Below are positions 1-64,000 of a stretch of 64,000 nt of DNA, piece after piece. Within the stretch, counting starts at the first letter, position 1; every line of letters begins with the position of its first letter. Origin of the DNA: Arenibacter aquaticus (lineage in GTDB: Bacteria; Bacteroidota; Bacteroidia; Flavobacteriales; Flavobacteriaceae). The stretch lies in NCBI RefSeq assembly GCF_003957295.1, contig NZ_RQPJ01000002.1:620001-684000 (forward strand), written 5' to 3'. The notes under the pieces were generated by a model that ran no database searches, was not told the DNA's origin, and saw nothing but the letters and a program-made list of their open reading frames with translations. The position numbers were made by a program, and so were the translations under genes.

Positions 1-22
1 TAGCCAGCTGAGCTAATCCCCC
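1..22 (-). tRNA. 5' end of a tRNA, probably tRNA-Ala (truncated by window edge)
   Basis: Read on the minus strand, bases 22 to 1 give GGGGGATTAGCTCAGCTGG followed by CTA. This matches a tRNA 5' half: a seven-base acceptor strand, T8-A9, the GCTC D-stem and an AGCTGGCTA D-loop. The anticodon lies outside the window, so the isotype is a guess from resemblance to bacterial tRNA-Ala 5' ends. No other tRNA was recognised in the window. Confidence 0.72.
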
Positions 23-94
23 ATATTTGGCTGCCGCAAAGAAAATACTTTTTCTAACATTATCAAAGTACTATTTGCGCTTATTGCAATATTA

Positions 95-892
95 TTAGTC
101 TTTTTTCACACTTAGCACCAAAACTGGCACCGCGGCGTAAAATTCCGACTTTGGGATAGTGTTTTTTTCCCATAATTTTTTAAAAAAGCCTCGTTTTCTC
201 CTAAATACACAAAGTAGATCTGGATGTTTTGCCTCAAAATGTTGCAATACCCCTAAATAGGTAGACGGGTTTTCGGACTGGGTGAGCTCAGAACTTAAAC
301 CCATTAAGGACATATTTATTTTTAGATCGTCTTTGGTATATCCAGGGGTTTTTACAAAAAGCAAACTTATTTTTGAATCAAATTTCTTTTTGATCTCTTT
401 TAACGGATTTAGAATGCTCTTATCCTTTAAAACTCCCGATTTAAAAGCTGTCAATATAGTTTTGAAGGGTTTGTAAACAGTTCCTTTGGGTACTATTAAA
501 GTGGGGATATCGGTCTGCTTTACAATTTTACCGGAGGTGTTGCCCAAATACAATTCTTCCTGTATGTCATTGCTTCTAGGGGCCATAATAATCAAATCTA
601 TCCCTAGGTCTTTATCTATATCTTTTAGTCCGTTTACAATATCGCCCTTATAGGTGGCTATCTTGATTATCACATTTTTTGCATCAACCTGATCTAGAAC
701 TCCTTTTATATGTTCTTTACTTTTTTCGGAAAGTTTTTCGCTAATGTTTGCCAAAGAGCTTGCGCTAGGACTAACACTAAACACTTCCATTATATAAATA
801 TTGGAACCAAATTCGGTCGCAAAGTCTACAGCATATTGTAAGGTTTTGTGTGCTCTTTCAGAGGCTCCAATTGGAACAAGGATATTTTTCAT
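95..892 (-). CDS. Universal stress protein (UspA family), two-domain form
   Basis: This 265-aa protein starts MKNILVPIGASERAHKTLQYA, the usual first strand and helix of a Usp domain. It continues to APRSNDIQEELYLGNTSGKI and then TDIPTLIVPKGTVYKPFKTI, which closes the first domain near residue 140 and opens a second, more degenerate one. Family members are cytoplasmic nucleotide-binding proteins induced by stress. The usual G-x2-G-x9-G-S/T nucleotide loop is only partly kept, because the first glycines are replaced around PRSND, so ATP binding is uncertain. The gene reads toward the truncated tRNA at the left edge and stands alone on its strand. Confidence 0.9.
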   Translation of the reverse strand: MKNILVPIGASERAHKTLQYAVDFATEFGSNIYIMEVFSVSPSASSLANISEKLSEKSKEHIKGVLDQVDAKNVIIKIATYKGDIVNGLKDIDKDLGIDLIIMAPRSNDIQEELYLGNTSGKIVKQTDIPTLIVPKGTVYKPFKTILTAFKSGVLKDKSILNPLKEIKKKFDSKISLLFVKTPGYTKDDLKINMSLMGLSSELTQSENPSTYLGVLQHFEAKHPDLLCVFRRKRGFFKKLWEKNTIPKSEFYAAVPVLVLSVKKD

Positions 893-1135
893 TGGTTTCT
901 ATTTAATTTATTGTTGGTTAGATGTATTGCTCCATAACCATCATTTTGGTCGGTCTCCAAAATTCATAAGGCCCAATACATGTGTTTGGTTTTAATTGCT
1001 TTTTTGCGCCTTTATAGGTGTGTTATACTGAAAGGCAAAATAGAAGATTTTGGTTATACTTGCTTAAAGGCTTCTATTTTTCATGATATTATTCCTCACG
1101 AATAGCATAAATTTACAAATTAAATTTAACCGTAC

Positions 1136-1636
1136 ATGATTAGACTGGCAAAGAATTTGGAAATCCCCCATATTCTTAATATTACCAAGGCTTGTGCCAA
1201 AAGCATGATAGATCAGGGTATTTATCAATGGAACGAACATTATCCTTCCCATGAAGCATTTGAAAGAGATATTGCCCGAAAGGAACTTTATGTGTTGGAG
1301 GTCAACAACAAAATACTAGGTACAATAGTAATTTCTACCTATATGGATGAGGAATATTTACCTGTTAAATGGTTAACAGCTAACCAACGCAACATTTATA
1401 TTCACCGTTTGGCAGTGCACCCGGAAGAGCAAAAAAAGGGTTATGCACAGAAACTCATGGATTTTGCGGAGGCTTACGCCAGAAAAGCGGATTTTGTTTC
1501 GGTAAGATTGGACACCTTTAGCCAAAATAGCCGTAACAATTCCTTTTATCAAGCTAGGGGTTACCAAAAGCTAGGGGATATTTTTTTTCCAAAGCAAAGT
1601 GAATTTCCTTTTCATTGTTATGAACTAATTTTATAA
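1136..1636 (+). CDS. GNAT family N-acetyltransferase
   Basis: This 166-aa protein has the GNAT core. A central strand-turn IYIHRLAVHPEEQKKGYAQ (around residues 83-101) matches motif A, where the Q/R-x-x-G-x-G/A loop binds the acetyl-CoA pyrophosphate. It is followed by the C-terminal LDTFSQNSRNNSFYQARGY segment (motif B, with the conserved N-x-x-x-x-F-Y-x-x-x-G-F/Y pattern). The substrate cannot be told from the sequence. The stop is 17 bases before a MATE exporter on the same strand, so the two are probably cotranscribed. Confidence 0.9.
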   Translation: MIRLAKNLEIPHILNITKACAKSMIDQGIYQWNEHYPSHEAFERDIARKELYVLEVNNKILGTIVISTYMDEEYLPVKWLTANQRNIYIHRLAVHPEEQKKGYAQKLMDFAEAYARKADFVSVRLDTFSQNSRNNSFYQARGYQKLGDIFFPKQSEFPFHCYELIL

Positions 1637-1653
1637 AACAGCCTTTCTTTTAT

Positions 1654-2988
1654 TTGAATACAGCAATTAACTTTAGGACTATTAACAAACTTGCCATTCC
1701 TGCCACTGTAGCGGGAATAGCCGAGCCAATTTTATCCATAACCGATACGGCTATTGTTGGTAATATACCCCAGGACGGAATGGAATCTTTGGCGGCAGCG
1801 GGAATAGTGGGTTCCTTTTTATCCATGTTGATATGGATATTGGGGCAGACCCGAAGTGCTATTTCGGCAATTATTTCGCAATATCTGGGCGCCGGAAAGT
1901 TGAACAGGGTAAGTACATTACCCGCGCAAGCCATATATTTAAACATTTTACTGAGTATTATAATACTGCTTTCCACCATTTTTGTAGTAGAGGAGATATT
2001 TGTTCTTTTAAACGCTTCGGGCCGAATTCTGGAGCTTTGTATTTCCTATTATTCCATAAGGGTATGGGGCTTTCCGTTAACCTTATTTGTTTTTGCGGTC
2101 ATGGGCATCTTCAGAGGCCTACAGAACACCTATTACCCCATGCTTATTGCCATTACAGGAGCTGTGTTAAATATAGTTTTGGACCTAGTTTTGGTCTATG
2201 GGGTAGACGGATTGGTAGAACCAATGTATTTGGAAGGTGCTGCATGGGCCAGTTTAATAGCCCAAGGAATTATGGCCATAATGGCTTTTGTACTGTTGGT
2301 GGTAAAAACCAATATCCGTCTGGCCCTAAAATTCCCCTTACATCCAGAACTAGGAAGATTGGTAGTCATGAGCCTCAATCTTTTTGTTAGGGCACTAGCT
2401 CTCAATACGGCCCTAATATTGGCGGTAAGGGAAGCAACAGCCTTGGGGGACAGGTATATTGGTGCACATACCATTGCTATAAACCTTTGGTTGTTTTCTG
2501 CATTTTTTATAGACGGCTACGGAGCCGCCGGCAATATAATGGGCGGGAAATTACTGGGAGCAAGGAATTATGACGGACTATGGAAACTTGCGAAAAAAAT
2601 TATGTTCTACGGATTCATCATAAGCCTGTTGTTGGTTCTTGTCGGATTTTTGTTTTACAGGCCTATAGGACGAATTTTCTCCAATGATATTACCGTCTTG
2701 GAAGCATTCTATTCCGTATTTTTTATTCTGATACTTGGGATACCAATGAATATGGTGGCCTTTGTATTTGATGGATTGTTTAAAGGCCTGGGAGAAATGA
2801 AATACCTTAGAAATGTATTGTTGGTAGCCACTTTTCTATGTTTTGTCCCAATTTTATTCTTGGGTAAATTCTTGGATTGGGGACTTTACGGTATTTGGGT
2901 TGCCTTTACCTTATGGATGGCCATTAGAGGAGGTGCCTTGGTATGGAAATTTAGGCGAAAGTTTCGTCCGCTACTGCAAAACCATTAA
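1654..2988 (+). CDS. MATE family (DinF-like) multidrug/Na+ antiporter
   Basis: This 444-aa, very hydrophobic protein has about 12 predicted transmembrane segments in two halves, as in MATE exporters. The N-terminus, LAIPATVAGIAEPILSITDT followed by AIVGN, is the typical first helix of the DinF branch, with the D-T-A-x-V-G motif. MATE proteins export cationic or organic compounds in exchange for Na+ or H+. The only sensible start is a TTG at 1654, because the next in-frame ATG falls after the first helix. It lies 17 bases downstream of the acetyltransferase gene. The substrate is unknown. Confidence 0.9.
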   Translation: MNTAINFRTINKLAIPATVAGIAEPILSITDTAIVGNIPQDGMESLAAAGIVGSFLSMLIWILGQTRSAISAIISQYLGAGKLNRVSTLPAQAIYLNILLSIIILLSTIFVVEEIFVLLNASGRILELCISYYSIRVWGFPLTLFVFAVMGIFRGLQNTYYPMLIAITGAVLNIVLDLVLVYGVDGLVEPMYLEGAAWASLIAQGIMAIMAFVLLVVKTNIRLALKFPLHPELGRLVVMSLNLFVRALALNTALILAVREATALGDRYIGAHTIAINLWLFSAFFIDGYGAAGNIMGGKLLGARNYDGLWKLAKKIMFYGFIISLLLVLVGFLFYRPIGRIFSNDITVLEAFYSVFFILILGIPMNMVAFVFDGLFKGLGEMKYLRNVLLVATFLCFVPILFLGKFLDWGLYGIWVAFTLWMAIRGGALVWKFRRKFRPLLQNH

Positions 2989-3138
2989 TTTTGGGCTATA
3001 CTATAAAAGCATTGAAGCCCAACCACAAGGAATATTCAGCATAAATATGATATGCAATTTGTAGCCGGCCAATGTCTATGCAAATTATATAGAACTTAGT
3101 ATAGTAAGTAGGATACGAACAAGACTTAAAAATCACTT

Positions 3139-3906
3139 ATGGGCACTACCCGATCCAATGGAAGTTTATATACCAGTATCGTCAATAAGGTTGCCACAGT
3201 AGAATTTGGGCATCCGGCCAGTAATTCTTTTGTTGCGGATTTATTAAAAAGGCTGGGCAAGACTTTAAACGAATTATCGGAAAATGATGCTGTGCACCTG
3301 ATCGTACTTAAATCTGAAGGGAACAGGGCCTTTTGCGCCGGAGCTTCTTTTGATGAGCTGTTGGCCGTTGACAATATAACAGAGGGGAAGGTTTTTTTCA
3401 ATGGTTTTGCCCATCTGATCAATGCCATGAGAAATTGTAAAAAGCTCATTATAGGCAGGGTGCAAGGCAAGGCTGTTGGTGGAGGTGTGGGTGTTATTGC
3501 TGCCTGTGATTATGTTTTTGCTGCCGAAGCTGCCGCAATACGATTGTCGGAACTTTCCATTGGTATTGCTCCCTTTGTAATAGCCCCGGCAGTAAAACGA
3601 AAGATTGGTGTCGCCGCCTTATCGGAGCTCTCACTATCTCCCAACGAATGGAAAAATGCCTATTGGGCCCAAGAAAAAGGATTGTTTTCCAAGGTCTTTG
3701 TAGGTATGGATGAGCTGGATAGGGAGCTGGGGATTTTTGCGGAAAAGCTGGCCGGGTATAATCCCGAGGCCTTGGAGGAGTGGAAGAAAGTATTATGGGA
3801 AGGTACCGGTAATTGGGATACATTGTTAGCGAACAGAGCTGAAATATCTGGGCGTTTGGCACTTTCGGAAGAAACAAAAAAGGTACTTAACAGCTTTAAA
3901 AAATAA
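3139..3906 (+). CDS. Enoyl-CoA hydratase/isomerase family protein (crotonase fold)
   Basis: This 255-aa protein has the crotonase signature. NRAFCAGASFDEL (around residues 55-67) provides the first oxyanion-hole loop and GRVQGKAVGGGVGVIAACDY (around 112-131) the second. A glutamate in RLSELSIGIAP fits one of the two catalytic carboxylates. Such enzymes hydrate or isomerise acyl-CoA thioesters in fatty-acid or branched-chain amino-acid breakdown. Resemblance to 3-methylglutaconyl-CoA hydratases is possible, but the substrate is not fixed by the sequence. The gene is 5 bases upstream of the DUF4199 gene, which suggests cotranscription. Confidence 0.9.
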   Translation: MGTTRSNGSLYTSIVNKVATVEFGHPASNSFVADLLKRLGKTLNELSENDAVHLIVLKSEGNRAFCAGASFDELLAVDNITEGKVFFNGFAHLINAMRNCKKLIIGRVQGKAVGGGVGVIAACDYVFAAEAAAIRLSELSIGIAPFVIAPAVKRKIGVAALSELSLSPNEWKNAYWAQEKGLFSKVFVGMDELDRELGIFAEKLAGYNPEALEEWKKVLWEGTGNWDTLLANRAEISGRLALSEETKKVLNSFKK

Positions 3907-3911
3907 CAATT

Positions 3912-4388
3912 ATGAGTAAATTTCGGATTGAAATTAAGTGGGGCATTATCTTCACGGCCGCTACCCTTCTTTGGATGGTCCTAGAAAAGTCTTTGGGATG
4001 GCATGATACGCTTATTGGCAAGCACGCCATCTATACCAATTTCTTTGCTCTTATTGCCATTACGGTATACGTTTTAGCTTTGCTGGATAAGAGAAAGCAG
4101 GAGTACAACGGAAAAATGACCTGGAAGCAGGGGTTTGTAAGTGGTATCATACTTAGTGTAATTGTAGCCCTTTTAAGTCCGTTTGCTCAATACATAACCC
4201 ATACAATGATCAGCCCGGATTATTTTGCCAACATCATTGCCTATGTAATAGAGTCCGGCAAAATGAGCCAGGAGGCCGCTGAAAATTATTTTAGCTTAAA
4301 CAGCTATATCCTACAGAGTGTTTTTGGGGCGCTCACCATGGGGATCGTAACTTCTGCCATTGTGGCAATTTTTGTAAAAAAACAATAA
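3912..4388 (+). CDS. DUF4199 family integral membrane protein
   Basis: This 158-aa protein has four predicted membrane helices, at about residues 10-25, 40-58, 75-95 and 130-153. The Bacteroidota family DUF4199 has this length and shows a K-W-G hallmark near the N-terminus, here RIEIKWGIIFTAATLLW, followed by a charged loop (KRKQEYNGKMTWKQGF). The function of the family is unknown. It follows the enoyl-CoA hydratase gene by 5 bases and precedes a 37-codon membrane miniprotein by 39 bases, so the three may form one transcript. Confidence 0.85.
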   Translation: MSKFRIEIKWGIIFTAATLLWMVLEKSLGWHDTLIGKHAIYTNFFALIAITVYVLALLDKRKQEYNGKMTWKQGFVSGIILSVIVALLSPFAQYITHTMISPDYFANIIAYVIESGKMSQEAAENYFSLNSYILQSVFGALTMGIVTSAIVAIFVKKQ

Positions 4389-4427
4389 GCTACGCTTTTA
4401 ATCGTTCTACATTTTTAAATTTTTATT

Positions 4428-4541
4428 ATGGATATTTTATCTTTTTTAAACGGAAACTTTGTTTTTCCAATTCTTGCGCTTGTTTTGGTAGTGGTATATT
4501 TCGTTAACCGACTTAGAAATAATAGAAAATACAAAAGGTAA
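4428..4541 (+). CDS. 37-aa single-pass membrane miniprotein
   Basis: An ATG at 4428 opens a 37-codon frame ending in TAA at 4539-4541. The peptide begins MDILSFLNGNF, has one hydrophobic stretch at about residues 11-26 (VFPILALVLVVVYF) and ends in a strongly basic tail (RLRNNRKYKR). That fits an N-out/C-in bitopic inner-membrane protein under the positive-inside rule. It lies 39 bases after the DUF4199 gene on the same strand. No family is recognised. Support comes from its composition, its position and a diverged copy at 4852-4995. Confidence 0.6.
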   Translation: MDILSFLNGNFVFPILALVLVVVYFVNRLRNNRKYKR

Positions 4542-5080
4542 GGGCTTATTTTGCTGTTGATCTGCAGAGGCACAGGATACCTTAAAAAGCCTGATTATGC
4601 TTCACGCGTTTTTTTAACCTTCCACGATTACTAATACTTCCTGGGACAATAGTGATTGTTTTATTGCTTTGCATTCATGTCTAGCACAAAGAAGCTAGTG
4701 CATATAATACTAAGGTACCCTATGTTGCGATTCAAATTTTTTTTATAATATGCCACCTTCGGGCAAACGAGGTAATGGGACTTCTTGACCGTTTCTTTAT
4801 AGGCAAAAACTTATAGCGTTACTGTATGCGGAGCGGATATCAGCAGTTGGTCTATCCTCTTTAAACGGTAATTTCCCATTGAATTCTGCTGTCGTTTTGG
4901 TTTTTATTTTTACCAATAAATTAGTACGTAATACAGGTAATGCCAAGGTGTTAAGCCTGTATTATGTGGGATGGCCGGGGATTAACTTAAGGTGATGTTT
5001 TATGGCCATTTTAGGGCTACTACGCTCTATCTGCTTCTTTTTCATTAACTTTTAGGGATCTAATCAACCAAACTAACAAT
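4542..5080 (+). other. 539-bp gap with one decayed frame and no intact gene
   Basis: No intact coding region was found between the miniprotein and the PHP-domain lipoprotein. The right half holds a frame without a start codon (4852-4995) that resembles the miniprotein. A short ATG frame, MGLLDRFFIGKNL, near 4775 is too short to support. The rest shows no hairpin or repeat that I could identify. Confidence 0.5.
4852..4995 (+). pseudogene. Apparent decayed copy of the 37-aa miniprotein gene
   Basis: The frame from 4852 translates as LSSLNGNFPLNSAVVLVFIF and then TNKLVRNTGNA, ending in a stop at 4993-4995. The intact miniprotein at 4428 has LSFLNGNFVFPILALVLVVV and then YFVNRLRNN. Seven of the first eight residues match, and both continue with a hydrophobic stretch and a basic end. 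The frame is open back to a stop at 4786-4788 but contains no ATG, GTG or TTG at a useful place, so it looks like a relic. Chance similarity is not excluded, because the match is short. Confidence 0.4.
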
Positions 5081-6289
5081 ATGAAATATTTATTATCATC
5101 AATTTTGTTGCCTCTGGCTCTGGTGCTGGGAAGCTGCGGGGATGTAAAGAAGAATACGGATACCCCCCAAAAGAAAAAGTGGTATAAGGGCAATTTGCAT
5201 ACCCATTCGTTTTGGAGTGACGGGGACGAGTTCCCAGAGACCATCTTGGATTGGTACAGCTCCAATGACTATCAATTCATTGCCTTATCTGACCACAACA
5301 CAATATCCATGGATGAAAAATGGATACAGGTCCGTGAAGATTCAATTTACCAAAAGAGCTTTAAGGATTACTTGGATACATATGGGGACGAATGGGTAGA
5401 TTATAAATTGGATTCCGGGAAAATACATGTGAAGCTTAAGACCTATGCAGAGTATAGGGATCTATTTGAAAAGGCGGGTGAATTCCTGGTTATTCATTCT
5501 GAAGAAATCACTGATAGGTATGAAGATAAACACATTCATATGAATGCCACCAATATTCAAAACAAAATAGATCCACAAGGGGGTAATAGTGTGTCCGATG
5601 TTATGCAAAATAATATCAACGCCGTACTGAAACAACGCCAGGAGACGGGAGTGCCTATTATGCCACATATTAATCACCCCAACTTTTACTACAGCATAAG
5701 CCTTGAGGATATGATATCCTTGAAGGGAGAGCGCTTTTTTGAGGTATACAACGGCCATCCAATGGTACATAACATGGGAGATTCAACTCATATATCCACA
5801 GAAGAAATGTGGGACCAGATCAATATTTCCTATGTAGCAGCCAAAAAGCCCATTATGTATGGACTGGCAACAGATGATTCCCATAGTTACCATAAAATGG
5901 GCAGTAAATGGAGCAACTCTGGCAGGGGCTGGGTAATGGTACAAGCAGACACCTTATCTGCAGCCTCCTTGATAGGGGCGATGGAAAAAGGGAATTTTTA
6001 CTCCAGTACAGGAGTAACACTAAATTCGCTGGATTATGACGGGCAGCAATTATCGGTAGAAGTAGCATCGGAAAGTAATGTGGACTATACAATAAGTTTT
6101 TTGGGTTGCCTAAAAGGAGAAAGTGAGGTAAAGGAATTGAAGTCGGTTCAAGGCAGTTCAGCTACCTTTAATGTAACCGATGATATACTCTTTGTAAGGA
6201 GTAAAATTACCTCAACAAAATTACAGCAGAATCCCATTGAAAATATAATATATGAAACCGCTTGGACACAGCCGCTGCTTAACGATTAA
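5081..6289 (+). CDS. PHP-domain lipoprotein, putative metal-dependent phosphoesterase
   Basis: This 402-aa protein has a lipoprotein signal (MKYLLSSILLPLALVLGSC, lipid-modified Cys19), so it should sit in the outer membrane or periplasm. A PHP metal site follows: H40 and H42 in NLHTHSFWSDGD, D71-H72 in ALSDHNTI, H139 and E141 in HSEEI, H196 and H199 in PHINHP, and D265 and H268 in ATDDSH. These match the metal ligands of PHP phosphoesterases of the CehA type. Residues 300-400 look like a small beta domain. The substrate is unknown. The gene stands alone and is followed by queD after 40 bases. Confidence 0.85.
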   Translation: MKYLLSSILLPLALVLGSCGDVKKNTDTPQKKKWYKGNLHTHSFWSDGDEFPETILDWYSSNDYQFIALSDHNTISMDEKWIQVREDSIYQKSFKDYLDTYGDEWVDYKLDSGKIHVKLKTYAEYRDLFEKAGEFLVIHSEEITDRYEDKHIHMNATNIQNKIDPQGGNSVSDVMQNNINAVLKQRQETGVPIMPHINHPNFYYSISLEDMISLKGERFFEVYNGHPMVHNMGDSTHISTEEMWDQINISYVAAKKPIMYGLATDDSHSYHKMGSKWSNSGRGWVMVQADTLSAASLIGAMEKGNFYSSTGVTLNSLDYDGQQLSVEVASESNVDYTISFLGCLKGESEVKELKSVQGSSATFNVTDDILFVRSKITSTKLQQNPIENIIYETAWTQPLLND

Positions 6290-6304
6290 TTTCCAAGAAT
6301 AAAT

Positions 6305-6312
6305 TACCTTTG
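6305..6312 (+). promoter_or_regulatory. Candidate -7 element (TANNTTTG type) for queD-lpxH
   Basis: TACCTTTG fits the Bacteroidota -7 consensus TANNTTTG and lies 17 bases before the queD ATG. No clear TTTG -33 partner is seen at the expected spacing, so this is a weak call. Confidence 0.35.
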
Positions 6313-6329
6313 CTGTCCAAATACATATT

Positions 6330-6779
6330 ATGGGCAACATAAGGATTACCAAACAGTTTAATTTTGAGACGGGACATGCATTGTACGGTTATGATGGCAA
6401 GTGCAGAAATGTACACGGCCACAGTTATAAGCTTTCGGTTACGGTGATCGGCAGGCCTATTACCGATACCTCACATGTTAAACTGGGAATGGTAATAGAC
6501 TTTGGGGACCTAAAAAAAATAGTCATGGAAGAGATTGTAGATCAATTTGACCATGCCACGGTTTTTAACAAGAATACCCCACATGTGGATTTGGCCAAGG
6601 AATTAATGGATCGGGGCCATAGTGTGATTTTGGCCGATTACCAGCCTACCAGTGAAAATATGGTGATCGACTTTGCCGCCAGGATAAAGGCCCGTTTGCC
6701 CCACAATATAGCGTTACATTCCTTAAGGTTACAGGAAACCGATACTTCCTTTGCCGAATGGTATGCTGCTGATAACTAA
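6330..6779 (+). CDS. queD: 6-carboxy-5,6,7,8-tetrahydropterin synthase (QueD/PTPS family)
   Basis: This 149-aa protein belongs to the 6-pyruvoyl-tetrahydropterin synthase superfamily. The zinc ligands are H16 (FNFETGHAL), H29 and H31 (CRNVHGHSY), and the catalytic Cys is C25. The D74-H75 pair in QFDHATVF fits the catalytic relay, and the C-terminal glutamate lies in RLQETDTS. QueD makes 6-carboxytetrahydropterin from dihydroneopterin triphosphate in queuosine synthesis. The C-x3-H-x-H spacing suits QueD, but a pterin role cannot be ruled out. It ends 10 bases before lpxH. Confidence 0.88.
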   Translation: MGNIRITKQFNFETGHALYGYDGKCRNVHGHSYKLSVTVIGRPITDTSHVKLGMVIDFGDLKKIVMEEIVDQFDHATVFNKNTPHVDLAKELMDRGHSVILADYQPTSENMVIDFAARIKARLPHNIALHSLRLQETDTSFAEWYAADN

Positions 6780-6789
6780 AAGACCTGGG

Positions 6790-7569
6790 ATGAGAACGAT
6801 TGAGGTGCCAAAAGGCAAAAAGGTCTATTTTTCTAGTGATAACCATTTAGGGGCCCCCACAAAGGAATTAAGCTTTCCCCGTGAAAAAAAATTTGTGGCT
6901 TGGCTGGATACCGTAAAACAGGATGCCGCGGCCATATTTCTTTTGGGAGATTTATTTGATTTCTGGTTTGAATATAAGACCGTGGTACCCAAAGGTTTTA
7001 CCCGAACCTTGGGAAAGTTGGCGGAAATTACAGATTCAGGTATTCCGGTTTATTATTTTGTGGGCAACCATGACCTGTGGATGAACGGTTATTTTGAAGA
7101 GGAGTTAAACATACCCGTGTTTCACAAACCACAGCTATTTCAACTAAACCAGGCTACATTTCTAATAGGACACGGCGATGGCTTGGGACCCGGGGACAAA
7201 GGCTATAAACGGATGAAGAAGGTGTTTACCAATCCGGTCTCCAAATGGCTCTACAACTGGCTCCACCCTGATTTGGGAGTAAAATTGGCCCAATACCTCT
7301 CTGTAAAGAACAAGATGATTTCTGGTGTGGAAGACACCAAGTTTCTTGGGGAGGACAATGAATGGCTGGTACAGTACTGCAAGCGGAAATTGGAACAACA
7401 ACACTATGATTATTTTGTTTTTGGACATAGACACCTTCCTTTGGAAATTTCCTTAAACCAACAATCTACCTATGTTAATCTGGGAGACTGGATTACTTAT
7501 TTTACCTATGGGGAATTTAACGGATCTACTATGACCCTAAAAAAATTCGACCTTCCCAATTCCAAATAA
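6790..7569 (+). CDS. lpxH: UDP-2,3-diacylglucosamine diphosphatase (LpxH-like metallophosphoesterase)
   Basis: This 259-aa calcineurin-like phosphoesterase has the motifs D17-x-H19 (SSDNHLG), G-D54 (LLGDLFDFWFEY), G-N93-H94-D (VGNHDLWMNGYF), GHGDGLGPGDKGY and the terminal FGHRHLP. The FDFWFEY and NGYF segments are typical of the LpxH branch, which hydrolyses UDP-2,3-diacylglucosamine to lipid X in lipid A synthesis at the inner membrane. The ATG at 6790 is chosen because an upstream in-frame ATG at 6751 would overlap queD and add 13 residues lacking the usual start. Confidence 0.87.
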   Translation: MRTIEVPKGKKVYFSSDNHLGAPTKELSFPREKKFVAWLDTVKQDAAAIFLLGDLFDFWFEYKTVVPKGFTRTLGKLAEITDSGIPVYYFVGNHDLWMNGYFEEELNIPVFHKPQLFQLNQATFLIGHGDGLGPGDKGYKRMKKVFTNPVSKWLYNWLHPDLGVKLAQYLSVKNKMISGVEDTKFLGEDNEWLVQYCKRKLEQQHYDYFVFGHRHLPLEISLNQQSTYVNLGDWITYFTYGEFNGSTMTLKKFDLPNSK

Positions 7570-7717
7570 ATTGGCTTTTTTTCTATTTAAAGAAGTTTAT
7601 TGGCGCTCGTGCATAAATTGCTAAAATTATAGCAGCTTTTTGTCGCAAAAAAACAAATTCAGAGATCGGAATTAAATAGAAAATCCCTTTTATAACAGGT
7701 TTTATTGATGCTTTTTA

Positions 7718-7743
7718 GTTATTAATTATATAAAATTAATAAC
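7718..7743. terminator. AT-rich hairpin between convergent lpxH and recJ
   Basis: GTTATTAATT and AATTAATAAC form a perfect 10-bp stem with a 6-base loop, just beyond the recJ stop in the convergent gap. It lacks a clear T-run, so termination is uncertain. A weaker TGCTA/TAGCA hairpin followed by CTTTTTG lies at 7619-7641 and could serve lpxH. Confidence 0.35.
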
Positions 7744-7750
7744 CAAGGTT

Positions 7751-9448
7751 CTATTTTATGTCCTTTAATTTCAATTGTAGGCTTATTTTGCCCTGCCATT
7801 CGTTTTCATCCAAAGTAAAAGCGGCACTTATGGTATTATTCTGCAATGTGGACAATTTGTTGCCCAAATTAAATCCAATGGCATCTATGGCAGTCCGGTT
7901 GTTACCGGAATTTTTGTCGAAAAATTTACATTTTAGGTGTTTTCCATCCTGCCCAACCACTTTGGCATATCCGGTATCCCTCATATTTTCTGCCATAAAA
8001 ACGGGAGTGGAATTTCCGGGTCCAAAAGGGGCAAACTGTTTAATGATCCGCATTAACTTAGGGCTAATGTCATCCAAGCCAATAAGGGCGTCGATCATAA
8101 TTTCTGGGGATAGCAATTTGGGGTCGATGGTTTTGGCCACCACTTCTTCAAACTTGGATTTGAAGGCTTCGTAGTTTTCTTCCAGCAAAGTGAGGCCGGC
8201 TGCGTACATATGCCCTCCAAACTGCTCTATGGTCTCCGAACAGCTTTCTAGGGCCTCATAGACGTCAAAGCCTTTTACAGAGCGTGCAGAGGCCGCCAAT
8301 TTGTCGCCACTCTTGGTAAAGACCAAGGTTGGTCTGTAATAGGTTTCTATAAGGCGTGATGCCACAATTCCTATAACCCCCTTGTGCCATGTTTCCTTAT
8401 AGACCACCGAGGTAAAGCCGTTCTCCTCCTTATTTTCTTGAATCTGTAACAAGGCCTCATTGGCAATTAGCTGATCCAGGTTCTTTCTATCGGTATTGAA
8501 CTGTTCTATTTCCGAAGCAAAAAACAAAGCCCGCTCCGTATCGGTTTCCCTTAGAAGGTTAACCGCGTGCTGACCGTGTTCCATACGCCCAGCGGCATTG
8601 ATCCTGGGAGCAATAATAAATACCACATCGGTAATGGTGAGCACCTTTTTATTTATCTGGTCAATGATGGCCTTAAATCCGGCTCTGGGATTTTCGTTTA
8701 TTAGCTGTAACCCCCAATAGGCAAGCACCCTATTTTCTCCGGTAATGGGTACAATATCGGCCCCTATCGCTGTAGCTACCAAATCCAAATAAGGAATAAG
8801 GTCCTCTACCGTCTCTCCTTTTTTGGTGCCTAGGGCCTGTATAAGTTTAAAACCTACCCCACAACCACAAAGTTCATCATAAGGATAGTTGCAATCCGCC
8901 CTTTTTGGATCCAGAATGGCCACGGCATCAGGGAGTGTACCGCCAGGCCTATGGTGGTCACATATGATAAAGTCGATTCCCTTTTTCTTGGCATATTCAA
9001 CCTTGTCTATTGCTTTTACGCCACAATCCAAGGCAATAATCAGGCTAAAGCCATTATCTTCGGCAAAGTCTATTCCTTGGTAGGATACCCCATAGCCTTC
9101 CTTGTAACGATCCGGGATATAGGTGGCAACATTGGAATAATACTGCTGTAAATAAGAGGACATTAAGGCAACGGCTGTGGTGCCATCCACATCATAGTCT
9201 CCATAGACCAAAATATTTTCCTCATTGGCAATGGCTTTTTCTATCCTGTTTACGGCCTTATCCATGTCTTTCATAAGATAGGGGTCGTGCAAATGGGACA
9301 GCTGGGGCCTAAAAAACCTTTTGGCCTCCTCGTAATTGCCAATACCGCGTTGTAATAACAGTTGGGCCACCAGATCCTCAACCTGTAGTGCCTTTGCCAA
9401 GGCATCAATTTCCTGTTGTTCGGGTTTTGGTTTTAGGGTCCAGCGCAT
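7751..9448 (-). CDS. recJ: Single-stranded-DNA-specific exonuclease RecJ
   Basis: This 565-aa protein is of normal length for RecJ. The DHH-phosphoesterase motifs are D84-Y-D86-V-D-G (VYGDYDVDGTTAVAL), D164-H165-H166 (IICDHHRPG) and the DHHA1 motif GGHMYAAGLTL near residue 405. It degrades single-stranded DNA 5' to 3' in recombination and mismatch repair, using Mn or Mg ions. It is the last gene of a leftward run and starts 5 bases after the PNGase F-like gene ends, so the two are very probably cotranscribed even though their functions seem unrelated. Confidence 0.95.
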   Translation of the reverse strand: MRWTLKPKPEQQEIDALAKALQVEDLVAQLLLQRGIGNYEEAKRFFRPQLSHLHDPYLMKDMDKAVNRIEKAIANEENILVYGDYDVDGTTAVALMSSYLQQYYSNVATYIPDRYKEGYGVSYQGIDFAEDNGFSLIIALDCGVKAIDKVEYAKKKGIDFIICDHHRPGGTLPDAVAILDPKRADCNYPYDELCGCGVGFKLIQALGTKKGETVEDLIPYLDLVATAIGADIVPITGENRVLAYWGLQLINENPRAGFKAIIDQINKKVLTITDVVFIIAPRINAAGRMEHGQHAVNLLRETDTERALFFASEIEQFNTDRKNLDQLIANEALLQIQENKEENGFTSVVYKETWHKGVIGIVASRLIETYYRPTLVFTKSGDKLAASARSVKGFDVYEALESCSETIEQFGGHMYAAGLTLLEENYEAFKSKFEEVVAKTIDPKLLSPEIMIDALIGLDDISPKLMRIIKQFAPFGPGNSTPVFMAENMRDTGYAKVVGQDGKHLKCKFFDKNSGNNRTAIDAIGFNLGNKLSTLQNNTISAAFTLDENEWQGKISLQLKLKDIK

Positions 9449-9453
9449 GGCAA

Positions 9454-11364
9454 TTATTCCTTTAGCCTAATTCTATTCTTAAATACTTCCTTGCCGTCTA
9501 TGATAACTTTTAAATAGTATCGCATCTTGGGCAAATAGCCGAGGTCATAGGTAAATGCGCCCTTGGTAAAAGCCTTATAGGTATGGGATTCCACTATTTT
9601 TGTCTCGTCTTCCTGTTGAGCAATAATTACGGTTATATCTTTTGGCTCATTGGCAAAGTAATCTAGGGTAATTGGGCCTTTGGTCCTGGATGGAAACATG
9701 GTAATAGATGGTTCATTGTCCAAATGATAGGCTACATTGGGCATCACCCTAAAGTTATAGATAATATGGCTACCAAAATCCGAATTAAAATGTTTAATGG
9801 CCTTTCCCAGGGTATCCAATAATTTTACATCCCCTCGTCCGTCCTTTGCCTTATACCAAAACTCCAGTCCGTCACCAGCCTTGTCATCCACCTTAAAAGT
9901 ATAGCTTCCCATTGGCAGCTGCAGAGAGTCCAAATAAGTGGTATTGGGCTTAAGTTCCAGACTATCGCGCTTAAATACTACCGTCCCTTGGGTATTGATT
10001 ATATTATATGAATTTTGACGGGGCTTATTATTGGTTTTAAAGTAAATAACAACGTCTTGTGGCAGGGTATCGGGCTTTGTATAGGTTGTAGATTCGATAT
10101 TGTCTGCCTTAAAGCCATCCTTTTTGCCATTGGGCCTTTTCAATTCTACGAAAAAGGTGGCGGAATCCTTTTCGCTATATATCTCCTCGGGCAGGGTTAT
10201 TAAGGCGGTCTCCCCAAATGGGATGTTTCCTTTCCATTTAAACTGTTTCGCTTTGTTGCCCTCCAAATAATAATTTATGGTCAAAGACCTTAAATTGTCG
10301 CTACCGTTATTTTTGATCCTTATAACCGCTAGGGCCCCTGATTGATTTTTACGGCTATGGATTTTTTCTTTGGAAGGGGATATGATGTCTACTAGGCTAA
10401 CGTCGTTGTCCGAGTATATTTCTCCATATTCCATGACATAGGCAACCAAGAGTTCCTTGGCACTGGGCTTTTCGGTTTCATATGGTTCCATGTTTACATC
10501 AATGAGAAACGGCTCGCCCTGTTCTATATCAAAACTCACCTCATCGGGCTGTAATAAATAACCTGGGCACCAATTTGCCCTATCAAAAATCCATGTTCCC
10601 GCCTGTGGATACAATGGGTTGTCCCCACACTCCATCCACAATTGCTTGGCATCTATTATTTTGTTGTTATGCCATATTTCACGGTATTTGTCGCAAAATT
10701 CCCCACAGCCATTGGCATCCATACCATGTCCGGTTTGATGTATTTTTACTTTCCCTAAGGTAGATTGGGCATGGGGTTTTATGGTTATAGGCTTTAAATG
10801 CTTTTCTATAGGATCTTTTTTATCGCCATAATTAAAATTCCCATCGTATATCTTATGTATGGCAAGAGGTTCCACCACTGGTTTTCCATAGGTTATCTCA
10901 AAATCTACGGTAACCTTCCATCCTCGGGTTTTATTGTCCTCGTAACCTGTATGGATATAGTCTACCTCCAGACTGTCCCTTAAGATAGGACTGAAATCGG
11001 TTATATCTACCTTCCAATCAAATTTCCAATCTTCCTGGAACCTTCCACCATATGGGGTGAGCATTCTTGCAATTTCATAGGAAACCGAATCGTTTTTTTG
11101 GCGCACCTTAATATGGTCTACATAGTCCCAATCTGCACACCGCATCTTGTCTGGGCACTCAAAGGTAAGATTTAGGATTATTTGCCGTATGTCCTTGTCC
11201 TTAGAAGGAAAAACGGTCCAGCGCTTATAGCTATTGGCTCCTTTGGATGGGTCGGTAACAATGGTTTCTTGATTATGGGAAATAATATTTTCGGTTAATT
11301 GTGCCCTTAGGCCCGAATAGGTCATAATTAGACCGATAAAAAGAAAATATGCTCTTTTGATCAT
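9454..11364 (-). CDS. PNGase F-like exported protein with long C-terminal extension
   Basis: This 636-aa protein has a signal peptide (MIKRAYFLFIGLIMTYSGLRAQ). Residues 60-330 match both jelly-roll halves of peptide-N4-(N-acetyl-glucosaminyl)asparagine amidase F. ECPDKMRCADWDYV aligns with the segment holding catalytic Asp60 (here D80), GHGMDANGCGEFC with the segment holding Glu206 (here E222), and FDRANWCPGY with the conserved DRAGWCPG. The position aligned with Glu118 of the Elizabethkingia enzyme appears to be G140 (YIHTGYED). Residues 330-636 form an extension absent from the 314-aa mature enzyme. The predicted role is release of N-glycans, but the altered site makes activity uncertain. 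It lies between osmC (22-bp gap) and recJ. Confidence 0.8.
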   Translation of the reverse strand: MIKRAYFLFIGLIMTYSGLRAQLTENIISHNQETIVTDPSKGANSYKRWTVFPSKDKDIRQIILNLTFECPDKMRCADWDYVDHIKVRQKNDSVSYEIARMLTPYGGRFQEDWKFDWKVDITDFSPILRDSLEVDYIHTGYEDNKTRGWKVTVDFEITYGKPVVEPLAIHKIYDGNFNYGDKKDPIEKHLKPITIKPHAQSTLGKVKIHQTGHGMDANGCGEFCDKYREIWHNNKIIDAKQLWMECGDNPLYPQAGTWIFDRANWCPGYLLQPDEVSFDIEQGEPFLIDVNMEPYETEKPSAKELLVAYVMEYGEIYSDNDVSLVDIISPSKEKIHSRKNQSGALAVIRIKNNGSDNLRSLTINYYLEGNKAKQFKWKGNIPFGETALITLPEEIYSEKDSATFFVELKRPNGKKDGFKADNIESTTYTKPDTLPQDVVIYFKTNNKPRQNSYNIINTQGTVVFKRDSLELKPNTTYLDSLQLPMGSYTFKVDDKAGDGLEFWYKAKDGRGDVKLLDTLGKAIKHFNSDFGSHIIYNFRVMPNVAYHLDNEPSITMFPSRTKGPITLDYFANEPKDITVIIAQQEDETKIVESHTYKAFTKGAFTYDLGYLPKMRYYLKVIIDGKEVFKNRIRLKE

Positions 11365-11386
11365 TGGAAGAAAGAGGGATTTTATA

Positions 11387-11809
11387 TTATTTATTGTTGA
11401 AAAAGGTCTTGATCTCCAAGGTGGCGAACTTTCTAAACATTTCCATTACACCGCAATATTTTTCTACAGATAAATCTACTGCACGTTGTAACTTTTTTTC
11501 ATCCAAATTTTTTCCCGTAAAATGGTATTCTATGGATACTTTGTCATAGTATTTTGGATGTTCATCGGTAAGATTGGCTATGGTTTCTATCTTAAAATCC
11601 TCGACATCCAATTTCATTTTCTTGATAAGGGAAGCTACATCCAGACCGGAGCATCCGGCTAAACTGGACAACATAAGTGCTTTTGGCCTGTATCCTGTTC
11701 CATCGCCACCATCTTCAGGGGCTATGTCAATAGTTAGGTTGTGCCCGGAAGGATTATTGCTTTCAAAGGCCATGTTTCCAAGCCATTTAGTAGTTATTTG
11801 ATTTGTCAT
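11387..11809 (-). CDS. OsmC/Ohr family peroxiredoxin-like protein
   Basis: This 140-aa protein has the OsmC fold with its two redox cysteines: C53 in SSLAGCSGLDV and C119 in VEKYCGVM. Such proteins reduce organic hydroperoxides using a thiol donor in the cytoplasm. The ATG at 11809 was chosen because it gives the usual OsmC length and N-terminus (MTNQITTKWLGNMAFES); an in-frame ATG at 11917 would add 36 unrelated residues. It is the first gene of the osmC / PNGase F-like / recJ run. Confidence 0.9.
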   Translation of the reverse strand: MTNQITTKWLGNMAFESNNPSGHNLTIDIAPEDGGDGTGYRPKALMLSSLAGCSGLDVASLIKKMKLDVEDFKIETIANLTDEHPKYYDKVSIEYHFTGKNLDEKKLQRAVDLSVEKYCGVMEMFRKFATLEIKTFFNNK

Positions 11810-11838
11810 GAGGATAATTTTTTGTGAGTTGAATAGGT

Positions 11839-11846
11839 CAAAAATA
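11839..11846 (-). promoter_or_regulatory. Candidate -7 element for the osmC-like/PNGase-like/recJ run
   Basis: CAAAAATA on the + strand reads TATTTTTG on the minus strand and fits TANNTTTG, 29 bases before the osmC ATG. No TTTG -33 element is seen at the usual spacing. Confidence 0.35.
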
Positions 11847-12134
11847 CGCATAATTAAGAAATCTTGAGGCTTGAATTTCCTATAGATTTCTATTTGGATT
11901 TGGGGACTGCTTGCCAAGGTTGTTTTATGAAGTAACTATAGGCTTGTAGTCCTATGTTTATCTTGTGCCAGACTGTATGTATTCTTGAAAGGCGGTAACG
12001 GCACTTAGCCTTAAAAAGGACTTTTCTACTTATTGTCTGATGGCCAAACTGATAAGGAGGAGCCTGCTATACATAGCTTGGCATTCTACATATGACAATA
12101 ATTGACGATATTAGAACGAATAAAACCCACTGTT

Positions 12135-12338
12135 ATGAAAAAAGCACTTCTAATTACTGCCTTTTCTTTCTTCTTTATGGGATGCAATATAAATCCCAGC
12201 AAAGAAGGCCGAATCCGGAAACTTGAAACTGAAATGTTGAAAGTAATGAATGAAATTGAAATGCTCCAAAGCAGAATTCAATTCCTTGAAGTCATCAATA
12301 AGGAACTAAATACACGCATTAAGGAACTTGAACAATAA
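12135..12338 (+). CDS. Small lipoprotein with coiled coil
   Basis: This 67-aa protein begins MKKALLITAFSFFFMGC, a lipoprotein signal with a lipidated Cys at residue 17. The rest is a charged amphipathic helix (KLETEMLKVMNEIEMLQSRI and onward) with heptad spacing of L, I and M, so a coiled coil is likely. It resembles small Lpp-like or SlyX-like helical lipoproteins only in architecture, and no family is recognised. The ATG at 12135 is preferred over one at 12102 because it starts the signal peptide directly. Confidence 0.7.
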   Translation: MKKALLITAFSFFFMGCNINPSKEGRIRKLETEMLKVMNEIEMLQSRIQFLEVINKELNTRIKELEQ

Positions 12339-12875
12339 TACGTTTAAAATATCGCAATATTACACGGCCTTAATAAAACCATAGGCTGCTTACCAATCAA
12401 TAAATACCTTGTGCGATACAATGTACCCTGTATGATATTCTAGTGCCCTTTCAAGCAGTCTAGTATGAATGTTTATGGGAAGGTGGGCTATTGGTAATTT
12501 TCTTTAGAATTTTTACTTCCCTATAATCTAAAATTTTACTACGCACCTGTTCTATGGAAGTAGAAAGATACTATTATTAATAGCAACCATAAAATAGAAA
12601 GCATATCACTGACACCTGTCTGATTATGATAGTCGCGTGATGATAAAGCTAGCTATCAATGGTATGCTTATACCTCCCGACGTTATAAAAAATACTACAA
12701 AAATGTGTGGAAAACACCTATTCTTGCTGTTCATTTTGGTCCTAAATTTAGCTATAACAAGAATAATCTTATACTTAAAATGTTAGAGTATTACACTTAA
12801 TATCAGTTAGTTCGACGAAAAAATTATGTTAAATGAAAAAAAATAACTACTTTATAAAACATAAAGAACACGCCA
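12339..12875 (+). other. 537-bp gap before the accessory locus, no convincing gene
   Basis: The stretch is AT-rich and has no frame with good coding character. The longest start-to-stop frame, at 12640-12786 (48 codons), contains a signal-like stretch MCGKHLFLLFILVLNLAI but ends at once, so it is not called. The right half probably holds the promoter of the 820-aa protein gene, but no exact TANNTTTG element was found. Confidence 0.45.
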
Positions 12876-15338
12876 TTGTTCAAACTTATATGCCCTTTTA
12901 TGATGTGCTGTACGTTTGGTTTTTCCCAGAGTATCAACTTTGACCAATTGGGCAAAGAAAAATTGCTGCGCTATAATGGCGGAATTTCAACTAGTGCTGT
13001 TCTCTACGACGGCACCGCCAACAGGCAAAGTTTCACCTACTTCTTAAGCGGAAGTCTCAATTTTAATATTGGCGGAATATATAGCATTCCCTTATCGTTC
13101 ACCTACTCCAATCAAGATTTTGCTTTCCCAAATCCCTTTAAATTTAATCGTCTAAGTCTTCACCCGTCCTATAAATGGGCAACAGCACATATAGGGGATG
13201 TCAATATGACCTTCTCTCCTTACACCCTTAGCGGACACCAGTTTAGCGGGGCTGGGTTCGACTTAAATCCTGAAGGAAAATTTAAGATCAGTGCCATGTA
13301 CGGCCGCTTCTTGAAAGCAACAGAATACAACACCGAGGAACCAAGAGCACTTACAGCGTATAAACGCATAGGTTACGGAATAAAAACGGCCTATGATTTA
13401 GATTTTATGAAAGTAGGGATTATCCTTTTTAAGGCCAGTGATGATGAAAATTCCTTGGAAAACCCTTTCCCTATAGAACTGGGACTTACTCCAAAAGACA
13501 ATGCCGTACTTTCGTTCGAATCGGAAATCCGATTATTGGACAAAGCCCAAATCAGAATTGAGTATGCCATTTCAGGAGTGACTGAAGATGCAAGGCTAAC
13601 TGTTGCCCCGGCATCCAACGGTATACTTTCTTTTATGCTAAATGAGAATATTAGTACCAATTATTACAAAGCATTGAGCGCTTCTTTCTCTTATCCTGCG
13701 GGTAAGGGCACTGTGGGCGCTGGTTATGAACGTATAGATCCGGAATATAAGACACTGGGTGCCTATTACTTTAACAATGATCTGGAGAACATTACGCTTA
13801 ATGCAAGTCAGACCCTCCTTAACAACAAAGTAAACCTCAGTATAAATGCTGGCCTTCAACAAGACAATTTGGACAATGCCAAGAAATCGGACCAACAGCG
13901 TATTGTCAGTGCCATCAATCTTAATTATACGGCGTCGGAACGTTTGGGCATCAATGCAGGATACTCCAATTTTCAAACCTATACCAACATTCGGGACCAA
14001 TTCGATTATATCAACCAAGTTGGGAAATTCGACAATATAGACACCCTGAATTATAGACAGATATCGCAAAATGCCAATCTCGGTATAAATTATATTCTAA
14101 AAAAGACGGAGAACAAACAGCATAGTGCCAACCTCAATTTGGTGTACCAAAATTCCAATAATCAACAAGAGGGAGAAATCATAGAGGGAGGTAATAATGC
14201 ATTTTATAACGGCATGGCCGGATATACCCTTGGGTATCCCAAACAGAACCTGACCGTTAGCCTAGCCGCTAACACCTCTTACAACACAATAGGTGAATCG
14301 GACAATAACCTTACTTTAGGCCCAACATTGGCAGTTGGCAAACAGTTTATAGACAAACAACTACGCACCAATCTTTCTACCTCCTACAACACTTCTTATG
14401 CCAATGGCCAGCAACAAAATAATATATATAATTTTAGATTGAGCAGTAATTATGCCTTGTTTGAAAAACATAACCTTAGTCTAAACTTTTTAGCGCTTTT
14501 TCGGAATTCTTCATTAAATACAGGGCGCGACCTCACAATTACTGTTGGATACAATTATACCTTTGATAACTTCAATCTAAATTTGGAGCTTGAAGGCCGC
14601 ACACAAAGAGCAAATACAAACCCCCTGGGAATAAGCACAAACACCCTGAGCTTCCGATATAGAAATGTAACCTATAGTGGTACAATTCCAGAACTGAATC
14701 GACAATTATCTAACGTATTTCAAAGCACACAATTTGACAATATTCCTCTTTTTAAAAATAATGAACTAACACTTTTGCTGGCTTTGGTGAAAGATCAAAA
14801 ACAAGAGCAGCCTTATAAAGAAAATGCTATTATTTTTTTAAAAGAACTTTACTCTTTTGAAGATTTCTTGGCAACGTTTAATAATGCCCTATTTAGCGTT
14901 ATACAAAAAATTAAATTGGACATGCATAATATCGACTTGACTTTGGAAAATAGCTTCGTAGATTCCAAAGTAAAAGTTGACGCACACCCGTTGAACAAAA
15001 AGGACGAGGAAATTGAGGCTACTGAAGAAGAAAGGTCTGCTTTTAATACGCTTTTAGCAGAACGGGAAGAGCGACTGCAAAAATTAGTAGGCCACCGCTG
15101 GATGCAAAGGATATTTATAGAATTCAAGTCAATTGATGTTGTTCAAAAACCAGAAGGATTTCTAAAGGAATTCAAACAGTGGGCATCCATAAAATCCTTT
15201 GAAATTTTTGATCAAACTAAAGATCTCAGTGAATTGAAAGACTATATAGAAAATAAGATTATTGATTTTTATTATAAGAAATCCTTAGGAAACGTAAGCC
15301 CAGATGATTTTAAATTGAAGTATATAAATAAAAACTAA
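12876..15338 (+). CDS. Outer-membrane beta-barrel protein with helical C-terminal domain
   Basis: This 820-aa protein starts at a TTG and carries a Sec signal (MFKLICPFMMCCTFGFSQS). Residues 25-640 are long runs of alternating polar and hydrophobic residues rich in N, Y, S and T with aromatic strand ends (for example LSGSLNFNIGGIYSIPLSFT and ITVGYNYTFDNFNLNLELEG), as in a large outer-membrane beta-barrel. From about 650 the sequence changes to a charged, helical region (ATEEERSAFNTLLAEREERL) without strands, which would lie in the periplasm. I recognise similar barrels beside TANFOR-type proteins in Bacteroidota but know no assigned function. It is the first gene of the accessory locus, 218 bases (56 to the upstream ATG) before the TANFOR-like gene. 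Confidence 0.75.
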   Translation: MFKLICPFMMCCTFGFSQSINFDQLGKEKLLRYNGGISTSAVLYDGTANRQSFTYFLSGSLNFNIGGIYSIPLSFTYSNQDFAFPNPFKFNRLSLHPSYKWATAHIGDVNMTFSPYTLSGHQFSGAGFDLNPEGKFKISAMYGRFLKATEYNTEEPRALTAYKRIGYGIKTAYDLDFMKVGIILFKASDDENSLENPFPIELGLTPKDNAVLSFESEIRLLDKAQIRIEYAISGVTEDARLTVAPASNGILSFMLNENISTNYYKALSASFSYPAGKGTVGAGYERIDPEYKTLGAYYFNNDLENITLNASQTLLNNKVNLSINAGLQQDNLDNAKKSDQQRIVSAINLNYTASERLGINAGYSNFQTYTNIRDQFDYINQVGKFDNIDTLNYRQISQNANLGINYILKKTENKQHSANLNLVYQNSNNQQEGEIIEGGNNAFYNGMAGYTLGYPKQNLTVSLAANTSYNTIGESDNNLTLGPTLAVGKQFIDKQLRTNLSTSYNTSYANGQQQNNIYNFRLSSNYALFEKHNLSLNFLALFRNSSLNTGRDLTITVGYNYTFDNFNLNLELEGRTQRANTNPLGISTNTLSFRYRNVTYSGTIPELNRQLSNVFQSTQFDNIPLFKNNELTLLLALVKDQKQEQPYKENAIIFLKELYSFEDFLATFNNALFSVIQKIKLDMHNIDLTLENSFVDSKVKVDAHPLNKKDEEIEATEEERSAFNTLLAEREERLQKLVGHRWMQRIFIEFKSIDVVQKPEGFLKEFKQWASIKSFEIFDQTKDLSELKDYIENKIIDFYYKKSLGNVSPDDFKLKYINKN

Positions 15339-15451
15339 GGCCCTACCCCCCTAAAGGCCTATAATTCTAATATCCAACCGGATACTATTATTGTATGGCG
15401 AAACTGTTACGATTGCATGTCTTAATTTTTACCATTTATAAAGGGGGGATT

Positions 15452-15463
15452 CCCTTTAAAGGG
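15452..15463. repeat. GC-rich palindrome in a noncoding-looking leader
   Basis: CCCTTTAAAGGG is a perfect 12-bp palindrome preceded by GGGGGGATT. A related string, CCCCCCTAAAGGCC, occurs about 100 bases upstream in the gap after the barrel gene. This looks like an intergenic repeat rather than protein-coding DNA and bears on the start of the next gene. Confidence 0.5.
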
Positions 15464-15556
15464 TTGCGTGCGGGTATATTACGTCAAAATCAAATTCTTT
15501 CGATTAATGCTGATAATCTTCAATCCTTAAGTAAAAAGTCTATTGGGCCTAAACGA

Positions 15557-18500
15557 TTGGAGATCGTATTCCTTTGGATTCTGCTAGCAGTCAATTGCTT
15601 AGTTGCTACAGCGCAATCCTTTCCTGTACAAGTAATCCCCCAAGTTAGCCCACCACCACCTATATTCTTTTCGCAATATGCCAATGCCAGTACCGCAAAC
15701 GGTCCCTTACGGCTTCAAATTATACTGAACGATTTAGAAATCAATAATCGTGAAATTCGGTTAAAGGCCTATTTTCAAGGAAATGGAATTTCATTCCAGA
15801 GCAATGATGTAATAATTGGCTCAAGGCCCTTATTTTTAGAAGGCGGTGTCCCCTTGGTATTGACCAACGAAGAACTGGCGCCATATTTTCGCTTTGAAAA
15901 TATTACGGGTATTTCGCCTACTGTTTATGGACAAGTTATTCCCGAAGGAGCCTATCAGTTTTGTTATGAGGTGTATGATGTCCTTACCGGCAATCGCCTT
16001 TCCCAAAAAAGCTGTGCCGTTAGTGTAATCTTTCAGAACGAACCACCTTTTTTAATATCCCCTAGGAACAGAACATTCATTGCCGAAAATAATCCGCAGA
16101 ATATAATATTTCAATGGACACCTAGGAGTATTAACGTTAGTAATGTGGAATATGAGCTAAGCATGGTAGAAATTTGGGATAACCAAATAGACCCGCAAGC
16201 CGCATTTTTAAGTTCCCCTCCTGTTTTTCAGACTTCTACAACCGCCACCACCTATGTATATGGTCCATCCGACCCTCTATTACTATCTGGCAAAAACTAT
16301 GCCTGGCGGATACAAGCAAAAGCCAAACAAGGTGCAGAAGAAATTGGACTATTTAAAAATCAGGGCTATAGTGAGATATTCTACTTCAGCTTTGCTGGAT
16401 CCTGTGATTTGCCCATAGGTATAAGCCATAAGGTAAAAGGTAGCAGCAATACCAACATTTTCTGGGATGATTTTACTACTGATATTCCAGAGTATACTAT
16501 TCGCTATAGACAGAAATCGAACCAAGGTGGAGGGAATGAATGGTTTTTGAATAGAACCACTACCAACCAAACTACACTATGGGATTTGAAGCCCGGTACC
16601 ACCTATGAATACCAATTGAAGAAAAAATGTGTGGTTACAGGCAGCGAATGGAGCACGGTCCAACAATTCACCACCTTTTTAGCCGATAATGAAACCAGTG
16701 TTTATCAATGTGGAATTACGCCTAATTTTAGCCTCACCAATAAAGAACCACTTCCCAAATTAAGTACTGGAGAAAGTTTTATAGCAGGGGATTTCCCTAT
16801 TAATGTTTTAGAGGTTAGTGGCAGCAACGGCAGATTTACCGGCAAAGGCTATGTCACTATTCCCTATTTGAACAGTATTAAGGTTGGGGTAGAATTCACG
16901 AATGTATCGATCAATACCGATAAGCATATGTCCGAGGGTGCCGTGAATACTGTGTATGATCCCAACTTAGCGAGTATTCTGGATGTGGATGAGGTGGTGG
17001 ATACGGTTACTGACGTTTATGATGCTGTCGCGGATTTAGGAGCAAGTGTAGATGACATACTTAAAAATGTTTTTGGTGATGATGACGAAAATGAAGAAAA
17101 TGCACCTAGGATAGAGTCGGAAGACATTGAAGATAAACCGATTAACCCTACAGGTGATAATATTGCAGACTTAGACACTAATGGAAATAACAGATATGCA
17201 CATGTCGATACCACAAGTGGCGATTCCGGCAATACCTCCAATACAACTAGTGGGCCAAACAATAACGACAATGAAGGTGTTAATTTGAATTCAAGCCCAA
17301 GTCTCGAGTCCGTTACTACAACCAATGAAAAAGTTGTAATTGAATTTAACGGAACAGCTTATAACAATAACGACGTAATAACAGTTCCATATGACAAAGA
17401 TAATTCGCACTATGCTTTTTTGTTGAAGAATTATCCAAAAGACGATTCGCTCAATTGGCAGGTATTATATCTAGGTTCAGATTACACTTCAAAACATGTC
17501 ACAAATGAGCCTAAATATGACAACTTAGGGATCGATATGAAAAAAGTTTACAGCTTAGATATTGTAGCAAATTATAATGACCAAAAAATTAAAGTAACTA
17601 TAAAAAGGGAACTTGAAGATTTTAATTTAGTGGACATTTATGCCAAACCAGAGGATAGCCCCAGAAGAATTGCTAAAACAGGGAAGAAATTGTATTTAAA
17701 GGGGTCTGCAACATCTCTCACTAAAGCAAATCGGAAACTAGATTTCAGTGTCAACATCAGTCCTAATCTTTCCACAGGAGATATTTCTGTACAGGATATT
17801 ATCTGGTATTATGAGAAACCCAATAGTCAATATAATTTAGGCCAAAATTATGGTGATAAAGACATCCATATCAGCCTTACCGAACAAGATAAAACCTATT
17901 GGGTTAAAGCTAAAGCAGGAAACCCTGAGTCGATGGAAAAGGCCATTGAAGTTGTTTGGTTTGATACTAACAGGTCTACCTATAATTTTTTGCCTCCAAA
18001 TGTGAATGCCTTACTGTCCGATACTTTCAAGGAGATTGAAAACAACTTCGATTTAATGGGCAAATACATTCCTATTGCAGGAATGAAATTCAAATTAGAT
18101 CCTATTAAAACCGAGGGGTTAAAATACAATGAAGAAGATCCCAACTCTAGATTATATAAACAATATGAACAAGGTTCCGTTAAAGGAGGGATTTCAGCTG
18201 AATTAAAGAAAATACAAATAACCCATCCTGTGCTTAAAATATTATCGGAAGTGGGTATCGCGGATATTGGACTCTATGTTAAAATAAAAGCGGCTATTGT
18301 GGCAAAAGGCGGTGTTGAAAGATTTAAGTATATAGAACATACTGAGTTTGAAAATAACAATCCATTTCTAGAAATAGGTCCAAGTGGTTGTATTGAGGCC
18401 GGTGTTGAGGCAAAATTATTGGTGGCAAGGGATTTGGTAGACTTCGATGTTCGGGGTTTTGCTATGGGTTGTTTAGCGGGTAAAATAAAGTATGGATTTC

Positions 18501-18664
18501 TCTCCAAAAAATTAGAAGGTGAACTTTATATACCTCCAGTTGTCTTAGGTGGTAAGGTTAAAATAGAGACTAAGGGGACACTAGAATATGAATTGATTGA
18601 TTGGAAAAGTACAATTAGTATATCCGATAAAATTGAATTGGGCAAAATTGAAAAGCAATTTTAA
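15557..18664 (+). CDS. TANFOR/Fn3-like exported protein with distinct C-terminal half
   Basis: From the TTG at 15557 this is a 1035-aa protein with a normal signal peptide (MEIVFLWILLAVNCLVATAQS). An upstream in-frame ATG at 15395 would place 54 unlikely residues before the signal, partly encoded by a GC-rich palindrome. The first roughly 370 residues (FPVQVIPQVSPPPPIFFSQY, then LRLQIILNDLEINNREIRLK and YEVYDVLTGNRLSQKSCAV) resemble the TANFOR domain, followed by fibronectin type III-like modules with Y-x-W-R-I-Q-A and TTYEYQLKKKC motifs. An acidic, N/D/S/T-rich linker (about 17075-17300) separates an AT-rich C-terminal half of no recognised family. Surface or secreted effector roles are inference. 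Confidence 0.7.
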   Translation: MEIVFLWILLAVNCLVATAQSFPVQVIPQVSPPPPIFFSQYANASTANGPLRLQIILNDLEINNREIRLKAYFQGNGISFQSNDVIIGSRPLFLEGGVPLVLTNEELAPYFRFENITGISPTVYGQVIPEGAYQFCYEVYDVLTGNRLSQKSCAVSVIFQNEPPFLISPRNRTFIAENNPQNIIFQWTPRSINVSNVEYELSMVEIWDNQIDPQAAFLSSPPVFQTSTTATTYVYGPSDPLLLSGKNYAWRIQAKAKQGAEEIGLFKNQGYSEIFYFSFAGSCDLPIGISHKVKGSSNTNIFWDDFTTDIPEYTIRYRQKSNQGGGNEWFLNRTTTNQTTLWDLKPGTTYEYQLKKKCVVTGSEWSTVQQFTTFLADNETSVYQCGITPNFSLTNKEPLPKLSTGESFIAGDFPINVLEVSGSNGRFTGKGYVTIPYLNSIKVGVEFTNVSINTDKHMSEGAVNTVYDPNLASILDVDEVVDTVTDVYDAVADLGASVDDILKNVFGDDDENEENAPRIESEDIEDKPINPTGDNIADLDTNGNNRYAHVDTTSGDSGNTSNTTSGPNNNDNEGVNLNSSPSLESVTTTNEKVVIEFNGTAYNNNDVITVPYDKDNSHYAFLLKNYPKDDSLNWQVLYLGSDYTSKHVTNEPKYDNLGIDMKKVYSLDIVANYNDQKIKVTIKRELEDFNLVDIYAKPEDSPRRIAKTGKKLYLKGSATSLTKANRKLDFSVNISPNLSTGDISVQDIIWYYEKPNSQYNLGQNYGDKDIHISLTEQDKTYWVKAKAGNPESMEKAIEVVWFDTNRSTYNFLPPNVNALLSDTFKEIENNFDLMGKYIPIAGMKFKLDPIKTEGLKYNEEDPNSRLYKQYEQGSVKGGISAELKKIQITHPVLKILSEVGIADIGLYVKIKAAIVAKGGVERFKYIEHTEFENNNPFLEIGPSGCIEAGVEAKLLVARDLVDFDVRGFAMGCLAGKIKYGFLSKKLEGELYIPPVVLGGKVKIETKGTLEYELIDWKSTISISDKIELGKIEKQF

Positions 18665-18870
18665 CTAACATAATAACTTAAGTTTTTAGAGAATTCATAG
18701 GGTTGTATATCCACCTACCCATAGTAAAATATACATCTTTCTGTTTTCTGGCAATCAATGAACAGGGAACGAAAACTAAATGTTTCCATTATTAACTAAT
18801 TGAATTTGATTGACCATATTACTGTAAATAATTGTAAGTCCAATAGTTATCAATGATATAATTTAAAAAA

Positions 18871-19575
18871 ATGATTGAAAATAGAATGTTTTTTATAGTT
18901 GCATTATTAATACACACACTAGGGAATGCACAAGAAGAAAATGCAAATCTGATTCTAAGCTACCCAGAGGAATCAGAAATATCTTTTTTTCAATATCCGG
19001 AGGGTACCAATGCATATGCCATTTATAAAAGTAGAGCCGAAATCACCAATGAGTATCCCGAACAGCTATTAGAGTCCATTATTTCAGCTACAAATCAAGA
19101 TTGGGTAGACTATAATACTCTGGGCGGTGCAGAAAAGGTATCAAAAAAGAAACAAAGCCATTTTGACAAAGTAAAGGCCATGGATAAGGCCAATAACTAC
19201 TTTGAATTGGCCCATAAACTAACATTTGATGTAGGAGGGGTGTCCACTGCTATAATAAAATTCTTTACCCACTTTCAAGAGATGGAAGTACTATCAGGTG
19301 TTGCGGTAATGCAATTTGTGGATGGCAGATGGCAAAAAACTTCTCACCATTCCTTGTCTACCCTCTCTATAGTTGTAATGAGAATGAAACCAGAAGTGCT
19401 AGAGGGAATTGTATTGCTAAATTCAGATGATCCTAATATAAAGGCTTTAGCTGAACGAGTTACCCGAGAGGGTGTCTTGGATTTATCCTTACTTGAAGAT
19501 GAATTTAGAAGCTGGTATTCCCCAGAAAAAGATGAAACAAAAATAGAACTATATAAAGACCCAAGAACTTGGTAA
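18871..19575 (+). CDS. Exported protein of unknown function (234 aa), effector-partner candidate
   Basis: The N-terminus MIENRMFFIVALLIHTLGNA is a Sec signal, so the mature protein is periplasmic or secreted. The body is mixed alpha/beta, with the segments FDKVKAMDKANNYFELAHKL and FVDGRWQKTSHHSLSTLSIV. I recognise no family. It follows the TANFOR-like gene after 206 bases and precedes the 209-aa gene by 19 bases. Its second half shows faint similarity to that neighbour. Position after a bipartite exported protein suggests a partner or immunity role, but nothing in the sequence proves it. Confidence 0.65.
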   Translation: MIENRMFFIVALLIHTLGNAQEENANLILSYPEESEISFFQYPEGTNAYAIYKSRAEITNEYPEQLLESIISATNQDWVDYNTLGGAEKVSKKKQSHFDKVKAMDKANNYFELAHKLTFDVGGVSTAIIKFFTHFQEMEVLSGVAVMQFVDGRWQKTSHHSLSTLSIVVMRMKPEVLEGIVLLNSDDPNIKALAERVTREGVLDLSLLEDEFRSWYSPEKDETKIELYKDPRTW

Positions 19576-19594
19576 AACTCCTAAAACACCACAT

Positions 19595-20224
19595 ATGAAA
19601 ATTAAGATTATAGTAGCCCTCTTTTTTATATCACACTCATTGTTCTCTCAGTTAGACTACGAAACATTTAATGGAAATAAAGGAAAAATGAGATTTAGCA
19701 AATCATACGGCTATACCAATCTATATGACTATAGGGTAAACGCAAGTGAAGAGGATTCATTAATAACTAGAAAATTAAGTTCATCAATTCCTGAAGGTTT
19801 ACTTACTGACCAATATGTTAAGGAGCTTTTGTCCAATAAAAGGGATTCTATAAACTTCAAAATTATTATGGATTCCAGGTTGCTGGTAGACATGAATGCA
19901 GATCGTGTTTGCTTGATTAAATACAGTACAGGTTCCAACAACACAGTATCGGAAAAAAACATTTTTAAAGCTGTTAAAACTGGCGGTAGTTGGAGAGAGC
20001 TCAACATTGCAAATAGCGAGATAAGCCTTTTAGAGCAGATTCTATTGGGAGCAAGTGTAGAGGTGCTATTTCAATTCTATAACCGTTGGAACGATCCCGA
20101 ATACCCTGATATAAATAAAATGAAACTAGAAGTAAAAGACGAAGAGGGAGCTTTAAACATAAAAAAACTAGCAGAAGTAGTAACTAACAATACAGCAGTT
20201 CTGCAAAAATATGATCATAAATAA
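19595..20224 (+). CDS. Exported protein of unknown function (209 aa)
   Basis: A signal peptide (MKIKIIVALFFISHSLFSQ) precedes a body of about 190 residues with no recognised domain. The segment FKAVKTGGSWRELNIANSEI followed by SLLEQILLGASVEVLFQF parallels the G-R-W-x-x-x-x-x-x-S-L-S-T-L region of the 234-aa protein upstream. The 19-bp spacing indicates one transcript with that gene. It ends just before the left REP repeat of the transposase unit, so the boundary between this pair and the rest of the locus carries a mobile-element mark. Confidence 0.65.
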   Translation: MKIKIIVALFFISHSLFSQLDYETFNGNKGKMRFSKSYGYTNLYDYRVNASEEDSLITRKLSSSIPEGLLTDQYVKELLSNKRDSINFKIIMDSRLLVDMNADRVCLIKYSTGSNNTVSEKNIFKAVKTGGSWRELNIANSEISLLEQILLGASVEVLFQFYNRWNDPEYPDINKMKLEVKDEEGALNIKKLAEVVTNNTAVLQKYDHK

Positions 20225-20261
20225 AGGGCATAGGTTATCGCAGTAGTAGTTCCCCTCGCTA

Positions 20262-20283
20262 GCGCGAGCGTCACGCTCGTGCC
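20262..20283 (+). repeat. Left REP repeat of the transposase unit
   Basis: This 22-base sequence is an exact reverse complement of 20943-20964 on the other side of the transposase gene. It contains an internal near-palindrome, CGAGCGTCACGCTCG, able to fold as a hairpin. It is much richer in G and C than its surroundings. Confidence 0.88.
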
Positions 20284-20340
20284 GTCAACAGTGAGCGGTA
20301 AAGAGCAAGTATTGTAGAACATTGTAGTCAGTAAATAAGT

Positions 20341-20913
20341 ATGAGCAGAAAATATAAATTCCAAAATCCCTCGGGGGCCTACTTCGTGAGCTTCGCTACC
20401 GTGTATTGGATAGATGTGTTTGTAAGGCAAGCTTATTTTTCAATACTACAGGAAGCTGTAGAACATTGTAGGACAAAAAAGGAGATGGAAGTCTTTGCGT
20501 ATTGTTTTATGCCGAGTCATGTTCATTTAGTTTTTAGGTCTCAGAATGACAACCCTGGGGGACTTTTAAGGGATTTTAAAGGCTTTACCGCTAGAAAAAT
20601 AATTAAGGCGATCAAAGAAAACCCACAGGAAAGCAGAAAAGAGTGGCTACTTAGGTTGATGGAACACGCAGGCAATAAAAACAGCAATGTGGGCAAAAGA
20701 CAATTTTGGCAACAGCATAATAAACCTATTGAACTGTGGAGTGGAAAAGTTATCAAACAAAAAATAGATTATATCCACAACAATCCCGTAGAACAAGGAT
20801 TTGTTACGGATCCAGTGGATTGGAAATATAGTAGCGCAAGAAACTATGCAGAAGATAATTCGATTCTAAAAATAGATAATGAAGGTTTGCATTTAGGAAT
20901 GATGGAACTATGA
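20341..20913 (+). CDS. REP-associated tyrosine transposase (Y1_Tnp, HUH family)
   Basis: This 190-aa protein has the HUH motif as H60-V-H62 in CFMPSHVHLVF, and the putative nucleophile Tyr144 in KIDYIHNNPVEQG. WKYSSARNY near the C-terminus is also typical of this family (PF01797 type). Such proteins cut and join one DNA strand at REP hairpins. All expected motifs are present and the frame is intact, so it may be active. It has no accessory TnpB gene. The inverted REP copies on both sides are its likely substrate. Confidence 0.92.
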   Translation: MSRKYKFQNPSGAYFVSFATVYWIDVFVRQAYFSILQEAVEHCRTKKEMEVFAYCFMPSHVHLVFRSQNDNPGGLLRDFKGFTARKIIKAIKENPQESRKEWLLRLMEHAGNKNSNVGKRQFWQQHNKPIELWSGKVIKQKIDYIHNNPVEQGFVTDPVDWKYSSARNYAEDNSILKIDNEGLHLGMMEL

Positions 20914-20942
20914 AGGATGATGTTCTAAATAGTAGCTGTATG

Positions 20943-20964
20943 GGCACGAGCGTGACGCTCGCGC
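20943..20964 (-). repeat. Right REP repeat of the transposase unit
   Basis: This is the exact reverse complement of 20262-20283 across 22 bases. Outside the perfect match, 4 of the next 6 bases away from the transposase gene also pair (TAGCGA against CAGCGG). It begins 29 bases after the transposase stop. Confidence 0.88.
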
Positions 20965-21024
20965 CAGCGGTTATAGATGTTTTACGACCATAATTGCTTA
21001 TAGAAATGAACGGTAACAGCCCTC

Positions 21025-21040
21025 AAAGTCAGGAGACTTT
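21025..21040. repeat. Second REP-like hairpin (AAAGTC-AGGA-GACTTT)
   Basis: A perfect 6-bp stem AAAGTC/GACTTT with an AGGA loop lies between the REP unit and the 1673-aa gene. It differs in sequence from the two 22-base REP copies. Its form is that of small intergenic palindromes common in Bacteroidota, which is an impression from memory. It could also weaken read-through into the downstream operon. Confidence 0.45.
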
Positions 21041-21121
21041 GCGGAGCTTAAAAAAGAATAAATTATAAGGAAGGAAAACTAAAATAAGCCGAATAAAAGT
21101 AACTAATCATAACCAAAGATT

Positions 21122-24100
21122 ATGACTAAAAACTACATACATATCATCCTGTTCTTATGTTGCAGCCTACTTTGGGCGGTTCCAACCAACTCTCCTCATG
21201 AGACCTGTGCTGAGTGCAGTCGAAGTAGGGGTGGTGAATCCGGGGTGTGTCTTTCTGAAGTCATATTTACCATCTCCAAAGACTCCCTATTTCCAAAAGA
21301 AAAAGACTCCACCAAACTTAAGAAACCAGACCCAAATCATTTGGTGCATTTGCAAAAGCTCGTAGCGTTTCAATCCTCTAATAAATTTTCTGTCATAAAC
21401 GAAAAAACTCCACTAATCCCGGTAGTTATTGGGACGCATGGGGAAAATTCTTCTCACATAAACGAAAAAGAAGGAAAAACCTTCCGTACCTTCCCCTCAC
21501 TTGACCAAAAACTAGTACAAAAAGAAGATTTCAAAGTTTCCTTTACCAACCTTAAACCTGAATTTACATCAGAATATATTTCCACTAATTTTTCCAAAAA
21601 TCCCAAAACGGATACCCTTGTAGCTAGGGCCAAAAGAGCTTTCAAGGCAGTTAAGGAATTGGGCAACTTTGTCGACATTATTACAGGGAAAGAATTGTTG
21701 CAACTCCCCGTTGGACTAAGTAAAAAAGATTCTACCTCCGGGAATCGTGTGGAACTTGCCATCACCCAAGTAAAATTTCTGCCACAATATGCGGAACTCA
21801 AAGCCTGGGCTAAAATGATAATCCCCGTAAAAGGACCCAATGGGGAACCTAATAGGGAAATCTATTTTGGTGGAGAAGGTATAAAACTCTCTCATGATGG
21901 AGCCCTTTTGGGAGATATGAAATTGGTCTTATTAGGCGATCAGGCCATTCCTCTAAATGGAGATAATTGGCTACTGACCCTAAAAGGAGGAATAGACTTA
22001 AAAAATGGTGCCTTTGGAGATCAATCGTATGTAGAATTCGACTGTGCTGGCTTAAAGTCCATTGGTCTGGAGGCCGACTTAAGGATTTCCAGAAACATTC
22101 TGCTCCCCATTACCAGTGGTGGAAATTATGTATGTGGTGAGAGTGCGGATAACAAATATTTTAAGGATTCTAATGTTGTAAACAATAAATGCTATGTAGG
22201 TGCATCCTTTGGTGTTAAAGCGAATGGCTGGAACGACCTTTTGGTAGATATTTCGCTGCCCCAATTTGAAATAAGGGGATTAAAAGGTTGGGGGTTTAAT
22301 GTTAAAAGAGCAGTGCTGGATTTAAGTGACAGTCGGAATGCTGCTGGCATTAAATTTCCAAAAGACTACAGCGAGGTATTGGTACGTGGGGAAAGAAATC
22401 TCTGGCGAGGGTTTTACGCCAAGGAACTAAGTATTATGTTGCCAAAGGGGATAGAACATACTAAAACATCTAGCAAGAGGGTGCAATTTGGCGCGGAACA
22501 CCTCATCCTGGATGCCCAAGGAGTATCAGGCTCCTTTTTTGCAGAAAATGTATTAAATGTAGGGGAAGGTTCTGCCGGTAAATGGGCTTTCACTATTGCC
22601 GATGTAAGTCTTTCTCTCTCCAGAAATTCCCTGACAGGGGGGGCATTGGCAGGTGATATTTCCGTGCCAATTTTTGAGAAACCTATGGACTATTCTGGAT
22701 ACATACAACAAGACGGCTACGGACTGGCAGTTGGCTTGAACAGTACTTACAAGACTCCTGTCTTCCTAGGTGAAATGCAATTGGAGAAAAATTCCAGTGT
22801 GGCCATAGATGTACAGGACGGCAATGTATACCCCTCTGCCAACCTCTCAGGCCAACTGACTATAGTTGGTAAAATTGGTCAGAAAGAAGGGGAAGAGTCG
22901 CCCTCTGCAGAAATGGCCACAGATGGTGGTAAAGGATTTAATTTTCCGGGTATTGTTTTCGAGGGATTAAAGCTGGAAACCGAACCGGGCAAAAAACCCA
23001 TCAGTGCCAAAAACTTTGGATTTGAAGGAGAAATGAAGCTGATGAATTTCCCGGCTTCCGTTGAGAAGGTAGAATTGATTACGCCCAATAACCAAGCTGG
23101 TCTTTCGTTCGACCTAAAAATAAATTTGGATGGTGAAGGATCCCATGCCACTACCAGTATGCAAGTAATGGGAAAATTAGAAGACGGTGCCAAAATACAG
23201 AAATGGCAATTTGAAAGGGTTAAGGTAAATGGAATTGATATTGACTATGAAAAAAGCGGAATCACCTTAAAAGGTGGACTGGAAATTATGGAGGACCATA
23301 GTTGGTATGGCGATGGTTTTCGAGGCAATATTACGGCCACAATAAAGAGCGTTAACTTAAAGGTTAATGGCAAGGCCATTTTTGGCGTGAAGGACTTTAG
23401 ATATTGGAATGTGGATATATGGGCCAAAAACGATGAAGAAAGTAGCTCTAAATTTATGATAAACGCTATGGTTGGGGGCGTGACCTATCGTATGAAAAAA
23501 ATTCGGGGCAACACGGATGGCTTTTCCCCCTCATCAGCCGTTTACCGACCAAATGCAGATTATGGATTGGGCATACGTGCTGGGGTAGATATCAGCACTC
23601 AAAATTCGGATACCTTTAGTGGAAAGGCCTATTTGGAAATGGTATTTAATAACCATGGTGGACTAAACAGGATAGGTTTTACAGGAGAAGGTGCTTTCAT
23701 GGGGGACAATACTAGCGGAAACTTAAACAGCTCCGATTTTGGTGCGTTAAATTCAACATTCGAGAAAGTAAACAATTTTGTTGAAGACAATAAGGCTGTG
23801 GTGGACAAACTGTCCAAACATGGTAATTTCTTGGAGCTCGCCAAAGAATCGATTCCCGTCCACGATGTGGCCGCTTCGGGAAAAGCAGGGGCTTTCGTAG
23901 GAATTGAAAAGGATTTTGTAAATCAGACATTTGACGGTGAATTTGAGTTGTATCTGGATCTAGAAGGTGTTAAAGGGGGCGGGGAAAATAATTTAGCGGG
24001 CTATGCCAAAATGCACACGGGACCAGAAGACTGGTACATATACCTTGGAACTCCGCAAAAAAGGATAGAGCTACTGTTTCAGGTAGGGACACAACTAAGG

Positions 24101-26143
24101 GTAGGAGGTTATTTCATGACCGGCACCCAACTACCCTCCCAATTGGATCCACACCCAATGGTGGTCAAAATATTGGGGGATGATATGCTGAACAGTAACC
24201 GCCAAGACAATCAGTTACAATCAGGTAAAGGTTATGCTTTTGGGTTAAATTTTGGATACGGATATAATTTTGATTATTTAATTTTTTATGCCTTTGTAGA
24301 ACTAGGGGCCGGCTTTGACGTGATGCACGCGTATTATCCTAATGCAAAATGCGCAGGTCGTCCAGGCCCTATTGGAAACAATGGATGGTACTCCATGGGG
24401 CAAGTTTATGCCTATCTATATGGAGAATTTGGAGTGAAGGTAGATTTGGCATTTATGAAAGGTAATTTCCCCATCGCAGAAGCCGGTATTGCCGCTCTGT
24501 TACGTGGACAATTCCCCAATCCGGCATATTTCCAAGGCCATGTGGGAATGAATTATAGAATATTAGGTGGACTCGTTTCGGGCCGAATGCGTCTAAAGGT
24601 AGAGCTAGGAGAAGAATGTGAATTGGAAAATATAAACAATGCTGTAGGTATACCCATGATATCTGACATAAACCCCCAGGATAACAGCAATGATATTTCT
24701 GTTTTTACAGCACCCCAAGCAGTATTTAACTATGCTGCTAATTCTGATTTCAGCTTAGAACTGGATGAAGGGGTCAGGACGTTTAAGCTCCAACTTAAAA
24801 ACTTTTCTGTAACCGCGGAAGGCCAAGAATTACAGGGGGATTTGGAATGGAACAACACCAATGATGCCGTAACCTTTAAACCTGAGGAAACTCTCCCTTC
24901 CAAGAAGGAAATTCAAGTGGTGGTCGAGGTGAGCTTTGATGAAAAAATAGGGGATAGTTATCAAACCATGATAGAAAATGGCAAGCCGGTAATAGAAAAA
25001 CGGGAAATTACATTTATAACAGATCGTGCCCCGGATTATATTCCATTGGAAAATATAGCCTATATGTATCCCGTCATTGATCAACAAAGTTTTTATCCAG
25101 AGGAATATAACAAGGGGTATGTGAAAATGAAAACTCCCCAGAATTATCTCTTTGACAGTGGATTTGAAACAAGGGCAGAGTTTGTTTCTATGACCGGTAA
25201 TCAAGGTATCCGAACAAATTTATCATATGACAGATCAAAGGCAACGGTATTTTATGATGTGCCAGAAGGCATGCCCCTAAATTCTTATCACAAAATTAAT
25301 TTACTGGTTTTTCCGCCAGGTTCAGATATTAAGACCGAAATAATTGTGGAAAATACAGAAACTCTTGCCGATCGGGAAAGCGGAGATACAAATTGGTTTG
25401 ACCCCTCCAATGGAAAGCAAGATACCAGAAACGTCTCCGGTAGCGCCGTAGTTGCCAATAAAAAAGCTGCCAATATTATCATCTCCAACGTAGCACCCAA
25501 ATCCATTTTGGATTATGGCTTTAAAACTAGCAAGCATCCCAGTTTTAGGGACAAAGTCAAGGAATTAACAGTTACCAACAACCTTACCAATTACATTTTT
25601 GCAGACGTACACTCAATGTCACTTCAAGTGGGCGATTATGAATATTTGGAAAAATTGGAAGTGATTGGAAGTAGATTCACCAATTCTAAGCCATTAGTTT
25701 ATGCACAAGCCGTTTTGGAGGATTCCTATTACAAAAAGAGAATATTTCCACTTCTATACCAGAATTACCCCCTTGATGGTAATATTAGAGTTAATCGGCA
25801 GGAATCAATTATGGGCCTACCTCCTGTGCGCTCCTTTTATGTTGGCAATGAATATTTGGTAAACTTGGACAACAACCCTAATTCTGAATGGGTCAAAAAC
25901 AGAATCCCTTTTGTATATAATTTACCATATCAATATAAAGCAGACATGGTCTATTTAAGGGATAAAATCTTGAGTAGATATTATGAAAGTGATGGCGATA
26001 TTCCCAAGTATGAAAGGTATAAATATTTAATCGAAAGCACTTTTCCTCCTTTGCCCTTGGGTAGATTTAAAGCTAAATTGATTTACCGAACACCTGGTGA
26101 TATATATCAAAAAGGATATGAAATAAAATATGTGAACGACTAG
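21122..26143 (+). CDS. Very large exported beta-rich protein of unknown function (1673 aa)
   Basis: A Sec signal (MTKNYIHIILFLCCSLLWAV) precedes about 1650 residues of repeated beta-strand character, with many G-x-[VLI]-x-[FL]-x patterns (KGGIDLKNGAFGDQSYVEFD, ISLPQFEIRGLKGWGFNVKR). This suggests a stacked beta structure rather than a membrane barrel. Around residues 1180-1300 an Ig-like module is plausible (DINPQDNSNDISVFTAPQA, then TFKPEETLPSKKEIQVVVEV). I know of no named family. Residues about 26-40 (ETCAECSRSRGGESGVC) are encoded by a REP-like sequence. It heads a tight operon with the Fn3 protein (29-bp gap) and the SprB-repeat protein. Confidence 0.75.
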   Translation: MTKNYIHIILFLCCSLLWAVPTNSPHETCAECSRSRGGESGVCLSEVIFTISKDSLFPKEKDSTKLKKPDPNHLVHLQKLVAFQSSNKFSVINEKTPLIPVVIGTHGENSSHINEKEGKTFRTFPSLDQKLVQKEDFKVSFTNLKPEFTSEYISTNFSKNPKTDTLVARAKRAFKAVKELGNFVDIITGKELLQLPVGLSKKDSTSGNRVELAITQVKFLPQYAELKAWAKMIIPVKGPNGEPNREIYFGGEGIKLSHDGALLGDMKLVLLGDQAIPLNGDNWLLTLKGGIDLKNGAFGDQSYVEFDCAGLKSIGLEADLRISRNILLPITSGGNYVCGESADNKYFKDSNVVNNKCYVGASFGVKANGWNDLLVDISLPQFEIRGLKGWGFNVKRAVLDLSDSRNAAGIKFPKDYSEVLVRGERNLWRGFYAKELSIMLPKGIEHTKTSSKRVQFGAEHLILDAQGVSGSFFAENVLNVGEGSAGKWAFTIADVSLSLSRNSLTGGALAGDISVPIFEKPMDYSGYIQQDGYGLAVGLNSTYKTPVFLGEMQLEKNSSVAIDVQDGNVYPSANLSGQLTIVGKIGQKEGEESPSAEMATDGGKGFNFPGIVFEGLKLETEPGKKPISAKNFGFEGEMKLMNFPASVEKVELITPNNQAGLSFDLKINLDGEGSHATTSMQVMGKLEDGAKIQKWQFERVKVNGIDIDYEKSGITLKGGLEIMEDHSWYGDGFRGNITATIKSVNLKVNGKAIFGVKDFRYWNVDIWAKNDEESSSKFMINAMVGGVTYRMKKIRGNTDGFSPSSAVYRPNADYGLGIRAGVDISTQNSDTFSGKAYLEMVFNNHGGLNRIGFTGEGAFMGDNTSGNLNSSDFGALNSTFEKVNNFVEDNKAVVDKLSKHGNFLELAKESIPVHDVAASGKAGAFVGIEKDFVNQTFDGEFELYLDLEGVKGGGENNLAGYAKMHTGPEDWYIYLGTPQKRIELLFQVGTQLRVGGYFMTGTQLPSQLDPHPMVVKILGDDMLNSNRQDNQLQSGKGYAFGLNFGYGYNFDYLIFYAFVELGAGFDVMHAYYPNAKCAGRPGPIGNNGWYSMGQVYAYLYGEFGVKVDLAFMKGNFPIAEAGIAALLRGQFPNPAYFQGHVGMNYRILGGLVSGRMRLKVELGEECELENINNAVGIPMISDINPQDNSNDISVFTAPQAVFNYAANSDFSLELDEGVRTFKLQLKNFSVTAEGQELQGDLEWNNTNDAVTFKPEETLPSKKEIQVVVEVSFDEKIGDSYQTMIENGKPVIEKREITFITDRAPDYIPLENIAYMYPVIDQQSFYPEEYNKGYVKMKTPQNYLFDSGFETRAEFVSMTGNQGIRTNLSYDRSKATVFYDVPEGMPLNSYHKINLLVFPPGSDIKTEIIVENTETLADRESGDTNWFDPSNGKQDTRNVSGSAVVANKKAANIIISNVAPKSILDYGFKTSKHPSFRDKVKELTVTNNLTNYIFADVHSMSLQVGDYEYLEKLEVIGSRFTNSKPLVYAQAVLEDSYYKKRIFPLLYQNYPLDGNIRVNRQESIMGLPPVRSFYVGNEYLVNLDNNPNSEWVKNRIPFVYNLPYQYKADMVYLRDKILSRYYESDGDIPKYERYKYLIESTFPPLPLGRFKAKLIYRTPGDIYQKGYEIKYVND
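21205..21227. repeat. REP-like sequence within the start of the 1673-aa gene
   Basis: CTGAGTGCAGTCGAAGT lies at about 21210-21226. It closely resembles a short intergenic repeat (CTGAGCGCAGTCGAAG) that I recall as frequent in Flavobacteriia. Here it is read in frame just after the signal peptide and gives the Cys/Ser/Arg-rich residues CAECSRSR. The resemblance is from memory and needs a genome-wide count. Confidence 0.5.
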
Positions 26144-26172
26144 CCCAAAGCTCATTGTAAAACTTATTCATC

Positions 26173-28230
26173 GTGAAAGAACTTGTACTATTACTCTTAC
26201 TAACCTCTGTTCTCTGTGCCCAAGATACCGCATCGGTCAAGGTTATAGCACGCTCCTTGCCAAACAAAGTTCTTTTGGGATGGGCAGTGGACGAGCCTTT
26301 GGCCTGGAAGAAAGCCAATGAAGTAGGTTTTTGGATAGAACGTGCAACCATTTCCAGAAATGGCGAGGCAGTGGTGCCAATAGAAAGGAAACAATTGGTC
26401 GCACAACCACTAAAACCGAAACCTCTGGGTGAATGGGAGGTATTGGCCCTAAAAGATCAGAATGTAGCCATATTGGCCCAAGCCTTATATGGAGAAACCT
26501 TTGAGATTAGTCCACCTGGCAGTCAGATGGGTGCTATTTATACAATAAACGATGAATTGGAACAGCGCTTTACTATAGCCTTGGTAGCGGCCGAACAAAA
26601 CTATGAGGCTTCAAAATTGGCGGGATGGGCCATAGAGGACCCTTCGGTTATTGCTGGTGAAAAATATGTTTATTCAGTCTCGGTGGCAAAACTAGCGCAA
26701 ATAAGAATTCCTATTAATAGTGGAACAGTATATGCCAGCACTGATGATTTCGAAGCCCTTCCGGAACCCATAGGTTTGACTGGTGTCTTTACGGATCAAA
26801 AAGTTACATTGAGCTGGAACTTTAATTTGCTACAACATGTTTACACAAATTATCATATCGAAAGATCAAAGGATAATATTTCCTATGAACAATTAAATGG
26901 GGTTCCCATCTTTAGCGCCCAACAGGACAAGGAATCCTCTGATATATCCATGTTCTATATGGATTCTATTCCCAATAACACTAATTTCTATTATCGAGTA
27001 ATAGGAAAGACCGCCTTTGGGGAAACTGGACCAAGTTCGAAAATAGTACAGGGCAAAGCAAAAGAAACATTGGGTTTTGTGCCTAGAATATATCAAAAAG
27101 AACTGTCCACGGATAATAAGGTATTACTCCGATGGGAATTTAAGGAGGAAGGAAACAAATTAATTGATAAGTTTCAACTGCGCAAGGCAAACAGCAACCA
27201 AGGTCCCTTTTCTACAGTAGTAGACAATATTCCGATAACAGCTAGGGAAATAACTTATGAAGGTTTGGAAAGGGTTAATTATTTCACCATCGTCGCTATA
27301 GGCAAAAAAGGTACGGAAAGTGAATCTTATACCTCCTTGGTACAACCAGTAGATTCCGTACCTCCCTCTCCACCAACTGGCCTGAAAGGAACAATAGACA
27401 CAACTGGAGTCGTTACCTTATCCTGGTCAAAAAATCTGGAAGAGGATTTAGGCGGATATCGAATATACCGGTCATATAATCTACAGGTGGAGTTTAGCGA
27501 AATTACACAGAGAACTTCTAAACAAGAAAATTATACTGATACTGTAGCAATAGCCAATTTAAATAAAAAAGTATACTACAAGATATTGGCGGAGGACAAA
27601 CGTTTTAATCGATCGCTGTTTTCTAATGTATTGGTCATTAACAAACCTGACCTTACTCGTCCGTCTTCTCCAATACTGAACAATTATGAGGTTACAACTG
27701 ATGGGATAAAATTATTTTGGATCCCAAGTAGTAGTGATGATGTTGCCTTCCACAAATTATATCGAAAAAAAGAAAGCGTACAAGAAACACTCTGGGAAAA
27801 ATTACACGAATCGAATTCAACTGTGGATTCCACTTTTTTTGACTCCACATTGAAGAAACCGAGTGTTTACCACTATACCGTGGTGGCTACAGATTCTGTT
27901 GGATTGGAAAGTCTACCGGCCAAGCCCATTAAGGTAATATGGAAGGGAAAAACTATTAAAGAAGAGGACATTAGGTTCTCAGGAACTGTAAATCGTGAAT
28001 TGCGATTTATCAACCTCACATGGAGGGTAAAGGATTTTGATGCTGTAGAATTCCGCCTATATAAGGGAACGGAAGGAAAGGGTCTTAAGCTATATAAAAC
28101 TATGGGGGGATCGGCCAAAGGGTATAACGATGTGGATTTGAAAATTAATTCAGATTATTTATATGGTTTGCAAGTAATTCAAAATGGTGGCGGAACATCC
28201 AAACTAAAAAAGATTAATGTAAAGTACTGA
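26173..28230 (+). CDS. Exported fibronectin type III repeat protein (685 aa)
   Basis: A GTG start gives a signal peptide (MKELVLLLLLTSVLCAQ). Several fibronectin type III-like modules follow, each with a conserved W in a strand such as VTLSWNF, VLLRWEF, VTLSWSK and IKLFWIPSS, and a Y-x-Y/T-x-V strand such as FYYRVIGKTAFG and YHYTVVATDSVG. About five modules are visible from residue 195 onward, and the first 190 residues contain a diverged one. These domains bind other proteins or glycans. No T9SS C-terminal domain was seen. It starts 29 bases after the 1673-aa gene and ends 3 bases before the SprB-repeat gene, so the three are one operon. Confidence 0.85.
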   Translation: MKELVLLLLLTSVLCAQDTASVKVIARSLPNKVLLGWAVDEPLAWKKANEVGFWIERATISRNGEAVVPIERKQLVAQPLKPKPLGEWEVLALKDQNVAILAQALYGETFEISPPGSQMGAIYTINDELEQRFTIALVAAEQNYEASKLAGWAIEDPSVIAGEKYVYSVSVAKLAQIRIPINSGTVYASTDDFEALPEPIGLTGVFTDQKVTLSWNFNLLQHVYTNYHIERSKDNISYEQLNGVPIFSAQQDKESSDISMFYMDSIPNNTNFYYRVIGKTAFGETGPSSKIVQGKAKETLGFVPRIYQKELSTDNKVLLRWEFKEEGNKLIDKFQLRKANSNQGPFSTVVDNIPITAREITYEGLERVNYFTIVAIGKKGTESESYTSLVQPVDSVPPSPPTGLKGTIDTTGVVTLSWSKNLEEDLGGYRIYRSYNLQVEFSEITQRTSKQENYTDTVAIANLNKKVYYKILAEDKRFNRSLFSNVLVINKPDLTRPSSPILNNYEVTTDGIKLFWIPSSSDDVAFHKLYRKKESVQETLWEKLHESNSTVDSTFFDSTLKKPSVYHYTVVATDSVGLESLPAKPIKVIWKGKTIKEEDIRFSGTVNRELRFINLTWRVKDFDAVEFRLYKGTEGKGLKLYKTMGGSAKGYNDVDLKINSDYLYGLQVIQNGGGTSKLKKINVKY

Positions 28231-28233
28231 GAT

Positions 28234-31200
28234 ATGAGGGAATTTCTTTTAATTCTATTTATCCAATTTACCGTGTTTACCTGCTATTCTCAAAATTATT
28301 ATAAATTGGAATGCGATTTTTCAACTACAGGTACAGTGTCAAGAGCTAGAACTATAGTAAATGTTTTGAAAGCTAATGGAAATTCCGAAGAAGTTTTTGT
28401 TGATTATTTCGAAGGAGTTAATGGAGAAAAGAATATTATATCTGTCCTGAATCTAGATTCAAAAATAATTGAATTTACAGTCGAAGTTTTTTGGTTTCAA
28501 GCAGAAAAATTACCCATAGGTAGCTGCAGAAATTCTGAAGCCATTATCTATGATTCTGCCAGTTGCAATAGTACATTAAGTGTTAATTGTAACAGCAACG
28601 GGACGTCCAGTGGTTTACCTGGTTCTGTTAATTCTGTTGTCCAAATTAATGGCATTAATATAGTATCTCCGGAAATAAATGAACCTTTTTCCCAATGTAG
28701 TCCTATTTCAATTCCTGTTATTGCAAATTGTAATAATTTAGATGTTGACAAATGGTATTATACTCTACAAGATGGAACTATTCAATATCTTGATGGCCAT
28801 GATGGCGAAAATCCAATTGTATTTTTACCATCTGAATTGTCCAAGAATTCTGTAGATTATATTAACAATCCTGTTAAATTAACAGCTCGATTTGTACTTT
28901 ACCCTAAAGCTTTTAATACTATTATAGATATAAAAGCATGTTCCCCCACCCTTATCCCTGAATTAACATCAACAGGCAACACAAGCTGTTATGGTACTAA
29001 CGACGGTGCTGTTACCCTAACCTTTGATAACGATGTAGATCGTGCGGAAGGGTATGAAATGCGTTATTTTATTTATCAGGGAGACCCTCCTGAAAATCCA
29101 GGGCTTTTAGACCTGGAAAGCGATAACCCTCCATTTCCAAATCAAGCTTTCGCCGATCCCCTTGGAATTGATATGGAACCCTTGGCCGATGGCAGTGGGA
29201 ATTACTCCGGAACATATGCCGGACTGGATGGTAGTAGTACCGTTGACAATGGCAATACAATACTTAATCATGCCGACTATTACATAATTTATCAGGAGGT
29301 GCGTTATAATTTTCCAAACCCCGGAGACGTTGAGGTGAAAAGTGGAAATATTACTCCAATGTTCACCATTGCCAGACCCACAGAAATAAGTTTGTCCCTA
29401 GAAAATATAATTCAGCCTAATTGCGCTGGAGAAATGGGGTCTGTCACATTAACTGGACAGGGCGGAGGATTCCCTCCCAATGAAAATATATCCTTGGAAT
29501 ATGGCATTCAAGGCGATGATGATAGCTGGCAACTAGAACCCACGTTTTCTGACCTTGCATCAGGCACCTACATTTTTTTAGCGCGCAGTACAGATGGGTG
29601 TGTAAGCCTACCTACTGATCAAATTACGATATCCGAGCCTACAGAATTAACCTTTTCAACACCATCTCACGGTAAAACATCATCAAGTATAGCGATGGAT
29701 GGGGTCATCAGCATATATTATGATGGAGGAACTCCCAATTATACTTTTGAATTGACCAAGGAAAACGAAACTACTCTAGAATTTGAAACAATTACAAACC
29801 CCAAATTATTTCACAATAGTCTAAACCAAAAGGTTGAATTTCAAGAACTAGGAATTGGCACCTACAGGGTAACTATAACAGACACCAAGGGTTGCAATTT
29901 AACTTCCGAAAATATTGAGGTTACAACAATACCACCTCCCGAGATTGTTGACCAGCAAGTGAATCAAATAGTCTGTCCCAATGGTAGTGATGGAAGTATC
30001 TCTTTATCTATTTCTGGAGGAGTCCTTAATTATAACTACCAATGGACTATTAACGGGCTCATATCCCCCATTCAAACCACAGGAAATCAAACAATCTCAC
30101 TAAACAATCTATCAGAACCTGGAGAATATATTTTAAAAGTCGCTTCAACCGGCTTTACCGATTTTAATGAACCATCTGGATACGCCAGTACCACTATCAC
30201 TATGAATACTCCAGAAGAGGTAATTATCACTTCCGTTGAGCCAACTAATATTAGTTGTTTAGGGGCACAAGATGGATCTATTGCAATCAGCACTTCCGGC
30301 GGCTTAAACTACGAATATAAATTGGACTTTTTCGATATATGGAAACCTCTTAACAACGGAATGATTCCTATATCCAATGGTGGATTCTATGATGTTTATC
30401 TTAGAAACGAGAATAATTGTGAAGCCAATCCTGTAATTAATGTATTGGTCTCAGAACCGGATGAACTTACAGTTTCGTCGACTTCAGATAATGCAACTAC
30501 AAATGGTGGAAATCAAGGGAGCATTACGCTCAACATAGTTGGAGGAACACCATTTTCCGGTCCTGCAGAACCATATGTGATTTCGTGGACCAAGGACGGT
30601 CAACCCTATTCGATCCCAACCGGATCTACCGGTTCCAATCTTATCAACTTGGAAGCTGGCGAATACATAGCTCAAATCACCGATGCCAACGGTTGTTCAT
30701 CCACTAGTAACCCACCAATTACTATAAACCAACCAGATCCATTGGAAATTAATAGTGTTTTAATTCAAAAAGAAATCTCTTGCTTAGATGCCGCCGATGG
30801 TATTATCATTGCCGATGTAAATGGAACCTCACCAATTACTTTTGAATGGTATTTAAACGGATTTCCTTTTCGCACCTTGATCGATAATAATACTTTAACT
30901 GATATTGGACCGGGGGATTATCAACTTTTCCTCAATGATGAATCTTCAAATACTCCCTTGGAAAGTGAAGTAATCACCGTGACATCACCATTACCTATTT
31001 CGGTTACTACAGACATAAGCCCTATCTCATGCTATGGAGGGAATGATGGTATTATAAGAGTCAATGTTATTGGAGGCACAGGAAGATTAAACTATCAAAT
31101 CACAGGGCGGTCACAACAAACCAGCCCATTATTCGACAATCTATTTTCAGGCACATATTCCCTAATAGTAACCGATGAAAATGGTTGTACTTCTGTTCCA

Positions 31201-33969
31201 ATTGATGTTTTTGTTCCTGAGTCAACGGCAATTCAAATATCTGAAAATACCATAGTACCTGTATCCGTTTCGGGAGGAAATAACGGAGCAATATCTATTT
31301 CAGTGCTAGGGGGAACCAGTCCGTATACATTTGAATGGTCAGGTCCCAATGGATATACCAATACTACCCAAAACATTTCCAACCTCAGTACTGGATCATA
31401 TACCCTGATCATAAGAAGCTCAGGAAACCAAGGGGGTATAGATGGATGTTATGCAACTGAAACCTTCTTTGTGGATGAGCCAGGGCCACTTGCCATATCC
31501 AATATTACTACTACAGATGTAAATTGTAAAGGGGAAAGCACTGCAGGTATTACCACTACCGTTACCGGACAAGGAAACATTTTGTATGCATGGACAATGG
31601 CTGATGGAAGCCCCATAGTAATGAGTAATGGTACGGACGGTCCAAATATCTCTGGTATTGCTGCTGGCAGCTATATTTTAACCGCGACCAACAGTATTGC
31701 TACCGTGTCAACCAATCCAATCATTATTGCTGAACCACTTTCCCCATTGGCAGTAACCAATATATATGTTACCGATGCAAGTTGCTCTGGAAGTAGTGAT
31801 GGATCCCTTCAAATTGAGGCTAGCGGAGGTACGGCACCGTACACTTATTCGTTGAACGGCACCGACTATCAGAGTTCCAATGTATTTAACAATCTACTTT
31901 CCGGAGACTATACTATTCATATTCAAGATAATAAGGGGTGCACACTAAGCTCAAACACTGTGGCTTTACAACAACCTCAACCATTATACTTTTCAATTGA
32001 TGAACAGCATACAATATCTTCTCCCAATGCATCGGACGGTGCCATAGGTATAACTGCATGGGGAGGAACTGGGGATTTAAATTATAGTTGGACAGGACCT
32101 AATGGGTTTACCTCAATGGATGAAGATATTATTGACTTAGCTGCTGGGGACTACGTACTGACAATTACCGACAATAATTATGTTCTCAACAATGACCATG
32201 GCTGTATGTTGATATCGGACCCCATCACCATCTCTGAGCCTAGGGCCCTTATAGTCGACCTTGTTCAAACCGTAATGCTCGAATGTAACGGAGATGATTT
32301 TGGTGAAATTACGGCTACCGTTCAAGGTGGAGTCCATCCTTATACCTATGAATGGTTTGAGGCAACACATAGTAATTCTATCTTGGAAGAGAATACAGAA
32401 ATTATTGGAAATCTCTCAGCGGGACAATATTTTGTCAGGGTTACTGATGCCAACGCTATTTCGGTAGATGCGACCCCCATAAATATAGAACAACCCGAAA
32501 TACTGGAAATAATAGCAGATGAAATCACAAATGTGCTATGTGATGGTTCCGCTGATGGAATCATTACGGTTTCCGTATCAGGAGGAACCGGCCCATATAA
32601 CTACTATTGGAGCAATGGGTCTACCGATAAAAATTTATCTGGCCTAGAATCTGGGGAATATACTGTGGAAGTTTATGATGATAATGGTTGTTATACGGAG
32701 GCGACATTTACCATTCAACCTACATCTGATCCAGTGCATATAATAAATGCAGCGGTAAGCAATAATTCGGAATACATGGCCAACGATGCAAGCATCTCTA
32801 TTGAAATTGGAGGTGGGACCTCACCGTATGCTATTGATTGGGTCCGACTTTCGGACAATATGGCAATGGGAAGCAACCCGGAAATTACTAATCTACAAGC
32901 AGATTCCTATGAGGTTTTCATTTCTGATGCCACTGGGTGTTTTATATCAGAAACCTTTGAAATAAGCGAACCTGGTATTGTGGAGGAAACCATAAAACAC
33001 CCCAGCTGTTCTGGCCAAAATGATGGGAGTATAGAGGTCATAGTAGATCAAGGTAACGGCAATTTCTTTTATAGTTGGGACACTGGCCAAACAACAAACA
33101 ACATCTATGATTTAGCTCCGGGAGAATATACCTTAACTATCAATGGGCTGGGTGATGTTCCATTAACAAGAACTTATCTGATTGAAGAACCAAGGTCCCT
33201 AGAAATTGATTTGGGAGGGGACAGGACCCTTTGTTCTGGGCAAGAGTTGGTGTTAAATGCTAGTATAGACGATTACAATGCCACTTACAGTTGGACTTCA
33301 GATAACGAATTTTATAGTACAGCCCCAAGCGTTACTATTAATAAAAGTGGCACTTATTCTGTAGTTGTTTCCAACCAATATGGGTGTACGGGAAATGCAA
33401 GTGTTTTTGTTGATGTATCAAATGATGAAATCACAGCAGAATTCGCCGTTTCAAGTCAAGTTTTTGTAGGTGAACCGTTAATTGCTGTGGATATAAGCTA
33501 TCCCCTGCCTGAAACCCAAACCTGGATTTTGCCAGAGGGCGCAACAATTTTAAAAGAAGATTCGGACGAGACTGAAATGGTATTCTCTGAGCCTGGTGAA
33601 TACGAAATAGGGATTATAACGCAAAATGGTGAATGTTTCGCAGAACAGACCAAAAAAATTCTGGTTGTTAAGAATGAGATATTAACGGAAGAAGGGCAGA
33701 TAGAACCAGATAGGTTGATTACAGATTTTATCATTTATCCCAATCCGACAAATGGAAAATTTACTGCCGACATTGGCCTTTCTGAGAGGGGCAATATCAA
33801 TATTAAGATCTTTAATTTTGCCAACAATGCCCTTATGTCCTCCAAAAAGGACAGGGGAGAATCTTCTTATACCATACCCTTTGATCTCTCTGGCCTGCCA
33901 TCTGGAGTATACGCTGTGTTACTGGAAACCCCTTTTGGAAATTCATTGAGAAAGGTTATTTTGAAATAA
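28234..33969 (+). CDS. SprB-repeat surface adhesin with T9SS type A sorting domain (1911 aa)
   Basis: After a signal peptide (MREFLLILFIQFTVFTCYSQ) come about 16 repeats of the SprB type, each about 70-110 residues. Typical pieces are SCxGxxDGSI, GGTxPYxYxW, LxxGxYxxxVxDxxGC. A PKD-like module lies near residues 1735-1810 (SSQVFVGEPLIAVDISYPLP). The C-terminal roughly 80 residues have the type A signal, FIIYPNPTNGKFT, then a module ending LSGLPSGVYAVLLET and FGNSLRKVILK. SprB-family proteins are exported by the T9SS and carried on the cell surface, where the known one serves gliding. No T9SS core or gliding gene is in the window. It is the last gene of the locus. Confidence 0.92.
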   Translation: MREFLLILFIQFTVFTCYSQNYYKLECDFSTTGTVSRARTIVNVLKANGNSEEVFVDYFEGVNGEKNIISVLNLDSKIIEFTVEVFWFQAEKLPIGSCRNSEAIIYDSASCNSTLSVNCNSNGTSSGLPGSVNSVVQINGINIVSPEINEPFSQCSPISIPVIANCNNLDVDKWYYTLQDGTIQYLDGHDGENPIVFLPSELSKNSVDYINNPVKLTARFVLYPKAFNTIIDIKACSPTLIPELTSTGNTSCYGTNDGAVTLTFDNDVDRAEGYEMRYFIYQGDPPENPGLLDLESDNPPFPNQAFADPLGIDMEPLADGSGNYSGTYAGLDGSSTVDNGNTILNHADYYIIYQEVRYNFPNPGDVEVKSGNITPMFTIARPTEISLSLENIIQPNCAGEMGSVTLTGQGGGFPPNENISLEYGIQGDDDSWQLEPTFSDLASGTYIFLARSTDGCVSLPTDQITISEPTELTFSTPSHGKTSSSIAMDGVISIYYDGGTPNYTFELTKENETTLEFETITNPKLFHNSLNQKVEFQELGIGTYRVTITDTKGCNLTSENIEVTTIPPPEIVDQQVNQIVCPNGSDGSISLSISGGVLNYNYQWTINGLISPIQTTGNQTISLNNLSEPGEYILKVASTGFTDFNEPSGYASTTITMNTPEEVIITSVEPTNISCLGAQDGSIAISTSGGLNYEYKLDFFDIWKPLNNGMIPISNGGFYDVYLRNENNCEANPVINVLVSEPDELTVSSTSDNATTNGGNQGSITLNIVGGTPFSGPAEPYVISWTKDGQPYSIPTGSTGSNLINLEAGEYIAQITDANGCSSTSNPPITINQPDPLEINSVLIQKEISCLDAADGIIIADVNGTSPITFEWYLNGFPFRTLIDNNTLTDIGPGDYQLFLNDESSNTPLESEVITVTSPLPISVTTDISPISCYGGNDGIIRVNVIGGTGRLNYQITGRSQQTSPLFDNLFSGTYSLIVTDENGCTSVPIDVFVPESTAIQISENTIVPVSVSGGNNGAISISVLGGTSPYTFEWSGPNGYTNTTQNISNLSTGSYTLIIRSSGNQGGIDGCYATETFFVDEPGPLAISNITTTDVNCKGESTAGITTTVTGQGNILYAWTMADGSPIVMSNGTDGPNISGIAAGSYILTATNSIATVSTNPIIIAEPLSPLAVTNIYVTDASCSGSSDGSLQIEASGGTAPYTYSLNGTDYQSSNVFNNLLSGDYTIHIQDNKGCTLSSNTVALQQPQPLYFSIDEQHTISSPNASDGAIGITAWGGTGDLNYSWTGPNGFTSMDEDIIDLAAGDYVLTITDNNYVLNNDHGCMLISDPITISEPRALIVDLVQTVMLECNGDDFGEITATVQGGVHPYTYEWFEATHSNSILEENTEIIGNLSAGQYFVRVTDANAISVDATPINIEQPEILEIIADEITNVLCDGSADGIITVSVSGGTGPYNYYWSNGSTDKNLSGLESGEYTVEVYDDNGCYTEATFTIQPTSDPVHIINAAVSNNSEYMANDASISIEIGGGTSPYAIDWVRLSDNMAMGSNPEITNLQADSYEVFISDATGCFISETFEISEPGIVEETIKHPSCSGQNDGSIEVIVDQGNGNFFYSWDTGQTTNNIYDLAPGEYTLTINGLGDVPLTRTYLIEEPRSLEIDLGGDRTLCSGQELVLNASIDDYNATYSWTSDNEFYSTAPSVTINKSGTYSVVVSNQYGCTGNASVFVDVSNDEITAEFAVSSQVFVGEPLIAVDISYPLPETQTWILPEGATILKEDSDETEMVFSEPGEYEIGIITQNGECFAEQTKKILVVKNEILTEEGQIEPDRLITDFIIYPNPTNGKFTADIGLSERGNINIKIFNFANNALMSSKKDRGESSYTIPFDLSGLPSGVYAVLLETPFGNSLRKVILK

Positions 33970-34004
33970 TCGTTTCCAAAAAAAGGTAACTGCCAACACT
34001 AACC

Positions 34005-35243
34005 CTACTCCTCCCAAAGTTCTTTTGCATAGATAGCTATTAAATGGGTCCTGATCTTAAAGGAGGTTTCCAGGCTATCCTGGGGTAACTGTACCATCAT
34101 GGACCGGGAAGGCATAGCAGGCATATGGCAGGCAATACAGCTATTGGACATTTTGTTTTTGTCTGCCTCTACAACCGTACACATTTTTACATTAGTATTG
34201 TGGCACTCCATACACTTACTATTAAAGTGGCTCGTATTGCCCCTTTCTTTTTTATGTGGATCATGACAGCTGCTACAATCCATGGTAGTGGTTTCCTTAA
34301 AACAACTGCTTTCTATTAATAGCCCGTATTGGTTGCCATGTACATCCAATGTTGTCTCCGCAGTGCTTGTAGACATATTCTTGGAATACGCACTCAAATC
34401 CTCCCCAGGCAAATAAGAAAATGAACCGCCCTTTAGCAGTACGTTCCTTAAACCAGAATGACATTGGGCACACAGGTCCAATTGCCGTTGCCGTGATAGC
34501 GAATCTATCTGTAGGGTGTAATTGGCAACCTTGAGCCCCGGATTTTGCCTGTGAAAGGCTACATGCTTGGCCGAAGGCCCATGGCAGCGCTCACAATCTA
34601 TACCGTAAATCATGGCGTTTTTATTAAACCTGTTGCCATGGGGATTATCCGCAAGGGGTTTTGCAAAGGTAACATGACATTTTAGGCAGGCATCCCTTAC
34701 CGGCCTTTGTTCGTCATAATAGGTAGGATAGCCCGGACTATTCACCCAGCCATCTGTGGGGGTATAATAAGAAGCTTGTAATTGGTACAAAGCGTCCTTA
34801 TCCCAGCTTAGGTACGACTGCCCCCTTACCCCTGATCCAATTACGATATCAAATTTTGAAGGCGGGATCTTTGTGGCCCTATTTTTTATTCTGGTATGTT
34901 GATAAAAGGAGTCTTTTTCCGCCAACATGGTAAACTCCACGTCCTTTAGATCCAAAATATTCTCCCCTTCCTTAAAACTACCCTTAATATGAACCGAATC
35001 TGCAATGGCGGAGGTATTGAAATGTGCAGTATTTATATAGTCCTTAAAAATAGCTGCGTGACATTCCCTACAGGTTTGCGACCCTACGTAATGTTCTCCA
35101 TTATCATGGGTGGCCAGAACTTCTGGGCTGTAATAATCAGACTCCGTTTTTACATTCTTGCAACGATATATAACAGAGGCCAACCCCAATAAGAGGATGA
35201 CCAATGCTATATTCCCGAAAAATCCATTATGGCCTGTCTGCAT
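34005..35243 (-). CDS. Heptaheme c-type cytochrome (cytochrome c554/c'-like)
   Basis: This 412-aa protein has seven CxxCH heme-binding motifs: CRECH, CLKCH, CERCH, CAQCH, CSSCH, CMECH and CIACH. A hydrophobic segment at residues 9-26 should anchor it so that the hemes face the periplasm. The spacing and intervening sequence recall the multiheme cytochrome c554/c' fold. Such proteins move electrons and may reduce or oxidise small molecules. It is the last gene of the susC-susD-ASPIC run, 132 bases after the ASPIC gene, which suggests coupling of uptake to a redox step. The gap to the SprB-repeat gene is 35 bases, with convergent orientation. Confidence 0.9.
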   Translation of the reverse strand: MQTGHNGFFGNIALVILLLGLASVIYRCKNVKTESDYYSPEVLATHDNGEHYVGSQTCRECHAAIFKDYINTAHFNTSAIADSVHIKGSFKEGENILDLKDVEFTMLAEKDSFYQHTRIKNRATKIPPSKFDIVIGSGVRGQSYLSWDKDALYQLQASYYTPTDGWVNSPGYPTYYDEQRPVRDACLKCHVTFAKPLADNPHGNRFNKNAMIYGIDCERCHGPSAKHVAFHRQNPGLKVANYTLQIDSLSRQRQLDLCAQCHSGLRNVLLKGGSFSYLPGEDLSAYSKNMSTSTAETTLDVHGNQYGLLIESSCFKETTTMDCSSCHDPHKKERGNTSHFNSKCMECHNTNVKMCTVVEADKNKMSNSCIACHMPAMPSRSMMVQLPQDSLETSFKIRTHLIAIYAKELWEE

Positions 35244-35375
35244 AGAGGCGTATTCTCCATTTTATGTTACACTTGGTTCATATAAACCCATCCCCTTCTT
35301 TCTAGGTCTATAGTGATTAGAGGATAGGTGGTAGCAAAAATGTCCCTTAATCCTGTAATCCTTGGCAATACGAAC

Positions 35376-38300
35376 CTAATTGACCTTTATCAATTGCATA
35401 TAGTCATCATTTTTGGCCACCAAGATATGTTTCTGCCCTTGAAGGTTTAATAATTCCATTCCACGGACATCACCAATAATTTTAAGACCGGACTCCAACA
35501 TGGTCTTAGCAACAAAGTCGCCCTTGCCGTTACCCTGCAATAACAGACCAAAACTGGAATCGTTTCTAGGGGTCTCCACTTCCGCATTGTATAAGTTGCC
35601 CGCTAAAACCACATCTAAATTGCCATCCGAATCAAAGTCGTCTACCACAAATTTATTGATACTGCTAAGCTGCGCCAATTGGGGCAAGGGCCTCATGGTA
35701 AACTTCCCCTCATTGTTCTCTAGGTAAACACTGGCAAAGGAGGTGATCTCATAGCCCAATGATTCCTCCAACATCTTATCCGTATATATTTGGTTGAGGG
35801 AGGCGCTTGCAAAAGAATTATAATCCTGGAATTTAATCTTAATGGCAGGCATTTGCTGGGAGGAACACTGGCGGCCCCGAACGGGAAATTCTTTTTCGCC
35901 CTTCTTATAACTCAGTACAATATCTGCTTTATCGTTGCCGTCAAAGTCATTTAAATACACCTTAAAAGGTGATTCCGGACTGGCTTGGTATTTATAATTT
36001 TGGCCCAAATTACCTACTATAAGGTCTAAGTCCCCATCATTGTCAAAGTCTCCTTTTTCAACGGAAAACCACCAGCCAGAGGTATGTCCGGGCAACAGCT
36101 CTTGGGACACCTCCTTAAACACGCCCTTGTTATTTTTAAAGAATTTGATGGGCATCCATTCCCCAACCACAACCAAATCTTCCCAGCCATCCTGGTCAAA
36201 ATCTACCCAGGTAGAGGAGGTTACCAATCCCAATGACTTTAAGTCTGGCAATCTACTGGCTGTAGCATCTACAAATTTCACCCCTTGGGCACTACTTACA
36301 TTTTCCAAGAAATAGGAATCTGCAGGATAAGGGTACTTCTTAGGGACCAGCCTGCCTCCTATAAACAAATCCAAATCTCCGTCCTGGTCAAAATCCGAAG
36401 CCGAGACATTCATTCCACTTATCTTAAGGTCTGGCAGTGCTTCTTTATTACGCACAAAGCTATTCTGTCCTTTATTTTCGTAGAAACGATCTTCGTAGCC
36501 CTGTGATCCTGGTTTAAATTCATTACCTCCACTGGCAATGTAAAAATCCATATCGCCATCATTGTCGGCATCAAAAATCAGAATTCCCAAATCTTCGTAA
36601 TATTTGTCCTTTACCAGGTCTGGGATTTCCAATTCCACAAAGCCCTCCTTATTGGAGTTTTGAAGAAAGACCGAAGTGGGCTGCCCAACCGCACCGCCAA
36701 CTATATAATCGTCCAGGCCATCGCCGTTTAGGTCCCCTGTAGCCAATGAGGGGCCCAAGGTAGAATTCTTATGGGGCAATAATACTTCTACTTCAAAGTC
36801 GTTAAAAACATTTTCATTGTGCTTAAAAATATTGGGGGTTTCAACGGTTTGGAACCGCTTGTTGCCTACCGCACCATTGTTGTTATCTACAATAGCTTCA
36901 TTTTCCTTATAATCTATTACCAGTCTTTGATTGGATTTGATCTTGCTTAATCTGCTAGACTTCCCATTGGGCCATGCCACAACAATACTATCTACTTGTT
37001 TGCTGTCCCCAAGGCCAAAGTGCAATAGGGGAGAGACAGAGGATAAATATCCGCGAACGGTATTGTGTTCCTGAACCTGTAGACCGTCCTTGGTGTACAA
37101 TGATACCTTGCTCCCATTGGGCAGGACCTTTCCTTTACCATCTAGCTCAATGGTAAGCTGATGGCCACCGGTAGAATTGTTGCGGTAAACACCCGCCGTA
37201 TCCTCCAGATTGTTGATTACCAGGTCTAAATCCCCATCATTGTCCAGATCAGAATATGCCACTCCATTGGAAAAGGTCTTTTCTCCAAATCCCCATTCCT
37301 TGGTCTTCTTTGTAAAGGTGAGGTCCTTATTATTTTGAAAAATATAATTGCTCAACTTCTCAGAAGGTAATTCCTCCAGATATTTCAACAAGCCAACCTC
37401 TTCTTCCTTGTTTTTGTAATTGGGGTCGTTTTCCATCTTATCAAAAAACTCCCGGTGCTTACCATAGAAATCCTTGTTGTTTACATCCCTGCGTATACCG
37501 TTGGTTACGAACAGGTCTTTCCAGCCATCATTGTCGAAATCTGCCAGCAGCCCTCCCCAACTCCAGTCGGTAGAGGAGACTCCGGCCAATCTGGATATAT
37601 TGCTGAACAAGGGTAGCTCTCCTTCTTCATTGCCATTGTTCAATTGAAGTGAATTTTGCATATACTGGTGGTGCAAGCCTATGTTTACCGACTTGTAAAA
37701 GGCATCCGGATCCATAGAGGACATATTGGCCTTGGACCTAAAGTTGTCTTCTGCAGACATGTCCAGCTGAAAAATATCCATAAATCCATCGTTATTAAAA
37801 TCTGCGATGTCCGCACCCATTCCAAAAAATGAGATCTGTTGAAGACTGGTATTGATCTGATTGGTAAACGTACCATCCTGGTTGTTAATAAACAAGAAGT
37901 CCGGGGCATTAAAATCATTGGAAATAAAGATGTCCGTATAGCCATCATTGTTAACGTCCGAGGCAACCACTCCTAAGCTAAGTCCAAAAGAACTTAGTCC
38001 GGCTTCTACGGTTACATCGGTAAAATGGCCGTTGTCATTCCTATACAATTTGTCGGAATCCTTTTCTTCATGATGGTCCAGCATATACTGGTAGTACTCC
38101 ACAGGGGCCGTAAAACTGGTTGGTGGATAATTAATTACATATAGGTCCAGATCGCCATCCTTGTCATAGTCAAAAAAGGTTGCGTGCATACTTATCCCAT
38201 CACAGTCTATCCCGTATTCCCCGGCCTTTTCTGTAAAAGTATTATCCTTGTTATTAATATAAAGCACGTTGTTGTTAGGACCGTATTTACCACCTACGGA

Positions 38301-38690
38301 GCAATAGATGTCCAGGTAGCCATCTTGATTTATATCTACAAAAGTAGTACCTGAATACCACCTGTCGTCACCCATAATTCCCGCGCTTTCGGAAATATCC
38401 TCGAACTTCATGTTTCCTTTGTTCAGATAAAGCCTGTTCTTGACCATATTTCCCGTAAAGAAAATATCTTCCAATCCATCATTATTTATATCTCCCAAGG
38501 AGACACCGCCCCCTAAGTACATATATGGATAAGTAAAATAATTATAGGAATGGGTCTCGGTTAGCGTATTGGCAAAATCAACACCCGTATCGGTTGCATC
38601 AAGCTTGGAAAACAAAGGCTTGGGCTTGTTGGTACATGAAAAGAACAATAGGCCCAATAAAGTAAAGTAAATAAATCTGCTCATCATCAA
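35376..38690 (-). CDS. ASPIC/UnbV and FG-GAP/VCBS repeat lipoprotein (1104 aa)
   Basis: The start MMMSRFIYFTLLGLLFFSC is a lipoprotein signal. Many calcium-binding FG-GAP/VCBS repeats follow, for example DINNDGLEDIFFTG, DINQDGYLDIY, DFNNDGFMDIF and DLDNDGDLDLVIN, consistent with a beta-propeller. An ASPIC/UnbV domain lies near residues 540-620 (NGSKVSLYTKDG, then GLGDSKQVDSIVVAWPNG). A second group of repeats fills the C-terminal half. It is expected on the outer membrane surface and often accompanies SusC/SusD in Bacteroidota. It lies 89 bases after susD and 132 bases before the cytochrome gene. Its ligand is unknown. Confidence 0.9.
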   Translation of the reverse strand: MMMSRFIYFTLLGLLFFSCTNKPKPLFSKLDATDTGVDFANTLTETHSYNYFTYPYMYLGGGVSLGDINNDGLEDIFFTGNMVKNRLYLNKGNMKFEDISESAGIMGDDRWYSGTTFVDINQDGYLDIYCSVGGKYGPNNNVLYINNKDNTFTEKAGEYGIDCDGISMHATFFDYDKDGDLDLYVINYPPTSFTAPVEYYQYMLDHHEEKDSDKLYRNDNGHFTDVTVEAGLSSFGLSLGVVASDVNNDGYTDIFISNDFNAPDFLFINNQDGTFTNQINTSLQQISFFGMGADIADFNNDGFMDIFQLDMSAEDNFRSKANMSSMDPDAFYKSVNIGLHHQYMQNSLQLNNGNEEGELPLFSNISRLAGVSSTDWSWGGLLADFDNDGWKDLFVTNGIRRDVNNKDFYGKHREFFDKMENDPNYKNKEEEVGLLKYLEELPSEKLSNYIFQNNKDLTFTKKTKEWGFGEKTFSNGVAYSDLDNDGDLDLVINNLEDTAGVYRNNSTGGHQLTIELDGKGKVLPNGSKVSLYTKDGLQVQEHNTVRGYLSSVSPLLHFGLGDSKQVDSIVVAWPNGKSSRLSKIKSNQRLVIDYKENEAIVDNNNGAVGNKRFQTVETPNIFKHNENVFNDFEVEVLLPHKNSTLGPSLATGDLNGDGLDDYIVGGAVGQPTSVFLQNSNKEGFVELEIPDLVKDKYYEDLGILIFDADNDGDMDFYIASGGNEFKPGSQGYEDRFYENKGQNSFVRNKEALPDLKISGMNVSASDFDQDGDLDLFIGGRLVPKKYPYPADSYFLENVSSAQGVKFVDATASRLPDLKSLGLVTSSTWVDFDQDGWEDLVVVGEWMPIKFFKNNKGVFKEVSQELLPGHTSGWWFSVEKGDFDNDGDLDLIVGNLGQNYKYQASPESPFKVYLNDFDGNDKADIVLSYKKGEKEFPVRGRQCSSQQMPAIKIKFQDYNSFASASLNQIYTDKMLEESLGYEITSFASVYLENNEGKFTMRPLPQLAQLSSINKFVVDDFDSDGNLDVVLAGNLYNAEVETPRNDSSFGLLLQGNGKGDFVAKTMLESGLKIIGDVRGMELLNLQGQKHILVAKNDDYMQLIKVN

Positions 38691-38779
38691 TCTGTGTTAT
38701 CTAAATATCCCTAAAATAAGAATAACCCCGCAGATAAGTGCTAAGGGTCATTCTTATGATTGGTTAATTATATTTATTA

Positions 38780-40648
38780 TTAATAGCCAGGGTTCTGGAT
38801 AATAGAGGGGTCCTTATCAATTTCCTCTTGTTTAATAGGCATAAAATACACATGGTCCTGCCATATTCTATTTTCAAACACTATATCCGTTGGTCTGTAG
38901 TTATAGTCAAATAAGGCGGTATCCTTTCTATAATCGGTCACCGTGGTACCTGGCTTTTGTGTTGCCTGGATCAATATCTGCTGTACAGGTTTGTTTAGCG
39001 ATTGAGGTCCTTCCAGCCATCGTTTCATATCAAAGAGTCGGGCATCCTCATTAACCAGTTCCTTATCCCTTTCCCTTTTGTAGAGCTCCAACAACTCACC
39101 TCCTGAGGCCGTTACTGCTGGCAATCCGTTTCTAAACCTAAGTTTATTGAGCCAAGTTATGGCTTCCCCTTCTTCCCCAGTGTTAATATTGGCCTCCACA
39201 TAGTTCAGCAACACCTCTGTGTACCTAAGGTAGGGAGCATCAACTTTTTGTAGGTTATTGGGCCAGGATGCTGGTTGTCTGGGATCAGCAAATTTTCTGA
39301 AGTAATAGCCGGTCCTGGAACCGTTCCAGTCTTCTATAGGTCCCTGCCTTGTATCCACTCCATTTATAATAGTCCCATCAGATAGGGTATAGTAACCGGT
39401 CTGAATCTCATTGAACTTATCATATTTAACTACATCATCGGTCCTTTGCTTCCATGAACCCCCGTCATACAAGAAGGTACTATAAAAACGTGCCTCTCTA
39501 TTATCGTAGGGAGCTGCGGCATGTGTAGGATTGTCCCAATCAAACTTGGTCCCATCCGCAAAATCATATTTGGAAACCAAGGCTTCTGTAGGTGTGGTCC
39601 CCGCCCATTCGTGATATCCATTAGGGCCATGGTACAAGGCTACCATTCCGGGTCCTTGTGACCAGCCGTCCCCTCCAGGGTAGGTTCTGGAACCAAATCC
39701 GAACTCTTCCACCAAACGTCCCCAAATAAAATCTTGGTTCTGGTCTCCCTGAAGCCATATATCCTCATAGTTCTGTATAGCTTCTTCTTGTGAGGCGGGC
39801 GCGGTGTAATCCAATTTATATCCCGTGGTGGCATCCAATAGGGCCTTTGAGGCCACTTTTGCGGCTTCCCATCTGTCTTGTTGGGAACCGCTGGTCCACC
39901 CAATAAGTTCTGGATGGGCATAAGATGCAATGGTTGAAATATTAGCAACCTTGGAAGGCTCGTACAGGTCACTTGCCACATGGGTAAGCACCCTGGATTT
40001 CAAAGCCAAAGCGGTAATTTTGTGAGCCCTTGCAGGGTCTATTGGTGCTTCTTCCAATAAATCGATTGCGGTATCCAAATCGGATAATATTTGATTCACT
40101 GTTTCCGCGAAGGTCGCCCTTGGGTTGCTTGCCTCACTTTCCAAGGTCAGGGGGTCTGTAAGCAGAACCACACCTCCAAATTGCCTCATGAGCTGGGAGT
40201 AGTAGAAGGCTCTCATAAAATATGCCTCTCCAAGTAATCTATTTACCAAAGTCCCATCTATTTCCGCTTCATTGGCGGTAAGATTTTGAATGGCAATATT
40301 GGCACTACGGATAAATGGATATAACTGTGGCCAACTCATCCATTGCATGTCCATGAAATTCCCGGCCGGGTTCATCTTTCCTTCCGTGTACCCGTCCACG
40401 CCCCTACCGGGGTGGGTAAATACCGCCTGATCTGTAAAGGCATCCGTTGTCTCTTCACGGGTAAGCGTTCCGGCCCATGTTCCCTGATACAGATCCAATA
40501 CGGCGGCCTCTGCAAGCTTTTTATCAGCCCAGACATCGTCTTCCGCCACTTCACTAAGTGGGGTAGTTTCCAAGAAATCCTCGTTACATCCCACAACCAG
40601 AAATCCGAAGACCAAAAAGGTTGTCAATTTTATAATATTCTTCTTCAT
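38780..40648 (-). CDS. SusD/RagB family outer-membrane lipoprotein
   Basis: This 622-aa protein has a lipoprotein signal (MKKNIIKLTTFLVFGFLVVG followed by Cys21). The N-terminal TPR-like region includes LGEAYFMRAFYYSQLMRQFG, and the C-terminal region YTEVLLNYVEANIN, YKRERDKELVNEDARLFDMK and FMPIKQEEIDKDPSIIQNPG is typical of SusD (PF07980/PF14322). It forms the lid of the SusC transporter on the cell surface and captures oligosaccharides or other ligands. It starts 11 bases after susC ends. The substrate cannot be told from this sequence. Confidence 0.95.
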   Translation of the reverse strand: MKKNIIKLTTFLVFGFLVVGCNEDFLETTPLSEVAEDDVWADKKLAEAAVLDLYQGTWAGTLTREETTDAFTDQAVFTHPGRGVDGYTEGKMNPAGNFMDMQWMSWPQLYPFIRSANIAIQNLTANEAEIDGTLVNRLLGEAYFMRAFYYSQLMRQFGGVVLLTDPLTLESEASNPRATFAETVNQILSDLDTAIDLLEEAPIDPARAHKITALALKSRVLTHVASDLYEPSKVANISTIASYAHPELIGWTSGSQQDRWEAAKVASKALLDATTGYKLDYTAPASQEEAIQNYEDIWLQGDQNQDFIWGRLVEEFGFGSRTYPGGDGWSQGPGMVALYHGPNGYHEWAGTTPTEALVSKYDFADGTKFDWDNPTHAAAPYDNREARFYSTFLYDGGSWKQRTDDVVKYDKFNEIQTGYYTLSDGTIINGVDTRQGPIEDWNGSRTGYYFRKFADPRQPASWPNNLQKVDAPYLRYTEVLLNYVEANINTGEEGEAITWLNKLRFRNGLPAVTASGGELLELYKRERDKELVNEDARLFDMKRWLEGPQSLNKPVQQILIQATQKPGTTVTDYRKDTALFDYNYRPTDIVFENRIWQDHVYFMPIKQEEIDKDPSIIQNPGY

Positions 40649-40659
40649 TTCAGTATTTT

Positions 40660-43600
40660 TTAAAATGTTATTTGCAATCCGGTAATTATCGTCTTCAACA
40701 TAGGATAGGCGCCACCATTGTTTACCGCGCCACCACTCGCATCTCGTGTACTACCTACGTCAACACCATTTTGGGTTACCTCTGGATCAAAGGGAAAGTC
40801 AGTTATCGTTATTAAGTTAGTACCAGATAATGAAATACGCAAACTTTTTGCCCCAAATTGTTTGATAATATCCTTGTCAACACTATAGCCGATCTCCAAA
40901 GTCTTTAGACGGAAAAAATCCCTGGTAATAAGAGCATAGTCTGTTTGTCCGGAATACCATTGGTCTCCCCTGTCTGCCAATCTAGGAGCAGGCGCATCCG
41001 GATTGTCTATAGACCAAGCACGATCACGTACATCACGCTGCACATTGGCCAAGGTACCGGACATAAAGCTCCACTCATAAGTGTTGTATCCACCGGCTGA
41101 TCCTGTCCAGTACATGTTAAAGTCCAAATTCTTATAGTTAATTGCGGTGTTCCATCCAAACTGGGTATCGGCGAAAGCACTTCCCCCAACCCTGGTCTTG
41201 TCCTCTGGACCAATTTTACCATCACCGCTAATGTCCACTACCCGGGCATCACCTGGTTTAAGGGCAGGGGTTACTCCACTATAATCCAAAGTTTCTGCAT
41301 CAATTTCGGCTTGAGAACGGAAAACCCCATCAAACTTATAAAGTAGCGGTCTTCCTATTTCCCCACCTGTTTCACGTTGCCATGGACGGTCTGCCAAATC
41401 TGGCTCATCAAAGAACACCAACTTGTTATTGGAGTCACTAAAATTAAAAGTTAGGTTATAACTAAAACCTTTCTCGTTTCCTCCATTGAGCCCAAGTGTT
41501 ATTTCATAACCGGTATTTTCAAATTCACCGATGTTAATAGCTGGGGCTGCAATACCACTGTACTCTGGCAAGGTCTTTTGCGGCGTGGTCAAAATATCCG
41601 ATCTTGAATTCTTGTAGATATCAAAACCTAGCGACAACTTACTGTTCCATGTCCGCAAGTCAAAACCGGCGTTCCGTGAAGTTGCAGTTTCCCATGATAT
41701 GTCAGGGTTGGCTACTTTACTTTCGAAGGCGGTTGTATATACAGGTCCTAAACCAGTAGCCGACAATTCATATGTTGAGATATACTGAAAAGGCTCTACA
41801 TTGTCGTTACCCAATTGTCCCCATGAACCTCTTAACTTAAAGAAGTTTATAAATGGTAAAGCTTTCTGAAAGAAAGGCTCTTCAGACACTACCCATCCAG
41901 CAGATACTCCTGGAAAGAATCCAAAACGATTGTTTTCTGGGAACAAGTAAGAGCCATCGTATCTAAATAAGCCCTCCAATAAATACTTGTCCTTATAGGT
42001 GTAATTTAACCTACCGTAATAATTTAAACGGGCCGTTTCGTATCCATTACCAAAACTATTTTGGCCGTCATTACCACCTACGTCCAACTGCGCCAGATCA
42101 CTGGACAGGAAGAATCTTCTAAAGGCTCCAAAGAAACTTTGTTCCGATTCCTCACGGGTAACACCACCCAACAGTTTAAAATAATGGTTTCCAAACTCTT
42201 TTTCATACGACGCATTCAAGGACGCTGTAAAGTCGGTCAAGGTTGTATGCTGTTGATTTAAACTAGGATCCCCAGGACCTCGATCGGCTGCAGTTAACCC
42301 GGAAGAATTCCTGTTAACCCCATCCCAAGTATACAATTGCCAAGGACGTTGCCACTGTTTAAAATCATAGTTCATTTTGTCATATGATATGTTTGTCATA
42401 AGCTGCAATCCCTCTACACCGGGCACATCAAACGTCACGCCTATGTTACTTTGCACATAATTAGTGCTGTTATCATTATATCCTGGCAGATCTGTAACCC
42501 TAATGGCCGGATTGTTTCCATTTTCTATATCCGGACCAAATTCTCCAGTTGGCCAATAAGCAGGAAACCAAGGATATTGTCTTACCAAGTCGTTAAAAAC
42601 ATTACTGGGCGAATTGGTAGCTGTATAATTCTCTTCCTGGCGCGAATAGAGCCCAACGTTCATTTTAAGATGGTCATTTATTCTCGCATCAAGGTTAAGC
42701 CTTAGGTCGTACTGCGTATAGCCTTTTGGTGCATTTTTAAAGTTTACATCCTGTCTTAGATGCCCCAAAGATGCCAAATATTTCACGTGTTCCGTTCCAC
42801 CTGATACCTGTACCCCTTGTCTTTGAATAGGAGCCCCGGTAGTGGTTACTTCCTCCATCCAGTCCGTATCCGGATATTCCCAGGGATCATCGCCCGCGGC
42901 AGTCCTTTGAATCCTTTCTGTGGTGTATGTGGGGTTCAGCACTTCGCCATTAGGCCGAGTGAAAGGCCTACCTCTTACCGCATTTGCATCTGCCCACTCA
43001 TCAGTAGGTAATTTGTACACATTTAAAAGGTTAACCAAATCCATGTATTCGGCACCGGTCAACATATCCGGAGTAGTGGTAAAACTCTGTAATCCGTAGC
43101 TACTTGTAATCTTAACCTCCGGGGCACCTATTTTACCCCTCTTGGTAGTTACCAATATAACCCCATTGGCAGCTCTGGCCCCATAGATGGCCGCAGAAGC
43201 ATCCTTTAGTACCGAGATACTCTCAATATCTGCTGGGTTGATCCTAGTAATACCTCCGGCACGATCCGGAATACCATCTATAACCACTAGAGCAGAGGAA
43301 TTATTAAAAGTGTTGGTTCCCCGTACCCTTATTCCTGTATTTTCGGCACCAGGAGCGGCATTTCCTGTATCAATGTACAACCCAGCCACTTTCCCCGCCA
43401 AGGCAGTACCAAGATTAGGAGAAGAAGACTTTTCCAAATCCTCTCCGCCTACAGTGGCTACAGATCCGGTCAAGGTCGCTTTTTTCTGTGTGCCATAACC
43501 TACCACAACCACCTCTTCTAGCTGACTGGCATCTTCCTCCAAGGTTACATTTATTGTAGATTGATTGTTTACTGCTACTTCCTGGGTCTTGTACCCTATG

Positions 43601-43908
43601 TAGCTAAATACCAAAACTGCATTGTTTGCAACATTGGACAAGGTGTAATTACCATCAAAATCCGTTTGAGTACCATTGGTAGTTCCTTTTACAACAATAC
43701 TCGCTCCAGGCAGGGGGCCTGTTTCATCCGATACCACACCGGAAACGGTTTGTTGAAGCGTTTTGGGATTAATTCTGTCTGCCTTGTCATTTGCATAGGT
43801 GATCATACTAGGGATGATCATGGCAAACATCAAAACCGAAAGCTTGATCTTGTGCTTCCACTTTGGCATGTTTCCTGCTTGAACAGAAAACCTGGTTTTT
43901 TTCTCCAT
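40660..43908 (-). CDS. SusC/RagA family TonB-dependent outer-membrane transporter
   Basis: This 1082-aa protein contains a carboxypeptidase-D-like N-terminal domain (VSGVVSDETGPLPGASIVVK), a plug with the SusC signature (LEEVVVVGYGTQKKATLTGS), and a long barrel ending in ITGLQITF. The N-terminal signal lies within about the first 45 residues and may be atypically long (SVQAGNMPKWKHKIKLSVLM). It imports nutrients with energy from TonB, with SusD as partner. It heads a leftward operon. The 643-bp region upstream is long and AT-rich, but no adjacent sigma/anti-sigma or hybrid two-component regulator is present in the window. Confidence 0.95.
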   Translation of the reverse strand: MEKKTRFSVQAGNMPKWKHKIKLSVLMFAMIIPSMITYANDKADRINPKTLQQTVSGVVSDETGPLPGASIVVKGTTNGTQTDFDGNYTLSNVANNAVLVFSYIGYKTQEVAVNNQSTINVTLEEDASQLEEVVVVGYGTQKKATLTGSVATVGGEDLEKSSSPNLGTALAGKVAGLYIDTGNAAPGAENTGIRVRGTNTFNNSSALVVIDGIPDRAGGITRINPADIESISVLKDASAAIYGARAANGVILVTTKRGKIGAPEVKITSSYGLQSFTTTPDMLTGAEYMDLVNLLNVYKLPTDEWADANAVRGRPFTRPNGEVLNPTYTTERIQRTAAGDDPWEYPDTDWMEEVTTTGAPIQRQGVQVSGGTEHVKYLASLGHLRQDVNFKNAPKGYTQYDLRLNLDARINDHLKMNVGLYSRQEENYTATNSPSNVFNDLVRQYPWFPAYWPTGEFGPDIENGNNPAIRVTDLPGYNDNSTNYVQSNIGVTFDVPGVEGLQLMTNISYDKMNYDFKQWQRPWQLYTWDGVNRNSSGLTAADRGPGDPSLNQQHTTLTDFTASLNASYEKEFGNHYFKLLGGVTREESEQSFFGAFRRFFLSSDLAQLDVGGNDGQNSFGNGYETARLNYYGRLNYTYKDKYLLEGLFRYDGSYLFPENNRFGFFPGVSAGWVVSEEPFFQKALPFINFFKLRGSWGQLGNDNVEPFQYISTYELSATGLGPVYTTAFESKVANPDISWETATSRNAGFDLRTWNSKLSLGFDIYKNSRSDILTTPQKTLPEYSGIAAPAINIGEFENTGYEITLGLNGGNEKGFSYNLTFNFSDSNNKLVFFDEPDLADRPWQRETGGEIGRPLLYKFDGVFRSQAEIDAETLDYSGVTPALKPGDARVVDISGDGKIGPEDKTRVGGSAFADTQFGWNTAINYKNLDFNMYWTGSAGGYNTYEWSFMSGTLANVQRDVRDRAWSIDNPDAPAPRLADRGDQWYSGQTDYALITRDFFRLKTLEIGYSVDKDIIKQFGAKSLRISLSGTNLITITDFPFDPEVTQNGVDVGSTRDASGGAVNNGGAYPMLKTIITGLQITF

Positions 43909-44551
43909 AATGTCAATAGTTTAGTTAGTTAGTTAAGCTCCAAAACAAATGGCAAACAGATTTTTTTTTCATTTTAATCCGCATCTGCCCCGTTAATTTC
44001 TTTACCATGGTTAAAAATGTAACCACTAATCTTAGAAATTCTCGGAACCCTAATTGCGTTTAAAAGAAGTAAGAAATCGAAAAAGAACTACCTTTTTAGA
44101 TTGATTTCACATACAGTCAATGCCACTATCTCAGAGTACTTAAGCACCAAATATATTAAATATATGTTAAAGTTTAGTAATTTGTTTGTTATTATGGTCT
44201 GTTAATTATTCGAGGTAATAAATTATCAACTCATTATCAGGGTGTTCTAACTGTGGATAAAAAAATAAATTGTCATAAAATTTTAACATTACAACTATTT
44301 AAAGTAAATGTTATAAGTAGCTATTTTAACAAAAACACCCACACCTAATTTCGTATTTGTTAAACAAATTTTATGACCTAAAACTGTACAGAGCAAGCGT
44401 TGTTTCTTGTTTAAATAAATGGTGGCTTTTTTTTGGATAATAAGTCTCCTCTATTTCTTAACTTAGTATAATTGGTTGACTCCCATAAGATAAACCTTTG
44501 TATGCCAAAAAGTGCACACCACAATGCTGAATATTAATCAAAACCACCCAT
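43909..44551. promoter_or_regulatory. 643-bp divergent intergenic region (susC and VOC gene promoters)
   Basis: There is no coding region in this AT-rich stretch between susC (leftward) and the VOC gene (rightward). CAAATATA at 44148-44155 reads TATATTTG on the minus strand and fits the TANNTTTG -7 element, but no TTTG -33 partner sits at the usual distance and the susC start is 240 bases away. A TTAG tandem repeat (TTTAGTTAGTTAGTTAAG) lies at about 43920-43937, just before the susC start. No other structure is supported. Confidence 0.4.
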
Positions 44552-44923
44552 ATGAAACTAGGAGCCTTTTCTATCAGCCTAAGCGTTAAAGACCTAATGC
44601 TTTCCAAAGAATTTTATGAAAAATTGGGGTTTAGCGTATTCGCTGGGGACCCCTCCATGAACTACCTGATCATGAAAAACGGCAACGCATTGATCGGGTT
44701 GTTCCAAGGGATGTTCCCTGAGAACATTCTCACCTTTAATCCAGGCTGGGATCAAGATGCAAATACCCTGACCTCATATGATGATGTGAGAAAGATACAG
44801 AACCATCTAAAAAGCAAGGAAATACAATTGATACAGGAAATAGACGAAAAATCCGAGGGACCCGGGAGTATCACGCTAACCGATCCCGATGGAAATCAGA
44901 TTTTGATAGACCAGCATGTTTAA
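44552..44923 (+). CDS. VOC (glyoxalase/bleomycin-resistance) family protein
   Basis: This 123-aa protein has the paired beta-alpha-beta-beta-beta fold of the vicinal-oxygen-chelate superfamily. The first half runs LGAFSISLSVKDLMLSKEFY and the second ends with the typical ITLTDPDGNQILIDQHV. The usual metal-ligand histidine after the first strand is absent (the strand begins GAFSISLSV), so it may be a binding protein or a non-metal enzyme. Substrate and role are unknown. It lies about 100 bases before the ABM gene on the same strand. Confidence 0.82.
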   Translation: MKLGAFSISLSVKDLMLSKEFYEKLGFSVFAGDPSMNYLIMKNGNALIGLFQGMFPENILTFNPGWDQDANTLTSYDDVRKIQNHLKSKEIQLIQEIDEKSEGPGSITLTDPDGNQILIDQHV

Positions 44924-45020
44924 TCCTTTCAAGAGGCTATTATAAATACTTGGCAAACAGCATAACCGCAGCAGCTATATAAAACTTCCATATATTTGAA
45001 GAATAAAATTTCAAATTAAG

Positions 45021-45317
45021 ATGAGCAACAAGCAATTGACCATTACGGCCACTATAATGGCAAAACCTGAAAAACGCGAATTTGTAAAACAGGCCCTCTT
45101 AAAACTTATACCTCCTACCTTAAAAGAGGAAGGCTGCCTAAATTATGATCTGCACCAGGACAATGAGGACCCGGATCGTTTTTTCTTCTATGAAAATTGG
45201 GCCAGCTATGATCTCTGGCAAAAACACCTCAATAGCCCTCATATCAAAGCCAACCAAAAGGCTACCGAAGGAGCAATTGAATCGGTAACCATTGGACAAT
45301 TAAGCCCTGTACAATAG
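45021..45317 (+). CDS. Antibiotic biosynthesis monooxygenase (ABM) domain protein, YgiN-like
   Basis: This 98-aa single-domain protein is a dimeric alpha/beta ferredoxin-like ABM member. ITATIMAKPEKREFVKQALL opens the domain, LKEEGCLNYDLHQDNEDPDR with FFFYENWASYDLWQKHLNSP is the signature, and the aspartate/histidine region fits quinol monooxygenases of the YgiN type. The substrate is not known. It follows the VOC gene and precedes a secreted oxidoreductase by 74 bases, on one strand. Confidence 0.87.
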   Translation: MSNKQLTITATIMAKPEKREFVKQALLKLIPPTLKEEGCLNYDLHQDNEDPDRFFFYENWASYDLWQKHLNSPHIKANQKATEGAIESVTIGQLSPVQ

Positions 45318-45391
45318 GCAAAAGCAGATGGTGGGGAAAACCAATTAAAAAAATTCCCTACCATCTTGGGCACCACTAATACCTTTAACTT

Positions 45392-46489
45392 ATGAAATCC
45401 ATAGCAAGCTTTTTTCTCTATTTTATCTTATTCTGCGGTACCGCACAGGAACAGGCCATAAGACTTGGGGTTGCAGGGCTATCCCATGGGCATGTTGGCT
45501 GGATCTTGGGAAGGGAAAACAAGGAGGATGTGGTTATGGTAGGTATTGTGGAAACCGATCGCAATCTGGCTGAGAGATTGTCAAAAGCCCATGGTTTTCC
45601 CATGGAAATGGTCTTTAATACTTTGGATGAGATGATCGCAGCCGTAAAACCCGATGCCGTAGCCGGTTTTGGGAGCATATACGATCACCTGGCCATAGTA
45701 GAGGCCTGCGCACCAAAAGGCATCCATGTAATGGTAGAAAAGCCCTTGGCCGTAAGCTTGGATCACGCCAAAAAAATGAATGCCCTTGCCAAAAAACACA
45801 ACATACATTTGCTTACCAATTATGAGACTTCTTGGTACCCTACCAATGTAAAGGCCTTTGAGCTGCTGCAGCAAGGCACCATAGGTGAACTCAGAAAGGT
45901 AATTGTTAGGGACGGACACAAGGGACCTAAAAAGATTGGGGTCAGCAAGGAATTCTTGAGTTTCCTTACCGATCCGAAACTAAATGGCGGAGGGGCCATT
46001 ATGGATTTTGGGTGCTATGGGGCCAATCTAATGACTTGGATACAACAGGGTAAAAAGCCGAATAAGGTTACAGCGGTAACGCAGCAGCTTCAACCGGAAA
46101 ACAATCCAAAAGTAGACGACGATGCCACTATTATCCTATCCTACGATACGGCAATGGCTATTTTAGAACCTTCTTGGAATTGGCCCATAGGACGTAAGGA
46201 CATGGAGATCTACGGGGTAAAAGGGGTTGTTTACGTCGATAACCAGCACGACCTTAGGCTGCGTATTGCAAAAGGCTATAGTGGTTATGAGGAAGAGCAG
46301 TTTAGGTTGGAAGAAAGACCTGAACCATTTAACGACCCATTTAGTTTGTTTGCCTCTGTAATCAGGGAGGAAACAGTCCTGCCTCCCTACGATCCCTACT
46401 CCTTGGAAAATAACATGATTACCATGGAAATACTGGACGCCGCCCTTCAAAGTGCCAAAACACAGCGCAGTGCAGAACTTAAAAAATAG
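45392..46489 (+). CDS. Exported Gfo/Idh/MocA family oxidoreductase
   Basis: This 365-aa protein has an N-terminal signal peptide (MKSIASFFLYFILFCGTAQE), unusual for a nucleotide-dependent enzyme. A Rossmann domain follows (IRLGVAGLSHGHVGWILG and onward), with the EKPLAVSLDHAK motif of the Gfo/Idh/MocA family near residue 117 and a C-terminal alpha/beta domain (FGCYGANLM, then IILSYDTAMAILEPSWNW). The family oxidises or isomerises sugars or sugar derivatives with bound NAD(P). A soluble periplasmic form is plausible because several Bacteroidota members carry such signals with tight cofactor binding. The substrate is unknown. Confidence 0.87.
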   Translation: MKSIASFFLYFILFCGTAQEQAIRLGVAGLSHGHVGWILGRENKEDVVMVGIVETDRNLAERLSKAHGFPMEMVFNTLDEMIAAVKPDAVAGFGSIYDHLAIVEACAPKGIHVMVEKPLAVSLDHAKKMNALAKKHNIHLLTNYETSWYPTNVKAFELLQQGTIGELRKVIVRDGHKGPKKIGVSKEFLSFLTDPKLNGGGAIMDFGCYGANLMTWIQQGKKPNKVTAVTQQLQPENNPKVDDDATIILSYDTAMAILEPSWNWPIGRKDMEIYGVKGVVYVDNQHDLRLRIAKGYSGYEEEQFRLEERPEPFNDPFSLFASVIREETVLPPYDPYSLENNMITMEILDAALQSAKTQRSAELKK

Positions 46490-46629
46490 CCCTACCAAAC
46501 ATATCCATAAAAATAAAGCAAAATTTTTGTGTTTTATGGTGCCTCAAGCTGTCTTTCCCAGTGGCTTATAATGCCCAATTTCCCCCTTGTTTTTATAACC
46601 TTAAAACCAATGGAGATCTCTTTTTAAGC

Positions 46630-47151
46630 TTAACTTTTTATCCATTTGTAGTTATGGGGCACTCTAGCATCCAACAGATCCACCTTTAAGGATTTGGCAG
46701 TGTTTTCCCCCATAGCAAACGTGCTTTCCATATGGCTACTTTCATATACGGTAAAGCTTTTGTTTCCTGTTAACCACAAATTCACCTCATAGGTATGGGA
46801 ACCGTCCTTTTTTAATTGCCTAAACACCGATACGTACGCTACATTTGGTAGTTGTTTCCAACTACCTACCTTGATAGGGCCAACGGAATACTCCGTTTTA
46901 TAGGTGTTGTCTTTTAGATTAAAATAAATACTTTTTACCGAGGAGAACACTACTCCCTGTGCAGCACATATAATAGCGCTATAGCACAGCTTCACATTCC
47001 ATCTATTGTCTATCCCTGCCTTTGGAAACAGCTCATAACCAAAAAAGAAGGTGGCCAGTAAAAGTACGGCCAAGGTATAGCATGCCGCAGCCAATAGGGT
47101 CTGCCATAGCGGACGGACCCCTTCCGTAATAATTACATTCTTGTTTCCCAT
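46630..47151 (-). CDS. Membrane protein of unknown function (PH-like domain possible)
   Basis: This 173-aa protein starts at the ATG at 47151 (MGNKNVIITEGVRPLWQTLL). An upstream ATG at 47175 lies inside a terminator-like hairpin and is less likely. Two hydrophobic segments (around residues 17-38 and 55-72) are followed by a soluble, strand-rich region (YKTEYSVGPIKVGSWKQLPN, YVSVFRQLKK) that looks like a small PH-like beta fold. No family is recognised with confidence. It lies downstream of atpC on the same strand, but the hairpin between them argues against cotranscription. Confidence 0.7.
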   Translation of the reverse strand: MGNKNVIITEGVRPLWQTLLAAACYTLAVLLLATFFFGYELFPKAGIDNRWNVKLCYSAIICAAQGVVFSSVKSIYFNLKDNTYKTEYSVGPIKVGSWKQLPNVAYVSVFRQLKKDGSHTYEVNLWLTGNKSFTVYESSHMESTFAMGENTAKSLKVDLLDARVPHNYKWIKS

Positions 47152-47164
47152 TGGTGTTAAAACG

Positions 47165-47195
47165 ACAAAAGTCATACAATTTGTATGACTTTTGT
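47165..47195. terminator. Perfect inverted repeat downstream of atpC
   Basis: ACAAAAGTCATACAA (47165-47179) and TTGTATGACTTTTGT (47181-47195) pair over 15 bp with a one-base nominal loop. The arms carry their own A and T runs, so the hairpin can act in either direction. It lies 23 bases beyond the atpC stop and just before the start of the membrane-protein gene, and probably terminates the atpD-atpC transcript. Confidence 0.75.
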
Positions 47196-47217
47196 TAATT
47201 TATATATTGGATAGGCC

Positions 47218-47496
47218 TTAGTCTGCCAAAACAATAACCTTATTGTTTTTCATCTCAACAGTACCACTGCTAATTGCCAATACTGTATCGCCATTGGATG
47301 CCTTTGAGAATTTTTCCTCATGAGCTCCATCCAATTCCACATTTCCTTTGATCTTTACATTACCCGCCTGTAGTATAGAAACAATAGGGGCATGATTGTT
47401 CAACATTTGAAATTCACCGTCTACTCCGGGTAGCGTTACGGCTGTAACCTCTCCTGCAAATAGGGTTGCTTCTGGTGATACAATTTCTAGATACAT
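47218..47496 (-). CDS. atpC: F1Fo-ATP synthase epsilon subunit
   Basis: This 92-aa protein matches the N-terminal beta-sandwich of AtpC: MYLEIVSPEATLFAGEVTAV, LPGVDGEFQMLNNHAPIVSI and AISSGTVEMKNNKVIVLAD. The C-terminal helical hairpin of the longer E. coli form is absent, as usual for Bacteroidota epsilon subunits. It acts in the F1 central stalk at the cytoplasmic face. It follows atpD by 74 bases on the same strand. Confidence 0.95.
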   Translation of the reverse strand: MYLEIVSPEATLFAGEVTAVTLPGVDGEFQMLNNHAPIVSILQAGNVKIKGNVELDGAHEEKFSKASNGDTVLAISSGTVEMKNNKVIVLAD

Positions 47497-47570
47497 ATTA
47501 TTTAAATATTTAGTATTGGGTATTCTTGGATACAGTAATTAGGCAACTGTATGGAACGCCCTTTACCAGT

Positions 47571-49097
<1,527 letters not shown>

Positions 49098-49154
49098 TTA
49101 CTGATATCTTTAAATTAAAAACACCGCATACTTACCGCTTTGTTTTTAAGGCTG

Positions 49155-49162
49155 CAAAGATA
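49155..49162 (-). promoter_or_regulatory. Candidate promoter of atpD-atpC (-7 element)
   Basis: CAAAGATA on the + strand reads TATCTTTG on the minus strand, an exact TANNTTTG match. It lies 75 bases before the atpD start, and GAAA (TTTC on the minus strand, one mismatch to TTTG) lies 19 bases beyond it at 49182-49185, the usual -33 distance. It is the best-supported promoter in the window. Confidence 0.55.
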
Positions 49163-49209
49163 TGTTTTACTTCTTAAAACGGAAACTACTTTTTCCTTTT
49201 TTTACCAAT

Positions 49210-49242
49210 AAAAATGGCATCAATTCTTTTGATGCCATTTTT
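49210..49242. terminator. Hairpin terminator after the TonB-dependent receptor gene
   Basis: AAAAATGGCATCAA (49210-49223) pairs exactly with TTGATGCCATTTTT (49229-49242) around a 5-base loop. The A and T runs at the outer ends make it a good intrinsic terminator for the leftward receptor gene, which stops at 49274. Confidence 0.8.
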
Positions 49243-49273
49243 TGGATAGATTTTTTAAGTAAATTTTGTATGC

Positions 49274-52084
49274 CTATGGATTTATGGTCCAGGATAAATA
49301 ATATTGTGATCCAATATATCCTGTACCAAAGGCGGTATTGTACTCATCTCCCAGAACATTGGAAGCTCCCAATTTAAAAGCAGATTTAATACTTGCCGCC
49401 TTATAACTAACTTGGGCATCCACAACATGGTAGGCCGGTATTTGCCCGTCACCAAAGGTAGCCTGCCATAAATAGGTATCACTCCATCGCCAAGCCACAT
49501 TAAATCCAAAGTTCTTAAACAATTCAGTATTGCCAAAAGTGGCCTTCACCTTATGTTCCGGGGTATTAAAATTGGTTACGAAGTCAGGATCCTGTGATTG
49601 GTCAAAGTCCAATTTTGCATAGGTATAGTTCATTCCCAGATCATAATTGCCCCATATTTTAGTATTGATTCCCAGGGCTGCACCATAAGAGTTTACCTTG
49701 GCATCCGTATTGGTATAGGCTTGGTAGCCCTGCCAATCGCCATTGGCCAGTGCCACGATGGCAGCAGGAAGCGGACCGCCTGGTGTTGGAACTGTTTGGG
49801 TTAATTGTACGTCACCATAAAATGGTACTACCACATTCTCTCCAGATAAAAAGTTCTTATATGAATTGTAATAGGCGCTAACATCCAAGGTTACCTTATT
49901 CAATTTTCCCCTATACCCTAATTCATAGGAAGTAACCTGTTCTGGTTTAACCATTTCCGGATTGGCCACTACCAGGTCGGCAGGGTTCTGACTCTCTGAA
50001 AAAGCGGTGGCCGAAGCTGCAGAAAAAGAGTTATTGTACACCCCTTCACCTGTAAAGTTCAAGGTAGGTGTTCCAAGAATGGCCGTACCTGTAGGACTCA
50101 AATCAAAAGTCCTTACTTCCCTGGCAGGATTATCAGGTGCGCTACCTACTAGAATACCCCTTCCTGCATTCAACCCAATATATAGGTCTTGGGTGGTAGG
50201 ATTCCTAAACCCGGTTTGATAGGAGGCCCTTATATTATGGTTGCCACTTTCCCCGGCAGTATACCCCAAGGATAGCCTTGGTGAGAAAAACCCATCAAAT
50301 AGTTCGGATTTATCATAACGCAGGGAAGCGGTTAGTTTTAATCGGTCTTCCTCCATAAATTTCTTTTGAACCTGTGTATATAGACCGTATTCGGAATAGG
50401 TTATGGGACCGCTGGCATCGGTATAAATAGTACCAAAGGAATTTAGTCTGTATTGTCTATACGAGCCGCCTAACTGAATTTCGGCAAAGTCTATTAAATG
50501 ACCCAAATTGTAGTTGGCATCTGCGTGATAGAATTTGGAATTATCCTGAAATTTGGATCCACTGGTTAGATCCGGGTTCGTGGTAACGCGGTTAAAGGCG
50601 CTTTCAAATTCTGCTGTTCCGGGAATTAAGCGACCTGTATCTGCGGCCTGTCTTGCCAATATATGCGCTTGATCCGATGGCACACTTTGTGAAACTGCAC
50701 CCACATAAGTGCCCACATACTGCCCAAACCAAGTGCTGTTGTCTTTCCATAAATTATTAATGTTTATGCCCGTAAACACCATATCATAGGAATCACCGGC
50801 CTTGTCCTCGTTTAAATAGCCGCGAATGAAAAAATTATCATTTCTGATTTCAAATTTGTGCTGTTGCATGAAAAAATTATCAATGGCATATCTGTTGGTA
50901 CCTTGATATATGGTACTTCCTTTCCCTACCTTCCCTACATAGGAAAGCTCAAGATCATTTCCCCAAGGACGATAGTACAAGCCCCAGTCGGCTTTTATAC
51001 TTTCTGCCTTATAATCCGTTAGGGCCGCTTCATCATAACCGGTTCTGCTAATTACCTGTGAAGGGATCAAGGCTACTGCTGCGGGGTTTAGCAAACCCTT
51101 ATCCACAAGCTGAGCAGCAACTACTTGCATGTTTTCCGAGGCTTCATCCCCATAAACGTTAATACCGTCATAGTCTGTGGATGCCCTTGTTGCCCCTCCG
51201 CCTTGTTTTCCGGCCGTATCATTGGCCGCCCAATCTGTACCTTTTAAATAGGCAAAATTGACCTTACCGGCAAATTTATCACTGAACTTGTGCGCCGCTC
51301 TGATTCCAAAATCGGTATAGGCATTGTCCCCGGCCGCTTCCTGTGAGGTAAGTCCCCTTTTAAAATAAGCGCTGATACCAGGATGATCAAATGCGCTTTT
51401 GCTTCGCATAAAAAGAATCCCGTTAAAGGCATTGGCCCCATATAGGGCAGAAGAAGCTCCAGGAAGCAATTCCACACTTTGAACATCGGTTTCAATCATC
51501 CCCAGCAAGTTTCCCATGGGGAAGTTGAGCGCAGGGGTGGAATTGTCCATTCCGTCTATCAATTGCATAAAACGCGTATTGGCAAAGGTGGCAAAACCCC
51601 TGGTGTTTATGGCCTTAAACGTTAAACTGTTGGTGTTGATGTCTACCCCTTTTAAATTTTCCAGCCCATCATAAAAATCTGCCGAAGCAGTATTTTGGAT
51701 GTCACGTAGACCAAAACGTTCTACCGTAACCGGGGACTCAAAAATACGTTCTGGGGTTCTTGAGGCAGATATCACCACCTCATCCAAACTAGTTTGCTCC
51801 TCATTCATTACTATGGCAAGGGTCTGATTGTTCTGGGTAACTTCTGCAGTGGTGGCATTAAAGCCAATACTGCTTATGGTCAAGGTGAATGGAGGGAGTT
51901 CCGAAGTGTTCAGGATAAAGTTGCCATCAAAATCGGAAACCGTACCAATGGCCTTGCCAGAAATCACAATGTTGGCCCCAGGGATGGGGTCGTTGTTCTG
52001 ATCTACAACATTCCCAGTTATGGTCGTTTGGGAATAGGTTACAAGACCAAACATTAAAAAGATTAATACAAGAGAATTTCTCAT
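49274..52084 (-). CDS. TonB-dependent receptor with carboxypeptidase-D-like domain
   Basis: This 936-aa protein starts at the ATG at 52084 with a signal peptide (MRNSLVLIFLMFGLVTYSQ). An in-frame start at 52258 would add 58 residues lying over the glmS terminator and is not used. The N-terminal domain (TITGNVVDQNNDPIPGANIV) is followed by a plug (LDEVVISASRTPERIFESPV, then LPGASSALYGANAFNGILFM) and a barrel ending QYYLSWTINP. No SusD partner follows. It imports a nutrient through the outer membrane; the ligand (iron complex, vitamin or sugar) is unknown. It lies downstream of glmS after a strong terminator. Confidence 0.95.
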   Translation of the reverse strand: MRNSLVLIFLMFGLVTYSQTTITGNVVDQNNDPIPGANIVISGKAIGTVSDFDGNFILNTSELPPFTLTISSIGFNATTAEVTQNNQTLAIVMNEEQTSLDEVVISASRTPERIFESPVTVERFGLRDIQNTASADFYDGLENLKGVDINTNSLTFKAINTRGFATFANTRFMQLIDGMDNSTPALNFPMGNLLGMIETDVQSVELLPGASSALYGANAFNGILFMRSKSAFDHPGISAYFKRGLTSQEAAGDNAYTDFGIRAAHKFSDKFAGKVNFAYLKGTDWAANDTAGKQGGGATRASTDYDGINVYGDEASENMQVVAAQLVDKGLLNPAAVALIPSQVISRTGYDEAALTDYKAESIKADWGLYYRPWGNDLELSYVGKVGKGSTIYQGTNRYAIDNFFMQQHKFEIRNDNFFIRGYLNEDKAGDSYDMVFTGININNLWKDNSTWFGQYVGTYVGAVSQSVPSDQAHILARQAADTGRLIPGTAEFESAFNRVTTNPDLTSGSKFQDNSKFYHADANYNLGHLIDFAEIQLGGSYRQYRLNSFGTIYTDASGPITYSEYGLYTQVQKKFMEEDRLKLTASLRYDKSELFDGFFSPRLSLGYTAGESGNHNIRASYQTGFRNPTTQDLYIGLNAGRGILVGSAPDNPAREVRTFDLSPTGTAILGTPTLNFTGEGVYNNSFSAASATAFSESQNPADLVVANPEMVKPEQVTSYELGYRGKLNKVTLDVSAYYNSYKNFLSGENVVVPFYGDVQLTQTVPTPGGPLPAAIVALANGDWQGYQAYTNTDAKVNSYGAALGINTKIWGNYDLGMNYTYAKLDFDQSQDPDFVTNFNTPEHKVKATFGNTELFKNFGFNVAWRWSDTYLWQATFGDGQIPAYHVVDAQVSYKAASIKSAFKLGASNVLGDEYNTAFGTGYIGSQYYLSWTINP

Positions 52085-52250
52085 ACTTTTTTGAGTTAAT
52101 TTATCATTAGTATTTAGTAATATATCACGTATCCAATATACATTAATTTTCAAATTAACAATAGCAAAATCAAATAAATTATGCATGCATAATATTTTTT
52201 GTTCAAAATTTAACATATTATATTGCATTTTTGACAAAATTAAACAAAAA

Positions 52251-52294
52251 AAATCCATGAATCAGAAGCCAAAAAGGCTGCAATTCATGGATTT
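52251..52294 (-). terminator. Intrinsic terminator of glmS
   Basis: AAATCCATGAAT (52251-52262) pairs with ATTCATGGATTT (52283-52294), extended by AGCC/GGCT around an AAAAA loop. On the minus strand the stem is followed by a T-rich run (from the A-run at 52245-52253). It starts 24 bases beyond the glmS stop. Confidence 0.85.
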
Positions 52295-52318
52295 AACCAA
52301 TGTTTTAGGGTGCTTCCC

Positions 52319-54166
52319 TTACTCTACTGTCACCGACTTGGCCAAATTACGGGGCTGATCTACATTACAACCTCTCATCACGGCAATGTGGTAGGATAAT
52401 AGTTGCAAAGGAATAGTAGTTAGCAGTGGGGTAAGGCTTTCCAAGGTTTCAGGAATTTCTATAACATGGTCTGCCAATTCTTTAACCTGCACATCTCCTT
52501 CTGTAACCACGGCTATAATTTTACCTTTCCTGGATTTAATTTCTTGGATGTTGCTCACCACTTTTTCATAATGTCCTTTGTTGGTGGCTATTACCACAAC
52601 CGGCATATGCTCATCAATAAGTGCTATAGGTCCGTGCTTCATTTCTGCTGCGGGGTAACCTTCGGCATGGATATAGCTGATTTCCTTTAGTTTAAGGGCG
52701 CCTTCCAATGCAACCGGGAAGTTGTAGCCTCTGCCCAAATACAAGCAATTGGCCGAATCTTTATACACCTCCGAGATTATTTCTACCAAGGGATTGGAAA
52801 GCAAAGCTTTTTCTACCTTTGATGGAATATTCTCCAATTCTGTTAAAAACTCGTGGAAACGCGTTGTATTGAAAACTCCTTTTTCCTTTGCCAATTTCAA
52901 GGCCAATAGGGTTAGCACCGTAATCTGTGTGGTAAATGCCTTTGTGGAGGCCACACCAATTTCCGGTCCCGCATGGGTATAGGCTCCGGCATTGGTCTCC
53001 CGGGCTATTGAAGAACCTACTACATTACAGACCCCAAATACAAAAGCTCCTTTTTCCTTGGCCAGTTTTATGGCTGCCAAGGTATCTGCTGTTTCCCCAG
53101 ATTGGGAAATGGCAATTAGCACATCCTTGTCCGTAATTACGGGATTTCTATACCTAAACTCCGAGGCATATTCTACTTCAACCGGAATTCTGGCCAAGTC
53201 CTCAAAGATATATTCTGCTACAAGCCCGGCATGCCAGGAGGTACCACAGGCAACAATAATGATTCTATTGGCATTTAAAAACTTTTCCAAATTCTGATCA
53301 ATACCGGCCATCTTAATGGTCCCGTCATTTGCTAGGAGTCGCCCCCTAAAAGTATCCAAAATAGCTCTCGGCTGCTCATAGATCTCCTTTAGCATAAAGT
53401 GATCAAAACCTCCTTTTTCTATTTCCTCCAGGTTTAACTTTAATTCCTGTATAGACGGATAGGCTATGGCATCATCCTTTATTTTTCGTAATTTAATTTC
53501 TTTGCCCAATCGTATTACCGCCATTTCCTCATCTTCCAAATAAATGGCATTATTGGTAAACTCAATAAATGGTGATGCATCCGAGGCAACAAAGAATTCA
53601 TTGTCACCCACCCCAATAGCTAAGGGGCTACCTAATTTGGCTACGACAATCTCATCTGGTTTTTGCTTGTCAAAGACAGCAATAGCATAAGCCCCAACCA
53701 CCTGATTTAAGGCTATTTGAACTGCCTTGCCCAGCTTTACGCCTTCTTGGCGCTTTACCTCCTCTATGAGGTTTACCAATACCTCGGTATCTGTTTCAGA
53801 AGAAAAAGTATAGCCTCTATTAATAAGTTCCTTTTTAATGGAATCATAGTTTTCAATGATACCATTATGGATAATTACCAATTCGCCAGAATTGGAATAA
53901 TGGGGATGGGAATTTATGTCATTGGGTACCCCATGAGTGGCCCATCTAGTATGTCCTATTCCCAATTTTCCCTCCAGGGAAATGGTGCTTTTGGATTTAT
54001 TATTTAAATCCTCTACTTTACCCTTGGTCTTTGCTAAATTTATATTGTTGCCGTCATACAATGCTATTCCGGCACTATCGTACCCCCTGTATTCCAGCCT
54101 TTGAAGTCCTTTTATAATAACAGGATAAGCGTCCCTGTGTCCTAAATACCCTACAATTCCACACAT
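52319..54166 (-). CDS. glmS: Glutamine--fructose-6-phosphate aminotransferase (isomerizing)
   Basis: This 615-aa protein has the N-terminal nucleophile Cys2 (MCGIVGYLGHRDAYPVIIKG), the GHTRWATHG glutaminase motif near residue 72, and two SIS domains (ACGTSWHAGLVAEYIFEDL; YLGRGYNFPVALEGALKLKE). It makes glucosamine-6-phosphate for peptidoglycan and lipid A. The C-terminus PRNLAKSVTVE is canonical. It lies downstream of the DUF4270 gene on the same strand, with a 126-bp gap that holds an inverted repeat. No glmS ribozyme core was recognised. Confidence 0.98.
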   Translation of the reverse strand: MCGIVGYLGHRDAYPVIIKGLQRLEYRGYDSAGIALYDGNNINLAKTKGKVEDLNNKSKSTISLEGKLGIGHTRWATHGVPNDINSHPHYSNSGELVIIHNGIIENYDSIKKELINRGYTFSSETDTEVLVNLIEEVKRQEGVKLGKAVQIALNQVVGAYAIAVFDKQKPDEIVVAKLGSPLAIGVGDNEFFVASDASPFIEFTNNAIYLEDEEMAVIRLGKEIKLRKIKDDAIAYPSIQELKLNLEEIEKGGFDHFMLKEIYEQPRAILDTFRGRLLANDGTIKMAGIDQNLEKFLNANRIIIVACGTSWHAGLVAEYIFEDLARIPVEVEYASEFRYRNPVITDKDVLIAISQSGETADTLAAIKLAKEKGAFVFGVCNVVGSSIARETNAGAYTHAGPEIGVASTKAFTTQITVLTLLALKLAKEKGVFNTTRFHEFLTELENIPSKVEKALLSNPLVEIISEVYKDSANCLYLGRGYNFPVALEGALKLKEISYIHAEGYPAAEMKHGPIALIDEHMPVVVIATNKGHYEKVVSNIQEIKSRKGKIIAVVTEGDVQVKELADHVIEIPETLESLTPLLTTIPLQLLSYHIAVMRGCNVDQPRNLAKSVTVE

Positions 54167-54203
54167 AACTTTAAAGATTAATCATTAAAATAGAAAAAGG
54201 TTC

Positions 54204-54233
54204 TATGTAACAAATGTAGCATCTTGTTACATA
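54204..54233. repeat. Inverted repeat between the DUF4270 gene and glmS
   Basis: TATGTAACAA (54204-54213) and TTGTTACATA (54224-54233) form a perfect 10-bp stem with a 10-base loop, 37 bases upstream of the glmS start. It could be an operator-like site, a leader hairpin or a weak terminator. It has no T-run. Confidence 0.5.
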
Positions 54234-54292
54234 AAACCCCTTAAGTTTTAGATAATTAACGAAAAAAGCCTTTAAGTGGTATTTTTCTAAAT

Positions 54293-56116
54293 TTAGTTGG
54301 CTTTGGTATAAAATATTTCCAGCTTCAACTTTTTGTCTTCCATACCACTAGGTAAATTGTTACTTCCGTAAAGCACGGTACCTAGGGGATTTACAGTTGA
54401 CATTACAGGCACATTGTCTTCCTCGCCGTTGGCCATCATGGCCTTATTGGTGGCGGTAATCCTAATATCGGATGTCACCGTTAGATTCAAGGTGGCATTC
54501 GTAGAATCGCGCACTATAATATCGTTGATATGATTAGTGATCTTTACTTTATAAGACTGACCCTTTCCATTCTCCTCATTGAGGCCCCCGTCATAATTGG
54601 TAATATTCCCATCGCTAAAATCCTGTTCAGTCTCCAAGAACTGATTGTAAACGGAAGTATTGGTGTTATCCTTATACAAGTACAGTTTTGAAGGCTCTAT
54701 TTGGGTTCCTGCGGCATCCAAGGTGCTGCGATCAACATAAAACACCAAGTTGGCTTCGTTGATGATCCAATTACCTTGTTTTATTTGATTGATAATTTCT
54801 GCACCGCCAGATTCATCAAAAAGTTTTATCTGTGCATAACTACCGGCTCCACCTTTTAAATATATCTTGGAAGCGTTCTCTCCGGTATCCATACTGTTTT
54901 CAATTTCTGCTGGATAGGCCTCATTAACAAAACTATTCACAGCATTGCCAATAGTTGCGCCAGTACTACTGTCCCGTCTTGTAAAGTACAGCACAAAATC
55001 CCTCTCATTATCTATTACAGTGCTATCTGTGGAACTGGTTACGCTTTTATAATTGTAGTTTATGGTGATATTTCCTTGTGTAAGATCCAAAAGCAATAAA
55101 ATATCGTCTGGAACGGATAAATGTACTCCCCGGAAAAATTCGGAAAAATTGGCCTGACTCAGCAATTCTGAAGATCCCTCTTTATCCAAGATATTTTCTT
55201 GAAAAAAAGCGTTGTTCAACTTAACGCGTATTCCTGGAGCCAATCTTGTAGGGGCTTCTTCCGATTCGTCTACATCTTCTGTCTCCGGGTCATCTTCCTG
55301 AAATATCAATTCCTCCACATTGGTAATTTCAACTGGTCCGTCAAACAGTACATCGGACACAAAATCTGGAGAAAACCTTTGGGAAGAATAATACTGTTGT
55401 GCTTCCTGAAAATTACTGTTGGGGTCCAAGTCCCTTAAAAAATAAGTAGATCTTTCTACCTTAAAGTTAAAGGGTATGTCCCTATTGCCGTATATGCTAT
55501 CCAAATCATATTTAACAGGAAATCTATTTGGGGAAGTCTCCGCATCCTCAGCGTCATTGGTTCCGTCCCCATCGGTATCCTTGTTCAATGGATCGGTGCC
55601 CAAAGACTGTTCTTGCACATCGGTTAGACCATCCCCATCGGTATCACTATTGGCATCATCCGGATCCGCATCGTATTCGTCTGCAACACCATCCAGATCC
55701 CTATCGCCCTTTGGATTTGTCAGGAACGGTATAAATAGAGTAACTTCATTTACCGTTTCCTCTTCTTTGATGGTCATGGTACTGGAATCCGTATCGGCAG
55801 TTTCCTCAACGGATGCAGTGTAATTGCCAAAAGTAGGATTGGCTGAGGACAATTGTACCTGTGTAGTGATACTTGCCTCCGTTTTGCCGTAAATGGGATC
55901 ATTGAAGTTCCCTATTTGATATACTGGAAGTTTATTGGTCCGTACTGCCTCTATTTTCTTGTTATAAGCGAAAACATCATATTCGGCCCTATTGGCGGTA
56001 AATGGTTCACCACCTACCACACCAGCACCAATGGTGGTAATATCCTCCTCGCAAGACACTGCAAGCAGCAGCATAGCCAACAAAGTAGGCCATCTTAATC
56101 CTTTCAGTAAGTTCAT
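54293..56116 (-). CDS. DUF4270 lipoprotein with thrombospondin type 3-like calcium repeats
   Basis: This 607-aa lipoprotein has Cys22 in [15 protein letters not shown]. The body belongs to DUF4270, with landmarks [40 protein letters not shown], and a C-terminal region [20 protein letters not shown]. Within it (residues 137-192) are calcium-type D-x-D-x-D-G repeats, [33 protein letters not shown] and [16 protein letters not shown], as in thrombospondin type 3. It is expected on the outer membrane or cell surface. It follows the glycogen-synthase-like gene by 5 bases. The family function is unknown. Confidence 0.85.
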
Positions 56117-56121
56117 TTAGA

Positions 56122-56931
56122 TTATTTTAGTACTTCGGTGTTATAAAAATTCATGTAGGCCTCCTCAAATTCCTGCAACGGCACATAGGGCAATACAGGC
56201 TTTTGGAGATTGGATATATAGTCACCTAAATCAGCCGGAATATCCTCGGCAGCTAAAATAACTGCATCGGAATAATCCACTGCAACTTTTAACAAATTAT
56301 TATAATTGGGATCCTCAAGCGCCTCCACGCTCTCTTCGGGAATGCCATCAAAAGCAATTTTTTTTATAATATCCTTATTCAAGGAACCGTCAAATCCTTG
56401 ACCAAAGACAGACATCACTATCTTACTTTCGGAAAACAAGGGTTCGTCCGAGTAGAATTTCTTAAGGTACAGGGGAAGCAAAGAAGCCATCCAGCCATGT
56501 ACATGTATAATGTCCGGGGACCAATTTAATTTCTTTACAGTCTCAACTACTCCCTTTGCAAAAAAGATAGCTCTCTCATCGTTATCGGGGAAAGCCTTGC
56601 CTTCCTCGTCCGTAAAAGTCGCCTTTCTTTTAAAGTATTCATCATTGTCGATAAAATACACCTGAATACGTTCTCTAGGTATAGATGCCACTTTTATGAT
56701 CAAAGGCATATCCATATCGTTGATCACCAAATTCATTCCAGACAATCTTATTACCTCGTGTAGTTGGTGCCTTCGCTCGTTAATATTTCCAAACCTAGGC
56801 ATAAATATCCTAATCTGGCCCCCATTACTATTGACCATTCTTGGGGTTTCGTAAGACATTAAGGAAACTTCGTTCTCTGGTAGATAGGGTACTAATTCTG
56901 AAGATACAAACAATATCTTTTTGCCATTCAT
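56122..56931 (-). CDS. Glycogen/starch synthase-like N-terminal domain protein (GT5-like, short)
   Basis: This 269-aa protein matches the catalytic N-terminal half of GT5 synthases (MNGKKILFVSSELVPYLPEN, IIHVHGWMASLLPLYLKKFY). The C-terminal GT1 half of a full synthase (about 480 aa) is missing, and the KTGGL ADP-glucose motif expected right after the first strand is replaced by LPENEVS. It is therefore unlikely to polymerise glucose as in E. coli. The short form sits beside panC and DUF4270. It reads leftward, divergent from panC, with 103 bases between them. Confidence 0.82.
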   Translation of the reverse strand: MNGKKILFVSSELVPYLPENEVSLMSYETPRMVNSNGGQIRIFMPRFGNINERRHQLHEVIRLSGMNLVINDMDMPLIIKVASIPRERIQVYFIDNDEYFKRKATFTDEEGKAFPDNDERAIFFAKGVVETVKKLNWSPDIIHVHGWMASLLPLYLKKFYSDEPLFSESKIVMSVFGQGFDGSLNKDIIKKIAFDGIPEESVEALEDPNYNNLLKVAVDYSDAVILAAEDIPADLGDYISNLQKPVLPYVPLQEFEEAYMNFYNTEVLK

Positions 56932-56967
56932 AAAAGCAATATTTTATTTATAGTGTAAGAGAAAGTG

Positions 56968-57014
56968 CAAAATTACAAAAATTATGCACATTAGCAGTAT
57001 TTATAGTAAGTTTG
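56968..57014. promoter_or_regulatory. Divergent candidate -7 elements for the glycogen-synthase-like gene and panC
   Basis: CAAAATTA at 56968-56975 reads TAATTTTG on the minus strand, 36 bases before the GT5-like start. TAAGTTTG at 57007-57014 fits TANNTTTG, 20 bases before panC. No clear -33 TTTG is found for either. A further match, TAACTTTG at 57928-57935, sits only 4 bases before the panD ATG and may be chance. Confidence 0.4.
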
Positions 57015-57034
57015 CTCTCTTTTAAGTAAAACGC

Positions 57035-57877
57035 ATGCAGTTAATTAACACTAAAAAGGACCTAAAAACGTATTTGGAAGGCCTGTCAGAATCCACATCA
57101 GTCGGCTTGGTACCTACCATGGGAGCACTGCATTCCGGGCATATTTCCCTAGTTGAGCGCGCGGTCAGGGAAAACCATGTTACCATTGTGAGTATCTTTG
57201 TGAACCCCACACAGTTCAACAACCAGGAAGACCTTGAAAAATACCCCAATACCTTAGAGGCCGACATCTCGCTTTTAAGTTCTGTCACGGAAAACTTGTT
57301 GATTTTTGCGCCTTCTGCCGCAGAAATGTACTCTGATAAAATCTCCTCCAAATCCTACAATTTTGAAGGTTTGGAACATGTTATGGAAGGAGAATTTAGA
57401 CCGGGTCATTTTGACGGGGTGGGGACTATAGTGGAAAAATTGTTGAGATTGGTCTCGCCACACAGGGCCTATTTTGGTGAAAAAGATTTTCAGCAGCTGC
57501 AGATTATCAAGAAACTGGTGCGTATTACGGATATAGATGTAGAAATTGTTGGCTGCCCCATTGTTAGAGAGCCCAACGGTTTAGCTATGAGCTCTAGGAA
57601 CGAAAGGCTGTCAAAAGACCAAAGAAAAGAGGCTGGTTTTATATACCAGACCCTAAAAGCTGCCAAAAAGGAATTTGGCACGAAAAGTGCTGATTATGTC
57701 ATGGATTGGGTTAGAAAAGAATTTGAAACCCATCCAGATCTAAAATTGGAATATATTAAAATTGCCGATGTAGACCAGCTACAAGCTGTTACCACCAAAA
57801 ACAACTCGCAAGAGTATAGGGCCTTTATTGCGGTTTACATTGGTGATGTAAGACTTATAGACAACATAGCCCTATAA
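57035..57877 (+). CDS. panC: Pantothenate synthetase
   Basis: This 280-aa protein has the PanC signatures: VPTMGALHSGHISLVERA (HIGH-like nucleotide site), FVNPTQFNNQEDLEKYP, HFDGVGTIVEKLL, FGEKDFQQLQ and SSRNERL. It joins pantoate and beta-alanine with ATP to make pantothenate in the cytoplasm. Its length is normal. The panD gene that makes beta-alanine lies 62 bases downstream, so the two pathway steps are encoded together. Confidence 0.98.
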   Translation: MQLINTKKDLKTYLEGLSESTSVGLVPTMGALHSGHISLVERAVRENHVTIVSIFVNPTQFNNQEDLEKYPNTLEADISLLSSVTENLLIFAPSAAEMYSDKISSKSYNFEGLEHVMEGEFRPGHFDGVGTIVEKLLRLVSPHRAYFGEKDFQQLQIIKKLVRITDIDVEIVGCPIVREPNGLAMSSRNERLSKDQRKEAGFIYQTLKAAKKEFGTKSADYVMDWVRKEFETHPDLKLEYIKIADVDQLQAVTTKNNSQEYRAFIAVYIGDVRLIDNIAL

Positions 57878-57939
57878 CCCCTAAATGGTTCCATAAGCTA
57901 AATTAGGGTAATAACTAGCAAATTGATTAACTTTGTCCC

Positions 57940-58290
57940 ATGCAAATAGAAGTAGTAAAATCTAAAATACACCGCGTAAAAGTGACGGGTGCCGACCTAA
58001 ATTATATAGGGAGCATTACCATTGATGAAGATTTGATGGATGCGGCGAATATTATTAGAGGCGAGAAAGTGCAAATTGTAAACAATAACAATGGTGAGAG
58101 GCTGGAAACCTACGCCATTCCCGGGACCAGGGGCAGTGGAGAGGTAACCCTTAATGGTGCCGCTGCAAGAAAAGTAGCCGTGGGCGACATATTAATACTC
58201 ATAACCTACGCACATATGGATATTGAATTGGCCAAAAAATTCAATCCTTCCTTGGTTTTCCCCAATGAGGAAAACAATCTCTTGACCTAA
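57940..58290 (+). CDS. panD: Aspartate 1-decarboxylase
   Basis: This 116-aa proenzyme has the self-cleavage site G24-S25 in [10 protein letters not shown], which yields the pyruvoyl group on Ser25. [14 protein letters not shown] and the [20 protein letters not shown] segment are also typical. It decarboxylates aspartate to beta-alanine for PanC. It lies 62 bases after panC, and the next gene starts 3 bases after its stop. Confidence 0.97.
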
Positions 58291-58293
58291 ATT

Positions 58294-59259
58294 TTGAAAG
58301 CTTCCATAGAGAAAACGCTAAAAACGGTACTACCAATTGGCTTGGGGGTATTTTTAATATGGTATTCTTACTATTCCACTTCCAAAGAAGATAGGCAACA
58401 AATCCTGCATTATATTAAAAATGCCGATTTGTTTTGGGTAGGCATATCCGTTTTTTTAGGAATTCTAACCCACATCTCACGTGCCATTCGTTGGAATTAT
58501 TTACTGGAGCCATTGGGCTACCGACCAAAATTATTCAATAATATCCTGATAATTCTAACTGCCTATTTTACCAATTTAGGTATTCCGAGATCCGGGGAAA
58601 TCTTAAGGGCCACCGCCTTAGCCTCCTATGAAGGGGTTCCTTTTCAAAAAGGATTTGGTACCATTGTTACGGAACGGGTGATAGATTTGATCATGTTACT
58701 GCTTGTGATTGTCATAGCCCTAATTATGCAAACCGATATCATCTGGGGTTTCTTACAGGAAAAGGGGTTTAGTCTTGCGCTTCTGTCCGTTGTCCTAACT
58801 TCTGGTATTTTAGGGTTGATTCTATTGCTGTATTTTGTTAAAAAATCCAAAATAGGCCTTGCTGTTAAACTAAAACACTTCCTAAAGGGAATGCTAGACG
58901 GTATTCTTAGCATTTTTAAGATGAGGTACAAATGGCGGTTTATATTCCACACCATTTTTATATGGGCAGCCTATATCGCCATGTTTTGGGTAATAAAGTA
59001 CACGGTTGTAGATACTACTGACCTGGGTCTAAGCCAGTTGATTGTTGCCTTTGTGGCCGGTGCATTTGCTATGTCCGCTACCAATGGAGGTATTGGCATT
59101 TATCCTATTGCCGTTAGTGGGGCTTTGGCCATATTTGGCATAAATAAGATTTCTGCAGATGCCTTCGGTTGGATAATGTGGATTTCACAAACTTTGATGG
59201 TTGTAGTTTTTGGTGCAATATCTTTTCTGATATTACCGTTATGGAACAGAAACAAATAG
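58294..59259 (+). CDS. UPF0104/lysylphosphatidylglycerol synthase-TM family membrane protein
   Basis: This 321-aa hydrophobic protein has about eight predicted membrane helices. The motifs GILTHISRAIRWNYLLEP, NLGIPRSGEILRATALASYE and TNGGIGIYPIAVSGALAIFG are typical of the UPF0104 family (flippase-like domain of MprF). Family members are proposed lipid or lipid-linked transporters, but no substrate is known here. It starts with TTG 3 bases after panD. The context does not tie it to pantothenate. Confidence 0.9.
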   Translation: MKASIEKTLKTVLPIGLGVFLIWYSYYSTSKEDRQQILHYIKNADLFWVGISVFLGILTHISRAIRWNYLLEPLGYRPKLFNNILIILTAYFTNLGIPRSGEILRATALASYEGVPFQKGFGTIVTERVIDLIMLLLVIVIALIMQTDIIWGFLQEKGFSLALLSVVLTSGILGLILLLYFVKKSKIGLAVKLKHFLKGMLDGILSIFKMRYKWRFIFHTIFIWAAYIAMFWVIKYTVVDTTDLGLSQLIVAFVAGAFAMSATNGGIGIYPIAVSGALAIFGINKISADAFGWIMWISQTLMVVVFGAISFLILPLWNRNK

Positions 59260-59284
59260 TTTTCTATTGCCCAAAAATTACGCT

Positions 59285-60427
59285 ATGCAACGTATACTCA
59301 CCTTATTGCTCCTGTTTCTATGTCTTGGGATCAACGCACAGGTAACCCAAGAAATTTTTGAATCCTTTAAATTACAGGAAAGACGGGATGTGCGGTATTA
59401 TTTTCCAGAAAGCTACACCGAAGAAAAAAAGTACCCGCTCATTGTGGTTTTGGATGCTGAATACCTGTTTGACCAAGTAGTGGCCAACTCCAAGTTTTAC
59501 AGTAATTTCCACGGTATGCCCGAAGCAATAGTGGTTGGGGTTCACCAGTCCAAAAACAACCTAAGGGAGTTTGACTGCGGTTTTGAAGCCGATAGTGGTT
59601 TGCCAACAGAAAAAGGAAAATTGTTTTTTGAATTCTTGGGAATGGAACTAATTCCATATTTGGAAACCAAATACAATACGGCGCCTTTTAAAATGTTCGT
59701 AGGTTATGACATTACCGCAAACTTTGGCAATTTTTACCTGTTTAAGGAAGATTCCCTCTTTAACGCCTATATCAATATTTCACCAACACTGGCCCCGGAA
59801 ATGGAAAACAGAATTCCCTCTAGGCTATCTGCAATGAACAAAAAGATATTTTATCAATTGATATTGGAAGGGGAAAAAAGTGAATACACCAATAGAATAC
59901 TTGACTTGGACCAAGCCCTTAAAACTTTAGAGGCAGATAATATACACTACTACTTTGATCACTATAAGGATGCCGATCATATTTCCGTGGCCTCCTATGG
60001 AATAGGCAAGGCCTTTGACAATATCTTTGGCATGTTTAAACCCATAAGCCCGAAGGAATACAGGGAAAAGATCTTAACCTCGGTATACCCTGTCTTTAAG
60101 TATTTGGAAGACAAACAAAGTTCTATAGAAAATCTTTTTGGCTTTAAAAAGAAAACAAGTCTTAATGATATTATGGCCATATATGCAGGTTCCAGGAAAA
60201 AGGAGGATTTTGAATCCCTGAAACCCTTATCCGAACTGTGTAAAGAAGAATATCCCAACACCATGCTGGGCTTTTACTTTGAAGGGGAGTATTATGAGCA
60301 AATGGGCGAGCCCAAGAAAGCACTTAGAACTTTTGAAAAGGCTTTTGGTATGGAGGAAATAGATTTCCTTACCAAGGAAATGGCTTTGGAAAAAATAGAT
60401 GCACTGAAGGCCGATTTCGGCTATTAA
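59285..60427 (+). CDS. Exported esterase D-like protein lacking the catalytic serine
   Basis: This 380-aa protein has a signal peptide (MQRILTLLLLFLCLGINAQ) and matches the putative esterase family: RRDVRYYFPESYTEEKKYPL, IVVLDAEYLFDQV and FNAYINISPTL. Where esterases carry the G-x-S-x-G elbow, it has G140-Y-D142-I-T-A, so the nucleophile Ser is Asp. The histidine region ADHISVASYGIG remains. The last 90 residues look like a small helical repeat. It is probably not a normal hydrolase. The ATG at 59285 is chosen over a TTG at 59267 because it starts the signal. Confidence 0.85.
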   Translation: MQRILTLLLLFLCLGINAQVTQEIFESFKLQERRDVRYYFPESYTEEKKYPLIVVLDAEYLFDQVVANSKFYSNFHGMPEAIVVGVHQSKNNLREFDCGFEADSGLPTEKGKLFFEFLGMELIPYLETKYNTAPFKMFVGYDITANFGNFYLFKEDSLFNAYINISPTLAPEMENRIPSRLSAMNKKIFYQLILEGEKSEYTNRILDLDQALKTLEADNIHYYFDHYKDADHISVASYGIGKAFDNIFGMFKPISPKEYREKILTSVYPVFKYLEDKQSSIENLFGFKKKTSLNDIMAIYAGSRKKEDFESLKPLSELCKEEYPNTMLGFYFEGEYYEQMGEPKKALRTFEKAFGMEEIDFLTKEMALEKIDALKADFGY

Positions 60428-60590
60428 TAACAGTAGCACATCACCGTTGGTTATCTATCCAGGCATACACTTGTTTGTATTCCTTGCACATGCATAGTTG
60501 AACATAATTCCAATGTTTTGCTACAGGTCTTTAAAAGACTTACTCTTTTTGAAACTTCTTATTACCTTAGCGCAATTAGTTAGTTAGATA

Positions 60591-61952
60591 ATGGCCAAAA
60601 CAAAAACAGCTTTTTTTTGTCAGCACTGTGGCACCCAATACCCCAAATGGGTAGGACAATGCGGTGCCTGCAAGCAATGGAACACGGTGGTGGAAGAAGT
60701 AATCCAAAAAGAGGAAAAAGTCTCATGGCAAAGCAGTTCTCCCGCCTCAAAGAAAGTTGCCAAGCCCTTGAGGGTCAATGAAATTAGCACTGATAAGGAG
60801 CTTAGGATAAATACGTATGACCAAGAATTCAACAGGGTTCTAGGAGGGGGGTTGGTTCCTGGATCCTTAACACTCTTGGGCGGTGAACCGGGCGTGGGCA
60901 AGAGTACCTTGCTCCTGCAAATAGCATTAAGGCTTCCTTACAAAACCCTTTATGTTTCCGGGGAAGAAAGCCAAAAACAAATTAAGATGCGGGCAGACCG
61001 TATACAGCCCAATAGCGAAAACTGTCTTATTCTTACCGAAACCAAAACACAAAATATATTTAAACAGATAGAATCTACGGAACCGGACATTGTGGTGGTA
61101 GACTCCATACAGACATTGCATACCGATTATATTGAATCTACAGCAGGGAGTATTTCCCAAATTAGGGAGTGTACCGCAGAGTTAATAAAATATGCAAAAG
61201 AGAGCAATACCCCTGTGATACTCATAGGCCATATAACAAAGGACGGCACTATTGCAGGTCCAAAAATCCTGGAGCATATGGTAGATACGGTATTACAATT
61301 TGAAGGAGACAGAAATTATGTATATCGGATCCTTAGAGCTTTAAAAAACAGATTTGGTTCTACCGCGGAATTGGGTATTTATGAAATGCAGGGTGGCGGA
61401 TTGCGGGAGGTGAACAATCCATCCGAAATTTTGATTTCCAAGAATGACGAGGGGCTTAGTGGCACGTCAATAGCTTCTACGGTAGAAGGTATGCGCCCAT
61501 TGATGATAGAAATTCAGGCCTTGGTAAGTACTGCCGTGTACGGTACTCCCCAACGCTCTACTACGGGCTATAACGCCAAACGATTAAATATGCTTTTGGC
61601 AGTATTGGAAAAAAGAGCTGGTTTTAAACTGGGCGCAAAAGATGTTTTCCTGAATATCACAGGGGGAATCTCGGTAGATGATCCTGCCATAGACCTGGCA
61701 GTGATTGCTGCCATTCTCTCCAGCAATGAGGATGTCCCCATTGAAAAAGGGGTCTGTTTTGCGGCAGAAGTTGGTCTGGCTGGTGAAATTAGGCCTGTAC
61801 AACGAATAGATCAGCGTATTTTGGAGGCCGAAAAACTGGGTTTCTCTTCCATATACGTGTCCAAAAACAATAAGATTACCCTTAAGAAGACCAACATCCA
61901 AATTAATCTCGTAGCCAAGATAGAAGATGTAGCCAACAGCCTATTTTTATAG
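60591..61952 (+). CDS. radA: DNA repair protein RadA (Sms)
   Basis: This 453-aa protein has a C4 zinc finger (C10, C13, C24, C27), the Walker A GGEPGVGKST (98-107), the RadA KNRFG motif (252-256) and a Lon-protease-like C-terminal domain (VFLNITGGISVDDPAIDLAV and onward). It is a cytoplasmic branch-migration helicase in recombination and repair. The expected Lon-like Ser is absent, as usual for RadA. Confidence 0.98.
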   Translation: MAKTKTAFFCQHCGTQYPKWVGQCGACKQWNTVVEEVIQKEEKVSWQSSSPASKKVAKPLRVNEISTDKELRINTYDQEFNRVLGGGLVPGSLTLLGGEPGVGKSTLLLQIALRLPYKTLYVSGEESQKQIKMRADRIQPNSENCLILTETKTQNIFKQIESTEPDIVVVDSIQTLHTDYIESTAGSISQIRECTAELIKYAKESNTPVILIGHITKDGTIAGPKILEHMVDTVLQFEGDRNYVYRILRALKNRFGSTAELGIYEMQGGGLREVNNPSEILISKNDEGLSGTSIASTVEGMRPLMIEIQALVSTAVYGTPQRSTTGYNAKRLNMLLAVLEKRAGFKLGAKDVFLNITGGISVDDPAIDLAVIAAILSSNEDVPIEKGVCFAAEVGLAGEIRPVQRIDQRILEAEKLGFSSIYVSKNNKITLKKTNIQINLVAKIEDVANSLFL

Positions 61953-62048
61953 GGCTCGGACAAGCTTATAATTGTGAATTTTATTCTCTCGGACGTGGGT
62001 TCATTGGGCCATTGGCATAACCACAGCTATAATTCAGCTTGGCCACAC

Positions 62049-62159
62049 TTAGTTTTTGGAGTTAAAGATTCTTGCCAAAACCAACATTAACACAACAACA
62101 ACAACTATGAGCCCCAGTTGCCAAAAACCTACTTTCAAATAATTCATCAGTGTGTACAT
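62049..62159 (-). CDS. 36-aa single-pass membrane miniprotein behind the aldo/keto reductase
   Basis: An ATG at 62159 starts a frame of 36 codons ending in TAA at 62049-62051. An internal ATG (codon 5, 62147) could also serve. The peptide runs from MYTLMNYLKVGFWQ through a hydrophobic stretch (LGLIVVVVVLMLVLA) to a basic end RIFNSKN, a standard one-helix layout. It starts 4 bases after the aldo/keto reductase stop on the same strand, which suggests translational coupling. No family is recognised. Confidence 0.6.
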   Translation of the reverse strand: MYTLMNYLKVGFWQLGLIVVVVVLMLVLARIFNSKN

Positions 62160-62163
62160 AGAA

Positions 62164-63204
62164 TCAAGGAGCTGGATTTGGAATTTGGTTATGTATGGCT
62201 TCTATGCCTTTTAGGACCTCATCACTTAGTGTTAAGTGTATACTATCAATATTCTCTTTTAGTTGTGCCATAGTGGTGGCTCCAATGATATTAGAGGTAA
62301 GGAACGGCCTTGAGGTTACAAAAGCAAGCGCCATTTGAGCCAATGATAAATTGTTGGCCTCGGCCAATTCGTAATATTTTTGGGTGGCCTTAACGGCTGT
62401 ATCACCACTATACCTATCATAATTGGGAAACAGGGCTATCCTGGATTTTTCTGGCTTATTGCCATCCAGATACTTTCCGCTCAATACGCCAAAAGCCATA
62501 GGGGAATACGCCAAGAGTCCCAAGTTTTCACGATGGGAAATCTCTGCTAAACCAACCTCAAAAAGTCTATTTAAAAGACTGTAAGGATTCTGTATGGTAG
62601 CCATTCTTGGCAGGCTTGCATGGACCTTGCTTTCCTCCAAGTATCGCATGGCGCCCCAAGGAGTTTCATTGGATATGCCCACATGCCTAATTTTTCCTTC
62701 CTTGATAAGGTCTCTCAAAGTTTCCAGGATCTGATGAATATTATCTTCCCAAAAATCGCTTATATCATATTTGTACCCCCTTTTTCCAAAGTAATTGGTA
62801 GAACGGTCTGGCCAATGCAACTGGTATAGGTCTATATAATCTGTCTGCAGTCTTTTTAAACTGCCTTCCACGGCTTCGGTAATAGATTCCCTATTTATAC
62901 CTGTTGGCCTGATAAATTTTGCCATTTCCGATTTACCCACAATTTTGGAAGCCAAAACTATTTTATCCCGATTTCCACTTTTCTTGAACCAGTTTCCAAT
63001 AATACGTTCCGTATCGGCATAGCGCTCCTTGGTTGCTGGAATAGGATATAATTCTGCGGTGTCAAAGAAGTTCACTCCTTGGTCCAGGGCGTAATCCATT
63101 TGTTGGTGCCCCTCTTCCTCGGTATTCTGTCGGCCCCAGGTCATGGTGCCCAAACATATCTTACTTACTTCTATATCCGTATTTGGGAGGTTTGTGTATT
63201 TCAT
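62164..63204 (-). CDS. Aldo/keto reductase (Tas-like)
   Basis: This 346-aa protein has the aldo/keto reductase tetrad: D48 and Y53 in FFDTAELYP, K87 in LASKIVG and H130 in LYQLHWPD. The NADP-binding end ITSRPFLTSNIIGATTMAQL is also present in the family form (VTSRPFLTSNIIGATTMAQL). It reduces carbonyl compounds with NADPH in the cytoplasm, substrate unknown; YELAEANNLSLAQMALAF and YSPMAFGVLSGKYL are Tas-like. It lies 48 bases downstream of xth on the same strand. Confidence 0.94.
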   Translation of the reverse strand: MKYTNLPNTDIEVSKICLGTMTWGRQNTEEEGHQQMDYALDQGVNFFDTAELYPIPATKERYADTERIIGNWFKKSGNRDKIVLASKIVGKSEMAKFIRPTGINRESITEAVEGSLKRLQTDYIDLYQLHWPDRSTNYFGKRGYKYDISDFWEDNIHQILETLRDLIKEGKIRHVGISNETPWGAMRYLEESKVHASLPRMATIQNPYSLLNRLFEVGLAEISHRENLGLLAYSPMAFGVLSGKYLDGNKPEKSRIALFPNYDRYSGDTAVKATQKYYELAEANNLSLAQMALAFVTSRPFLTSNIIGATTMAQLKENIDSIHLTLSDEVLKGIEAIHNQIPNPAP

Positions 63205-63252
63205 ATGATACTATCGCTTATGTATTATGGGTCTATGTTAAGGCAATTCATT

Positions 63253-64000
63253 TTATTCCAATTCCACCAGAATGGGACAGTGATCACTATGAACAGCCTG
63301 TGACAAAATTACAGATCGCTTAAGCCTATCCAAGAGTGGTGTGCTCACCAAACCGTAGTCTAAACGCCACCCTTTATTATTGGCGCGTGAATTGGCCCTA
63401 TAGCTCCACCAGGTATAATTGTCCGGCTCTTTATTGAAATGTCTAAAACTATCTATAAATCCGCTGTCCAAGAAATTACCGATCCATTCCCTTTCTACGG
63501 GCAAAAATCCGGACACATTCTTATTTCGCACAGGATCGTGTATATCTATAGCCTGATGACAAATGTTGTAATCCCCACAGATAACCAAATTGGGTTTGGA
63601 TTTCTTTAAATCATCAACATACTCCTGGAAATCGGCCATATATTGCAATTTATGGTCCAACCTAGCTATGTTGGTTCCAGAAGGCAAGTAAAGGCTCATT
63701 ACCGATACCCCATTAAAATCGGCTCGGATATTCCTGCCTTCAAAATCCATATACTCTATTCCGGTCCCAAACTCCACATGGTCCGGTTCCGTTTTGGCAA
63801 GAATGGCCACCCCACTATAGCCCTTCTTTTGAGCGCTGTACCAATAGTGGTGCTTATAGCCCGAAGCTTCAATAAGTGAAAGGTCCAATTGCTCCTTATT
63901 GGCCTTTATTTCCTGTAGGCAGACCACATCCGGATCCACACTTTTTAACCAATCCAAAAAACCCTTGCCCAAGGCGGCCCTTATTCCATTTACATTGTAA
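63253..64000 (-). CDS. xth: Exodeoxyribonuclease III (5' end cut by window edge)
   Basis: The visible 249 residues cover most of an ExoIII/AP endonuclease. The cut N-terminus reads YNVNGIRAALGKGFLDWLKS, so the coding region passes the right edge and the first few residues are missing. VCLQEIKA holds the metal-binding glutamate, LVICGDYNICHQAIDIHDP the catalytic D-x-N, and VHSDHCPILVEL the terminal D-H. It acts on abasic sites in DNA repair. WRLDYGLVS is also typical. Confidence 0.95.
   Translation of the reverse strand, partial: YNVNGIRAALGKGFLDWLKSVDPDVVCLQEIKANKEQLDLSLIEASGYKHHYWYSAQKKGYSGVAILAKTEPDHVEFGTGIEYMDFEGRNIRADFNGVSVMSLYLPSGTNIARLDHKLQYMADFQEYVDDLKKSKPNLVICGDYNICHQAIDIHDPVRNKNVSGFLPVEREWIGNFLDSGFIDSFRHFNKEPDNYTWWSYRANSRANNKGWRLDYGLVSTPLLDRLKRSVILSQAVHSDHCPILVELE

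What the first reader, a model, noticed from the sequence alone, without database searches (positions are those of the whole stretch)
12876..33969. Accessory surface-protein locus of unusual size, candidate undescribed T9SS-linked system
Six of seven genes here encode Sec signals: a beta-barrel, a TANFOR/Fn3-like protein, two small proteins, a 1673-aa beta-protein, a 685-aa Fn3 protein and a 1911-aa SprB-repeat protein with a T9SS type A domain. All genes point one way and the last three are separated by 3-29 bp. Seen directly: order, spacing, signal peptides and the T9SS tail. Inference: a surface complex, perhaps with the barrel as an outer-membrane base and the large proteins as exported parts. 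I know of no described system with this set, but similar genes may be co-located in other Bacteroidota.
Basis: partly seen in the sequence, partly recalled or inferred. Interest (0 to 1): 0.75.

Follow-up and report, generated by a model that had tools for sequence, protein, structure and literature searches.

The report
TANFOR toxin locus with barrel module
These marine bacterial genes most likely make an interchangeable toxin with its protective proteins, together with a conserved set of surface proteins, including a large outer-membrane barrel of no known family, that may carry or display the toxin.

Summary
The gene set is real and widespread. Its 1089-aa gene is a divergent relative of the TANFOR polymorphic toxins (Jana et al. 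2020, PMC7073777). In 74 T proteins (window included) the N-terminal part forms one family, while the last 200 residues fall into 45 clusters, some with known toxin domains: ADP-ribosyltransferases, EndoU, TNT, WHH, SHH. The window's own C-terminus matches nothing; its two small downstream genes are the best immunity candidates. The flanking genes are the new part. A ~24-26-strand barrel (12876-15338), a 1673-aa beta-rich 'core' and a 685-aa Fn3 protein co-occur across the class: 41 of 42 core-positive genomes have the barrel, against 68 of 395 overall. They are often adjacent, and in 10 class-wide genes TANFOR and core are one protein. Barrel and core match no Pfam (over cut-off), NCBIfam or PHROG family, and my searches found no paper on them. 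None of 74 T C-termini matched the T9SS type A sorting domain, so the export route is open; the barrel is my leading candidate. Verdict: a new variant of a known toxin class, with an undescribed conserved surface module.

The parts
12876..15338 (+). B: 820-aa outer-membrane barrel (TTG start), residues ~31-568 barrel of about 24-26 strands, residues ~604-806 helical domain
   Evidence: AlphaFold2 model; Foldseek top hits MtrB and pilus ushers at low TM; no Pfam/NCBIfam/PHROG family; T within 800 bp downstream in 71 of 77 close relatives with room; sequence match to the helical part in 3 of 48 class-wide B (window, L100, L102) and in 78 of 78 of the closer set, which was picked by similarity to this barrel
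15395..18664 (+). T: 1089-aa TANFOR-family polymorphic toxin; conserved between about residues 100 and 500, variable after that
   Evidence: Fn3 at 350-422; identity to Arenibacter T 79-92% at 100-500, about 30% or less beyond 600 except in same-type loci; 55 of 115 family N-termini match TIGR02542, the window's does not
18871..19575 (+). p: 234-aa exported small protein, candidate immunity protein
   Evidence: among the 80 loci, homologues in L163, L171, L172, L185, L207 and a fragment in L164; signal-like N-terminus
19595..20224 (+). r: 209-aa exported small protein, candidate second immunity protein
   Evidence: homologues in L163, L171, L172, L185; p and r both match one 425-aa ORF in L171
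20265..20279 (.). REP palindrome upstream of the transposase (arms 20262-20282)
   Evidence: only 4 exact sites in the genome
20341..20913 (+). REP-associated tyrosine transposase (RAYT), hitchhiker between cassette and core
   Evidence: NF047646 over cut-off; one of 2 matches in the genome, the only one over the cut-off
20947..20961 (.). REP palindrome downstream of the transposase (arms 20943-20965), inverted pair with the first
21122..26143 (+). Core: 1673-aa beta-rich exported protein; fused to TANFOR in some other families
   Evidence: no family over cut-off; 42 of 395 genomes; fused forms L110-L112, L114, L117, L118, L150-L153; model of residues 150-1335, pLDDT 76, pTM 0.44
26173..28230 (+). 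F: 685-aa Fn3 protein
   Evidence: Fn3; within 700 bp after core in 21 of 23 (window included) and 3 of 3 core genes with room downstream; 45 of 395 genomes
28234..33969 (+). S: 1911-aa SprB-repeat protein with T9SS type A sorting domain
   Evidence: SprB-type gene directly upstream of B in 24 of 79 B genes of the closer set and 12 of 47 of the class-wide set

Best explanation
The locus is a polymorphic toxin/immunity locus of the TANFOR kind built onto a dedicated surface module. T carries a constant N-terminal part that belongs to the module and an exchangeable C-terminal toxin. The small genes behind it, here p and r, are its immunity proteins; both look exported, so this allele probably acts in the periplasm or at the inner membrane. 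B, core, F and S form the envelope part: S is sent out and anchored by T9SS, B sits in the outer membrane as conduit or anchor for T and core, and core plus F make the scaffold that presents the toxin to neighbouring bacteria. Shown here: gene set, linkage, fusion of T with core in relatives, constant/variable split, known toxin domains in relatives. Inferred: that the window's own C-terminus is a toxin, the immunity role of p and r, the target compartment, delivery to neighbours, and the job of B.
For: One N-terminal cluster of 74 against 45 C-terminal clusters of 74; the last 200 residues of 78 B proteins stay in one cluster. Window T against Arenibacter T: 79-92% identity at residues 100-500, then a drop. 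In 74 C-termini ADPrib_exo_Tox, ART, Endonuclea_NS_2, EndoU, TNT, deaminase, SHH, WHH, RES and colicin-DNase domains occur; in 88 small downstream proteins there are single matches to Imm49, SUKH-1 and NADAR. T length 741-2595 aa, n = 73. B to T within 800 bp in 71 of 77, median gap 28 bp; class-wide 29 of 46, median 3 bp. Core-positive genomes with B 41 of 42; F-positive with B 43 of 45; T-positive with B 36 of 39; background 68 of 395. T and core in one ORF in 10 class-wide genes. Published toxicity and immunity of another TANFOR C-terminus (PMC7073777).
Against: The window's own C-terminus matches no toxin family, p no Pfam family, and r only one far below cut-off. TIGR02542 misses the window protein. 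Most T C-termini and nearly all of the small downstream proteins match no Pfam family. In the 10 fused proteins the C-termini fall into only 4 clusters, so the module is not always a toxin carrier. B has no T within 800 bp in 17 of 46 class-wide loci. The p-values ignore shared ancestry, and the 80 closer loci were chosen by barrel similarity. No experiment bears on B, core or F.
Confidence: 0.75

Rival explanations
1. T is exported by T9SS, for example carried by S or another sorting-domain protein, and B/core/F only anchor or shape the surface complex.
For: S has a type A sorting domain; no SprA-negative genome is among the B-, core- or T-positive ones; Jana et al. propose T9SS export; PorP-type barrels anchor T9SS cargo (PMC9143113, abstract seen).
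Against: No type A sorting domain matched in the 74 T C-termini scanned; SprA is nearly universal in the sample (385 of 395), so its presence is not informative.
Confidence: 0.4
2. It is an adhesion or substrate-binding surface complex; the variable C-termini are binding specificities, not toxins.
For: Fn3 and SprB modules; few C-terminal clusters in the fused forms; window C-terminus without known toxin domain.
Against: Several alleles carry known toxin domains and a few downstream proteins match immunity families; exchange pattern with allele-specific small genes.
Confidence: 0.1
3. The module is functional but this toxin allele is a decayed or incomplete cassette: relatives with a related cassette have an extra 148-167-aa gene with hydrophobic stretches between T and p that the window lacks.
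For: L163, L171, L172, L185, L207 have it; the window has a 206-bp gap there and tblastn finds no convincing remnant; a RAYT unit lies next to the cassette.
Against: T, p and r are intact ORFs, p and r still 19 bp apart; RAYT genes stand beside other cassettes too.
Confidence: 0.2

Closest known systems
TANFOR polymorphic toxins, e.g. F. hydatis TANFOR-BaCT (Jana, Salomon, Bosis 2020, PMC7073777)
   Same: constant N-terminal part with Sec signal, often with Fn3; variable C-terminal toxin; immunity gene behind; SprB/Fn3/sorting-domain neighbours
   Different: TIGR02542 does not reach the window protein; the word 'barrel' does not occur in the paper's main text, and I saw no mention of a core protein in the parts read; its figures and supplements were not seen
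Contact-dependent inhibition CdiB/CdiA (two-partner secretion), recalled
   Same: outer-membrane barrel gene beside a large toxin with variable C-terminus and an immunity gene
   Different: B has about 24-26 strands and a helical C-terminal domain instead of a 16-strand barrel with POTRA domains (recalled); no family match; CdiB is not among the 50 Foldseek hits listed for B, though two CdiB chains appear weakly among those of core (E 5e-3 and 7e-2, TM at most 0.16)
PorP/SprF barrels that anchor T9SS type B cargo (PMC9143113, abstract and section list seen)
   Same: dedicated outer-membrane barrel linked to a large surface protein
   Different: B matches no NCBIfam model and is larger (size of PorP recalled); its neighbours carry a type A domain (S) or no sorting domain matched (T, core, F)
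Pilus ushers (FimD, PapC) and MtrB
   Same: very large barrels, among the top Foldseek hits of B (E 1e-10 to 5e-7)
   Different: TM-scores 0.2-0.4, identity about 10-13%; no family match

Membership tests
TANFOR polymorphic toxin class | N-terminal TANFOR domain (TIGR02542) | tested here: inconclusive
   Not matched in the window protein; 55 of 115 family N-termini match at E <= 0.1, best 1.9e-12. The window N-terminus finds all 115 at E < 1e-5, but the family was gathered with it
TANFOR polymorphic toxin class | polymorphic C-terminal toxin domains | tested here: met
   Met by the family: 45 clusters of 74, known toxin domains in relatives. The window's own domain is unknown
TANFOR polymorphic toxin class | immunity gene immediately downstream | tested here: inconclusive
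   Allele-specific small genes present; single matches to Imm49, SUKH-1, NADAR among 88 scanned, i.e. p, r and 86 of the 97 downstream ORFs found; function untested
TANFOR polymorphic toxin class | neighbourhood with SprB, Fn3 and T9SS sorting domain | tested here: met
   window genes F and S
TANFOR polymorphic toxin class | toxicity neutralised by cognate immunity protein | not testable with these tools
   needs expression assays
T9SS substrate (for T) | C-terminal sorting domain, type A | tested here: not met
   PF18962 is not among the 10 families matched by the last 330 residues of 74 T proteins; in the window only S carries it
PorP/SprF barrel (for B) | match to a curated NCBIfam model | tested here: not met
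   0 families for B at E <= 0.1; that the library holds a PorP/SprF model is recalled
CdiB/TpsB transporter (for B) | POTRA plus 16-strand barrel (recalled) | tested here: not met
   no family match; model shows about 24-26 strands and a C-terminal helical domain
REP-associated tyrosine transposase (20341-20913) | NF047646 over cut-off and flanking REP palindromes | tested here: met
   91.1 bits, cut-off 80; inverted palindrome pair

The most novel reading that the evidence does not exclude
B is the founding member of a dedicated outer-membrane export and display apparatus (barrel + TANFOR/core + Fn3 protein) conserved across Bacteroidia, which moves its cargo without a T9SS sorting domain; Flavobacteriaceae split the cargo from the core, added a helical domain to the barrel, and turned the machine into a delivery system for exchangeable toxins.
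Probability: 0.3. Interest if true: 0.85.

Novelty: new variant of a known kind. Interest (0 to 1): 0.62.

Why it matters
TANFOR toxins were published with a hypothesis but no demonstrated route out of the cell, and none of the 74 toxin C-termini scanned here matched the type A sorting domain. This work puts a specific, recurrent and unannotated set of partners (barrel, core, Fn3 protein) next to them in many families, so the export question becomes a matter of a few gene deletions. If the barrel is the conduit, it is a new outer-membrane transport route in a phylum that is abundant in seas, soils and guts.

Tried and rejected
Defence system: no PADLOC match in the six proteins scanned (B, T, p, r, core, F). 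Solved structures by sequence: nothing significant; one match for B at E 0.13, none for core, Fn3 proteins at E 0.11 and worse for T. Core fold: model of modest confidence (pTM 0.44) whose best Foldseek hits (LptD, TM about 0.1) I treat as uninformative. T9SS co-occurrence: SprA in 385 of 395 genomes, so not informative. p and r as paralogues of each other: BLAST too weak (E 0.16). Homology of the T C-terminus to core: weak (E 0.011), not claimed. Remnant of the missing 148-167-aa gene in the window: no tblastn match better than E 1.6. Paper searches with TANFOR, T9SS, polymorphic toxin, SprB repeat, interbacterial and similar terms listed no paper that I recognised as dealing with the barrel or core; most listed papers were seen as listing only. 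The reviews PMC10202324 and PMC11205867 were searched for words and their main texts do not contain 'TANFOR'; PMC12419801 passages mention T9SS-associated toxins of another kind.

Full report
What is in the window. Eight ORFs on the + strand fill 12876-33969, flanked by minus-strand ORFs at 11387-11917 and 34005-35243. In order: B 820 aa, T 1089 aa, p 234 aa, r 209 aa, a REP-associated tyrosine transposase of 190 aa, core 1673 aa, F 685 aa, S 1911 aa. Gaps are 56, 206, 19, 116, 208, 29 and 3 bp. Pfam finds Fn3 in T and F, SprB repeats and a Por_Secre_tail in S, and nothing in B or p; r and core have only matches below cut-off (DUF4522 0.035, Big_5 0.038). NCBIfam and PHROGs add nothing for B or core.

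Relatives. I searched 395 genomes of the same class (drawn evenly; Bacteroidia by the named relatives, class name recalled) with four of the proteins: core is found in 42, B in 68, T in 86 (including matches to Fn3 alone), F in 45. The tool scores only the best one or two candidates per genome, so some absences may be false. Presence is strongly linked: 41 of 42 core-positive genomes have B, 43 of 45 F-positive have B, 39 of 45 F-positive have core, and 36 of 39 genomes with a T match of 70 bits or more have B, against 68 of 395 overall; only 26 genomes have all four. These counts ignore shared ancestry. I chose and fetched 60 stretches around such genes, and took 80 loci from a barrel-alignment scan of named genomes, the best 80 of at least 552 by similarity to the window barrel. 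The closest are Arenibacter (83-86% identity over B), so the window comes from Flavobacteriaceae close to or in that genus.

Gene order. Outside the window's own family one recurrent form is B, then one protein in which TANFOR and core are fused, then F, on one strand with few bp between, for example L110, L117 and L151; TANFOR and core are fused in 10 genes of the 60 stretches. Core is followed by F within 700 bp in 21 of 23 (window included; misses L103, L112) and 3 of 3 core genes with enough sequence behind them. In the 80 closer loci B is followed by T within 800 bp in 71 of 77 with room; of the six others two lie near a contig end (L174, L176), two have a small ORF inserted and T about 900 bp away (L163, L177), one has a split B (L187) and one shows no T (L165). 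In the class-wide set it is 29 of 46; in several of the rest B stands beside a SprB-type gene and T lies elsewhere. Order varies between Flavobacteriaceae: typically F-...-S-B-T in Flavobacterium, with core upstream where the stretch reaches (L099, L101, L236), and typically B-T-small genes-core in Arenibacter, Maribacter, Zobellia and Aquimarina, with exceptions such as L165, L205 and L214.

Polymorphic toxin. Among 74 T proteins (73 relatives and the window) residues 81-400 make one cluster and the last 200 residues 45 clusters (39 with looser settings); the last 200 residues of 78 B proteins make one. Window T is 79-92% identical to Arenibacter T between residues 100 and 500, 44-57% at 500-600 and about 30% or less beyond, except in loci with the same C-terminal type (L163, the first T of L172, L185), which keep 42-76%. 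In 74 C-termini (last 330 residues) Pfam finds ADPrib_exo_Tox (5), ART (4), Endonuclea_NS_2 (3), EndoU (2), TNT (2) and single XOO_2897-deaminase, SHH, WHH, RES and colicin-DNase domains; some may fall on the same protein, most members match nothing, and the window's matches nothing. Among 88 small downstream proteins there are single NADAR, Imm49, SUKH-1, PQQ_2 and deaminase matches. TIGR02542 (TANFOR) matches 55 of 115 T N-termini at E <= 0.1 but not the window's; the window's N-terminus finds all 115 at E < 1e-5, though these were gathered by similarity to it. So T belongs to a family that includes TANFOR proteins but itself lies outside the reach of that model.

The window's cassette. p and r both start with signal-like stretches. 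In 62 loci with a first downstream gene, 18 first genes have such a stretch; three of these are large (727-927 aa) and may be toxins themselves. I infer that the window's toxin acts outside the cytoplasm. Relatives with a related cassette (L163, L172, L185 by T and p/r; L171 by p and r; L207 by p only) have one more gene of 148-167 aa with hydrophobic stretches between T and p, which the window lacks.

Barrel and core. The AlphaFold2 model of B (65 sequences, mean pLDDT 83.4, pTM 0.56) has about 24-26 strands up to residue 568 and a helical domain from about 604. Foldseek ranks MtrB and pilus ushers high with TM 0.2-0.4, which says 'very large barrel' and no more. A sequence match to the helical part is found in 3 of 48 class-wide barrels (window, L100, L102, all of the window's family) and in 78 of 78 of the closer set; the latter were chosen by similarity to this barrel, so the restriction to this family rests on the class-wide set. 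The core model is of modest quality and its fold matches are not informative.

Mechanism. Shown: linkage, fusion, constant/variable split, toxin domains in relatives, a T9SS type A domain on S. Inferred: B as conduit or anchor, core and F as scaffold, S as T9SS-exported surface partner, p and r as immunity. The export route is the weak point: none of the 74 T C-termini matched the type A sorting domain (other sorting domains were looked for only in the window's proteins), and T9SS presence is not informative in this sample.

Literature. PMC7073777 was read in its abstract, introduction, results and part of the methods, with a word search of the main text; its figures and supplements were not seen. 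It defines the TANFOR toxin class and reports SprB, Fn3 and sorting-domain neighbours. My searches (listed under Tried and rejected) showed nothing on the barrel or core. The library lacks most subscription papers and holds no bioRxiv preprints, so an account may exist elsewhere.

Noticed in passing
window 20262-20965: A RAYT transposase flanked by an inverted pair of REP palindromes (CGAGCGTNACGCTCG) sits between toxin cassette and core; the genome has only 2 RAYT matches and 4 such exact palindromes. RAYT-like genes occur in 11 of 80 related loci, and lie between T and core in 7 of 46 loci that show both.
   Followed up: partly
L170 18275-20344: Two RAYT genes in tandem with four REP palindromes at the same place of the locus.
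   Followed up: no
G000:C4:442838-448960: The other two REP palindromes of the genome lie 6 kb apart, without a RAYT match between them.
   Followed up: no
L172 2729-12688: One barrel followed by two TANFOR genes with similar N-terminal parts and different C-terminal clusters: a tandem cassette; the second is cut by the end of the locus.
   Followed up: partly
L163, L177 (12.8-13.2 kb); L162, L167, L171 (just before T): Small ORFs inserted between barrel and T, resembling DUF559-type endonucleases (L163, L177) and a 23S-intervening-sequence protein (L171); names recalled, not tested; those of L162 and L167 were seen by size and place only.
   Followed up: no
L171 16616-17893: p and r counterparts are one 425-aa protein, suggesting they work together.
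   Followed up: partly
L187 and L232, barrel region: Barrel gene split into two ORFs; sequencing error or decay.
   Followed up: no
window 26173-28230: F matches a phage tail PHROG (phrog_1696, 1e-13) at residues 428-639, probably through its Fn3 domains, and an exoglucanase model far below cut-off.
   Followed up: no
window 34005-43908: Multi-CxxCH protein, FG-GAP-like lipoprotein and a SusD/SusC-like pair on the minus strand beside the locus (names recalled from the sequences, not tested).
   Followed up: no
window 9454-11364: 636-aa exported protein resembling a peptide-N-glycosidase F type protein (recalled, not tested).
   Followed up: no
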